From Geosiphon pyriformis (lineage: Eukaryota; Glomeromycota; Glomeromycetes; Archaeosporales; Geosiphonaceae), in NCBI GenBank assembly GCA_016748015.1, contig JAAOMT010000672.1:257094-321093 (forward strand): DNA of 64,000 nucleotides, given 5' to 3'. The notes beneath the pieces are model-generated. The model saw only the letters and a list, made by a program, of their open reading frames with translations, searched no databases and was not told the DNA's origin. A program made the position numbers and the translations under genes. Each line of letters begins with the position of its first letter. Within the stretch, counting starts at the first letter, position 1. Shown in pieces: positions 1-64,000 of this stretch.

Positions 1-1449
1 TTACAAAAAAAAAAAAAAAATTGTTAAAAAATAATAACAATAATAATTTTTGTTTCATCAAAAAATATTTCCTATAAACATAAACAATAATTTAATATTC
101 TCTCATATTCACAAGATTCAAATTTTAAATTATTGAGAATTTCTATTTGAAATAATCAATGACTTAATTTTTTTTAAAATTTATACATTATTAAAAATAT
201 ATATTTCAATTTAAGAGAGAGAGAGAAAGAAAGAAAGAAAGAAAGAAAGAGTAATATATATAAAATCATAACTTTTTTCAGCTCAAAATTTTTTATATTT
301 AAAAGAATAATAATTAAAAGGAATAAACTTTACAAATAAATTTTTTTTTTAAAAATTATTCATTACTACTCTTATCCTTTTTCTGCAAAAAAAAAAATCA
401 GAGTTATACACTTCTTAATAAATCTATTTAATATTCATTATATACTCATATTATGATTCAAAAACACTGTTTTGTATTCGACACCTTTTCGATGAAATAT
501 CATCATCATCATTGTTTGCTTTAACTGAAATCTATTTTTTTCAAGAAAGATTCGAAAAAATTTATTTCTTATTCTTTCAAAATTTCTTTATTAAATTCTT
601 TAATCTTTTCAAGGGTCTTGTGACAAGAAATTTGCAATTTTGTCTCATATAACAAATTAATAATTAAAAAATCTTATTGAAATTTTTGTTTGTTAAAAAA
701 CAAAAAAAATTCATTTAAATTAAATGAAACGATAAAATGAGATAACTTTTTTAATCTACAAATTTTCATTTAAAATTACTCTATTTTTTAATAATTTATA
801 TATATATTAACATTGTATTTAATCTTTTATATTTCATATTTTCATTTTTTTATATGGCAAAATCAAAACTTATCTCCCAATTTATGTAATAAAAAATTAA
901 ATAGTGTATAATTTTTATTTTTAAAACAAGAAAAATTTTTATCAAGATATTTTACTTTTTGTTTTTGAAATGAAAATTTTTTATCAGACTTAAAATTAAA
1001 AAACTCAAATTTCTTTGAAATACTCATCTGTTATAAAAGAAATTTTGAAAAGAGGATCATTATTTGTAATAAAACTTTGATAATTTTTAATTTTCAAGAA
1101 ATATTATTTTGATGTTGATTATCGAAAATTTGAAAGACTTCTCATGATATTTTAGTATGTCAAAAAAATAATCTTCATGCGAATAATGTCCGTTCAAATG
1201 AAAAGCCTCCAATAATGTTGTGCCCATTTTTCAAAAATGGTGCGAGAACTTGAAATTTGATAAATAGTCCTTTTAGTAAGTTAAAAAAAATATAATGGAT
1301 AAAAAATATTTTACAAAAAAATTTTATGTCTTCTATTCTATCCTCTATATATATATAAGAAACCTACTAGCCATTTTAGCGGTCATCGCTGAAACTCTTG
1401 CAAAATAATGTCTTTTTTGACAATTTAACCCCAATTTTCAACTCATACA
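1..1449. other. Intergenic, AT-rich, no gene seen
   Basis: Highly A+T-rich sequence with many short A and T runs and a purine microsatellite (GA then GAAA units) near 214-250. All reading frames are broken by stops. It contains the 3' flank of the minus-strand cyclase gene A. I see no gene in it. Confidence 0.6.
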
Positions 1450-3875
1450 CTATGAAATATACTCCCAACTGGCCCTGGGTGCATTAGAATCATCCCACAT
1501 TGAAAGAAGAACTGACGCTCGAATCACTCTTGGCAATGTATAAGGAACCTTGTTAAGCCATAAATAGGGTTCCTTCAGATGAAAATAACTCCTTTCTGTC
1601 ATTGCTTCATTAAGATTTTGTGACAAATAATTTCGACCTTTGTATATGGCAGAAATCAAAACGCCATCAGATGGCCAACTTTGTGAGGCAGCCTGTAATA
1701 ATCTAATCACATAACTCGTTTCTTCCATATTGCCACTAGCATTAACAGATGATTGTTCACCCCAGCTACCATCTGCATGCTGCAAGGACAATGCATAATC
1801 TATTGTGGCTCTACAAAAGCTCAAAAGATCACCTTTTGTTTTAAACGAGGTTTTAGAGAGCATCTTTGGGTTTTGTTGAAGGGACAGAAGCACTTGTATT
1901 GATTTCATTGTTGTGTACCACGGACTGGAATGCCAATGATCTGTCCATATGCATTGTGAACTTCTCTGAGATCGAATAAATTCCAAGGCAGGGATAATAA
2001 AACAATCAATTCTTACTCTTTTGGAACCTTCTTCTGTGTCAACATCGACATCAAGCGGAAATTCCAACCTTTTTTTCGCATTTTCACGTTCGGCCAATAA
2101 GAATTGTACAATGTGCACATTAGAACTCGTTGTGAATGCTTCCTCATCTGGAGAGTTGAGAAAGTATTCCCCATTCCAGAAATCGTTAATAAATGGTTCA
2201 AGTTGAATAGAGTAGGAAGGATCGAATTGAGTGATTAAATAATAAGCAATCGCAGTTTCATCGACGCTCGTTGGCATTTTATTGTCAAAGCTAGCTGAAC
2301 GCAAGACACCTTTTTGTTCAATAAGCAATGCTCTGAGATAGCTAATAAAACATTGTAAAGATGCAATCATTTGTCTCAAGATTCGAGATTTTGAAGCACC
2401 TCTTTTTTGTCTTGAATTCATCATTGCGATTTCACCAAGTGATTGCAATACTGCACATGCTTCAAAAATTCCAAGATCACAAATGGTAGGTACTAGCCCA
2501 AAATTGGTCGCGAAGGTAGGTCGTTTCGCGAGCAACCTCTTTAAAAATTTGAACGCCTCATTATCCCAATCGTCTGATCCAATCAATACAGCGGCTGTGG
2601 CAGCTGGTGAAGATCCATAACTGCCATTATTTGCCCGGAAGTCAGAAGTTTGAAAATAGGATAGATTCATAGCCCCAATAAATGCTTCCAGCCAATGCAG
2701 AATTGTCGTACGCTGATGTTCCTCTGCCAAAAAGAAAATGTCTTTGAGTATATTCACATTATTATCCTGAAAAAGTTCGGCCTGATTTGGGAATTCCAAA
2801 GTTATTGGAGGCTCAAATTTTTCCAATTCTGTCAAGTGATAAGGAATAATTAATTCAGCACCGCTTGCAGAGCTGGTTTCGTGAATGTCCCATTGATTCA
2901 AACTAAAAGCAAAAACAGAAATTAGAGGGTCAAATTCCTGAGAAGAAAACTCGTTCTTAATGGCGATACTCAAGTTCAGGATTTATCTCTTTTCTTCTTT
3001 TTGAAAACTCACGCCAATCGTAAAAAAGCCTCGTTCCTTAAAAAAGCATGATCATATTGTTCCTAAAGGTTTAAAGAAATATTAAAAAGACAAATGCGAG
3101 AAAAGTGGAAAAACAATGGATTTCAAAAATGTCAACTGTTTACTCGAGAAATGCCCAATTCAGTCAACTTTTCTTCAAAAAAAGATTCAGTATTGATACG
3201 AAATTTTCCAAGAGCCAAAAGTGTTGCCATAGCACTTGAAACACTTTGATAACCGAAACCATTTGAACCTCCTTCAACATGTTGCACATCGATTAACCAG
3301 GTGAAGCATTCTGGAAATGCCAGTTTAAACTTGCTCGGCATTTGTATCCTTTTATATTGAGCTTCAGGCACCATCGAGAGCCAAGCAGTATCATACCCAG
3401 ACATTGAAATATCTCCAAAACCGATCCAATGTCTTTTCTCATCCTCTGCTGGCCGTTTTGCAGTTTGTTGTGGATTTCGGAAAAAATTGGGAGAAATATC
3501 CCTGGCCATTTCTTCTAATAAATGATTCGTATGGCTCACCAACTCTTCATTCAATATTTCTTGTGCATTAGTCAAATCTGGCGGTTGATTAGGAGGAGGA
3601 GGAGGAGGAGGAGGAGGAGAAAAAGGTGATGATGAAGGTGGCATGACCCTATTTCGGCCACGAGAATTGTAATTTGCAGATGAAATATCCCTCGCATTTT
3701 GACTATTGATCAATGAACTATCTGGTGTTGTTTCTTTAACGTGAAACTTTCGTTTAACGTTTTTATAAAAATTTTTTGTTTTCATGAAAAATTTCCCAGA
3801 TTTTTTTTGTGCTTTTTGAAGAATGTTTAGTTTTTTTGTTGGTATTGCACTGCCGTTTTGGTTGACTGATGACAT
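1450..3875 (-). CDS. Class II diterpene cyclase-like protein A (CPS-like), altered DXDD box
   Basis: Three exons on the minus strand: 3875-3144, 3062-3013 (50 bases) and 2902-1450, giving 744 residues. The start was chosen at 3875, not the longer open frame to 4031, because all three paralogs then begin with a similar short M-x-S stretch followed by a basic K-x-K-x-FYK motif. Seen: a basic, Ser/Pro-rich N-terminus with a run of nine prolines (about residues 87-95); SGYDTAW at 159-165, matching the SAYDTAW box of copalyl diphosphate synthases; a GSYGSSPAATAA segment; and a QHADGSWG cyclase repeat near the C-terminus. The family protonates geranylgeranyl diphosphate with a DXDD box. Here that box reads SVDE (473-476, bases 2257-2268), so the presumed acid (third position) stays but both flanking Asp are changed. 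There is no C-terminal class I domain and no DDXXD. Inference: an active enzyme with a shifted role, or a regulatory or decaying paralog. It lies head-to-tail with gene B. Confidence 0.85.
3593..3622 (-). repeat. GGA/CCT triplet run encoding polyproline in gene A
   Basis: A (GGA)n run on the plus strand encodes the nine-proline tract in the N-terminal extension of cyclase A. Genes B and C lack it, so it is a recent triplet expansion in a disordered linker and not part of the conserved fold. Confidence 0.85.
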
Positions 3876-6036
3876 TTTTGAGCGAAAGCGAAAACAGCAA
3901 TCCAGCCAATTGCAAACCAAATCAAGCATAAATGGGTGTATTGTGCGAACATGCACTTGGCCTAATAACCTGGAAACAAACATTGAGCGACTAAGCTGTG
4001 CGTGATCTGCATCAAATTCTAGCTGCATCATTGGTTAATTTTAAAAATTCTTGTTACCTTGTGCACAAACTCGAAAATAAAAATAACACAAAGGCGTCAT
4101 TTATCACAAGTTTTCTAACCATTTTCATTTTTCTCATTATATAGTATATCACACAAAAATGATTAATCCGTAGAGATCTCGATTGCTATCTCATGTGTGT
4201 ATTTAATGCATCAACATGAATTAGTTTCTAATGCATGGATTGAAATCCTGAAAGAAGCTATTTTTGCCAGCTGAAAAGCATTAATTATTCCTCAAATCTC
4301 GCAATATACCAAATTGAATATTTAAAAGTTTTCGAATAGCCAATTATTATTTTAATAATTGAAATCCCTTATTTCCATCACTTGGTGTGGAACATTATCT
4401 ACTGTTTCAGCGAAATGCGGTCACTGATTAATAAAAGCTGGTGTAACGTGTTCTGTAGCAAGTTCAAAGCCACTTTCGACTCTCCACCATTGAATAACAA
4501 CTAAAAACTAAATTGTTTATTGTTACTCGATTCGAAATCTGGTCACCTTGACCTTCACTTTGTTGAATAATTTCATTTTAACCATCATTATTATGAATAC
4601 TCAATTTATTAAACCAACACAAAAGGTAAATCTGAAGTTTTTTAATCTACGAAAAATTGGTGGATATCCTAAATCACATTCGTATTTGCATTTGTATTTT
4701 AAGCAATTATATACAGTGGATTTTGAAGTCAAGGATTTTCAATAGTCTATTTGTAAATAAAACGTAAACATACGTGTTTTTTCCTGCTTGGAGCTATTTT
4801 TAACATTTGTTTCAAAATTTTAGGTTTTTCCATTGGAGAATCCCAATAAAAAATAGCTTTGGTGACGAAATAATTATTATATCCTAAACCTATTGAGAAT
4901 TTAAAAATTTAAATGAATCTTTCAGTTTGGAATGGGATACTTTAGATCAAAATGTAGGTGAAATCAAAATTTCATTTTTAAATTTTTCATTCAGAAATAT
5001 TCATTCTTGTTCTTTAGGAAATAAATTATTTTTTGAATATAAATGTTAAATATGAGAATTTTACTTGTAAATGTACTTTGATTTTATAATTAAAAATTTT
5101 ATCTAATACATTCTATCAATGTATTGTTTTTATCAAAAGAATTTTGAATCAGAGATTGCATCATAATGAAAAGTTCTTTTTTGTTATTGTCAAAAGTACT
5201 GCTAATTCACTTTGAAGTTGACTAATATGTCTTGTGTAATCTCTCTATAGTTACTTGAAACGGTGGGGATAATGAAAAAAGTCACAATATTTGAAACATC
5301 ATGTCAATATTGAAACAAGGAAAAAAAAAGTGCATATTATAATTTTTTAAAGAATAAAACAAATACGGAAAGATTTAAAGAAAAAGATTGTGAACATGAT
5401 GATTACCTAAAATAAGACTAAGTATGACGACCAGAGGTTTTGGCCATTTCATAAATTAAAATTTTAAATTGACAGATATTCAAAATAATTTTATAGCGTT
5501 AGCTTGCAGCAAAATATTTCACTTCAATATTTTGTTGCGAATCTTAAAATTATTTTCTACAACATTTTTTCATTTCTCGTTCAAGGGGTCAACAGTTCAG
5601 TTCCTTTTGAAATCATCATCATGCTATCGTATGCCAAAATAGCTTTGAAAAATTAGTTACCTGAGCATTGGAAATAAAACTTTAGTGAAAAGTGTGATAT
5701 AATAGTCCATTTTTTATTCAAATATTCTATTGAGAACTGAATTTTTGCTAATTTCTTTGAATTTAAATAATATTATGATAATTTTGTAATTTTCCCAACA
5801 CTTTAATTTCTATCTTTTTGAATAAGATATTAGAAAGAATTATAATGATTACTACACGTTAAAACGAGTGAAAGTTGATCTCAATAAAAAAAAATTGAAT
5901 CTCTTTTTGAAAAAAATTTCACTTATTGAGTCTATGTTACTAAATCTACAATTTTTTCTCAATGCTGATGATAGTGTAAATGGCATCAGAAAAGTTAATT
6001 AAAACCTTTTTTTATAATGAAGAAGAGGCTACTAAT
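3876..6036. other. Intergenic between cyclase genes A and B
   Basis: About 2.2 kb holding the promoter side of gene A and the 3' flank of gene B. A TATA-like stretch (tatatagtatat, about 4139-4150) lies some 265-275 bases upstream of the A start. Short open frames (for example 4548-4745, plus) have no recognisable domain and AT-driven composition. No gene is supported. Confidence 0.5.
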
Positions 6037-8401
6037 TTAAAGTGAATTATCCCAAAGCGAGAGTAAAACAGATGCCCGAATAACTCGGGGAACGGTATAA
6101 GATACTTCACTTTGCCACAAAAATGGTTGCTTATCGTAAAAATAATTTTTTTCTGTCATAGATTTAATAAAGAGTTCTGCGATTAATTTTTCTCCTTTTG
6201 CAATTGCAATGTCTATTTCCCAATCATTTATCCAATATTCTTTTGCCGCTTTTAATAATCGAACAACGTAAGTAGTTTCTTCCAAGTTTCCAATAGATCC
6301 CTCCCCAAATCGTTCACCCCAGCTGCCATCATTGTGCTGTGTAAAGAGAGCTTGTTCAACTGATTCCCTACAATATCGTAAAAGTGCAGGCTTATTGCGA
6401 AATGGTGATGTAGAGAGAATTTTCGGATATTGGGGAAGTTTAAAGAGAAACCGAAGGGTCCTTAATGTAGGATACCAAGGACTAGCATGGCATTTATCAA
6501 ACCAGCAGCCATTTTCGTCACGCTGCGATATGACGAAATCGATGGTTGTATGAATAATATGATCGGCATTTATTTTTCGACTATTTTTTGTTAGGATTTC
6601 AATTTTCAGGGGAAATTCCTGCCGTTTCTTAGCTTTTTCACGTTCAGTTACCAAAAGCTCTAAAGCGTGAATATTTGAAGAGATTGAGAAATCCTTTCCT
6701 TGCTTAAAGGATAAAAAGCACTCGTCGTTCCAGAAGTAATTGATCATTGGCTGAACAACATCTCGATGTTCTTTATCAAATGAGGAAACCAAGTAGTTTC
6801 CAACAGCTATTTCGTCAATATTTGCTGAGCGACTCTTCGAATCGAACCAACTCGATCTTGAACCTTTCGTAGCAACCCGGGTTTTGATATATTTTATAAA
6901 ACTTTGAAATGAAACTTTAGTTTGATTCAGATTTGATAATAATAGGGTATTTTCTTCAGTTTCGATTAAAGGTTCTGAAATTTTTTCAGCGATGCAATAT
7001 ATCATCCAATACGTTTCAAGAGTACCAATATCAAGCTTTTGGGAAATACTCTTGTTTTTCAATACTGAAGTTTCCAGGCGTTCGTATAAATTTTTATTCC
7101 ATTCCTGTGATAAAGTAAGATGGGCTGCTATAGCCGCTGCTGATAAGGTACCATAATGATTGTTGTCCTGGAAGTTTTGAGTTTGGTGTTTAGAATAATC
7201 TTTAAAATGAAGCGGTGGCATTAAAGAAGACAAATTTGTTGTTGCTTGTATTTTTGCTGCCTCGTGAAAGATTTCTTCGAGTGACAGTCCAAAAAGATTT
7301 TGATATCTATCCCCGAGGATGCCTCGTTTAGCAGGAAAGACAAAAAAAACCGGAGGATTAAGCTTTTCCAAGGCAGCCAAGTGATATGTGGTCATTAATT
7401 CAAATCCTGCTAAATGTTCACCATCATCCACAGTTAGACGACCAAGCCTTTAAAGCATTATAAAAACATTTAGCAAGTATATCTTATTCCCAAATGCAAG
7501 AAACCTTCAAAAAACTCACATGTCTTGTAAAAAGAGCTCACCTCTGGAAAAAACCTGATTAAATTTTGCCTGTAGTCTCGAAATGATGGGTTATTTTTAA
7601 AATTGGAGTCATGATTGAGAAATTTTAAATATATCATATTAATAACTTTGGTAGAGCATAGTATTGATGACTTACCATGGTTAAACCCAACTCTTGTATC
7701 CTACTTTGAAAGTAAGGACCAGATCTTTCCCGAAACATTCCAAGGGCAAAAAGACAGGCGAGAGCTGTTGGAATATTTCCAAACTCGGTACTATGCTGAC
7801 TTGCTTCATTTACTTGAGAATTTATCAGCCAAACCAAGCTTTCTGGGAAAGCAAGTCTGAAATGGCTTTGGTCTTCTACCATTATGTAATCTGACACAGG
7901 AACCAAAGATATCCAGGCGGCATCATAAAGTGAAATTGTTAAATCCTCGGAATCATTCTCATTTGAACTTTTTTCTTGTATTGCGGAAAATTCTGGTTCT
8001 TGGTAAAATTTTGGTGAAATATTCATAGCAACCTCATCCATTAAAATATTCATTTGTCCAAGTAAATCATTATTGCAAATTGGTTTTATTTCTTGTGTTT
8101 GGGTTTCGAGCACAATTGAAGAGCCTTGATTAGTCTCAGGAACTATAGTATTGGTTTTGAAAGAAGCTGGATCGAATTCTCTACATGTAACTGATAAATT
8201 ATGGGAATCATTTATAGCAGTAAAAGGGATAGCTGTTGAATACGGAATTGGTTGGTTGCTACTTCGTTTTCCAAAAACTTGACATTTGATATATTTATAG
8301 AAATTTTTACTTTTGCCCCCAATTTTTGAAGTGGGCTTTAGAAATTTTCGAAAAAGACTTTTTTTTCCTGTTTGGGTAGTTTCTCTCTTTTTAGAAAACA
8401 T
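6037..8401 (-). CDS. Class II diterpene cyclase-like protein B (CPS-like), most diverged copy
   Basis: Three exons on the minus strand: 8401-7676, 7569-7520 (50 bases) and 7447-6037, giving 728 residues. The start at 8401 matches the starts of A and C; the frame is open further, to 8503. Seen: a basic N-terminus with KSKNFYKYIK; SLYDAAW at 157-163 in place of SAYDTAW (Thr to Ala); NIDE at 468-471 (bases 6811-6822) in place of the catalytic DXDD; and QHNDGSWGE plus a following GNLEETTYVVRLL segment, as in A and C. The GSYGGSPAATAA block of C is degraded here to an HYGTLSAAAIAA-like form. The frame is fully open with clean splice sites, so it is not an obvious pseudogene. Known for the family: DXDD is needed for protonation-initiated cyclisation. 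Inference: activity on geranylgeranyl diphosphate is doubtful. No class I domain is present. Confidence 0.82.
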
Positions 8402-9954
8402 TTTTATAAAGCCTTTAATGTGTTGCTGCTTTTCATAATCACTTTGAAAAGCGTTTTCTCGGAATTCTCGCATCTTAAACCTATTTATGTATTGCCTGAC
8501 CATTCAATCTCAACTAAATAGGCAAAGTACAGAAAAATTATTTCAATTGATCTATTAAGGGATAAAAATAGTAAAACATTTTTCCTGCATAATAAAAGTG
8601 TAATACAGTTATGTACATTTGAAAACTATTTCTTTAAAATTTTGATTGAGTTGAGAGCTTTAAATCAGAACTAATAAAAAAATATGTAAATTTTACTCTA
8701 GTTCATTTCACAAAGAGTTACTATTCATAGAAGTGTAAGAAAATTGTTTATTTTAAAAATAGTTTAGCTTTAAAAACTATGAATGCTGACGCCAAACTTA
8801 AAAAGTATTAATTACAGAATATCAAATATTTAAAGGTTATTTTTTGATTCCATAGAATTTTTCTTTTCATGTGATATAGTTTGCCAAAGTTTACTTTTAG
8901 ATATTTCTAAAATCAAATGACAATTTCTTCGTCAAAAGCTAAATAATTGATTTATGAAAGACTAAAAATTTATTCATATTCGCTTCATATATATAGCAGG
9001 TAATCGTCTTGTATTTTAAAATGTATGCATCATATTTAGAAGGAAATTTATCATTACTTTGAAGACAATTCTACATAAATTGTTCATCATGTTATTTCCC
9101 GGATCAATCAACTTTCCTTTTTCTTCATGTAAGACCAATTTCCTTATGCGGGGGTCTCAAAATCGTTCCATGCTACTTTTATATTCGCTTATATTATCAA
9201 AATTTTCAGCCATTCATATTGGTTTAGAACATTCTGGTCTATTTTTAACTACACTCAAAAATAGGCTTAAAAATACATTTGGTTATTTTTAAATTGAGGT
9301 TAGGTGAGGATTATTTACCAAACAAAATTGGCCAGCCTAACTTTTATCAAAAATGGTTAACAATAAGGATCCGAATTTTTTACTGCTTTTAGAATGGGTA
9401 TTATATAGAAATCAGGTGTATTATCTATTCTATTAGAAGAATGATCAACATTTAATAATAGAGGTTTTGTTGCGAAAGAAAAAACCCCCTATAAAGTGAA
9501 AAAGTTTAATCCTGCTAAATTGTTTTGTTTAATTTTGTTTTAAAAAATAATATTGATCCTAATTGTTAAATTTGATCCCTTTTTATAAGCAAATTGTGTT
9601 GAATTTTCAACATGTCAAATTTTAAATTGAATCTGGCTCCCGAACAAATGTGTTTGTTTGATAAAAGGTAGTCTCAAAAGTATGAACTCATCACAGTTTA
9701 ATTACTAAGATGATATAAAATTTTTATAATGCTATAAACCGTTAGCTTTGCCAGATGATAATCAAAAATTACTCTTGTCTCATAATATGCAGCCATACTC
9801 CTGTTGGTTGTTTGCCGACTTTTTTCAATTGTTCTATCTTTGGTTAATTAATATTACTTTTTTCTCTCTGATTATTTTTGTATGTTGGGGTGGTTGTAAT
9901 TTGGTAATGCTGCATGTTGTTTTTTGTGTAATTTTTTTATTATCTGTGTAAATT
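8402..9954. other. Upstream region of cyclase B, no further gene seen
   Basis: Moderately AT-rich flank upstream of gene B. It contains a few open frames of 60-77 codons (9059-9292 and 9748-9951, plus) with no domain, no splice partners and Phe/Leu/Asn-rich composition typical of chance frames. I see no gene. Confidence 0.5.
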
Positions 9955-12900
9955 TTATTGATCAAACAGATTACAATATGTTGTTTTAAAGTTTTAAAAA
10001 AGCTATATCCATTGTAAATAAAATTCTTTGTAAACTTTTTATAATATTATTAACTTTATTTGCTAACTATTTATTGCTGTGTTATACTACCAAATTCTTA
10101 TTTTAGTATTAGGATGACTTTTGGCTTCTGTTTTAAACCACCATTTGGGAAAATTATAACCAGTTCAAACTATCAAGAATAATTTTTAAAATTATCAAAA
10201 TTTTAAATCTAATAATAGTTTTTAAACAGAAAGGAAAATAATTATTTTAATATTAATAATTTTTATTAAAATTTTTAAGTATTAAAAAAAATTTAATTAT
10301 TTAATTATTTAAATTGTTGAAAAATATTTGTTATGATACATTTTTAATAGAAATAAGTTATTTTTATGTAATATTAAATAATTTCTAACACTTTCGATTT
10401 AGATAAAATTTATGTACAGTATTTAATCAAGTGTTTTATAAATTAATATTAATTCTGTTTAATTTATTAAGATATAGTAATTAATTAATTCATTAATAGT
10501 AATAAATAATTTAAAAATAAATAAATAAGTAATTACTAACTAAATTGAATAATTGAATTACAAATAATTGAATAAATAAATTGATTAATAAATAGTAAAT
10601 AATAAATTATAAAAATTTAAACTATCTTAATTTTCTTAAAATCTAATTTTCAATTATAAATAGAATATAAAACATGTACAAATATATAATTTAGTAAAAT
10701 GATATTATTTGAAAAAATGCTTTTATTGTATTAAAGATAAATAAAAGTTTTATGTGATTTTTTGGTTATTTGTACAATAGTAAACATAACAAAGTATTAA
10801 CAAACTTTAGATTTTTTAATAACTACAGTGTTTATAAGAGTTTAAGATTTTTAACGCAAAATTTTTAATGCAATTAATAATATGATTAACAATAAAAAAA
10901 TATTAATATTTTAAATAAAAGAAATTTTAATTTCAAGGTTAAAAAATTGCATAAATACATGAGCATATTTTTGTTAATTAAAAACATAAATGTCTTAAAC
11001 ATGAAAAATTAAGTGAACTTTTAATATTATATTATGTTAAAAACCATAATAAACAGTGTAAAATACACTTAAAAACATTTAAACAAAATGTTTATAGTTA
11101 CAATCAAATTGTTATAAACCAAAAATAGTAATATCTTATTTGAAATTTTAAATATTATAAAGTATTAAAAAAATACAGAGCAAATAAATTAGCAAAAATT
11201 TTAAGTATAAAATACATAGCTAAAAAAACAGCAGTGTATTTTGAAAATATAAATAATATAAATACAAAGTATTTTTATAGCTTTGAATAAAATTTTCTAT
11301 TAAAGTTTTTTTCAAGTAACCAACTAAAATCAATTTTAATATGATTATTACTGTTACTAAAAATCAAAAAAATTTTAGCAAAAAACCAATAATTAAGTTG
11401 GTTGTTTCTATTGTCAATCTTTTATTTTGATTTTCAAATAGCTAAGCCTTAAAATTTGGAAACAAATAATTTTTTTAAGACATTTAAAAAAAATATTATA
11501 ATAAAACAAAAAAGATTAATAAAATTATATAATAAATAAATAAATAGTTAATCAAAAAATATTGTTAATTTACTTAAAAATTAAAAACCAAGTTCATTTT
11601 TTCTTATTATCTAAATACTTTGTTTTAAATCTTATTACTAATTAAAATAATCAATTAGCCAACTAAAATATTTTAGAATATTTAATAAATTTTCTTAATA
11701 TATTACGAACTTATAACAAAAAGTGTTCTTTTTAGTGTTTTTTAGAATATTATTTTTGATTCAAAATCTGCTTTTTTAGTTTTTTAATATTTATACTATT
11801 TTTGTTATAACTATATCAATTATAATATTTAATTTTAATTTGGTTAAACACAATAACTTTCTTTTTGTTTTAAATAATAACAGCCGAAACATATTTATTA
11901 AAACTGGTTTTAATTAATACATAATTGTATTGTTTAATATATTGAATTTTGGATTATTATTTTCAGTTCTAAAAACAAAACAAGTTATATTTATATATAT
12001 AACTTTTATTAATTAAAGATTATTTAATCTTAAAGATTAAATTAATTGACTAAATATATTAAGTATTTTTTTCTTTGTTTTTTAGAAATATTATTGAGTT
12101 TAATGATATTAAATTTTTTTGCATATATGGCTTTTGTTTTAGTGGTTAATAAAATTGCAAGATTAAATTAGCTTATATTAAAATATGTTTTATTTTTTAT
12201 ATGATTTTCAAAAACAATATTAGGCTTTTTTGTATAAAGTTTGTTTTTAAATACTACTATCAAAATTAAGCTCGTTAAGTTTCTTTTTTTATTATTTTTA
12301 AGATTGCAAAATTTTCTATAATATTTGTTTTTACTTTTGTCTTTATTGTTGTAATTTTGTATTATGTTTTTATAATCATTTTTTTATTAAAATTAAGATT
12401 GTTTTGAGTGTTTTAGTAAGATTTTAAATGTTAAGTTAAAGTTTGCTGGTTTTAACAATATATTATTGTGTATTTTAAGTTTTTAGAAATTGTTAATACT
12501 GTTTTTGCTTGTTGATTGGTTTTAATAATAAAGAATAATATTAAAATTTTTCTTTTATAAATTAAAAAAGGATTATTGTTTTTTAAAATATATTTAAGAC
12601 TAAATTAATTATTTTTTTCTTTGGCTATACAGTTTTTAAAATTGGTAATTAAACTTGTTTTATATCTTAATCTTTACTAAAAATTTGTTCTAAATATTTT
12701 CAAGTTCAAAAATATTATAATTAATATCTTAAAAAAAATTCTATTTAATAAAAAGCTTTTGGATTTAGTACTGTTATAAATTTTAAAGTTGAAATATTTG
12801 GTTTTTAAATATAAGCTTGTTTTTTTTTACTTTTCAAAATCTTTTTTTATGTATTCTGTTAGTTTAAAGTATTAATTTTTCAATTTAATAACAAAAGAAG

Positions 12901-14700
12901 TTATATTAAAATTGTTGTTTTTCTGTTGTTTAATTTTTATTGGTTTTTTTTGCTGAAATATTAAATAAAAGTGTGATCATAAAAAAAATGTTTTTGGAAT
13001 TTCAAATATTTTAATTGTTTTAACTAATTAAATTTGTTGCTTAGTTTATTAGCATTTAAATAAGTTTGGTTAAATTTTTTAAAAAATAGAATTCAGTAAT
13101 TAAAAATGGAATTGAGTTTTTAAAAAACAAAGTAGTAATATTATTAACTTAATAATTAATATAAGGATTTTTTTGGTTTTATAAAGAATTATTAAGATAA
13201 TTTTAATGTTAAATAGTTTGATCAAAATATAAATAATAAAGTAACATTATTTGCAAGTAAAAGTACTTTTAATAAGTTGATAATACTTAAGTTTTTTTAA
13301 TTAAAAATAGCAAAAAGTCAATTAGGGAATAATTAAGTAAATTTATAAAAAATGTAGATTATTTGAATTAGTATATTAAAAAATAAAAAAACAGAATATG
13401 TTTATTTCTTCTAACATAATTTAATCTTAACAGGTTTAAATAACTAATTACATGTTGTTTTTAGCATAATTTAAGTCTAATATATAATAATAGTGTTGTT
13501 TATGATTAAATTATATTATAAACAAAGAAAAAAATAACAAATAAATGCTGAATTTTTTGAGAACTGCTATTTAAGGAAATTAAACATTATAAATTAGTCT
13601 ATTTACTAATTAAAAACATTAAATATTTAAAAATTTAAAAAAACATGTATAAAACAAACTTACTGCTTATTATAAAACTATAATAAATAGATTTAACATG
13701 AATTAATACTTTTTTTAAGCAACAAAAAAACTGTTTTTATAACAAATTATATTAAGAGTTATAATATATTTAAACACATTAATTATTTATACAAATTAAA
13801 TTAAATAATTAATTAGTTAATGTTATTTTTCAAAAGCTAGTAATATGAATAATCAGATTTCAATGGCTTAATTTAGAATATTAATTGTAAATTAATAATA
13901 CCAATTTTAATTATGCTATTTTTTTGTTATTATTAGTCTTTATTACTAATCTCTTATTTTCTTAATGCTAATTGAATTGTTGAATTAAATATGTTGCTTT
14001 AGATCATGCATTAGAGAAAAATATAAATGTCAATGACCAAACTAAGAACAAAATACAAAAGAAACAGATTCATTAAAAATACAAAGAAAAAACGGATTAT
14101 CTACTTAGATATTGTAAAAAAAGGTGGTTTTATTTTAATACATTTGAGCTTTATGAGTTTAAGAAAATCTGCACATATAGTTTCAGGTATTTTAATCAAT
14201 CTTTTTTGGGTGTGGTTATTAGTTATGACATGTGTATGTTTGATTATACTCATGTTACCAATAAAAAAAATTATTATTGATAAATAAATTCTGTTTTTTG
14301 AAACAAGTTTATTTTGAATCCACATTAATATTTTTAATTTTTTGACAAACTTATATTGAAAATAAAAAATAAAACTGTTTATTAAATTTTTCATTTGCTT
14401 AAAAAGAAAAATTTGGGAATTGAAAAATATAAAAATAAACCTATAAATTAGTTATGATATAACTTTTAAGAATTAAATTAAATTTAAAATATGGCTAAAG
14501 TTTATTTAATTGAATTTTTAAAATTGTGTAAATTTTTATAGTTTTTTAAACCATAGAAGTATTTTGTACTTTTTTGGTTCTTTAGAAAGAAAAGTCCCCC
14601 CAAATTATTTCTAAGAATATATCTTTTCTATGATCTCAAACAAAAAAATTTAAAAATTTTACAACAAAATGCAAGCCTTTTTATAAATAAAAGGAAAATA
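9955..14700. other. Extremely AT-rich gene-poor island 1
   Basis: About 4.7 kb made almost wholly of A and T, dense in TAAT, ATTA and TTAA words and with very few CpG. The change at both edges is abrupt; flanking sequence returns to the local norm near 14.8 kb. The only frames over 80 codons (14027-14287 plus and 14101-14394 minus) overlap on opposite strands and have no recognisable domain. It could be a mutated transposon graveyard, a centromere-like segment or simply an AT isochore. The sequence alone does not decide. Confidence 0.7.
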
Positions 14701-16346
14701 CTTAAATTATTTATTCATTTATTTTATTTGATTAAAACATCAAAAAATTTGGGTAAACTTGGGATTCTTATAATTTTGATATTGGCATCATAAAAATAGA
14801 ATAATTTTGAAGAATTTAATATAAAACCAGTGCTTTTAACTTAGTTTAATGGCACTGTCGTTTTCGTTAGAAACGCCGCTTGTGTCTACTGACCAGCTTT
14901 GCAAGCGGGTCATAGGGAAAAATATGAGGACAATAGTGGCGGGAAATTGCTCCAACTCTTAAGATAATGAAAGACTGTAAATCTGATTTTTTGATCGAGC
15001 TTCATTCGATCTTACCAACACCACAGAGAATCATTGAGCAGAGAATGAAAGCGAAAGAAAAACCTATTGGACTTATTTTTTTCCATACGTATAAACTGTA
15101 TACTTGAAAATTCTGATTTGTTAAAGTTACTGGCTTTAGGGAAAAAGTTGAGCCAAAATGGGGAAATATTAAAATATCCAATGTGTAAAAATCTAAAATT
15201 TCCCAATGCATCTAGTATTTGAAAGTTGATTGTAGAAAATTTATATTTATTTACCAGTATGCGTGCTCATTAATTTTGAAAAATGAAAGTTCAAAGCTAA
15301 TAAAATTTACAAATTTAATATAAAGGGATTTTTTCCCTGCTATGTGGTTTCAAGGCTTCCAAGTATTAATTTCTGAAAGCATTATAAGTTATCTGAATGA
15401 AAAGCTTGACTTGTGCCTATCTTTGGAACCTTTTTTAAATCAGAAAAGATTAAGTTGGATTGGCACTAAGCTCATCCAATAAAGCTTTTTTAAGATTCAA
15501 AAAAAGGAAAATAACTCAACTACTTTAAAAAAATAAAAAATGATAATAAAAAGTTAAAAAAACTGTTGTAATGGTTTTTTATCCAATTTTAAATATACAT
15601 GAATATTTTTTAAAGTCGTTGTCTGATTTTTATAACATATTGGGGAACCCCAAAAACAAAGTATTGGTTTAAAAATTTATAAGCTTAATATTTTATATTT
15701 AAAACTGTGATTTAATTAAGATCTGTAAACAGTTCCATCTACTTGAAGCTTTTGGTTTTACGACATAAAGCTACAGTAAAAACCAGGTTTTACGATTTAC
15801 CAAACATACACTTAAATACTTCTGGGTGGCTAAAATATTCGGTAATTGTAGTATTTAAAAATTAATGCATATTCCTTATTAAAATATGGTGAAATGGGCA
15901 TCAAAAAAATTGAGGGATCTTATTTTTGATTTAACAATAAATTTTTTTAGCATTCAATATTCACAACCCGCCTTTAATGTGTATCCGCACCTCATTAAAC
16001 AAAAATTTTAAATTTTCATCCCTGCTTTCAAATTGAACCCAATCGGGCGAAATTTCCAATACTTCACATGCATGAGATATCGAAGAATCGTTAAATGATA
16101 ACCTTTATAAGCTCCACCAATTAATGTCATACTTTCCAGTTATGGACGCAATGAAGAGTTGGAAATTGTGGTTAACATTATTGTCACTCTGAAAATAAAA
16201 TTTTTACTCCAAGGTGGTACAATTGACCGAGAGAGTGGATGAGTTACAAAGTATATAAAGCTATGGAGGAAAGTTTTGAAAGGGTAACCAAACTTTCTTG
16301 CATTTAAAGAAAAAAATTCAAAATTTAAATACATTTGGATAAAAAA
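14701..16346. other. Upstream region of the P450 gene
   Basis: Composition returns to the local norm from about 14820. No gene is supported. A short stretch at 14986-15011 has an Sm-site-like ATTTTTTG directly followed by a perfect 6-base-pair hairpin, but the surrounding sequence matches no snRNA I recognise. Short overlapping minus-strand frames at 15002-15211 carry no domain. Confidence 0.45.
16251..16259 (+). promoter_or_regulatory. TATA-like box of the P450 gene
   Basis: The sequence gtatataaag sits about 87-95 bases upstream of the P450 ATG at 16347, a plausible distance for a fungal TATA element. The call rests on sequence and position only. Confidence 0.45.
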
Positions 16347-18401
16347 ATGTTGATTCTTACAATCATTCTTATAATATTTGGCTGGTTCATGCTGCATCAA
16401 CATAGAAGATATCGAGCACATAAAGACTTAATGTCATTACCTGAACCAGCTGGGAAATGGCCATACTTGGGTAAATTCAGAGTTGACTTTTATTGCATTT
16501 GGTTGATAGTTTTCATTGATTTCTATCAACCCTTAGGTCACTTACCATTAATTTGGGGAAAACAATTACCTAAAAAGTATGTGTCAAGTTGATCTACATT
16601 TTTTGATAAACCGTTTGCCTTAGAGCTGATTGAGACATCGCACTTATAGGTTTGCAGAATGGGGTAAAGAATTCAGTGGTATTTATATGATTTGGTTAGG
16701 TCAACAGCCTTGGATTATCTTAACGAGTGACACCACAATTCATGATCTTTTGCATATTCGTAAGTTTTAATTAGAAACCTTTGCTATCTATCAATTGAAT
16801 ATTCTTAATAAATAATTTTCTTCTTACCCGCCAACCAGGAGGTGTAAAATATTCCTCACGAAGTTACGCTTATTTCACATGGGAATTGGTTGGAAGAAAA
16901 AGATCATATCTTACATCCCCCTATAATGATTGGTATAAAAAGGCCATGGGGCCAGGTAAGTTTAATCAAGATATTTTGCCTTAGTAACTTTGAACTCAGT
17001 TAACTGAACATCTTTTTAATTCAGCTCATAGTATATTAGGGCAACGCCAGATTGCATCTTATGTCAGCCTCGTAGACGAATGTACAACCCAGCTACTAAA
17101 ATTATTAAAAAAAGATGGAAATTTATCAGAAGGAATTTTCCCACGAAAATATTTTCACCACACTTTCTTAAACGTGATTTTAAACATCAACTTCGCATTC
17201 CATACCGAAGGGCTTCACGATCCTCTATACCAAACCCTGTTTCGATTGACAGAAGAATGGTTCAAGATGGCAGGTGCCACAAAAATATACGATTTCTTGC
17301 CCATCCTGAGATACTTCTCAAATCGAAGGAATACAAAGAAAAAGGCTTTATTACTTCGGGATGAGTGGGAAACAACTGTAAGAGGCCTCTATAACAGAGT
17401 AAAGAATGATCCAAACAAGACTCCTTGCTTCGCTCGAGATTTTATAAAACAAACGGAAGAAGGAACATTAGATGAGTTTGATATTATTCATTTAGCTCAT
17501 GACATGCTAATGGCTGGCACAGTAAGTGAAAGATTTGAATTGTTATTTTAATGAATGTATGAATCTTTCTAATCGAAAATTTTTTAATTTGTAAAACGAT
17601 TTTTTATAGGACACGCTCGCTTCTGCTATGACTTGGTTAGCAGCAATTCTGGCAACTCATCCGGAAATTCAGGCTAAAGCACATGAGGAACTTGATCGTG
17701 TGGTAGGAAAGTCTCGTCTTCCCGATCTAAACGATGAACCATCTCTCCCATACATTCGAGCTCTTATCAAGGAAAATCTTCGTTGGGCACCACCAGTCTG
17801 TATTTAGTTTCTTGTACTGAGGATATTTTTCTTATATCTAATATGTTTGAACTGTTTAAATTATAGGCTCCATTAGGTGCACCCCATTTCATTGAAGAGG
17901 AGGATCAATATATGAAATATCATATCCCAAAAAATAGTGTTGTCGTGATGAATATTTACTCAGTGCATTCAGACGACAAACGGTACAAGCACCCTCATAA
18001 ATTTGATCCCACACGATTTTTAGGCAATAATGAATCCGCCGCTTCCTCGGCTCAAGGGGATCCAAAGAAAAGGGATCATTTTACTTTTGGTGCCGGGCGA
18101 AGACTTTGCATTGGAGTTCATTTGGTAATTCTCATATTATTTTTAGGTCTATGTTTGAAAATGATAATTCGTTTTAACTTCATTGAACAATTACCCTATT
18201 TATCTTTATTTTGACTCAATATAGGCCGAGGTTGAGCTTCAATTAGCAGTCTCACGAATTCTTTGGGCGTTTCGAATTGAGCCTGTAGAAAAAGTAAATT
18301 TGAATGATTATGATTCTTCGTATACACAATGGATAAAACCTTATCATGTTCGCTTTGTACCTCGACATGAAGAGGTTGATAAAGTTTTTGAAGCAATTTA
18401 A
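16347..18401 (+). CDS. Cytochrome P450 monooxygenase, complete
   Basis: Eight exons: 16347-16470, 16537-16576, 16650-16759, 16839-16955, 17025-17521, 17610-17795, 17867-18124 and 18225-18401, giving 502 residues, a normal length for a microsomal fungal P450. Seen: an N-terminal hydrophobic anchor (residues 1-17) followed by basic residues and a Pro-rich hinge (LPEPAGKWP); the I-helix motif AGTDT (294-298); the K-helix ExxR as ENLR (351-354); the FDPTRF meander; and the heme loop [12 protein letters not shown] with Cys439 as iron ligand. All signature residues are present, so it should be a functional ER-bound enzyme needing a P450 reductase. Exon 6 ends at a GTCTGT donor, the weakest splice site in the model. 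Substrate is unknown; its place between three diterpene-cyclase-like genes suggests, but does not prove, a terpenoid substrate. Confidence 0.92.
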
Positions 18402-18666
18402 ATATTTAATCATAGAGCTTAAAGGACGTTTTTATTGTTAATAGATAAGAGGTTAATTCATATTCGATGCAAAAAGGCTTTTCATTAAATGAAGATGTTT
18501 CAAGTCACCCCATAAGGGTCTATAAATAATTTTTAGACATCAAAGAAAATTTTCAAATACATAAACGAATGACGTACAAATATGGTCTCGTATTTAGCTG
18601 TTATATATATTACGAGATTCTTCGCACACATTAAATCGTTAAAAAAATAATGAATCCAAAATTTCT

Positions 18667-20163
18667 TTAATGTTCCTGAACTTGAACATTAATACCAACA
18701 AATAAGTTTGGTTTCTTCACCTCACAATACTTGTCACTTAATGCTTGTATTCTTTCATCAGGATCCATCCAAATTGGATAAAAAAGTATCTTATTAAACT
18801 TCGTCTCAATCCTATGTACAAAATTTTCAAGGGCATCCCAAGAAACTCGATACAATCTCAAATCCAAGTCGTGAAGCGATTTAGGCAAGGCTTCAGCAAA
18901 CATCGGTAAAAACTCTTCGAAATTAGGATCATGAAAGGCGAAGGCTGTTAATTCTTCAAGATATCGTAGATTTGATAAGCATTCCAAGAATTCGATGAGG
19001 GTATCCTCATAAATTGGGATTGAGAGGGAGACAAGGCTTCGACAATATAACCCGATGGCCTGAAAAATACTTCGACTAATATTGTTGCTTGGATGAATTT
19101 TTAATTCTGTCAAGTCTTCCATAAGATCATTTATAACTGGCAACAGAAAGTCTTTATCGAGTCTCGGCCAGGAAACCTCAAACTTGTTTAAGCGAATCAT
19201 GGAAGTCGCCAGAGGTTCCCAGAATTTCGAAACTGGTTCATCACTCGGAAGTAAGCTATTATGTATCTGAATTGTTTTTAATGCAGTCCAGCCGGCAATC
19301 AATGATAGGTCTGGTGCTTTCTTGGTCTCAATAAATCGCAGCGTTTTTAGGTTTTTTGCTTGAGGACTAAGGGCTGATAAGAATTTGTTACATCCCGAGT
19401 CAAAAAGGTAAAAAAATATCTCTTGTAAATGATCCTGATTCTTAATCAAATCTAGAAAATGGTCCCCTAACGAGGGCACAGCTTCTATAAATCGAAAATC
19501 GATTCCAAGACAAGCAAGAAACTTTGTGACGTTTTTAATCTCAATGACAAGATTAATAATATTTGGCATATCTTCACTTTCGAATCGTTGGATATCTCCC
19601 CAATTATAAAAACTTTTCAATTGTGAAAGAACTGGGCCTGCTTGTGGATATTGTTGAAAATTCGGAACACGGGTAATTTCTTCAGCAACGCTATACAGAC
19701 GCGGTGCTCTGATTCCAATATACTCTAGTCCGGTGGAGTTTTCTAATATTATTTTACAAACTGCTGTAACGATCTCAAAAAATGCTTGGCCATCTGTACT
19801 TTCTCCTTTGGGATAATTATCTGAAAAATATCCGAAATCTAATTCTTTGATGAACGAAGGGTAATTGAATGTTGGTTGATTTATTTCTTGAATTTCGAAG
19901 TAATAATTTCGTAAATTTATTCTGTCATCTTCTGAAAGATACCAGAATAGAGTTTGGAAAAAACTAGAAGGAAGTCGTTTATCTTTTTCGGTAGGTTGGA
20001 ATGGGTTTGACCAAATTAGTTTTACAACTTGTCGACACCATGATCGATTTACTAATGCGCAGCGTAAAAGAAAGGATTTTTGGTTTTTAAATTCAGAAAA
20101 AATTTTTTCAAGGGATTCCGCAGGTAGCTGTACTGAGGCTTTGCTGGTATTTTGGGCATCCAT
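18667..20163 (-). CDS. F-box protein with leucine-rich C-terminus
   Basis: A single uninterrupted exon of 498 residues. Residues about 13-56 form an F-box (LPAESLEKIFSE, then CALVNRSWCRQVVKLIW). The remainder is a long, Leu-rich, irregular LRR-like region. F-box proteins recruit targets to SCF ubiquitin ligases through Skp1. The sequence pattern 'LVNRSWC...LIW.NPF' followed by 'FNYPSFIKELDF' is the form I know from the large F-box families of arbuscular mycorrhizal fungi, and it is part of the basis for the organism call. Being intronless is usual for that expanded family. Its stop lies about 265 bases from the P450 stop, the two genes converging. There is no evidence that it belongs to the terpenoid pathway. 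Confidence 0.85.
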   Translation of the reverse strand: MDAQNTSKASVQLPAESLEKIFSEFKNQKSFLLRCALVNRSWCRQVVKLIWSNPFQPTEKDKRLPSSFFQTLFWYLSEDDRINLRNYYFEIQEINQPTFNYPSFIKELDFGYFSDNYPKGESTDGQAFFEIVTAVCKIILENSTGLEYIGIRAPRLYSVAEEITRVPNFQQYPQAGPVLSQLKSFYNWGDIQRFESEDMPNIINLVIEIKNVTKFLACLGIDFRFIEAVPSLGDHFLDLIKNQDHLQEIFFYLFDSGCNKFLSALSPQAKNLKTLRFIETKKAPDLSLIAGWTALKTIQIHNSLLPSDEPVSKFWEPLATSMIRLNKFEVSWPRLDKDFLLPVINDLMEDLTELKIHPSNNISRSIFQAIGLYCRSLVSLSIPIYEDTLIEFLECLSNLRYLEELTAFAFHDPNFEEFLPMFAEALPKSLHDLDLRLYRVSWDALENFVHRIETKFNKILFYPIWMDPDERIQALSDKYCEVKKPNLFVGINVQVQEH

Positions 20164-21734
20164 ACCTTAATTTTAAAGTGAAAAATTCAACAAATGTAAG
20201 AGTGAGCTAAAGGCTGTTTTGTAATTCGAAAAACCGGAACTCGAGATCTTTCCCTTTTCATTCAGAGCAATCTTCATTTTGCCGATTTCCCCTTTATTAG
20301 ATTACAAAACCCAGCCCAAAATTGAAAAAATGATCTGTTATGCTAATTGATGTTACAAGGATGTGCCGAAATTGACGAACAGCCTTGGATTCGTCTCGAT
20401 TCCAGTTCCACTGCATAGCCTTTTATCATGAATGCTTATCGATTATCAATAATCTTGGACGCATGAAAGGATAACTATTAACAAGTTTAAAATAAATGTC
20501 ATATTCAGAGAAAAATTCTCTTTTCAATTTAGTAAATATTTTATCCAAAAGTTATTTATCGAAATTTATTAAACAACAAATAGGTCCTAACAGATGTTGC
20601 GTACCGAAAGTGCATTGATAATGGAAAGAACAAAAAAAACAAAGCGTAAATCTAACAGGTATTATTTGTTAATTCATTTTGATAACTGAAAGTTTTGAAA
20701 ATCCTGTTTTTGATAAAAATTAACAAAGCAAATTGTGATTTGAGATCAAAATTTAATATATAGAGATTGTGTTTTTTAATTCAAATCAAATACGAAAACC
20801 AATATTGCAAAAATAGAAAAACATCCAGTTTTTTTTATAATATTTGAGTAACCCAAGAAGCAATCAGATTTATAATAATCCAATAAAGAAATATTTAATT
20901 TGATGTTTAAATGCAATTTTTCCAAAAGATTTTATTTACCCAGAGTGACAAAATAATATTGAGTATAATTATTTTTTCCAATATAATTTACATAAAAAGA
21001 ATGACTTAATTGTAATTTCAATAAATAAAAGAATTTAAAAGAGAAAATGAAAAGAACAGGGAATTATTTATATATATTTTATTATTTATTATACCTTCAA
21101 ATCAACTTTTTATATATATAAAACATTCAAACTCAAAGTTACGTCTTCAGGTTTTTTCTCCAAGGTTAACTTTTTTAATTTAAGACTTAAATAACACATA
21201 AATTGTGTTAATTATTAGGATTTCTTGGAAAAAAAAGATATTTAGTTTTAAAATTCTATTTTGGTGCAAAATATATTGAATGAAAATTATATATTAAAAA
21301 AATAATTTATATTATTAATAAACATGTAACTTGAATACTCAAGTTTTATCAATTTTAAAAAAATAATAAGTTAAACTTTATGTTTAAATTATATCTAATA
21401 TAGTTTTTTACAATTTTAATAAAAACAATACCCAATATTGAATTAATGTTTTTTTGTAGCTTTGAGTAATATTACTTTTATACATATTAAAGGTAATCAA
21501 TAAATAACTTGATGTCTTGGTCAATAATTAAGTTAATAATTTTTTTTTGATATTAAAAATAGAAAATCTAATTGATTAATATTATATGAATAATATGCAA
21601 AAGAAATATAGCCTTAACAACATATTATATATAAATTGGTTAAATTGATAATTAATTAAACAAAATTCCAAAAATTGGTTTTATAAATTTTATACTTTAT
21701 AAATTAATAAATTTAATTAAAAATAAATTAAACA

Positions 21735-21766
<32 letters not shown>
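21735..21766. repeat. AAT microsatellite
   Basis: Uninterrupted run of about ten AAT units in AT-rich intergenic DNA. Confidence 0.95.
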
Positions 21767-21768
<2 letters not shown>

Positions 21769-22882
21769 GTCGTATAATTATTTTTATTATTATAATTTTG
21801 TAACTTAAATTGCCTTTTATAAATAAAAATCTATTATAATACATATTTTTGTGTGCAAAGAGTTAATTTTATTTATGAACAGAAAAATGGATAAAAACTC
21901 CATAAGCTCATTTTAACATATTACTGAAGGCATTAAAAGACTTGAAGTCAGATGAAAGTTGAAAAGCAGTTTATCTCTCCTTTTTTTGCTTGCATACTTG
22001 TTTCTTTCCTTTCAATTGAAATATGCTATTAAGAATTTCACAGTTTTTTTTATAAAATTACAGAGAAATTAATGCAAAGTCTCAGTATCAATCGATTAGG
22101 TTTAACCCCTTGAATAAGCCAATTTTAACAATCTTAACTCGGGATTTAACTGAGGAAGCAAAAAATTTGATTGGCTACAATTTTATTGACATTCGGCCTA
22201 GAATGGTTTGAGGTTGATTGATCGAGTTTTACTCATAAATTATCGTAATTTCCTTTGAGACAGGAAAAAGTTTGATTATTTTGAAGCTAATTATGGGAAA
22301 GATTTCAGAAAAGTGATTATTTTGAGCTAATTATGGCAACGATTTTAGGAAAGAGAAGAATTCAACAAAAACCCTTTGTTTCAATTTTTTTACAAAAGTT
22401 CTAAACTTTAAATCAGAACAATAGAAAAATATCGACTAATTGTAAGATAAAATTTTTTTACTTTAACGACTAAAAAAAATACATTAATCCTTGTCTTTTT
22501 TTGTCATTGAAATGATAAACTTTCCATTAAGATAATCTCTTCAGATCTGCTTCAATGGGATTTTCCCAAGACTTATTTGTATGCAAAATTTACATTCTGG
22601 TATATACCGTATTAAAAATTGGATGGAAAACTCTTTAGTTTAAGAAATTAACGTTTGAATATGGTTGAGCAAGGATCTAATATTTTTTGAGAAAATGAAA
22701 GCCAATAATGTAATCCATTATGTAAATATGTATGATTCATGATGAAAAAAATCTTTGGCACAAAAATTTCGGTCATGAAACAATGGGTATGATTTCTTTT
22801 AAAGGAAATAAAGTTATCACTTGCATAGATATACGTCATGAATTTTAATATTAATCTAATAGAACCCAAAAATATGGGGTTT

Positions 22883-22901
22883 TGGTTGGTTGGTTGGTTG
22901 G
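22883..22901. repeat. GGTT microsatellite
   Basis: Four to five GGTT units in intergenic DNA; a G-containing repeat stands out in this AT-rich background. Confidence 0.9.
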
Positions 22902-23695
22902 AAACCAAGATAAGGTTTTTCAAAAAAAAGTGGTTCTCCTTTTTGGGTAAGAAATACAGACGATCTTAAGCAAACATTATTCAATTGACATTCTCAAAAA
23001 CTATGTAGCTTAAAATTACAATTTTTTGTGAAATGAACTTCATTATTGACGATTATACAGCCTCGATTGATTTTATGCATTTGCCAATTCTTCCTTTGTG
23101 TACCTTTTTAGGTAAGGAAACAAAGAATCTGAAAAAGGGCAAATTCTAAAAATATTTTTTATTTCCTCAGCTATACAAAAACAAACTCTTTACAAATTAA
23201 CTCATATTCGGTGTGCTTTTAAAAAAAAGAATGAATCTTCAAATTAATTAGATTTAAGAATTTTATCCATCATAGTATAAATGATGACATCTAAAACTTG
23301 ATTATTCAATGGAACGTTCGCATTTTTGATCCTAGCAAACAAACAGCTGAACTAGTTTAATAGGAACAAAGTTTTTCCGATTTTTTAATATGGAATTTAT
23401 ATTTTGATTCAATTTAAGAAAAATACTAAATTTTTAAGGTTGTTGACGCATAATGGATAAGGTTGTCAATTTTTTTTGTTCTTACATTAAGAAAATTAAA
23501 AGAGATCCTTTGTATTTGACCAAACTATTCATACGATGGATTAATAAAAAAATTCATTCAATTAAATTTGACAGAATATTCGTTTTAAAAAGAGTTTAAA
23601 CCATTATTGGGTTTTAAATAATAAAATCTCGATGATGCTAATATAAATATCCATTGGCAACTAGAAATTGTGAACACTATTTACATCTATAATGG

Positions 23696-23733
23696 ATATT
23701 TGCGTCCATTTGCTTGCAAATGGACGCAAATAT
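23696..23733. repeat. Perfect 18-base inverted repeat, 2-base spacer
   Basis: The left arm atatttgcgtccatttgc (23696-23713) is followed by TT and by its exact reverse complement (23716-23733). The arms contain GCGTCC, richer in G+C than the surroundings. No gene flanks it closely. It could be a hairpin, a palindromic protein site or the remnant of a small inverted-repeat element. Confidence 0.95.
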
Positions 23734-25404
23734 AAAATTACACCTAATCAAATAATCTTTGTGTTATAGAAAAAAGGATTTGAATGTGGCTTAACTTTAA
23801 GTAAAATATATTTTTAGGATTACATATGATCAGCAGGCAAAAATTCAGGAGTTAGATTTTATTTGCTGGAAATATTTTTAAAGTTCAACCATTGATTTGA
23901 AACTACTGGTTGTTAGTTAAGCATTAGGTTTGGATTTAAACCTAATATATCTTTGAAGGAACCAATTATTTCTTTTAGGTCATCCAATTTCATCAATGTT
24001 TTTCAAAATTGGTAACCCAGGAATCTGTTCTACATAAAATTCTGGGTGTTAACTGCCAAAACACGAATGAATAAAAGTCCTCGCCGTACATAATTCTTGT
24101 GTTCGATTTAACAAATTGAATCATGAAACATTAAAGTTTAAATCATTATGTAGATAGTGAAAAAGAGTGTTACTAAAGTAAAAGAAACTTCTGGGAACTT
24201 TTAAAAATAGTCATAAAGTTATAATTAAAAAATTATAGCTTAATGAAGTTGTTCAGTTGTTTAGGTGCTAACCTGGTTTCTGAGATAAAATTTATCCCTA
24301 AAGTTACATTTTTTAGTTGAACCCAAAAAGCCAAGTGGGACCAATTCATAATGTGTATTTTGATTTAATTATTAAAAACAAAGTTTTCTTTAAAAAAACG
24401 CTTTTAAGAAAAAATAACCATGTGTAAATTTTTTTTTATTGCCAAAATAATATTATTCACGTATCACAATTCCAAAAAAAATGGACACATACTTATAGCC
24501 TGGGAATTTTTCCTGTGTATGCAAATTTATTTGGCAGACCTCCTTGAAACAGAAGATGGGACGAGAAACCTTTTTTTTGCTAATTAATTCGAAATTTAAT
24601 ATAATAATCAACCAGAAAATTTATTATCGGAATATCAATGCAGAACATTGAGCCAAAGGTATCGTATCTGGGTAACTTTAAAATTTTTATCGATTTCGAT
24701 TACTACTTCCAGGGTTGATTTCCTTTTAGGATAAACATGCGTTCGATCCCAGCGACTGAGATTGTCAAGTTCTGCAGAAAATTTAATTAAAAATTTAGCC
24801 CCAGGTCTTATCTTTTAACCCAGTTTTTGGTTTTTATGGTAGTACAGATTGAATATCCCGGAAATTCCTACATTTTTTTACTATTTGTAATTGAAAGATT
24901 AACGTTTCATTGGCCTTTTCAAATTATTTTTTTCTGTGTGTATGAACAATCCCAAATTGCTAGATTTTGGGCCCCAAAAAATTATGAACAATACAAAGAT
25001 TTTTAATAAAAACTTGATTAACCCCTAAAAATTCCAATTGACCAGAAACTCGCTACTAACGCCCAAATTTTAAGTTTTTCGAGTAAAGGACTATGAAAAT
25101 GGCTATTTAAAATAATAGTAAGAATATAAGAAAATTTTTAAAGACCCTACAATTTGTACGGTTTCTCTAATTCTAATTGATAGTCCTATTATGCAACGAT
25201 ATCCTTGCACAATCACCAGATTATTTACCTATCTTTGTTCGAATATAATATGTGCAAGATACCAAAAGAAGCGAGCCTTTTTAATACACAGTCATAACCA
25301 TGTATAACTCATTGCAATTATCAAAATGGAATAGGTTAAACATATAACCTATCGCTTTTCCTCCCAAGCGATGAATAAATATTATAACTGAATCTAAAAT
25401 CAAG

Positions 25405-25536
25405 AATTTGTTTTCGTGTGACAGCTCTGTGAATATTAAAAATTATATTTCCAGGAATCAAATAATCTTAAATTTGTTTTCGTGTGACAGCTCTGTGAAT
25501 ATTAAAAATTATATTTCCAGGAATCAAATAATCTTA
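25405..25536. repeat. Perfect tandem duplication, 2 x 66 bases
   Basis: Two identical 66-base units lie end to end (25405-25470 and 25471-25536). The unit length is a multiple of three, so one frame reads through both, but no gene signal surrounds it. Perfect identity means the duplication is recent or an assembly artefact. Confidence 0.95.
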
Positions 25537-26864
25537 AAGTTGTCTCATTCGAAGTTCAATTTCCCAAACCAAGATTCTGGGATCCAATAATTGCTCCTTT
25601 TTTTTTAAAGTTAAATCGTAATAAAGAAGAGGAAACACCCTCGTTTTAAAGTTTTAGATAAGCAAGTTTTTAAAAAAGCGTTATCCATGTGTCAGGGAAA
25701 AGAACAAATTTTTTCTTTAATTTACAGATCTTTTGGTTAATGAAAATCCAAATATTACTTTTCTGGAGCCTTTAAACTTAAAAGAATTTATATTCATGCT
25801 CATTTGGAGAAATCTAAAAGTTACACCCTTATTATTTTTTATTACCAAATGATATCTTTAAAGTTAAATAAGAAATTCCTCGTGTGACTAGTTTACCCCT
25901 CTTCTGACCCAGTGAACTTTAACGGGAAAAACCTCGAAGTGGTAGATCCCAAGATTTTCAAGCAGAAGAAATGAGGTCTATCAGTGCTTTAAATATATCT
26001 TTAGAAAATTTTATTAGTTCACCCCCTCCCCCTAATAGTAACTCATACATCATCAGAACGGTGATAGTAGAAAACTGTTTGAAACTTTCTCATATTTAGT
26101 GATCTCAGTTGAAATGAAATTTTCCAAGACTATAAATCAGCAGTTCAATTCGAAAATTTTCCTTATCATGTTCCTTTTGCTCATTATCAGCAATTAAATT
26201 ATTGTTTTTTTCAGTTTTATTAATTATAGACATGAATGAAAAAGCATGGAATTTTGGTACATGTAAGTACTGAAATCATATTTAAAGTTAGGACACAATG
26301 TTTTACTCCGACGGCGACGTTAAGCATACATAATGCATTAGACTAATCGTAATGAGAAACTTTAACGATTTAAAAAGGGTTTGGAACGCCACAGAATTCG
26401 AACCTACAATAATGATATTTAATATCCGAACCAGATCTTGAAATATTGCCCACTTTTCATCCCTTTATAGATGTGTTTGATCAAAAAATGGCAAACCCTT
26501 TTATGCACTGTTTAATTAACCAACAGGGAAAAAAAAAATTTTCCTCATTTAAATGTAATAGATAAAGCATTAATTAACATGGTTTATGAATAAAGTTTTC
26601 TTGGATAAAAAAGTTAGGGGTTCATGCCGAAAAAGGATATTCTTCTAGCATATAGTCCGACATTAAAAACATCAAATCATAGAACCTTCCTGCCAATTGA
26701 ATTAAGGTTGCTTGGAGTGTAATTCCAACGAAGATTCTTTTTATGTGCAAATTAACGGTCCTTCATTTTAGCTTGGTCTGACATTTAGAAGTAAATGAGG
26801 TTTCAATGTACACCGATCTTGGTGAATTTTAGGGGTATCTGATCCCAAAAACACTCGCGCCAAA

Positions 26865-26873
26865 TATAAATAC
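26865..26873 (+). promoter_or_regulatory. TATA-like box of cyclase C
   Basis: The sequence TATAAATAC sits in a locally less AT-rich segment about 165 bases upstream of the cyclase C ATG. The call rests on position and sequence only. Confidence 0.4.
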
Positions 26874-27032
26874 ACCCGGGTTTCGGAACTTTTGAGATTC
26901 ATGTCTTGAAAGAAATAAAAAATCTTTGAGACACTTGAACTTTCTATAAATCGGGCTCTTTTTATCTCTATCTAAACTTCAATTCTTCAATTTTAAAAAT
27001 ATCAAAAACTTCCTTTAACAATTTGATAATCA

Positions 27033-29441
27033 ATGCATTCTGTTCGTGAGACGAATAGTGACGCAGGAATTCAAACATTTTTTAAAAAGGCACAAAATGG
27101 TTCAGTAAGAATAGCATCAAAAAGTAAACAATTTTATAAAAGTTTAAAAAAAAATATTCAAAACAAAGTCAAATATGGTCCTGAAGATCAAGATGCAACT
27201 TTCCATAGCTCCCCTCAAAAAAGTTCCTTCTACAGTACCTCATTGTCAAGCCCCAAAAATTCTTCATTTGTATCATCCCAAATACATCCGGCTTCATTGA
27301 AACATAATGATCCGTGTCCAAAAAGCGAGTCAATTTCATCGCCTAAAAATGTTCAACATATCGAAGAGGTGTCCAAATTACAGCTAGTTCAATACACAAA
27401 CGAATTACTATACGAAATAGCAATGGGTATATCTCCAAATTTTTTCCAAGATCCGACTGAATCGGCCATACTGACCACAGACAAACAAGAAAACACCGAA
27501 TGGGTTGGTTTTGGGGAGATCTCAATGTCTCCGTATGATACGGCTTGGGTTGCCATGATACCAGTTCCAAAATATAAAGAGACCCTCGATCCTCAAGATT
27601 TCCAGTTAGCTTTTCCAGAATGCTTCATATGGTTATTATTTTCGCAAAAGCTTCACGGTAGATTGCCTCACGTTGGTCCAGGATGTATCAGTCCTTTCTT
27701 TGCAATTCTTTTGGCACTTGGGATGTTTCGCAAAAGAAGCGGTCCCTACTTTGAACAAAAGCTTCGGGAAATGAATATTACACCGGTAAACTTTTTACAA
27801 TTGATGGTTTTTAAAATTGAGAAATTCAATCCTTTGATCATTATTTAACAATTCATTTTGATAATTAAAAAAGTATCACTTTGAACGATTTTTTGAAAAA
27901 ACGCGAGCCCAACTTAGAAAAGCGTAAGTAATTAATCTGCAAAGCTTTTTTTTGATCTATTAATTTTATCACTTATTAATCTTTCTTCCTTATTTGAATT
28001 TAGATTAAATGAATGGGATATTGATGAAATTGATTTTTCTGGATTTGAAATTATTATTCCTTATCATATGAACGAATTAGAAAAATTGGATCCACCCGTT
28101 ATCTTTGACTTTCCAGACAAACAACGACTTTTAAAGGAAAATCAAAGAAAAATGAGCATACTGCCAGTAGATGCTATCTTTGCCATGGCAGCTAATCGTA
28201 AACCTGTGTCAATAATTTATTCCTTAGAGGCTTTAAGTGGAATAATCGACCTTTCGCGCTGTCAAAACCCAGGATTTCAGGCATTGAATGGTAGTTACGG
28301 GGGATCACCTGCGGCTACAGCCGCAATTCTAATTTCGGCGCCAAAATGGGACCACAAAGCATACGAGTTCTTAAAAAAAGCTATAGAAAAAAGACCACAA
28401 TACGCTGGAGGTTGTGGTTACGTGCCCACGGTCTACGATGTTGGTACATTTGAGATATGTTGGGTGATGCATTGCCTTGGTGAAATTGTCTTGAAATCAT
28501 CTCAGCAAAATACCTTAAACATTCCGTCTACGCTTTTGGAAAAAACCAGAGCTAATTACGGTTCTTACATTACTTATTTGAAAACCATCCTTGAACATCA
28601 AAAAGGAACTTTACGGTGGACCAGTTATGACAATAGAATTCCAGCGGACGTAGACGATACAGCAGTAGCTTATTTCTTGATCACACAATTTTGCCCAAAC
28701 TATAAATTTGATCTGGAGAAATTGATGAAATCTTTTTGGAATGGCACATATTTTATTACATTTCCAAAAGAACGTACATTTTCAGTGAGTTGCAATTCCC
28801 ATGTTCTATCACTTTTAATATCACAGTACGAGATTGTCAAAAAGCAACAACTGAATGGTGATTTGGAGACAACAACTCAGCTACCGGCTGAATCATCAGC
28901 AATCGACTTACATCATGTAATTGTTGCAACCACCAATTTTATTAAATCACAACGTAAGGAAAATTTTACATGGTCAGACAAATGGCACAGTAGCCCTTGG
29001 TACACAACGATGAAATCGATTTCGACTCTTCTAAACCTACAACATTATCCTGAATTGCTTTCTGCAACTTCGTTTAAAACTAAAGAAGCTCTCTTTGAAT
29101 TCTGTGGTGAATCAATTGGTCGTGCTCTATCACTTCAATATCCTGATGGCAGCTGGGGTCAACGGTACATTGATAATTCATCTGGAAACATGGAAGAAAC
29201 TAGCTACATCGTAAGACTACTGCAGGCTGCAAAAAAAACCTGGATAAAAGATAATGCTATTTTAGAAGCAATTACAAAAGGACGTCAATTTTTGCTTGTC
29301 CAATTCGAAGATGCGGTCACAGATCCGAACTTTTTCCATAATCAAGAACCCCATTTGTGGATTGCTAAACAACTTTTTACCGCACCACGAATCATTCGTT
29401 CATCGATACTTCTTGCACTCTGGGATGAATCGAATGAATAA
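27033..29441 (+). CDS. Class II diterpene cyclase C (copalyl-diphosphate-synthase-like), intact DXDD
   Basis: Three exons: 27033-27785, 27874-27923 (50 bases) and 28004-29441, giving 746 residues. Seen: a Ser-rich, basic N-terminal extension (about 1-110) with KSKQFYKSLKK; SPYDTAW at 166-172 (family box SAYDTAW); the NGSYGGSPAATAA segment; DVDD at 483-486 (bases 28647-28658), which matches the catalytic DXDD box; and QYPDGSWGQ followed by GNMEETSYIVRLLQ near the end. Class II diterpene cyclases protonate geranylgeranyl diphosphate to a bicyclic copalyl-type diphosphate. Fungal versions are usually the N-terminal half of a bifunctional enzyme of roughly 950 residues; here the protein stops after the class II domains and no DDXXD is present, so it should be monofunctional and need a partner. 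Product stereochemistry cannot be read. It is the only one of the three paralogs with the full catalytic box. Confidence 0.9.
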
Positions 29442-29576
29442 ATTAATTGATTAATTAATACTTGGATGGTTCTCATCCTAAAAATTAGTAGAAAATCAGA
29501 AAGACAAAATAATCATTTTACCCAATAGCATTTTGAAAAAGCAAACCTAATACAAAACCTTTTTAAAATTACATTA

Positions 29577-29607
<31 letters not shown>

Positions 29608-32600
29608 ATACGGAAACTTTTTGTTTTAATGGATTGGTCAAAGTTGGTTTGGCGTTGAGAAGTGCATGCATACATGCAATAAAAATTATTGTGATAATTT
29701 AATTTGAACATAAGATCTGGTACAATGTGACATTGTTTATGCAAAGATCCGCCATTGCAAAAAAACTAAAAAAAACTAACTTCTGGTCTCTTTCTTACAG
29801 GATGGAATTGTAAGTTTTAGGATAAAAGTCTTTAAACTAAAAGCGGTTGCAATCATTCATACAAAACACACCATTTAGTAATGGTTTTTCAGGGGGAAAA
29901 GATCATTTAAAAAATTAGGTATTCAATATGTTTTCTTTGCAACCTAATCTTATATAAAATGAAAATCTTGGGCCAAATAACACTCAATATTAGCAGTCAA
30001 TTGAAAAAAAAAGGGTTAAACTATTGGTCTCCATAACAGGCATCCCAGATAAATGTTCAAACAGCAGAATCAGGACAAAAACGATTAATTTTTTAGCGTC
30101 ATAGACATTATTGTTAATATATTTTTTTCAAAAAATCAACCAAAGCGTGGGTGAAAATAAGTCATAAATATATAAAAATCATTTTTAAGATAGCTCTAAT
30201 CTAAAAATGGTTGAACAAAACAAATTAAATAAAATAAAATAAAGAACAAGTTCAATTCTTTGATACTGAGATGTATCTTTAACAACGGTAGGGAATACGT
30301 TGAGAAAGGATATCTTATGCTTTCAGAAATTCCAATTTCATTTTAGGGATTCTTTAGTATAATGTGGAGCCTTTTGGTCATATATGGAACATTTACCAAT
30401 TATTTTGAGAATCCTAAAATTTCATATTGATGGCTCAATGTAAGTATGTGGCTTTTAAAGAAATTTCTCGATAGGTTCTGCAATAGAAAGAAAGAAACAA
30501 AGAGCGGGCCCCCGTAAACGAAATTGAAGAGTTGACTTCTTTTTTTTGATAATAAATTTACACTAGTTTTTATTTAGTCCATTTTAATGCCGCTATAAGA
30601 TTGAAATCTGACGTTCAAGGTATCGAAAATACTTTACGTTATCGCTATCTTCATGGATCCGTAATTTTCAATTTTAGTCCACTGCCTAGCAAGCTGATTG
30701 AGATCGCAGGTTGGATTTCTTGAAGGCATTACGCACTCTAAGGCTTCGTATTCTGGTCATTCTTTGGGCATATAAGATGGATGATTTGTTAAATTGATCG
30801 TGTCTTTTTACTAAGCTTAATTTAAAGGATTTGTTACACGATTCACAGGAAACATGAAACACGAATAAGCTTTACCTAAAAACCCACTCTCCTTGAATAC
30901 CACCAAGATTATTAATGAACAAATTGTCGTTCAACAAGTTTAGCTTTTGATTTATCAATAAGAAGTAGAAGGCGTTTGATCCCTTGATCATTGGATCACA
31001 CAAAAAATATAGTATTACTAGTAACTGTCTGTGAGTTATTTTTTCAAACGGCCCGTAATTAATTTGTCCATAAAAACAAGGTTTAACTTTGGAAAAGCAT
31101 CCCTGCATTTCTTGCTGTCGACCTCATATGAAATTTTGGGAATCCTGCCGACCCTGCATAATAATAATTTTGGTCTAAAGTAATTTTAAATTTTAAATTT
31201 TCCACATGAAGTTTTTCCCATTCGTTTACTAAGAATTTTTTAACTATGTAATAACAAAAATAAATATTTTCTTTGAAGTTTATTATAATTGTGACAGAAA
31301 TGAAAATTTTACTTACAATTTTGCGTTATTCTTTAAAATAAAAAACAATTATTTATAAGAATACTAGATTTGTGTAATTAAGTCTGTCGATGCAGTCATT
31401 TTCTATTATTATTAAATACCCATTTTAGTAATGAGGGCAGCAATAATGTTATCTTAAAATCTAATTAAGTCATAAGAGTGTTGCAATTTTCAAAGTGGAT
31501 TTTTCTAAACCTGTTTTTCTTATATAAACAATAAGCAATTAACATAAGCAAACAATTGTGTATATTAAATTATTTCAAGTTTTGGTTTTAGGACGAAAAT
31601 CTGGGTAATCACTCAAACATATTTACGTAATCCAATGATTAAAAACCTGTCATTGAATTAAAAGAGTAAAGTTGTCAGAATGGAAACTTCTATTTTGCAG
31701 TAAAAAACAAAGCTGCACATTTCAGTGTACCGATCAGAGAGTACCCAATCTTGACAAATTGGAAAAATAATATTATGATAAATCATCTTTTTTGAACTTT
31801 TTATCTACTCGACGATCGTTTTTTTCTAAAAAAACGAACCGAAAGACTCAATAGTTGCAATCTATGGAATTTATTATAAGAATAGTTCCCTTTCACAACT
31901 AATTCGCTTGAATTAATCTCATAAGAAATGTGGACATTACATTTTCAAATAATCTTTCGCCGAGATTTTGGAAGATTTCCCGCCAAGTATGAATCTGTTG
32001 CCTGATAATTAATGGATCTCTAAAATCCTCAATTTTTGTCAATGCGCCTGCTGAAAACTGTATCTGTTATAGAATTCCTTGCATCTTGAAAAATCATCCA
32101 TCAGTGTTACCGAAATAGAATGTTTCTCATATTGTTTTTCACATTTAGGATTTAAAAGATTTGCAAGTTAGGGGCCTCATTTCTGATTACAGAAAATTAA
32201 TGTTTAAAGTTTTGATAATCCCGTGTGAATTTCACCTAACAAACCTTTCTTGTCTTCGATAAAAAAGTTTCCCATGTCACTTGTAAAATTTTTATTCTTT
32301 CTTTGCATGTCAATTGATCAGCCTATTGTAATCTCCTATTAATTAAAGTTTTTTGATAAAAATGAAAATCTTAATGATTTTTTAAATTTAACTGAAATAA
32401 TGAATAGGGTTTAATTAGATGATAAGTAAGTCCTGGTGTTCTTTCCATACAACTTTTCAAGCACCTCATGAAGTATGGGCTTTTTCCGTAATTTCTTTGT
32501 AAGCTTTTTGGAATCTTCTTTTTAAATAGGATTAAATCTTTTTTGGTTTCAATTCTTTCATATATTAGCTAATAATTTGAAACACGATATTTAATCTCGT

Positions 32601-32700
32601 AAATAATGCTTTCTATTTTATTTAAGGGTAGATATAAAGTTACTAATAACTTTTTGTAGATCAAATCTGGAATCTTAAGATTTCTGACATAAATGTTGAT
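29442..32700. other. Intergenic downstream of cyclase C
   Basis: No supported gene. A TATC microsatellite lies at 29577-29604. The 30.56-31.15 kb part has more mixed composition, and a 41-codon plus-strand frame near 30600-30725 looks protein-like but is followed by frequent stops, so it may be a decayed coding relic. I could not identify it. Confidence 0.45.
29577..29604. repeat. TATC microsatellite
   Basis: Seven TATC units about 140 bases downstream of the cyclase C stop codon. Confidence 0.95.
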
Positions 32701-35450
32701 TTATTGGTCAAAAGATTTTTTACATCAAATTATTAAGTTTCATGTCACAATACACAAGTAATACAAGAGTGTTTTTATTTAAATAAATTTCAAAAACCCC
32801 AAATTGTATTTGTAGTTACAACACTTTATTAAATTAAAAATAATATTTTAATTGTCACATGGTTGAAACTTCAAATTATATAGATACAATTAATTGTAGC
32901 CGATGTAATACTTGATCTTTATATTTAAAATTCTATTTTTAAATTAAATTGAAAAGTAAAATAAAACAAAAATTAAGCAAAATTGATTAGCCATTACTAA
33001 TATATAAGGAAAGCATAATAAAATGAAATATTAATATTAAAAATTTTCACAGTTTTTTACAAGAAGCTTTCATTTGCTAATATGTTCCTTAGAAAAAATT
33101 TCATAAAGTAAAAAAAATGATAATTTAAACATTGTTTAAAAAGTAGTTTATTGAAAAGAAATATATTTTTATAATATATTTTATATTAAAATTATATTAA
33201 TATAATTATAAAAATAATTATTTTTATTCATTTTTTTAAAAAATAATTATTTAATAATTTTTGTTTATACATGTAAATATTTTTAATAATTTATTAAATA
33301 TTATAATTAATAATTAGTGATCATAAGATTTTTTTTTGAATTAATAATTATTGTTTATTAACAATATCTAATTTCTTTAAAATTTCATAAAAACAATCTG
33401 GTTGAATGTAAAAAATTAATTATATTTATGTTTTAACATATTTTATACAAAACGAGTATATTCAAAATTTTTTAAGATTAAATTTATTCTTTAAAAATAC
33501 ATATTAATAAAAATATTTATTATACATTTAATATAATATTTTGAGCCAAATTAAAATAAAACAAAATTTCATAAAATACATTTGTGTATTTATATTTTAA
33601 TTTGAAATTTCGAATAATTTTAAAATTTATCAATTGTAAATATACAATAATTTTAAAAAATATAAATTTAATGTTGATTAATAAAATTGATAGTTTATTT
33701 TCGCCAAATTATATGTATATGATAACTTTTGTTAGTTATATAGTATAAACAAATAAATTTATTTTTGGTTGGTTGTTATAATCGTAATTTTAATTTTCAA
33801 TATTTTATTTATTTAAATAATTGCGAAAATTTTTATTTTTATTTTTTTTAACAAAAATTATAAAAAATAATTTTTACAATTACTGTAATTATTATATTTT
33901 GCTAAAATTTTTATAATTTTTAATAATAATAAAACTCGACAAAAGACAATAACTCTAAAAAATTATGAAATTGGTCATAATATTTATTTTGCAGTAACAT
34001 TCAAAAATTTTTAATTGTTTTTTTTTGTTTATAAATAATTTAATTTTTAATAATTTACAATTGTAATTTAATACCATAATTAATTTATAAAATATTTTGA
34101 ACTATTTAATAATTGAATTTTTGCAAAATTTAAAATATTAAAATCAAAAATATAATTATTTAAAATTGTGTAAAAAAAAAGCTTACTTTATTAAAACAAG
34201 TATTAATTAATAGTTTAAAATTTTTAACGCTTAAAAATAAATACAATTTAATAAAAATAATTTTTTGTTTAAATTAAAATTAATAAAAACAGAAAATCAT
34301 TTTTTTTCAAAATTGACTAATTATTAATTACATTAAAATTAATACATAAAAATAATTTGAAAATTTGAAAAAAAATATTAGAAGTCTTAATGGCAACTTA
34401 AAAAGCAAATTAAAGTTTTATAATTAATAATAAAAAATAGATTTTGTCAGTATTTTCAAAGACAGTTCTTCAAATAAATTTGAAATATATTTAAAAAATA
34501 AAAGGTTTAAAATAATTGAATTTTTTTTATTTTTTAGATTTAATAATAACAAATTTTGTGATATTATAAAAAATAAGTTATAAATTTTTTTTATATTGGT
34601 CAAGTTATAACTTTAATTATAATTGTTGTCTTTATAATTTTTAATATTTATATTTATATTATTATTATTATTATTGTTGTTGTTGTTGTTGTTATGGTTA
34701 TAATTTTAATTAAAATTACAATAATTTTTTTACTATTATTACTCTAAATCTTATTATATAAGTTATAATTTACAAACTACTTTTTTTTTTAATTTGGAGT
34801 TATTTGAAAAAAATAACTCAGTTTTATTTATATTAATTATATTATTTTATGATATTTTTTTTAAAAAAAATTGTAATTGTCGTTTTTTATATACAAATAT
34901 TTTTAAATAAGTATTAAATCATTTGTTTTGAAAAAATTTTCACATCTTGACATTTTAACAAAAATTCAGTCAATTATTGAAATTTTAAATCAAGTTTTAT
35001 TTTATTATAATTAGTAATATATATTTTTAGTTGATTACCTTATTAATTAATTAATTAATTAATTAATTTAACATTATTTTTCAGTTAATTATTTTTTTTA
35101 GTTAATTACTTTTCATTTATTTAATCGTTTTACTGTTAATTATTTTTTAATTAATTTCTTTTTTTAGTTAATTATCTTTAATAATTCTTTAATCACATTA
35201 TTAATATATATTCTTATTTACATATTTACAACACTTTAAATGTTACATTATAATACATTAATAAACTATTTATATAATTCTTTATTATTACTAATATTCT
35301 TCTTAATCAAAATTTTGTCAGTTTATTTTAATAAAATTCTTATATTCATCCTTTTTTGAATTATTGCATCAAAAACTATTATGTTTGTTAAAAAAGTTTG
35401 TGTAATTCAAATTGTCAAGGTTTTTTAAAGCTTTAGATAATAAAAAAAAA
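32701..35450. other. Extremely AT-rich gene-poor island 2
   Basis: About 2.7 kb of nearly pure A+T, like the 9.95-14.7 kb island, including a TTAA run (35042-35068) and a TTG run near 34676-34693. No frame of note. It ends abruptly against a base-rich island at 35521. Confidence 0.7.
35042..35068. repeat. TTAA/AATT microsatellite
   Basis: Uninterrupted run of the self-complementary tetramer TTAA, able to form a cruciform. Confidence 0.9.
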
Positions 35451-35520
35451 ACATTAATTTTTTGCTGAAATAATAATAATGTAATTATATAATGTAAATA
35501 TCTACTACTATCACATAGTA

Positions 35521-35860
35521 GAACTAACCAGCCACCCTTATAATCGATCCTGAAGCAAAGCCACCGAACATCAGAGGCGACATGAGCCACATCTCTCAAC
35601 CTCTAAAACACAATTGGCGACATCAAAACCCATCCAACACCGTAGCCGAGGTTGGCGCAACCGTGTCGTCACCCGCTATCGCATCAATCTTCTCTAAACT
35701 TGGCCCTAGGAATCCAAACCCTATCACGATGTCCAATGACGAAACCCCTAACTATACGATTTTCAACCTTGTCAACGTATCGTCCTTCAAAACATTCAAA
35801 CCATTCCTTTGAGCACGAAGCCCTTCGCCTGCGCAACACTCAATTGAGAATACTTTAATT
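35521..35860. other. Base-rich island with decayed coding character
   Basis: About 340 bases visibly richer in G and C, including many CG dinucleotides, than anything within several kilobases. The plus strand has a 76-codon frame (35582-35812). The minus strand, read across a few stops, gives a more protein-like run containing Leu/Ile/Val/Gly-rich stretches. I recognise no family. It may be a fragment of a transposon or of transferred DNA. No splice sites join it to the lipase. Confidence 0.4.
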
Positions 35861-36344
35861 AGTTAAAGAATCAGCCATTGGTTATTAATTTCTTTTTATT
35901 GTGATTGTTTAACTATTTTGTGATTATAAACAAGTATTTTTTATTAGTTTACATGTGTATTAATAATAGGAACTTAAAATGATTGTAATATTGATTGTAC
36001 TTTATAAAAATTTGAGACAAATTTTTTTATGAATATAGAAAGGGTGTGACTATATTTTTAGCTTCACCTCAATTTTAAAAAACAAGCCTTTGGTTTGTGA
36101 CTAAATTGAAAATTTTGAAGGCTTTCTCGAAAAATCTCGGACCATATTTATTCGAAGATGTGATTTTTACATTGAAGTCAAGGCAACCGACACCCCAAAA
36201 TATGGACCACCATGAGCGGGGTCAATTTTACACAGGATATCTGGAATGGAATTGGCACATTTCTAAACAAAAGATGTTATTAAAACTAGAATGTTATTAA
36301 CACGCACATGAAGAATTTGAAACATTCTCTAGCATATTTTAGAA

Positions 36345-37330
36345 TTAGCATACATCATTTTCCCGGCCATCACACTCTCTGACTGGAGGTGACGTAGAGT
36401 TATCATTACTCATTATCCACATTTCTTTCCCGGCATGTTCATACCCAAGGAAGTGAAAAGGTACATGTGGGATGAGATCGTTGGTATGAGTAGTGCGAAT
36501 CAAAGAAATCTGTTTGTCAATATAGTCTGCAAATATCTTGTTTCCAACACGAGGTTGGCCAAATGTATATACAAAGAGATTTTTCCCTGGGATGAAAGAA
36601 GACATTTTTTCTTTGATATCGAGACCCTTTAATACTGCCAGGGCTAAATTTCCAACAGTCATTGTTAAATTAGGTTTAGCATATATTTAATCAAATAATC
36701 TTACAAAAAATGATTCAAAGCTTACCACCACCCAAGCTATGCCCAGTTACATAAACATTAAACGTGGGATTTTCTTTGATAAGTGGGTCTAAAAATTCCA
36801 TAAGGTAACCTTGCGTAGAATGAAACGCGTGTAAAAACCCAGCATGTACTTGAGCTCCAGGTACCAAAGGATAATCATCCAAGATTAGAGTTTTGTCAAT
36901 AAGAAGGTTTATTAAACTTCTCATTGATGTCCCACGGAAGGCAACAACAATTTCTTTTCGCAATGTGTTTATCGCGACGTAAGCTTAATATAAATTTTTT
37001 TAGCGAAAATTTTATTAGACAAATGTTAAGAAAGAGGAGAGCCCGAAGATTTTGCATGAGCCTACCTTGAGCATTAGTAATATTTGCCTGAATTACAGCA
37101 ATAACTCGTGTTCCTTGAATCAAAGAACAATGACGACAATTCCAGTTTTGAATTTGAGCTGCATCATAATAGGCAATTGTAGAATATATTGCAAAAGTTG
37201 CGAGAGTTCTCTCAGTTTCTTGTGAAACTAAAGGTGGAGCTCTTTTTATATTTCTCTTGCTGACTACATATTGAATATTTATGGAAAGAAACAAAAGAAA
37301 AATTATAAGGAAACTTTTTGTATGTCCCAT
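36345..37330 (-). CDS. Secreted class 3 (triacylglycerol) lipase
   Basis: Three exons on the minus strand: 37330-37066, 36983-36726 and 36643-36345, giving 273 residues. Seen: an N-terminal signal peptide (about residues 1-24: basic start, hydrophobic core LIIFLLFLSI, small residues before KR); the NWNCRHC segment that resembles disulfide regions of fungal lipases; VVAFRGT with the oxyanion region; GHSLGGALA with nucleophile Ser171; and a probable Asp230 (THTNDLIPH) and His244 (GYEHAGKEMW) completing the Ser-Asp-His triad. It is secreted and hydrolyses acylglycerols. Length fits Rhizomucor-type lipases without a long propeptide. The second intron splits the codon right after the GHSLGG motif. 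The gene appears intact, with no relation visible to neighbours. Confidence 0.93.
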
Positions 37331-40250
37331 TTTGGAATTTCAGTAAAGGATTCTTGAAAAGGAATTCAAGTTTTTATCCTACTTTTTGAATTAATATAAT
37401 TAGATACTCTGTGTTTCAATGGGAAGACAGGTATAGTTAAAAAATATTTTTCACAAATAAAGAATAATTTTAGTACGCAGCCACATTTCGCCTATTTGAT
37501 ATTCGTTATAGAACTTGCATTATTACCAAAAAAGGCCAATGCATGCAGAAGATTGTAAACTTTTTAGGTAGAAATTTGGTATTAAAAATTAAAGCGGCTT
37601 TGAGTGAGGCATTTGGCGTTTTTTTTTAAGCTTTCATAGCCTTTACATCTATCATTTTTTGATATGATTATTCATAATTAAAAATTCTTAAATATGCAAA
37701 AACAATTAAATGTACAAAGTATTTATTTCATTGATAAAATTGAGATTAATTACTATTAATTATTGGTAATAAATGATTGATAAATGATAAAAAATCAAAA
37801 TCACCTATTTTTTAATGTTAACTTTAAAAAAATTTTAACCTCCAATATATAAAACACTTTTTAACTTTATTATGTATTTATTAGAAAATTTTTAGATGCT
37901 ATTATTTAAAATTTTCTTGAAATCTAGAATAATAAAATATGGCTATTGAAAATTTTCACATTGATAAATCTAGTTTTCATTTTTAATGACTTGAGAAAAT
38001 AATTATAACAGTCACTGCAAAAATTTAATTTGATTGTTTGCTATACAATCGTCAAGAAAAAATGTTAAATATCTTTGTAGATTATCAGGGCTCGTTTTAT
38101 CCTTTGAATCGAGTTTATTGGCACTCAAAGATTCAAGTTTTCTCATAAGCCACCTAATTGACAATAGATCTTTCCAAAAATGCAGGGTACAAGATTTACC
38201 ATGCAGTTTCCAAGACTTTCTTGTAATACAAACAATTTCTTAAAAGTTCTCAGCCTTTCATTGATAATTTTTTAGAAATTTCGTTTTTCCAAAAACTTGG
38301 GCAAGCTAACAAATATCAACTCTAAGGCAATCTTTATTCGGAAAATTTCTCACCTAGTTCAAGTTTGATACCAAAAGATTTATAAATTGAAAAAAAAATT
38401 GCTTGTATAATTTCATAAGGTATGAGCATATTTAAATTAATTTTTTTCTTCAAAGGTTGGACAAATTTTAATACACACATACAAGCTCTGATTCTTTCTA
38501 CCTTTCTTTTAGGGGACTGATATGAGACTTTTGGCAAATAGTCATCCAATTTTTGACTGTTCATTTTGCAAATTTGAAAAAGAGTCGCGAAAATAAACAG
38601 GTATAGACTGATCAGTTGACCTGGTAATAGATAAAAGACTTGAAAATTTTGCAGAGATAAAGCATGGAAATTTCGACTTGTACTAAAACAACAAATACAA
38701 TAATTTTTATCAAGTTTTACGAATCAAAACGACCTCATTATTGTCGGAAAGTCAAGGTTCGATTGGTTTTATATTGTATTTCATTAAAACAGTTTTAAGT
38801 TTTCAATGTTTTATCGCTACATATGATAAGCCACCTATAAATAAGTGTATCAATTTCAAAGATTTGGATTTCCTAGAAGAACCCTTTAACCTTGCATGTT
38901 GAATGTTTTAACTACACTAAGATTTAAAAAAAAGTTATGGTTAGAAATTGAATTTATCTAAATACAATAATAATATTGTGTCTTAAATTTAGATTTTTAT
39001 TTTATAGAATGATATTCTCGTCCGAATTGTTGAAAACAAGAATTAAGTTAAAACTTGACTTGAATCAAAAAAAAATCTATCAATGAAATTTCAAATGATG
39101 CAAATTATTCAAGAATCCAACTAATGGCTTTACATTAAATTTTGTTTGTTTGTTTGTTTGTTCTCATCATACATATTGTCTGTGACATATATGTTATTAT
39201 TAGACCATTAAAATCTACACTCTACCACTCGGCTGATAGAATATTAACATATTTCACTTTTACAAATCTCTTTACTCTTTTCATCAAAAATGGAAATTTT
39301 TTCCCAATGATCAAATTGCAAAACTATAAAACTTAATATGATGTTTCACAACCAGATAAAAGTAGCGTTTCTCGATTTCATTGGTTGGCATTAGAGTCAA
39401 ATGTGAGATTTTACTTAAAACACTTACGTAGTACTTTATCATAATTATAAACTACGTCAAATGGATATCTTTCACCTTTTTCAATTATATAATATTCATA
39501 AAAATTTTTAATTCATCCTGGCGATGAAGATACAATATAAGAACTGTTTCAATATACAGAATGAATGCCCTCAGCCATTGCAGCAGATTTTGAATATTTA
39601 CAAGGTATCCGAGGTTAATGTATTCATTCATTGTTACCTTCCACCAGATTTGAGTATCAAAGCTGTGGTATGAGATTTAGTTTTTCAAGTTCATTCAAAA
39701 CGTATTCCTTTGTTTTTCAAGTTCATTCAAGATGAACAAAATTAATCACATGATTTTTATTTGGTGAATTCTGCAAGTTCCATCAATTAGGTTATATATT
39801 TTTTTGAAGACTCGAATAAGCATTTAATAATCATACTTTTTTTGGTATTTTTCATAATTTGCTTTGAGATTCAATTCCACTATCATTTATGCCTAAAATG
39901 TTTTTATATTTCAATCTTATTCAAATTAAATCCACATTATCAGATCAAATGCACATTATCAGAAAGGTACCTTGGGTGGTAGAAACTTTCTTAGATGTTG
40001 GTATTTTGAGTTACTACAACTTATCAAGTTGTTATTTAAGATATTCCGTTATTTAATGGTCGGTGGTGTTATAATTTAGAAGTATCTCAGGGGTCTGATT
40101 TTACTGTAAATGAGCCCCAAACAAATTTACAAAAATTAAAGGTTTTTTGATAAAGTAAAAAAAAAAGAACTAATAAAATTAGATAAGAAAATTATCGTTA
40201 ACCCTTTAAAAATATTGCGGCGGCTTTTCTTTTTCAATCATTTTCTTAGG
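37331..40250. other. Intergenic between lipase and C2-domain genes
   Basis: No supported gene. It contains the lipase promoter side and a GTTT run near 39143-39161. Frames of 60-76 codons (38034-38243 plus, 38334-38564 minus, 39142-39336 plus) carry no domain. Confidence 0.5.
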
Positions 40251-41029
40251 TTAGTTGGTTGGAGTGAAATTCATTGCCAAGTGGACTTCACCATGGCTGC
40301 TCAGGCCAAACATACCCGGTAATTTGACCCATCGGTCAACTTGCCCTCTTTGAAACACGTCTTGTAAGTCGACTTTCGCCGTACCAATCTATAATTAAAA
40401 AAAATTAGCCAAATATTTTTGTGAAAAAGGAGGATCATATTTGAGAATATAGGATGATACCGTGTCATCCGATGTAGCAACGTCTGAATCTAGAACTCGA
40501 ATGTGAAGGATATGTTTTTTATGGTTTGGTATGTTACTATTCCAAAGAAACGTTAGATGTTGGCAATGTGACCACAAATTGCATTCAAATATAGAAATTC
40601 AGAAGAAATATATTCACAAATGGAAAGTCTCATTCCATATGGGATTAAGTGTATTATCCTTAGTAGTAGTCCGTTGTTTATATTTTTCGTCAATCCAGAG
40701 TTCTACGTATGGGTCACTTTTACCTTAGGTTTTAGTTGGATCAAGAATTATTAAATAAGAAATAAGGAATTAAAATTTCTTTAGAAATCAAGAATTTAAT
40801 CAAACTAACTTACCAACAATATCCTTATCAGTTAATTCTCTTGCCTCGACTGTGCAATGACAAAAAACCATAATTAATTAATATGACATAGCCAGAATTC
40901 AATTTTTCAAAGAACCAATCTCTCTCAACTTGACACCATCTTAAAAGTTTTGAACATACCAACACACACCCTCAGTTCCCCTTTTCCACCTTTAGGGCCA
41001 CCCATTAAATTGGAGACTTTAGAAAACAT
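40251..41029 (-). CDS. Small C2-domain (calcium/phospholipid-binding) protein
   Basis: Five short exons on the minus strand: 41029-40960, 40849-40814, 40723-40618, 40536-40461 and 40388-40251, giving 141 residues. The model was built from splice signals because no single frame exceeds about 60 codons. Seen: KGELRVCVVEARELTDKD, then KSDPYVELWID, NPIWNETFHF, LHIRVLDSDVATSDDTIG and a closing GEVHLAMNFTP strand. This is a single complete C2 domain with almost nothing outside it. The Asp residues of both calcium loops (TDKD, KSDPY, LDSD, TSDDT) look intact, so calcium-dependent membrane binding is likely. Fungi have several such stand-alone C2 proteins with poorly known roles. The start and all junctions preserve frame. 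Confidence 0.88.
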
Positions 41030-41639
41030 TTTTGCCCAAAGAATTTGATATATATTTTTTTCAATATTTTTACTTTCTTCTATATTTGAATAGTACAATA
41101 TTTCTATCGAATTTTAAGCCAAAAACAAATACATTTTATAATTTTTATGGTGAGAATAAGAGTTGTAATCATTAGATCATTAATTAATTGAAATTAATCA
41201 TCATATCATTGATTGTTTGAAATTAATCATCATGATGTCATAACATGAAATTATTTAAATCGATTAAAAAAATGACAATAAAGACACGCAACAAAATCTT
41301 GGCATTATTTATTTAAAAGAATATTACAAAGGTAAAGTGTCATTGTAAACATTTTGAAAAAATACATATGATAAATACTTGTATATTATAATGAATTAAA
41401 AACTTTATGGTTACATATGTATAAACATAAAAATTTTATAATTTGAAAACGAAAATCTTGGTTTTTATTAATAATAAAAATTTTTTTTTCGAATTTTTCA
41501 AAAAGAATAAAACTAAAAATATAAATTTTTGTTGATATAATATAATATAATATAATTATTTTATTTATTAATGATATAAAAATAGTTTAGTTAATTATTT
41601 TATTTATTAAATAACAAATAGTAAAATTTTACTTGGAAT

Positions 41640-41704
<65 letters not shown>

Positions 41705-42530
41705 TACGAGTACCAATTTTCAAATTAAAATATTTTAAAAATAGTTTCATCTTTTTTTAAATATAATGAATAAAACTAATCTATTTTTATTGTTAATTAT
41801 ATACATATTTTTATTTGAAAATTGTTCAAAATTTATACTAATATATAACCTGTTTTCGATTTTTTTTTTTTTGCAGAATAGAAAGGGAGAAAAAGAATTT
41901 TCTGATAACATAAGGAAAAGATTCTTATTATGACCAGGAAAAAGAAATATAAGAATCAATTTTTAATAGTTTGAAATGTATATATATATATTGTATTTTG
42001 AACAAATAGAAATCTTTTGTTAGAAATGATTAAACATTGATTTTAAATACGTTGTTTGTGCATTTAACAGTTATAAAAAAAAACCCCTTGAATTCTTTAA
42101 GGACAAAAAGGTCGTCATATATCAAAATAATTTTCAAAAATTTTTATTCTCAAAGGAAACTCTAAATTGAAATATTAAAAAAATTTACGAAAAATATGTA
42201 AATTCTCGTAATATTTTCTGCATTTTTTAAAAGTCTTTCAATAAAAGTGATAAAAAAACTATATTTTTCACTTTTAAAATTGAAAAAAAAAAAGATAATA
42301 TTCTTCAATTATAAAGATATTTATCATATTACTTGAATTTCAAATCATAGACTTACTTAATAAAAACTCCATATATATATAGAGTAACTAAAAATTCTTC
42401 ACTTCAAACTTTTTCTCATACCTTTAAATGTCAAACTTTTATTTCTACCATTAACTACACTCTTGAATATAATCTTATTTTCATTTTAATAAAATTAATT
42501 GGCAATTTAACTAATTCGAATCTTTGATAT
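41030..42530. other. Intergenic, AT-rich
   Basis: Contains a long AAT microsatellite (41641-41702) and TATAA repeats (about 41537-41556). No gene seen. A TATA-like stretch with ATATATAT lies near 42372-42380, about 155 bases upstream of the next gene. Confidence 0.5.
41641..41702. repeat. AAT/ATA microsatellite, about 20 units
   Basis: Uninterrupted trinucleotide run of about 60 bases, the longest simple repeat in the window. Confidence 0.97.
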
Positions 42531-43342
42531 ATGGCCCAAGTTTCAATTAGAAATCGTAAAAATAGTAATATTAATTATTATTATTATGATTTTGAAATTT
42601 TAACGGCTCGTCGGGAATCTTTAAAAAATTTTGCCTCACCACAATTCATATCTTTAAGAAAAGGTATAGAATTTCAATGAACGTATAGTTTGAGGATAAA
42701 CTATGATTTAAATTTTCAAACACTAATCCATCAAAAATTTATTTTATTCAAACAGAAAATAACAAGAATCTTCAAATATATCAAAATGCTCGATTAAGTT
42801 CTTCAATAAATTCTATCTTTTCCATAGCCGAATCGGTAATTGATAAATTCCCATACCCACCTTCAATTCCAATTTCCAGTCCAATTATTTCAGATTTTGG
42901 ATTCAAAGCCGATTTAGCCCCTAAAAATTTTATGAAAATCAAACAGCTGAAAGCTACAAAAAATGACTCTATTTCATTTTTACGGGGTCTAATGTCTAAA
43001 GCCCCGAAATCTCATTCTCTAGGCTCCAAAGAGTTTTCTTCGAGTATGCTTTTTACCAGCAACTCTAATACAATCTCTGCACAATCCTCAAGTACGTATT
43101 AATGATTGATTTTTCATATAAAAGAACTAAAAGTGTATAAATATTAACCCAATCAGTAACTTATTTTTTTTTGTTTTTGTTTTCTCAAAATATTTTTATG
43201 ATTTTTGAAATAAGATCAATCAACCAAAGTTCAAGATGACAACAAAAATAAGAAAGTCAAAAAAAAGTGCGGTCTTAAGATTCTAATCGGAAGACAACTT
43301 AATCGAGTATGGTTTAATAATTTTTGCAAACCCAGATTGTAA
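42531..43342 (+). CDS. Uncharacterised basic protein, 198 residues
   Basis: Three exons inferred by eye: 42531-42663, 42756-43091 and 43215-43342, total 597 bases. Introns begin GTATAG and GTACGT and end in CAG and AAG. The protein opens with a short Asn/Tyr-rich stretch (INYYYYDFEILTARRESL), continues Ser/Pro-rich and probably disordered (YPPSIPISSPIISDFGF), and ends strongly basic (NKNKKVKKKCGLKILIGRQ). The final Lys run could be a nuclear signal. I recognise no domain. Support comes from codon-like composition much richer in G+C than the flanks and from three exons that join in frame. The third acceptor is the least certain junction. Function unknown. Confidence 0.6.
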
Positions 43343-44722
43343 GAATTATTCGTAATTTTGAAGGAAAAAGAGGAATATAGTGGTAAGAGTTAAAAAATGA
43401 AATTTGAGTAAATAATTACCCATAAAAAATGATATAGTTATTATGACTATTTGATTAATTAGCTTTTCAAAAATTCAATACTATCGAAAATTCTAAATAT
43501 AATTTTTTTATGTGTTTTTCTGTAATAAGATTAAATTATTTTGGGACGTATTTTTCTAAAAAATAGGTTTTATTTCGAAATCCTAAAAATATAATTATCT
43601 TTACAATGAGAAAATATTTCATTTTCTGCTTTTTTATTAAATTTAAGTAATCGAAAAAAGAAAGTAGGCTCGAATACAACAAAAAAAGAAATTTCATCAT
43701 GCACAACAATATTTGAAAGAGAACTGGGTTAAATTTTTAACTGTTTTTCAACCATCAAAATTAAATAAAGTGTCGATAATTTTTTGGATATTTTGAATGG
43801 GGGGGGGGGGAGGGAGGGGAACTAAATTAATATTCTTTTCAAGTTTTCATCTACACTATTGAATAAGGTGATCTTGAATGTCTTTTAATGCCAACTATTC
43901 AAGTATCCCACTACTTGATAAATTAGAACTTTTTAAGACCTTTTCCACAGTTAAAAAAATAGATTACTATATCTTGATTCTATAACAGGGGGGGTCGACA
44001 TTCTATTCTGATCAGACATGGGGGGTTATTTGTCAAATTTTACCTGCTTTGCGATTGTGTTTATGACCATTTGCTTATCTTGTGCCTATGAAAATATGCC
44101 GAGCAATGGCTAGATCTAGATATGAAAATGAAGCAAACGTACACGTATATGCATATTATAACAATGAAATTCTTCCTTTTTGTTTCCTTTAATGAGTTCC
44201 CAAGTGTTTCTACTACTATAATTTTTAATTTTCTTCTGATTTTCGATTAAAATAATTTGTGGTATGGGATTTTTTTTAAAAAAAGCTTTTGCTTTTGACA
44301 AATTTGGTTAGAACTTTTCTTGTGTAAAAAAACGATTATTGAAGGTTTGCTGACATGTTAATAATTTGCTATTCGCTTCCCTTTTTTATTTGCTTATACT
44401 CAAGGCTTAACCTGCTACATAATTTTTTATGATTTGTTTGTTAATTCGCTCAGATCTCAATTTTGTATGATACGAATTCAATAACTTATATAAATCATAA
44501 ATCTTAATATGCTAACATAAATTTACTTTTTTCAATTTTTAATCAATTTCCAATATTACAATTAAAAGTTTTTGGTAATAGAGAAATAATTTGTGAATAT
44601 TTAATAAAAATAGTACAATTGAAATAACTTTATATTTCAGCCACGGGGAAAATAGGATTTAATCGGATCCTTTTATATATGCCCTTTCAAGATCAAAGAA
44701 AAAAGTTGATGGTAGAGAGTAA
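43343..44722. other. Intergenic between the 198-residue gene and the phosphatase
   Basis: No gene supported. A run of twelve G (43799-43810) followed by GGGAGGG-type sequence stands out. A short minus-strand frame (44116-44301) is without a domain. Confidence 0.5.
43799..43818 (+). repeat. Poly-G tract with G-run extension
   Basis: Twelve consecutive G followed by A-GGG-A-GGGG. It is very unusual in this AT-rich DNA and able in principle to form a G-quadruplex. A long G run is also a common place for sequencing error. Confidence 0.85.
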
Positions 44723-45966
44723 CTAGCCTTGTAGGTGGTTAAGGAGGTTTAGAAGGTATAGAAGAATTCTTTCTGACATTTTCCAGGTTTCCAATAAGTT
44801 GTACCGCGCTATTCTTATGAGATTCTTGATGATTTGAATTACTTGGATAACAACTGATTTCAGAGTAGATGTTTTAGGCTGGGAGATAACTTGCGCTTCG
44901 TAAACTTTGTCCACTTTTTCTTCATGACTATGTTGTTTAATTAAAGTTAAACTTTCAGTCTATAAATGATATCAAACAATATTCAGTTAAGATAATTATA
45001 GATAAACAAATTTTGTCATAAAAACTTATAACCAGATCTCACTCGCTCCATAATTAGTTTCTGTTTAATTCTCTGGCTATTATCATAACGTGATACAGCT
45101 TCCATCCATCCCTCGTATGGTTCATGATCAGAACCTCGGAGTCTTTTTATCTTTTTTAATTCATCCCATGGATCGCACCCAACTGAAGAGAGGTATACAA
45201 GACACATAGCAACAGAGCGTGAGTGTCCTGCTGTGCAGTGTACGAGGACTCGACCACCATCAGATTTGACTCGATTTATGTAATTAATGAAAGGCTAGTG
45301 TGATGAAAAGAGAAAAAATCAGTAATCTTCCTTATTTTTGTCAATGATTTAAAGAAAACTAATTTTTACCTCAAAGTAATTGGAAATGTCCACATCACTC
45401 TCATCAGGAAAATACAAACGTAGATAGCGTGGTTGCCAGTCAGTGATACCTTCTTCTTCAATATCCTCTCTTCGCAACCAGAAGGGTTTGCATTCAGCCA
45501 TGTGAACAATATTTGTTATGCTAGCATCTCGGAGTATGTAGGGATTAGCGGCGGGGATAACATTTGAGAGGTAAAGCAAATCTTTAACCAACTCAATAGG
45601 GCCAAATCCGGATCTTTTTTTTCCCCACTTATGGAGTCCTAGCAATGGGTTATTATCTGGCCAGTCAATCGGCTCTTCCTAAATTTCAAAGAATTATTCA
45701 AAAGTAGAAAGCAAATTGTTGCTAAAATATTTCTTTTAGGATTAGAAATTTTCAATTTTAATGAATTTTAATCTTTGGATTTATCTAATCTTTCATAGTC
45801 TTTAACTATTTTGAGAAAACAGAAAGGCAAATTTTCATTGCAAATAAAACCTTATCATTGTAAATAAAACCTTATCATTGTCACATACCCAGTCTTCATC
45901 GAGTTCGACAAAGTAAGGAGCAAATTTGTCGACTGTGCTCCATGGAATATTTTGGAAAAGAGCCAT
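44723..45966 (-). CDS. Dual-specificity protein phosphatase
   Basis: Four exons on the minus strand: 45966-45889, 45678-45370, 45294-45043 and 44959-44723, giving 291 residues. Seen: an N-terminal Trp-rich lead (FQNIPWSTVDKFAPYF); the DSP fold start (IELVKDLLYLSNVIPAAN, then ITNIVHMAEC); a probable general acid in PDESDVD; and the P-loop HCTAGHSRS with nucleophile Cys149 and Arg155. It should remove phosphate from Tyr and Ser/Thr of target proteins, possibly MAP kinases. Exon 3 was ended at a GTGAGA donor because a later GTTATA site would lead straight to a stop. The C-terminal tail in the chosen frame is Ile/Leu-rich; the neighbouring frame reads as a more typical polar tail, so the last about 40 residues are uncertain. 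Intron 1 contains a 20-base tandem repeat. Confidence 0.85.
45842..45881. repeat. Tandem 2 x 20-base repeat in an intron
   Basis: The unit aaataaaaccttatcattgt occurs twice end to end without a mismatch, in the first intron of the phosphatase just inside the donor site. Confidence 0.95.
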
Positions 45967-46769
45967 TTTAAAAACCAGGTAGAGGTAGACCTCTAAAAAT
46001 TAAGTTGACGATTTTATGCTCAGAAGAACAATCACAAGGCTCTAGTGATGGGCTGATTAATTTTAGTCGGTCTAGATGATAAAATTTGTGTTCTCTTTAT
46101 CTTTGCAACAATATCCTTCTTCCCGCAAATCATAAACTCAACTGATTCATTTTGACTAATCAATATGAGGGATTTTTTAAAAAGATTTTAGCTCATTAAT
46201 TTTTAGAGGTTATTGCATTAATGAACCGTGAATATTGTTACACATAAAAAGCCTCAAAGGAATGATGTTCATATTCATTTTTATTTTTTTCGCGAGCCTT
46301 TTAAAAAGATTAAAAAATAAACTTAAAGTTTTAACTTTGACAAATTTAATTTATTCATCGATATTGCAACTGGGCTTTTTAGAAGATTGATAATTATTTT
46401 AAAGGATTTCAGCTCTACAAGGTGAAAGGGTCGTCTAAAGTGCGAGATTAAGATACTAACAAAGTATATACAGAAAAGGATTTGTGAACTAAAGTAGCTA
46501 TTGATGAAATCTAAAATGCATGAGGAATGGTGTAATTTTTAGGTCTTTTCAATCAAGAAAAAGTGACAAAGGATTTTATTCCTCTTGAAATAATTAAAGT
46601 AATATAGGCAATATATAAGACTTGCGCCGACTAAATGTTTTTTTCCAAGACATTGAAATCGAAAAGATTTGGCCAAATGAGAATAATGAAGCTTTGTCAT
46701 AAATGCAATCAAATACGTGATAACCTCTGAAATCCTCAAGAAAATTCACCGTCAAGGATTCTTTATATC
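45967..46769. other. Intergenic between receptor and phosphatase
   Basis: About 800 bases separate two genes of the same orientation. It holds the receptor 3' flank and the phosphatase promoter side. A 66-codon frame (46539-46739, minus) continues near the receptor stop but has no domain. No gene seen. Confidence 0.5.
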
Positions 46770-48105
46770 CTATGCCGCTTCATCAGTTTTAACAATTGTA
46801 GGGCTATCATTGCCCGGCTCCAAAAATGAAACACGTTGACTTGGAACTAACGTTGCACTGCCAGCATGAATACTCGTCGATTCTTCCGAAGACAGTGAGC
46901 TTCGAGCCTCGGTAAAGGTGTGAATATTCATGTTAAGGCTCATTTGCCTATGATTTTTACCGCTGATTGAAGATCGTCGTTCTGACATGGAAATTATAGT
47001 TCGATGGTGTTTGATTTTTGGGACAAAGCCAAGGATTGGCCTTACTGATACTATATTTCTTGTTATCCCGTATATTATGCTGTTTAATATTCCAGCTGAA
47101 GTAAATATACAACCTGCAAATATTAAGCTAGAACAAAATTGGTAAAAGTTTAAAATAGAAACTCCAACCTTAAAAGCAATAAGTATGAAATGACAGTGAC
47201 TTACTATGAAAAGGGCAATTGCTGATTTCTAAGAGCAAGGAAACGTTCTTGAAAAGGCAAAGATTTTCTTCAATGTAAATATTTCATTTGTAACAAATTT
47301 CTAAAAATTCGAATTCTTTGAGAAAAGTTGATCATAAACTTACGCAAAGCCAACGGAAGCACAAGAATTACATAGCCAACGGGATAATAAATCATTTTCC
47401 TTCCAGTCTTTTGCAATATTCGTTTTGTCGTTTCCATTCTTATTGTTCCTTGACGTTTATAAATGATCATAAACATCATAGCGTATAGCAATATCATTAC
47501 GGTTGCCAAGATAAGAATTATCCCGTAATGTAAGACGATTCGATGGTCAGGATAATTAGGGGATATCCAGCACCAAGCACCATCGGCTGAAGCATAAAAT
47601 GGTTTCTTTGGTTTTTGAAACAGGTAGCCGCTCAAAGCGAGTAAGATATTGCAAGGCCAAATAAAAGCCATAGATAGTTCTAGATACCATTTTGGTTCAT
47701 GGCTATGGACCACCATTGTATACGTGTGAAGACAAATACAAGTTGCCCAAAAACCTAATGTCGAAGATTAATTGGATCAGCGAAAAGAAAAAAGGAGGAT
47801 AATTTCCCAATTGAAAATGAAAAATCATTTTACAAACCAGAAGCTACGTCACCAATCTGGATGAGAATCCCTTGAATTTCACAATATTTGTTTTGTTGAA
47901 TTCCACCTTTAATAAGCCAAGTGTAACTCATCATGAAACCAAGACTTTGGAGCCAATCCGAAGCTAATAAATTTAGGACTAGACGACCAACAGTCTTGTT
48001 TGAGCTAGAATGTGTGGCAATCCAAATCAACATAATGGTCACTGCTATATTACTTATAGTACTAAAAGTAAGGATGGCTATTATCCCTTTGGTATTCTCG
48101 TTCAT
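46770..48105 (-). CDS. Seven-helix receptor, cAMP-receptor/Git3-like GPCR
   Basis: Four exons on the minus strand: 48105-47838, 47754-47344, 47221-47205 (17 bases) and 47168-46770, giving 364 residues. Seven hydrophobic segments are visible: ILTFSTISNIAVTIMLIWIA; VLNLLASDWLQSLGFMMSY; a third joining exons 1 and 2 (VASGFWATCICLHTYTMVV); LSMAFIWPCNILLALSGYLF; ILILATVMILLYAMMFMII; YPVGYVILVLPLALPIALFI; and LIFAGCIFTSAGILNSIIYG. The pair CEIQ and AWCWI gives the Cys pair and the WCWI signature of Dicty_CAR-type receptors. Helix 7 ends NSIIYG, like NPxxY. The C-terminal tail is Ser/Thr-rich with basic start, a likely phosphorylation region. It should signal through a heterotrimeric G protein to cAMP. 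The ligand is unknown. The 17-base exon is needed to join helix 6 in frame. Confidence 0.88.
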
Positions 48106-49401
48106 GATTGGAAATTTTTAATGTTTTGTTTAGTTCAACAGAAATTGAACTTTGGAGCAAGAGCGAACAAAGTGAAATCAGAATAATCCCCTTTTTGTTT
48201 AAATCTGTAGGCCTTTTCTAAAAGATTTGAAAATCAGGCATTATATTTTATTATTCTAGAAATTCAATGCATCAATTAGCAAGCTAAAAATTACCCAATA
48301 ATCTCAAAGCAAATAAAGCTCGGTGGTCAATTTCGGCACAAATTCCAACCTTTCTTTGAACTCAATAGAGCGGAATAAAAACTTTTGGAGGTTCAATAGT
48401 AGACGCTTATGAAGTTTACTTGGCAGCAATAGTAAAATAACAAATTCAGTTGTCTGGAAATTTTGGCGTATATGGCTATGAGAAGTGGTTTTAAGCGTCT
48501 ATAATGGTGAGGAAATTGTCAAATTTGTGGTGAGAAAGGAAAATATAAAGAAGAATAAAGATTTTTTCCTTATTCCAATTACATGCTTTACTTTACCTGC
48601 ACCGAGTAAAAAAGGTGTTTATTCTGATAGTGAGAGTGGTGGTGTGCGATAATCAAATTTTTTTGATAAATTCTAAAAATATCAACAATTTAATATTTTC
48701 AAAAACCCTTTGAAGAAATTGGTGTGCAAAGCTTTTCTCATAAAAAAACTTTGATTTTTTTTTTCCACTAATTCTATATCATATCTTTTATAAACCTTTC
48801 ATCAAACTATTAATTTTATGTGATACCGAAAAATAAGACTGTATCTTCATAACTATTTAGAAAGCTTTAAGTTGATTAAAGTTTTTCTTCTGGAAGTTTT
48901 TTTTTTTGGAATATTAGGGATTCTACAATATCAAAAAATTTTTAAGAATTTCCGATATTTTTAATTTTGAAAGTCCGTTTTCCCTACTACTAAAACCTTT
49001 GAAGGTGGATAGGAAAAAGGTGAATAAATTATCCTGTAATTTTGAAATTTCCTTAATTCGGATATGATAATTGATTCTACAATACAAACGTGATAATGGG
49101 AAACCACTATGTTTATCATACAACCAAGGGGTCATATACCCTTATTTAATTTTCAAAGATGTTAGTTTCTTTTTTAATTTAAAATTATTTTGAACACCTA
49201 ATATTTATTTTCATCAAATAAATATTTCATTATATATCCGTTTCAAATGTACAAAGAAAAGATTCGCAAAGGATTTACCTATCGCTAAAAGATTTGCCTC
49301 GTTAGTTGATTAGAATTGGCATTACCGAAAAATCAACCACAAATTCCGAAAGTGGTAGTACTGCATGAAATTTGTAGCAGAGAAAAATTTAAACTTCCTA
49401 C

Positions 49402-49449
<48 letters not shown>
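49402..49449. repeat. CAT/ATC microsatellite, 16 units
   Basis: Uninterrupted 48-base trinucleotide run in intergenic DNA. Confidence 0.97.
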
Positions 49450-49592
49450 TAAATGTCTAGTTCACGTAACGATAGGATTTTTATGTATAACTCAATAGTA
49501 AAAAGCCAAATTTTTTTCTAGTATAATGTATTTGGAAAATTCGAATAATTTATATAGATAGTAAATTTTTTCAGATATTTTATTTCATTGAG

Positions 49593-49632
49593 AATTGTAT
49601 GGCTTAAAATAATTATTTTAAGCCATACAATT
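49593..49632. repeat. Perfect 40-base palindrome without spacer
   Basis: The left half AATTGTATGGCTTAAAATAA is followed directly by its exact reverse complement. Pairing stops at the first base beyond on each side. Perfect, spacer-free symmetry over 40 bases suggests recent origin or selection. Confidence 0.96.
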
Positions 49633-50293
49633 ATGAATACAATCATATGGACAAATATTTTTTAAGAGTTTAATATTAAAAAAAATATAAAAAAACATGT
49701 ATAAAGTTGTCGTTATTTTTTTCACTTTCAAATATTTTTAAGCATTTTAGTAATTGGTTTAGATATTTTAATAGATTATAATAACATTTAAAATTTTTTA
49801 GCATACTTTTTGAGCATTTAAGATTTCAAATTAGCAGAGAATTTCGTTTATAAATTAATTTATTTAAGGATTAAACTTGCTTTTCTAATGATTAAATAAT
49901 TTTTGAATAAGTTCAAAAAGTCAAAATATGATTAAAAACGTTAAAGCTGACTAACTGACTTATTCTTGTTTAAAAATTGATACACTGAAAAGAATGAGGA
50001 AATTATTAATTAAATTTAGTTAAAGAGTTTTTTGTGACTCAATTTTTTTTTTTTTTAAGAAAATTATAAATAAATATAAAGTGTTGAATTTAACTCCCAA
50101 GAAAAAAAGTTATATCAAAAATTTAAAAAAAATTTCGCTCAAGAGGTTTAAGGAACTTCTTTTTTTTCTGATTTTAAACCAAAGCTTTTAGCTTTTTAGT
50201 CACAAAACCCATTTTTTTTATTTATATTTACCCTAAAATCAATATCATGCTTTGATTTGTTAGAGTGCAGCTTCAGTTCTGTCTTTTAAATAT

Positions 50294-50335
50294 AAAGATA
50301 AAGATAAAGATAAAGATAAAGATAAAGATAAAGAT
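50294..50335. repeat. AAAGAT hexamer repeat, 7 units
   Basis: Seven exact AAAGAT copies in a row in intergenic DNA. Confidence 0.95.
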
Positions 50336-51119
50336 ATGGCCTTGAATCAAGAATCTATCAAATAAATTGATTTGCATTAAACTCTTGTTCCAGGTAGTAA
50401 ACCTCAGCGTAAATTTTATTTGAAGTTTGCTGCTCGAGATTCCTTTTCAAAAATGATTTCCATAAATGGTTTTTTCAAACATGAAACAAACAATTTAACT
50501 TTAATAATATACCCAACCACATTTTTGGGTACAATGTTTCAAGAACGGAACAATCTTACCATCAAAATATAGACGGAGATATTTTATTGAATACCAAAAT
50601 ATTCCGATATTCAATATATTTTGCAGTTTTATTAGATCAGTTAAAATCTTTTACCTCAAACCTCAACTGTAAAAATCCATATCAAATTATTAATCGTGCA
50701 AAAGTTATTGTTGCTATTGATGTAAATATTATATTCTTAAACTTCAAATTATAATTAAATTAATTAGATTTGAGAAAAGTTTCCAATGTTTCCTGATTTG
50801 ACTGAAATCTTTTTATTATTAAGCAACTGATAATATTTTTTCTCAAAAATCTCAAGAATTAAGTGAAGCAACGGCAGCAAGAAGGAATGGTACAATTTGG
50901 ATGGTATAAAAACAGTCTTTTCTTTGTAGTTCAATAACATTGTCCCCAATTATGACCATAAAAATCATCAAAATATCTGACTGGCTGTTTCATTCATTGT
51001 GATTTAAAGGGTGAGCGATCTCAATGGTATTTGAAGTAAATCAATTTTCGCTAAAACTCGTCTTATTATTGAATTAAATTTTTTTATATATTGGGTTTTT
51101 ATTTTATAGAAAGTATTTT

Positions 51120-51393
51120 AGTTTAGAATATTATATGGGCATGCAGAGTATTACGAAACATCCCAGAAAATCATGGAATACCCTAACTCTTTCATAGGTG
51201 CAGGAACATCTCAGAAGATTCCAGTTCCTTCATAGGGGCAGTCACATTTTAGTAGGAAATTTGTGAGTGTCCAAATATAAATGGAGGGACTGGTCGGGTC
51301 TGTCTTCAGCTCCTCAAGCAGATTAACACCAATTAACCGAATAAAAATTTCCTGTTCCATCCAGCCTCGCCTCGTTATAACAGAATAAGTGAC
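51120..51393 (+). mobile_element. LTR-like segment, possible solo LTR
   Basis: A stretch richer in G+C than its flanks shows the order expected in an LTR: a TATAAAT box near 51278, a GGGACTGGTCGGGTCTG-type mixed segment, AATAAA near 51342, and an end at CTCGTTATAACA. The presumed 5' end is not a clean TG and I found no second copy, coding region or target-site duplication. If real it is a decayed solo LTR. A promoter or exon of an unrecognised gene is the main alternative. Confidence 0.3.
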
Positions 51394-52567
51394 TTTGAAA
51401 AGTAAAGCTTAATTTCTTTAAAAATTGATTTTCTTGCTTTCCTTGTGAATGTTTCTGTAAAATAATATTAAACTTTTTTTGGTCAATTAAATGTTCAGAA
51501 AAAAATTCTTTTGAATAAATAACTATTTATATATCTTTTTGTTTTGACATTTCAATTAAATATATTCATGTCTCCTTGAAATTTTTAGTCAATCTAGAAA
51601 TCGAGCGTAAATTGCGTAATACTTAAGTTCAATAAGCAAAATCCCAAATGTAGATATAAAATACCAAGAGTCAGAAAATCATGTTTATTATTAGAATTAG
51701 AACTTTGACCATCTTCTATTCAATTGGCTCCGAGTTCAATTTAAATTTGAAAATGTGTGATTTGTGCACAAACAAAAAAGTTGTGTTGAATAGTGTTTGG
51801 CTGAAGAAAAAAAAACCTCTATTTTAAGTAGTAAGATCGTTTGGATACATAATATTTCAAGGTTGTATAACACTAAAGCAAATAAGATCTTCTATCATTT
51901 GCCTATTGAATTGAATTCAAAAAATTCAGTTATTTTGAATGTCTCATATTTATACAATATTTTATTGACAACTAGCTTCGAAACAGCGACTTCTTTTCTT
52001 TTGAAATACAAGCTATAGGACATTCAGAATATACGACAACAGAAAAAATAATGTCAGTAGACAATTAAACGCTCTAGAGCTATTCATGGTAAACCAACCG
52101 CTGCAACTCCCACTACATGTACTTGCAGGAGTGTCAAGTCATCTATTTTTAAAAAAAACCTCCGTCAAATACACTAGCCCTTTTATGGAAATTATCATTC
52201 AGCCCTTATACAATTGCCACCACAGTCTTCTTTATCACTCTACGAAAAATAGGTTGCAACGGCCAGTATAGCTTCTAGAATTCAAAAAATTAGTCTGCAA
52301 TTGGCAATTTCTTCTTTTCCCAATACCATCGCTTTAGGAACTCAAGAAGCTTCGTCTTAATTAATTTCACTAGGATTAGTCATTTTGGATTCCTAATAAT
52401 GCTAAAACCTCATTAAAAACCTTGGAAATAAACATTAGACTCATAAATTATTTCTTTATTCTATCATTATTATATTTTTTTTGATTTTGTATTTCGAGTC
52501 AAATACTTTTTAAAATCTTATCGAGATCGAAAAATTCAAATTCAAATTTAAAATATTTAAAACCATC

Positions 52568-54397
52568 ATGCCCATACAAAAATTATTAAATTTGGCAATT
52601 CCCTGGCGTCAAACCGAACCAAATTCCCTATATACATTTAGAGCATGTTTCAGACTGTTTATCTTCTTTGGAATTATAGGTTATTTTGTGACTCTGCTAA
52701 TGAACGTGGCTAGTCAACCGAATCTTATTCAACAAGCACGCGAATATCCGGCAACTATCGTATCCCCTTGTAACCTATTTTAAGTTTTATTCCGAAGTTG
52801 ATTTAGTAATCTTCCTAAAAAAACTTTTTTCTCAAAATTAAATGTTAAAAATATCTTGAATATAGACGTACGCTTCGATTTTGCTCATGACTTTTCTCTT
52901 GACTGTGTATTCATATATACCAACCCATCAAGTATAATTCAACTTTTCTCAATCTATTTTGCTTTGATATTTCTTAATAATTTACTTATTTTCAATGGTA
53001 CCTTACTTAACCTTCATTTCACTATTCACCTCCCACTCCCTTTCAACATGTAGGATATCCAAATGACAAAGGGGGAAAATCGTGCAATCAATACCTTAGT
53101 CAGCCAAAGATAATTGACTCACCCAACGTGCATACTGGCTTTTACACTGGAAATGTGCCTTTCAGTGGACAAGGAACTCTTGGTTTACATCTGATTGATA
53201 TCCGAATCTTAGTCAATGAGCAAATAACATATGATGATCCGAAAAGTGGATATTTGAATTTAAATTTATATGATCCAGGTTTTTAGGGATTTTCCTTAAT
53301 TTTTGAAATGAAAAGTTGATGTAATAGTTTTAAATACCTTATTTTTCCCTCATGAATAGATCCAGAATATTCAAAAGTTGAATTAAAAGACACGAATACT
53401 TTGAATTCCCGTTTCATTGGGCCTCAACATGTAATGTCTCTATTTATCTGAATATTCAAGAAAATTTTCTTGCGTCAATTTTGAATTTTTAAATTCTCCA
53501 GATACAATTCATAAGATTCATGCGCTTTCGAAATGAGACAATTTTGCGAAATGATTGGCATAATGTCCTTGGGGTCCCACCAGCTCGTACGGACAAGAAT
53601 CATTATATGATTGCAAATTTTGGTAAATCAAAGAGACCAAAATATTCTACCTTCTTGCTATCTCATATATCTTTCATTGATTTGTGAAAATTTTATTCAC
53701 TTCCAAAACAGAAACTCTCCCTTTTGTAGCGGTCAATAATTCTGCAAAAAATTTATATGCCCGTATGGAAATTGGCCTGATGTCGACAGAGCTGAGTGTG
53801 ATTAAAGAAAGATCCAATAGCACGGTTAGTATTACATGAAAATCGTGTACAGATACTTCGTTTTATCTCTATCCGACTCGTTCTATTGGATGTAGATCTT
53901 GGGAATGCTAAGTGCACTTGGTGGTGCATTCACAATTGGAGCAGGAATTTATACTCTTTGTTTCGGTAAGGTTTAATTACCCAAACTTCTTAAGAAGTTT
54001 TCTAAAGCTTTTCTCAATCCAACAACATGATCACATATTATTGAAAAACCATTATCATAAATCCTCACTTCCCAATCAATCATAAGGAATCGAACTGAAA
54101 ACACCATGGGGTATTGCGCAGCGCATTCCAGGAATTAAAGGCACAGTCAGGAAAACATTAAACCAAGAGTTTGGACTTCACATACCTTTTGCAAAGCGAT
54201 CACCAATTGGAAAAACAATAAAAATGATGGGATCTACTGAAGAACGTATAGCGTTTCTGGAACACTATAATAACACTCTTGAAGAGCGACAGAATAATTT
54301 GGAATTGTTTTTGAAGGACTACATTGTTGATGTGAGATATTTGGAGAATATTAAGGAGCCTGAGGAGGAAAAAGAAGAGAAGCTGGGTACACTTTAA
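52568..54397 (+). CDS. Two-helix membrane protein with large glycosylated loop, function unknown
   Basis: Eight exons: 52568-52769, 52866-52931, 53054-53278, 53360-53430, 53502-53622, 53712-53824, 53896-53965 and 54087-54397, giving 392 residues. Seen: a first membrane segment at about 29-46 (FIFFGIIGYFVTLLM), a soluble region of some 220 residues containing NET, NNS and NST sites for N-glycosylation, a second membrane segment at about 267-290 (SALGGAFTIGAGIYTLCFG), then KTPWGIAQ and a tail of about 95 residues with a predicted coiled coil (ERIAFLEHYNNTLEERQNNL) and an acidic end. The loop is therefore probably outside the cell and both ends inside. The pattern of a Gly-rich second helix followed by 'PWG.AQ' resembles a family I recall from arbuscular mycorrhizal fungi, with no known function. 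A possible channel or receptor role is only a guess. Confidence 0.82.
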
Positions 54398-57300
54398 TAA
54401 ACTTGAGTCGAAGCTATTTTAATGATAACTAATAAAGGATTTTAATGAATATTAATTTTATAGAAAAATGCATTTTTTAGAATTTTTTTATGGAAAATTT
54501 GTTATACAAGCTCATGTAGAATATTTAATTTGAATTTCATAAATACAGTCTCAAAAAACACATTTTAGAGCCTCTAAAAATTTAAATCTTTTTATCAAAG
54601 TAATTAAGAGTTTTGGAAATATTACGAAACCAAAATTTCTTTCTTTAATTAATTAAAAAGGTTTATCAAAGAAGTTAGTTAATTTTAAAAATTATTGGTC
54701 ACCAACTTCATCACTTTTAAATAATGTTACTATTTTGATATTTCTCTTTTAAATTTAATTTTTCAATATTTTACTCAAAATGTATTCAATTTAACCAGCC
54801 TATTATATTTTTACTTCTCTTTGAAAGCACACAGTAAGAAAAATACAGACCACATTAAAAAATTGAAACTTTCAATTAATAAGATATTGATTCGCTTCTT
54901 GCTTTCTGACTTGAAACCCTCTCAATTTAAATTTCATTTATTAAGAGTCAAATTCTATATGAAACACTTGAAATTCTTTTTGTTAAACAATCAATTTGTC
55001 CAAACCAAAGACTAATAAATATTTTTTAAGATATAAAAGCAATTCGCGAGCTAAAATTTCGAAAAGGTTCCGGCTTTGATATTCAAATAGCAAAATTGAG
55101 TAGAAGCCTCGAAAACCAAATTTTCTAAGTAATTTATGCTAATCTTAATAATCACTAAAACTGTATCTAATACCGATGGATTGATAGTAGGTAGTACTAA
55201 TATCCTCCAAGCCCCCACTTTAATCTCTGTCCATCAGAGCCCCGCAATTCTGGCATTGGTACGATAACATTGACTCACCCTTGGTGATCAGACAGTAATG
55301 TGCTCAGCAGAGATTTTGTCGATTGTCTTTTGCGTATTTTTTCTCGCCATACGAATTTTCATTTCTGAAACCTAAATGTCAGAATAACGATTGCATCAAA
55401 CTCGCAAGCAAAAGACACAATCGCCCTTCTGTCATATATGCGAGAATGCATTTTCGAGTTGCCGAGCGCTGTATTTCTTATACTTTGAAGTAGAGATGGC
55501 TGGTTTCCCTTTTTTTCAAATGAAATTATTCGGGTGAAAAATTCGTCCGATGTGGCCGAAGCCTATTTTATCCACACTTTTTTAAAGAGGAAATGCCAAA
55601 TAAAAAATATACAAAATCCAGAATCAATAAAGACTGCATGAATAGAGTTGTCTGGTTGGATTTCGCAGACTTTTCATTGCTAAGAAAACGTTTATTTATT
55701 GGTTTTTTGAGAATATTCAAGTTCCCCTCAGATGTAATTTTGTGCGGATAAGGCCATTTTATTGTTTCTGCACTGAGTTTCGAAGTATAAGGTCACAGTA
55801 TGGATTTATTTTTATTATAAAAAAAAATTAAATCTTTATGTTAGCATAAATTGAAAAAGTGCAAAAACATGAGATATAAAAATATGGCAAAAAATTCTGA
55901 TAATAGTTTGATCCAATGACTTACACAAATGGGAAGAAAGATAATTTTATTTCGTGCTCTGAGGATCTGATCAAGTGATTAAAAAATTATCAAAAACATG
56001 TTTTTGTTGAAACGCCATAGGCATCAACCATTTTTTCTGTGATGGTATTATCGTTCAACGCAATAAAATGTCCTTTTTTTCACTACTACGGCATTAAAGG
56101 TATATCTCTCCAACCCCATCATAACTTTAAAAGCTGTTTTTGAGCAATACACATTGACAATTGAGAGTTTCTGCCGAGTGTTGTTACTTGTTATGCTTTT
56201 ATCTTGCGCTTCTTGCTTGTTGTGGCGTTCTCTTCTGCTCGCCATCCTTGCATTCTGCAGATGAAGGCAAGTTTGTTGGTAAAAGTATCTTGGGAAATTT
56301 TATTCTTGTCAGAGATTTTATCGTCAAAAGGATTCATTAGTTTTGCAGACCACTCCACGACTTGCTCATTCTAATAGAGTGTTAAGTCTTGGTCGTTTGA
56401 AGTTGACACCTGAGTTAATATCGTGGAGCTTTTTTTGTTGCTCGAGATTCTTGTTTTGCTTGGGAGAGCCACAAAGGGTAGAAGTAAACTTTTTTTGGTA
56501 GTGTAGGTCGTGAGGGTGGGGGTGGCGTGATAATGGCTGCATACATGAAATTTGAACCCTTATGTGCGTTGCTAAGTAGTTTGATTGATAAGCAAAAAAA
56601 TTAACTTCACCGAGCGTCATCCACTGACACCTTTTACTGTAATATTTTGATTGATTTTAAACTTGTAGGAATAAAGAAAAGAATCTTATGATGTCATAAC
56701 GCATCAGCATTTTTAATGATCTTGAATTTTTGTGAAATATTTTGGCTAGTAAATTATAATGATTGGGTTTTTATTTATTATTAATTAGCGGTCTTTAGAC
56801 TAATTATGAAGGCACCAATTATTGTTGATGCAAAAAAATGTGCCCGAATTTATTTACATAATTTTTGAGTGCAACTCTAAATTAGTTAGATAATATAGTT
56901 GAATTTTCTCACTCTAAAATTTCAAATCTGTAACTTCAAACTGAAGATTATAGTGACTTCTAGGGTATTTCAATTTTAAAAGCTTGAAATGTGACATATT
57001 AATGTAATAGATAATATTATCTTGGAATGTGTACAATATATATTCATGGCTGCGATATGAATCTTGGATATTAAAAGAGGTTTTTCAAATCCTACTAATA
57101 TAAAGAATGGAGAATTCTATGATTTCTAACTGCATCATAGATTAAATTTTGAAGCCATCATATTATTTATTTCCAAAATAAATAAATGTTTAAGTTTGTT
57201 AATGTTAATGATCTATTTTTTAAAAGTGGCTTCTCTTGGACTTTCCCTATAATTTAACCTCATTACAAAGTGCTTTCGATATAATGAATATTCGGGATTT

Positions 57301-58072
57301 AAATTCATAAATTATTCTTCAGTGAATGGCAATTCTTAATGATCAATCAATCAATCAATCTATCTATCTATCTCAAACAAATAACACATGTCTATTTCTC
57401 TTATTTAATAAATCTTTTCAAAATTTCAAACGAAGAAATTACTTTTTCTCTAGATAAAATATTACGCGGATAAATAAACATTTGTTCTATGCAATGTGTT
57501 TTTCAAAGGATCATACAAAAGTACTTCACTGACAATAAAGTAAGCCTGGTTTATAAAGTTTATTGTGTAAAACTGTGTCTTAGATTATTGTATTGATGAA
57601 ACCCAATTTTCGATTTACCCAATTACCCTTGAAAGATTACCATGTGCGACTCATTCCCAACGCGGAAATTCCATGGATGTGTTACACGACGGGGAATTAT
57701 TATACAACGTAAATTTCAAATTATGTCAATCAAGAATCTACTTTCCATGTAAATACGCATTATGGCCTCTAATTTGGGTATATATCCCAGCACATGCTGA
57801 GGATCACGATTCCAGTGAATAAAGCTCTCTATTAAAAACGCCCAATAATATTTGCAGAAAACCATTCTTGAATCTTTGATTGGACAAAAATTTGGTTTTG
57901 GTGGTCAACGTGTTGTTCAACATCCAATGATTGGATCTCTTAATGCATGATTGGGGGATCTTGCAGTTTAACCAATAAAATGTGAGTCCAATGAATTTGT
58001 GTCACTAATAGAGATATTTAGTCTTGAACTCGACTTTTTTGAAAGGCCAAGTTGTTTTTCAAAAAAAAAAAG
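54398..58072. other. Intergenic with possible coding relics
   Basis: About 3.7 kb. The 55.17-56.65 kb part has mixed composition. On the minus strand it holds an 84-codon frame (56366-56620) and a 65-codon frame (56048-56245), plus a short frame between them ending in a Lys/Arg-rich motif. These do not join by good splice sites and match nothing I know; they may be remnants of a gene or transposon. A 38-codon plus-strand frame at 57596-57712 starts below a TATAAAG box but lacks a partner exon. A CAAT/CTAT microsatellite lies near 57343-57373. Confidence 0.4.
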
Positions 58073-58984
58073 ATGTCTAAATTTCCATTTCCCGTTGAAA
58101 TCTTATCACAAATTTTAGAAAATCTACAAGATAACTCACAAAGTTTGTTTAACTGCCTTTTAACAAATCAAACATTTTGTCATTTTGCTTTGGGAATTTT
58201 ATGGCGAAATCCAATTGACTCGGCTTCGGCTAATTTTCACGCCCCTATTCAATTAAGTCCTAAATCAGCAAGACTTATTGATGCCTATCTTCTGTGTTTG
58301 GAGAGTGAAGATAAAGCAAAAATAAATTCATTACATTCGAGAATAAAGGTCCCTTCAGCGAAACCATTGTTTAATTATCCTCAATATCTAAGGACTTTGA
58401 ATATCCAAAAACTCTACGATCTGCTTTGCGCTGGGCTAGGTCACAAGATATCATTAGGAGGATTTAGAGAATGTACCATGGTGCGTTCTATGCTAGTCAA
58501 ATTGTTTATGAAAAATTCAGTACGTTTAAACCATTTGAGTATTAGATCCAATGCAAATGAAACTGGAAAATCATCTTTTTCTGAAGTTTTTGCCTTCTCA
58601 GCTGGTTGTTCAATTAGAAATCTTCAAACAATTCAATATCGACAATTAGTTTCTCCTAATGAGGAAGAAAAGAATGAACAGGCACATCATGTTTCTAGTT
58701 TAATCTCTTTACAAAAAGGTCTTTTAAAATTTCATGGGATCAAATTATCAACTACACAGTTAGAAATTCTTTTTGAAGGATTAGTTTTCCAGTCTGAGAC
58801 AATGCGGGAATTAGTTTTTGAAAGGTGTAACTTTGATGGTTTTATGTGGTTAAAGTATGAGTACGTTTTTGAGAATGTCGATAGAATTAGATTTACTGAT
58901 TGCTCTTCAGTAATTGAAGGAAGTGTTCCGTTAAAAAAGGAAATCAAAAATTTTTTTGAGCATAGAAGCATTATTGTTTCATAA
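58073..58984 (+). CDS. Short F-box-like protein
   Basis: A single exon of 303 residues. The ATG at 58073 is the first in frame; upstream codons are open but contain no ATG. Residues about 3-48 form an F-box (FPFPVEILSQILENLQ, then NCLLTNQTFCHFALGILWRNP), and a following KPLFNYPQYLRTLNI stretch has the same layout as the other F-box gene in the window (FNYPSFIKELDF), which supports common family membership. It is about 200 residues shorter than that relative and lacks most of the Leu-rich C-terminal part, so it could be a truncated copy. The F-box itself looks intact and should still bind Skp1. Intronless. The 450-base assembly gap begins about 260 bases downstream of its stop. Confidence 0.78.
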   Translation: MSKFPFPVEILSQILENLQDNSQSLFNCLLTNQTFCHFALGILWRNPIDSASANFHAPIQLSPKSARLIDAYLLCLESEDKAKINSLHSRIKVPSAKPLFNYPQYLRTLNIQKLYDLLCAGLGHKISLGGFRECTMVRSMLVKLFMKNSVRLNHLSIRSNANETGKSSFSEVFAFSAGCSIRNLQTIQYRQLVSPNEEEKNEQAHHVSSLISLQKGLLKFHGIKLSTTQLEILFEGLVFQSETMRELVFERCNFDGFMWLKYEYVFENVDRIRFTDCSSVIEGSVPLKKEIKNFFEHRSIIVS

Positions 58985-60716
58985 AAAATATTAAATTTTT
59001 ATTGTAGAAAACCAAATAAAAAGTATAAACTTATCGTGTGTGAATTTGTGAGAGCATTATTGGAGAGCATTATTAAGGAGAGTATTAGCCAAATAGTTTT
59101 ACAATACTGTTAGTGTGATTATACTTTTCAAAGTCTTTGAAAGTAAAGATAATTTTTGAGCACAAAAATCTTGCTGAATAAAGTCAACGAAAATCCTCAG
59201 AATGATGAATTGTTTAAAGTCGGAAACACAAGCTTCAAACTTANNNNNNNNNNNNNNNNNNNNNNNNNNNNNNNNNNNNNNNNNNNNNNNNNNNNNNNNN
59301 NNNNNNNNNNNNNNNNNNNNNNNNNNNNNNNNNNNNNNNNNNNNNNNNNNNNNNNNNNNNNNNNNNNNNNNNNNNNNNNNNNNNNNNNNNNNNNNNNNNN
59401 NNNNNNNNNNNNNNNNNNNNNNNNNNNNNNNNNNNNNNNNNNNNNNNNNNNNNNNNNNNNNNNNNNNNNNNNNNNNNNNNNNNNNNNNNNNNNNNNNNNN
59501 NNNNNNNNNNNNNNNNNNNNNNNNNNNNNNNNNNNNNNNNNNNNNNNNNNNNNNNNNNNNNNNNNNNNNNNNNNNNNNNNNNNNNNNNNNNNNNNNNNNN
59601 NNNNNNNNNNNNNNNNNNNNNNNNNNNNNNNNNNNNNNNNNNNNNNNNNNNNNNNNNNNNNNNNNNNNNNNNNNNNNNNNNNNNNNNNNNNNNNTTTCAA
59701 AAACTCGGTTCACCGCCCTTTTTTTTTGAATACAAAATCACAGATAATAACCTACTTTGACAACGACGCTGAAAATAGTTTTTTTTTTTTCAAAAAATTA
59801 GCCAGTTTTCTCACGAGTTATTAAATCATAGGATTCATAATAAGCCTTTCCAAATGTATATGTATTCTTGCGGTAAGATGGGGCAAAGGTAAATTTCTCC
59901 ATATGGCTTATCTATAGAAGCGAAAATGTGGAATCAACGATTTTATTGAGGATGAAATAATTGACAAGAAAATTTTATCATTTGAAAAAAAAAGAGGGAC
60001 CACTAGTTTAGTTTCTTAAATTCCTAAACTGGGTATTTTAATTTACAAAAATTATGTCATAATATATATCATCCGATCGTAAGAGTGATGCAAAAGTGAG
60101 CTCACGCGCGTTTTTCACCCGATAAATTAAAAAGTCCATAATATTAGGCTCGCGTGAACCGATTTTGTTTTATATTATTTTTGTTTCTGAACAAAATAAT
60201 GCAAAGCACAACAGCAAATTCCTCCGGGTTTCGCTTTACTGGATCAAGGAGTTTTTGTTTGGCGGGAATTTTCTTGCCTTAGAATATGCTTTTTTGTAAT
60301 GACAAAACTGATCATCACCTCGGTATTGATCAGTTGATGATGATGATGCATGAAGTCCGATTTACTTATTGCATGAGTTTCTTGTTCTCCTTTGTTCCGA
60401 GCTTAACTTTTCAAGCTCATACATGGCACATAAAACCGTTTCGTCCCACAAGGACTCAGCCAAATTCTTTTTTCATTTGCCGAAGGCATTTATTCAATTC
60501 TTTGACCACTTTTTCATAAAATCGCAAATTTTTATTGTTAATCCTAATTTTTGTCCTGTAAGTTTTTTGTATTTATTCCCTTTGAAACTCCTTTTTCACA
60601 AGCCGGGTTAAAGAAAATCCTTATCATTAAATCGCCACAACCTTATTATCTTGAAGTAATTATTTAATAATATTTAACCTAATAAATAAATTACTAAGAA
60701 ACGTATCATAAAAATC
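58985..60716. other. Intergenic including an assembly gap
   Basis: Contains the unsequenced gap and the promoter side of the DUF4112 gene. Two overlapping plus-strand frames at 60286-60611 are rich in Phe/Ser/His and have no domain. A GAGCTCACGCGCG...GGCTCGCGTGAACC pair near 60098-60160 gives an imperfect inverted repeat. No gene seen. Confidence 0.45.
59244..59694. other. Assembly gap (451 N)
   Basis: Run of N. Any frame that crosses it is meaningless. The true gap length is unknown unless it was measured. Confidence 1.
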
Positions 60717-61559
60717 ATGAGCGGAATTGGAAAAAATATTGCGAAAAAAGTGTTAAAACATGCTATCAAAAGTACATTATCTAGCAGTAACGAACCACAG
60801 GGACAGCAAAAACAAAGTGGTGAGCCAAACCCTCAACCACAATCACCTGTCGGTGCAGGAACATCACAACCGAATAAACCACAACAAAATAATCCACGAC
60901 CAAACAAGCAAAATACTATTAAGAAAAAGACGAACAAGTTTAACCTTCCACCTGGTTTAACTAAGCAAGAGGCCAAAATTTTAAAAACTGTAAAGAGACG
61001 TGCTGCAAGATATGATGAAGGTTTTTGTTCATGTTGTGGTATTAAACTGGGACTTGAACCACTGTTAGGTATGTCAAGAATGATTTATTTTTAATGGCAG
61101 AAGATTCTTGGACTTACTAAATTTCCTTACTTTCATTTTAGGTTTAATTCCGGTTATTGGAGATTTTATGGGTAGTTTTCTTGCACTTTTGCTCATAAGA
61201 ACGGCTAAGCAAGTTGGAGATTTACCCACAAGTTTAATCTATCAAATGATGATGAATGTTCTCATCGATTTAGTGGTAACTATTTGACTTCCCAGTTTTC
61301 TCTGTTTATTCTTTTTTATTCACTCAATTAACACTATTTTGGAATCTAGTTAGGACTAGTACCCATTGTAGGTGATCTCGCTGACTTTGTATTCAAATGT
61401 AACTCACGTAATGCAGCACTATTGCATGAGTTTCTTGAAGATCGTGCCAAGAACCGATCCCTAGTACTAGAGCAAGGATCCGTGGAAATTCTCGAAAGAT
61501 ATCAGCAACCTGCTAATGAAGAAGCTCATATATTAGATGGTAACATAGCAAGTTCATGA
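60717..61559 (+). CDS. DUF4112 family membrane protein
   Basis: Three exons: 60717-61068, 61142-61275 and 61350-61559, giving 231 residues. Seen: an N-terminal basic segment (IGKNIAKKVLKHAIKS) and a Gln/Pro/Asn-rich disordered stretch to about residue 80, then the DUF4112 core: KRRAARYDEGFCSCCGIKLG, GLEPLLGLIPVIGDFMGSF with a hydrophobic helix (LALLLI), RTAKQVGDLPTSLIYQMMMN, VLIDLVLGLVPIVGDLADF, and the closing FKCNSRNAALLHEFLE. The two 'GL.P..GD' repeats are the family hallmark. The family is widespread in fungi and bacteria and its function is not known. Both introns fall inside or next to the 'GL.P' repeats. Confidence 0.92.
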
Positions 61560-61947
61560 TTTGGGTCAATCATAGTGGTTAATTTTATGAGGATTTTTCT
61601 TTAGATTAATGAACAATCAAAATTTCTAAAAACTTGCAATTGGCTCAAAAGAATTGTACTCGAAAAAGAAAATTAATTTTTGAAAAGGAGAATTGAATGT
61701 ATTTAAAATAAGAACTAATCCAAGATATTGAAAAGAAATAAAAGAAGAATGATTTCAACGATTCTATGAATTTCCAATACCAATATTTTGAAGAAAAATT
61801 CGACAGAAAATAAATTTCTTTTTCATGCAATACTATTTTATAATTAAATTTTTATTGAATTGCCTATCTAGTTTTATAGCTTTCAAAAATACTGAACCGA
61901 TATTTTCTAATCTTATTTTGTGGTAATATTGTAAAAGCTTTTTAAAA

Positions 61948-62235
61948 TCACTTTTCAAAACTTCTAAAATATACGTTAATTAAACTTTTAGAACTATTCA
62001 GATGGATTGTAACACATAAATAATAGACAATCCTATTATTTCCTGCTGCATCAAGCAATTCCCGGAGGAAGATCCCCCGACCGCCGTTTTCATCTCTATC
62101 ATTATCGCACAATTTCGGCAGTTGTACACTTTGGCGATTCTTTGAAAAATTCTCAGATGCTGATACCGCCATCACTACTAGTGAAAAGTGAAAAGAGAAT
62201 TTTGAGTGAGAAAAGCAACTCCTCTCGATTTCCAA
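61948..62235 (-). other. Possible small gene or exon relic, 95 codons
   Basis: The frame is open from an ATG at 62235 to a stop at 61948. The first half is polar and charged and reads like protein; the last third becomes Ile/Asn/Ser-rich as the DNA turns AT-rich, which is what a frame running into non-coding sequence looks like. No domain recognised and no splice partner found. Weak evidence only. Confidence 0.2.
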
Positions 62236-63619
62236 CCTATGAACTCCTCTGCGATATTAGTATCAATTTCAAACGATCGGGACTTAAGACCCTATTGCAA
62301 TGAACAAGGAAAAAGCGCAAGGGATAAAGCGACAGCAGCTTGTTGCAAACATTAGAAGATGGAAGACACTCCCAACGATACACTATTAGTCAAGGTGTAT
62401 CTGACCCATCCTCAAAAATAGGTCTTGAAGCAGTGGATGGGCTTTTATAACAAAATTCCCATATTGGTTAGTCACAACAGGCTTGGGTAAAGCCTCAATC
62501 CATCAAAAATAAATAAAAGTTTTACACAGACCCTTGTTGATTCTTGTTTAGCTCAGAAAAGAGGGAGGTGGTAAGAGAAGAAGATGATATCTATTTTCGC
62601 GATTTTGGACCTGATAACCATTACTAAATAGGAATACTCAAAGTTTAGATAATGACAATATAGAGGCTATCGATTCTAGTAAGATTTTTTTGATTTAGAG
62701 AAGTGTATAATAACCAATGGAGATTATTTACCTAATAAAAAAAAATATATTCTATATTGGTAAAATTTGTCTGAATAGTAAATTTTAGATCCTAAATTCT
62801 AGATTCATAAAATTTTCAATTTTCCATGAAAACTTAATTTGAATATTGATGTATTTATATTTATTTTATTCCAACATCATTTGTTCTATTTCACCTATAA
62901 AAACAACAACAAAAGAAAATCTCTTACTATTTCCCTTTAATTTCTATAAATAACTATATGTTTTTCTCCTGTTCCTTCCAGCCTTTTTTAGTGATTTCCA
63001 AAGATACGAAAGTTTATCACTGGAATAAAACGTCTGTAACTAAAATTTTGCCAAATAATCTTTTCAATAGGCCTTGGCATTGGATAGAATGTTCCCTTTG
63101 AGTTCTTTATTATTTCTAAGAATAAATGAAAGAATATTGAATTTCAATAAAAATTAATAGTTAAATATCAATGGCATTTTTTCAATTGTTAGTCTTAAGA
63201 TTTGAGTTCAATTTCTTAACCAATAATTCTATGACCGATTGCAAAAGGGTTTTTGAATTCACTAATATTAATTTAATTACCTTACAAAATTTATATTTTA
63301 TAATGATATTTAATACTTGAAAAAAAAAATATATATATAAAAATCTTTCATTGTAAATTTCTAAATTCATTTCTGAGAAAAATTTATAAATGTATTCAAA
63401 TGAAATATACAAAATAAATCAATTAGTTTAAAAGTTAAGTCTTTTATAGAAAAAAACTCAAAGGTCCAATTTTGCTTACTAAGTTGCTTGAAAAATTATT
63501 TTTTTTAAAAATTATTTGATAATATAGTTTAAATTAATTGTATTGAAAATATTGTAATCTTTATTATAAGTCATAAAGCTGAATATATTAATTTGAGATT
63601 TTTTCAATTATGCCAAGAA

Positions 63620-63623
<4 letters not shown>

Positions 63624-63652
<29 letters not shown>
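63624..63652. repeat. AT dinucleotide repeat
   Basis: Uninterrupted run of about 14 AT units near the right end of the window. Confidence 0.95.
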
Positions 63653-63655
<3 letters not shown>

Positions 63656-64000
63656 TTCAAAAGTATAATATTCATTGCCCTCACAGCAAGATTTATTATT
63701 AATATAAATAAAAATATTATTAATAAAAAGACTAATTTTATTTTTTGAAAAATCCATAATTCAAAGAAACTTGATAGAAAATTGTTCATTCTTCTAAAAT
63801 TAGTATACTTGACATTAAATCTTTTTTTATTTAAAATTCTTGTTTGCAAATTTTCTATGGTGTTTACAATATCGAAAAGGATTGTAAAGTTTTTGATTGT
63901 AACCATCTTTTAAAAACTATCTCAAGCGATAAAAAGTTCAGTATCTTTTGATGTCACAATATAAAATTTTCACTCCAAAGACTTCACGTGAAATTCCGCG

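Follow-up and report, generated by a model that had tools for sequence, protein, structure and literature searches.

Class II diterpene cyclase homologues beside a cytochrome P450 in an arbuscular mycorrhizal-looking fungus

Could a fungus of arbuscular mycorrhizal appearance make labdane-type diterpenoids, and would the locus described here encode the enzyme responsible? Enzymes of the class II type concerned here turn a long isoprenoid chain into a bicyclic core, the one on which many plant hormones and defence compounds are built. In the window, by which we mean the whole 64,000-nt stretch of DNA analysed, a preliminary description had proposed three paralogous genes of this type together with one complete P450, and the gene models bear this out. 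The features are as follows, all coordinates being positions in the window:

1450..3875, minus strand: gene A, predicted class II diterpene cyclase paralogue, 744 aa; exons 3875-3144, 3062-3013 and 2902-1450; acid motif SVDE, YDTAW retained
6037..8503, minus strand: gene B, most divergent paralogue, 762 aa; exons 8503-7676, 7569-7520 and 7447-6037; NIDE and YDAAW, without the LHS, GSYG and PNV blocks
16347..18401, plus strand: cytochrome P450, 502 aa, 8 exons, ENLR; possible tailoring enzyme
18667..20166, minus strand: F-box-like protein of 498 aa, encoded between the P450 and C, with no apparent part in the pathway
27033..29441, plus strand: gene C, predicted class II diterpene cyclase, 746 aa; exons 27033-27785, 27874-27923 and 28004-29441; DVDDTA intact, the protein ending with the beta domain, without an alpha domain
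27033..27380, plus strand: N-terminal extension of C, about 115 residues, with a lysine-rich start and the motif KSKQFYK

Genes A, B and C were modelled by hand from the DNA alone, with the other two paralogues as guide each time, and all have open frames and one common layout of three exons, the middle one of 50 nt, with GT..AG at every intron. The lysine-rich N-terminal extension is found in A (KTKNFYK) and B (KSKNFYK) as well, and behind it the predicted proteins hold the gamma-beta part only. Identity to C is 43% for A and 35% for B; a search of the whole genome with exon 1 of C gave A, B and C as the only matches at E <= 1, and no additional copies of the trio were found in the 124.7 Mb. 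Past the stop codons, open stretches on the same strand reach at most 57 aa for C (within 2 kb), 53 aa for B (up to A) and 62 aa for A (up to the window start). A fused prenyltransferase or class I domain was rejected, as the three genes end after the beta domain; that they might be pseudogenes is disfavoured by the open frames, the common splice layout and the dN/dS comparison given below. Scanning the window for tRNA and Rfam families gave no match, and a dispersed repeat suspected at 55.3-56.7 and 61.9-62.5 kb did not hold up.

With respect to family, residues 145-677 of C have a copalyl diphosphate synthase, 8v0f, as their best PDB match (E 4.7e-33). Eleven of the 13 PDB sequences that C matches at E <= 0.1 are named diphosphate or terpene synthases; the remaining two are 6vpt, named only Cyclase, and 7xkx, named only after its SQHop_cyclase_C domain. 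Taken alone, A also finds copalyl diphosphate synthases best (E 7e-20), and B, the 35%-identical paralogue of C, gives a weak match (E 2e-4). Bacterial cyclases align with residues 1-472/478 of the third exon of C, the best E being 2e-32. Pfam gave no match above its cut-off for any of the three; for A, SQHop_cyclase_C scored 15.2 bits, below the required 26.1. NCBIfam, searched with A and C, gave no match, and the 8v0f segment is likewise without any Pfam match. By sequence, A, B and C are homologues of the class II diterpene cyclases, far beyond chance, which was the assignment originally proposed. A triterpene cyclase was considered and discarded, since neither OSC nor SHC is named among those 13 PDB matches of C. 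Outside the trio, one exon on contig C113 resembles lanosterol synthase (E 3e-9) and 8j5z (E 5.5e-15).

The best solved-structure matches of both C and A are 8v0f and 9q3i, which we take to be the chimeric copalyl diphosphate synthases (LabdA) of Penicillium/Talaromyces. Like the trio, these have a gamma-beta class II part with YDTAW and DxDD (and DGSWG in 8v0f), but at 959 and 987 aa they continue into a GGPP-synthase-like C-terminal part, whereas A, B and C stop after the beta domain; their identity to C is 27.8% and 26.6%, to A 25% and to B 18-21%, and, unlike them, A and B have an altered DxDD. The bacterial two-domain diterpene cyclases (5bp8, presumably PtmT2, and the Thermoflexales sequences L018 and L019) have the same gamma-beta-only build as the trio, and L018 and L019 are 29% identical to C, with which they have I/VYSLEAL and VPT/NV in common; however, the bacterial frames read have no introns, and no such N-terminal extension was noted. 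The bifunctional CPS/KS enzymes of the Dikarya are fungal and expected to have class II activity, like the trio, but are about 950 aa long with a class I alpha domain. Finally, the plant CPS/terpene synthases (3pya, 3s9v and 8i6p) have homologous gamma-beta domains with YDTAW and DIDD, but they match more weakly (22-24% to C), possess the alpha domain and differ in the GA-type His/Asn dyad, which is incomplete in the trio.

A search with a wider alignment found at least 202 bacterial relatives, of which 80 were kept; peptide patterns from the A/B/C alignment found no relatives in genome_contigs or viral_contigs. In a first tree the trio grouped with two fungal CPSs (91/89, not starred), and none of four other groupings was rejected (AU p 0.22-0.40). 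In a second tree, from which B and one short plant row were omitted, A and C joined the fungal plus plant rows (76/76). Both trees were made without the Dikarya bifunctional sequences, and in both, measured by path, L018 and L019 lay closer to A and C than any other sequence not belonging to the trio. The trees decide neither the deep placement of the trio nor a plant origin for it.

Only C has a complete DxDD (DVDD). In A and B the middle Asp is retained and the first and last are gone; in the bacterial rows the first position is D in 41 of 42 and E in the other. On their motifs, A and B are filed here as family paralogues and not as DxDD cyclases. C has recognisable residues in 10 of the 10 motif blocks inspected, with IYS for LHS and PTV for PNV; for the same His/Asn dyad A has LHW/PTI (His only) and B has LSS and no second block. 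For the three pairs, the core dN is 0.47-0.60 and the dS, near saturation, is 1.96-2.65, with fourfold sites at shared residues differing at 55-72%. Since dN is well under dS, all three genes appear to be constrained; these values indicate purifying selection, which is not by itself proof of catalysis.

What, then, would the locus make? We consider it probable that C produces a bicyclic labdane-type diphosphate, subsequently dephosphorylated and oxidised, and that A and B are paralogues of altered or helper function. A, B and C would be old paralogues of a protonation-initiated class II prenyl-diphosphate cyclase made up of a gamma-beta didomain alone. C should be an active enzyme, with the central Asp of its DVDD protonating the terminal double bond of a GGPP supplied by a synthase encoded elsewhere; two rings would close to give a copalyl-type diphosphate, with the diphosphate retained. 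Dephosphorylation and P450 oxidation, perhaps by the P450 of this locus, would then lead to labdane-type products, as in the LabdA pathway. A and B, which have the catalytic middle Asp without its partners, probably take another substrate, make another product or help C. The activity and product of C and the roles of the P450 and of A and B are all inferred. A GGPP-synthase-like gene does exist on another contig (C372): it matches PF00348, one exon matching GGPP synthases best and aligning to residues 671-721 and 698-749 of 8v0f/9q3i. An exon-by-exon search of the genome, which could miss split genes, detected no class I terpene synthase; the positive control, made with one family, gave PF19086 matches in 4 of 5 control genomes. 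With no class I partner detected, the likely route would be that of the characterised fungal relatives, the LabdA pathway. The available part of PMC10744899 describes a labd cluster that makes labdanes by means of a class II/prenyltransferase enzyme, a phosphatase and P450s, and there too no class I synthase is among the genes named.

The idea of a cluster centred on the P450 fared less well. The P450 itself is complete as claimed (residues 32-476 match PF00067, E 6e-80; one splice donor is unusual, GTCTGT), and its placement would arise by chance at 0.8% between B and C and at 1.2% within the A-C span, figures calculated post hoc from at least 53 P450 groups in 124.7 Mb. It belongs, however, to a dispersed subfamily with 13 other loci, 38-45% identical, and the GGPP-synthase-like gene lies on a different contig. 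A link between the P450 and the trio is suggestive. It is the only P450 in the locus. At 45 kb there is a protein dual-specificity phosphatase; otherwise no phosphatase and no prenyltransferase was recognised in the window or 40 kb to either side (the flanks by eye on their open reading frames, with Pfam on five of them).

An alternative, in our view unlikely, is that the trio makes a sesquiterpenoid or other non-C20 product, either as a class II drimenyl-type diphosphate synthase with FPP as its substrate or as a cyclase of meroterpenoids or epoxidised chains. Enzymes with epoxide substrates need a less strong acid, and the weakened motifs of A and B, with the middle Asp kept and the first Asp, nearly invariant in the bacterial rows, lost, resemble theirs in that respect; the solved bacterial cyclase 6vpt deviates as well, with DCDT. 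No sequence feature determines the chain length, and the substrate could be FPP instead of GGPP, but fungal relatives such as LabdA use GGPP, according to the available part of PMC10744899. That A and B, or even the whole trio, have no catalytic activity or are regulatory, retained as subunits or otherwise, with C or none as an enzyme, also seems rather improbable to us. B speaks for this, with its YDAAW, its missing motif blocks and Asp residues and its bare match to solved cyclases; yet it retains DGSWG and EET, and in each of the pairs dN is well below a dS that is itself near saturation.

A gibberellin-like pathway, in which C would be an ent-CPS leading through ent-kaurene to gibberellins or precursors acting on the host plant, was an early lead, and C does lie within the CPS family, but we judge it very unlikely. 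The three genes have no class I domain of the kaurene synthase type and none was detected in the genome, the locus has a single P450, and none of the three genes has the full His-Asn dyad, C included. In the available part of PMC11469919 this dyad is a feature of gibberellin-type plant and bacterial CPSs that is reported not to mark the fungal ones; since the rule fails in fungi, its absence is compatible with a fungal-style gibberellin synthesis.

Contamination or a very recent transfer, which would make the locus foreign to the fungal genome, can hardly be credited: the placement among bacterial relatives is undecided in the trees and C is slightly closer to the Thermoflexales enzymes (29.5%) than to 8v0f (27.8%), but the 631-kb contig carries F-box, Sel1, BTB and transposase genes, A, B and C have introns, their GC3 (0.29-0.31) is close to that of the P450 (0.32) and the adjacent F-box gene (0.31), and relatives of the P450, whose profile matches break at similar points, are spread over many further contigs. 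An F-box gene at 58 kb has a GC3 of 0.24. The impression that the host is arbuscular mycorrhizal is supported by the GC of the window (28%), by the genome size of 124.7 Mb and by the type I fatty acid synthase (PF08354), for which the genome gave 0 candidates and a Corynebacterium control was positive. Two exact patterns for SSU rDNA matched nowhere in the genome. Absence of this synthase is reported for arbuscular mycorrhizal fungi, and its loss is not unique to them.

Were such enzymes already described in this group? We recognised no class II diterpene cyclase of mycorrhizal fungi among the open-licence PMC papers listed, in agreement with the preliminary description. The IPR034686 signature presumably marks class I-type enzymes. 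One point against novelty is the count, in the available part of PMC8070225, of four 'terpene synthase Type II' homologues (TS2, IPR034686) in Mucoromycota, with TS2 clusters in Diversisporales. The accessible text of PMC4617483 (2015) surveyed about 1000 fungal species and reports diterpene synthases in Dikarya only, none in early-diverging lineages, with bifunctional CPS/KS enzymes from Ascomycota and Basidiomycota only; it derives the fungal diterpene synthases from one plant-to-Ascomycota transfer. The most far-reaching version of our proposal, that these are native stand-alone two-domain class II cyclases of arbuscular mycorrhizal fungi that do not stem from that transfer, with C making a labdane-type symbiosis signal or defence compound and A and B cyclising epoxide prenyl chains or forming a complex with C, is a decidedly doubtful one.

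Two-domain class II cyclases in a mycorrhizal-looking fungus would nevertheless widen the known distribution of the family and offer a test of its single-transfer origin, and A and B raise the enzymological question of what a class II cyclase may do once the first Asp of DxDD is gone. Arbuscular mycorrhizal fungi are hard to transform, and to our knowledge few small molecules of their own have been found; supplying a defined enzyme with GGPP in E. coli would therefore be a direct test for labdane-type compounds that plants may perceive.

The preliminary description had claimed three paralogous genes and a complete cytochrome P450 in this window. When both strands were read, all three genes (A, B and C) were recovered where they had been placed, and the P450, at 502 aa, is indeed complete. 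The locus is laid out as follows:

1450..3875, minus strand: A, class II diterpene cyclase-like gene (744 aa)
6037..8503, minus strand: B, its paralogue (762 aa)
16347..18401, plus strand: cytochrome P450 gene
18667..20166, minus strand: adjacent F-box gene
25398-25543: two tandem copies of a 66-nt repeat (95% alike)
27033..29441, plus strand: C, third paralogue (746 aa)
27033-27380, within C: N-terminal extension with the lysine-rich motif K[ST]KxFYK, as KSKQFYK (KTKNFYK in the first exon of A, KSKNFYK in that of B)

Spliced by hand with the other two paralogues as guide, the models have a common layout of three exons, with intron 1 in phase 0, a 50-nt middle exon and intron 2 in phase 2; the six introns measure 72-110 nt and have GT..AG ends. 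Over the full alignment A is 43% and B 35% identical to C. The cyclase part is terminal in all three, behind an extension of roughly 115-150 residues that includes the lysine-rich stretch; one might guess at a targeting or membrane-binding role for it. Chimeric and bifunctional cyclases carry an additional alpha domain, whereas in A, B and C the beta domain is the last, and behind their stops the open stretches on the same strand do not exceed 62 aa (2 kb after C; B to A; A to the window start). Searches of the 124.7-Mb assembly with exon 3 (E ≤ 0.001) or exon 1 (E ≤ 1) of C matched solely A, B and C.

Among solved structures, C matches 13 sequences at E ≤ 0.1, 11 of them diphosphate or terpene synthases by name, one named Cyclase and one named after the SQHop_cyclase_C domain. 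The fungal copalyl diphosphate synthases (CPSs) 8v0f (E 4.7e-33) and 9q3i (E 1e-32) come first; weaker matches follow with abietadiene synthase (1.7e-15) and then the top bacterial-type cyclases (5.5e-14 and 9.7e-14). The same two enzymes lead for A (E 7e-20 and 2e-19), and B has three matches at E ≤ 1, with 2e-4 as the lowest value. No Pfam family scores above its cut-off with A, B or C (for A, SQHop_cyclase_C matches below its threshold) and NCBIfam gives zero matches with A and C; Pfam likewise finds no family in the gamma-beta segment of 8v0f, and the bacterial Thermoflexales relative L018 does match SQHop_cyclase_C. With bacterial segments added to the query alignment, C has at least 202 bacterial relatives, of which 80 were kept; the best among the listed matches (E 2e-32) covers residues 1-472 of exon 3, which encodes 478. 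In the tree alignment, identity to C is 27.8% for 8v0f, 26.6% for 9q3i, 29.5% and 29.3% for the Thermoflexales rows and 22-24% for two plant rows.

The motif alignment shows in C the blocks YDTAW, DVDDTAV, DKWHSSPWYTT, DGSWG, EET and LWIAK. A keeps them except for DKWH (DHWH), LWIAK (LWLNK) and DxDD (SVDE); B reads YDAAW, NIDE, DKCH and LWQSE, and lacks the blocks around LHS, GSYG and PNV. The middle Asp of DxDD is the proton donor in the class II cyclase family. In 42 bacterial rows this motif has Asp at position 3 in all 42, at position 1 in 41 (Glu in the other) and at position 4 in 31; the motif is DADD in both fungal rows and DIDD in the three plant rows that are not gapped at this place. 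The position-1 Ser of A and Asn of B are absent from the compared bacterial, fungal and plant rows. A His-Asn dyad is described, in PMC11469919, as marking gibberellin-type plant and bacterial CPSs and not fungal ones; its positions read IYS/PTV in C and LHW/PTI in A, and are missing in B.

Between pairs, the cyclase core shows 37-46% amino-acid identity, with dN 0.47-0.60 and dS 1.96-2.65; since dS is near saturation, the dN/dS ratio gives no more than an indication. At residues common to a pair, 55-72% of fourfold sites differ. From these sequence comparisons all three genes, B included, therefore appear to have been maintained as proteins since old duplications.

Contamination as the source of the locus is very unlikely: it sits on a 631-kb contig, with Sel1 domains encoded on both sides and BTB and transposase domains to its right; GC3 in the cyclase genes (0.306, 0.287 and 0.304) is similar to that of the P450 (0.319) and adjacent F-box gene (0.309); and relatives of the P450 are spread over many contigs besides this one, their profile matches breaking at similar points. 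The assembly comprises 406 contigs, and window GC is 28.4%. The assembly yielded no candidate for PF08354, a type I fatty acid synthase domain found by the same search in Corynebacterium; loss of this synthase is stated as a Glomeromycotina trait in PMC8070225. Two exact patterns for SSU rRNA had no match, and assignment of the host, even to subphylum, is thus by inference. Elsewhere in the window lie:

35528-35855: small GC-rich island (ORFs 45-52% GC) within a 2-kb bin of 19% GC; no second copy in the window or the flanks examined
36345-37339, minus strand: class 3 lipase gene (PF01764, E 7e-14, one exon), its start resembling a signal peptide by eye
45019-45678, minus strand: dual-specificity phosphatase gene (PF00782, E 2e-10)
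46770-48117, minus strand: receptor-like gene, possibly a GPCR (Dicty_CAR just above cut-off, Git3 below)
55300-56650 and 61950-62400: 38-44% GC with short ORFs; blastn showed no similarity between them that would make them copies of one repeat
58043-58984, plus strand: second F-box-like gene, under the Pfam cut-off, with a lower GC3 of 0.238
59244-59694: 451 N in a row, either an assembly gap or a withheld stretch
60690-61556, plus strand: DUF4112 protein

In a tree of 51 rows (42 bacterial, four plant, two fungal and the three from the window; Dikarya CPS/KS not included), A, B and C form a single clade (support 100/100), joined by the two fungal CPSs (91/89, not starred) and then by the Thermoflexales rows (83/65). 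AU tests rejected none of four alternative groupings (p 0.22-0.40). With B and one short plant row taken out and seven dropped bacteria restored, A and C group with the fungal plus plant rows (76/76).

In the open-licence PMC papers that were searched, we recognised no report of class II diterpene cyclases in mycorrhizal fungi. The 'terpene synthase Type II' family (TS2, IPR034686) we take to be class I-type enzymes, and not the family of A, B and C. Four TS2 homologues were counted in Mucoromycota in PMC8070225, which, like PMC7466969, treats terpene cyclases of that phylum. In PMC4617483, a survey of about 1000 species, fungal diterpene synthases are reported from Dikarya alone, with none in early-diverging lineages; that survey discarded eight hits as too small or too large to fit the roughly 950 aa of a classical enzyme, and two-domain forms could therefore have escaped it.

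As to possible partners, PF00348 has six exon matches on three contigs of the assembly; one of these exons, on contig C372, has its best matches among GGPP synthases (E 5e-16) and further ones in the C-terminal parts of 9q3i and 8v0f. An exon on contig C113 matches lanosterol synthase, and a sterol-type cyclase is thus encoded elsewhere. The class I terpene synthase families PF19086 and PF03936 gave no candidate in the assembly; the built-in controls for PF19086 gave no signal and a search of five actinobacterial genomes was positive in four, and for PF03936 the one positive control fell under its cut-off. No prenyl phosphatase was recognised near the locus. The P450 best matches CYP1B1 (E 2e-44) and CYP1A2 (E 2e-42) among solved structures. 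In a comparison with 48 P450 loci, among them the window's P450 itself and with four places entered twice, matches were obtained for 40; identity is 38-45% for 13 loci besides that P450, which with it make a dispersed subfamily of at least 14 members. With the genome's gene-sized P450 groups put at 53 or more, the post hoc chance of one falling within the 18.5 kb B-C gap is 0.8%, and within the A-C span 1.2%.

Of the characterised fungal pathways, labd of Talaromyces is the nearest; there a class II cyclase-prenyltransferase fusion, a phosphatase and P450s yield labdanes, and the genes listed for it include no class I synthase (PMC10744899). The present genome has similar parts, save that the GGPP-synthase-like gene is separate here, whereas the prenyltransferase is fused to the cyclase in labd, and that a nearby counterpart of the phosphatase was not recognised. 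From this likeness we propose a route in which C would convert GGPP to a copalyl-type diphosphate, which would then be dephosphorylated and the product oxidised by a P450. Class II activity of C is likely; the two later steps would follow by analogy with labd, and A and B may act on another substrate or be helpers of C.
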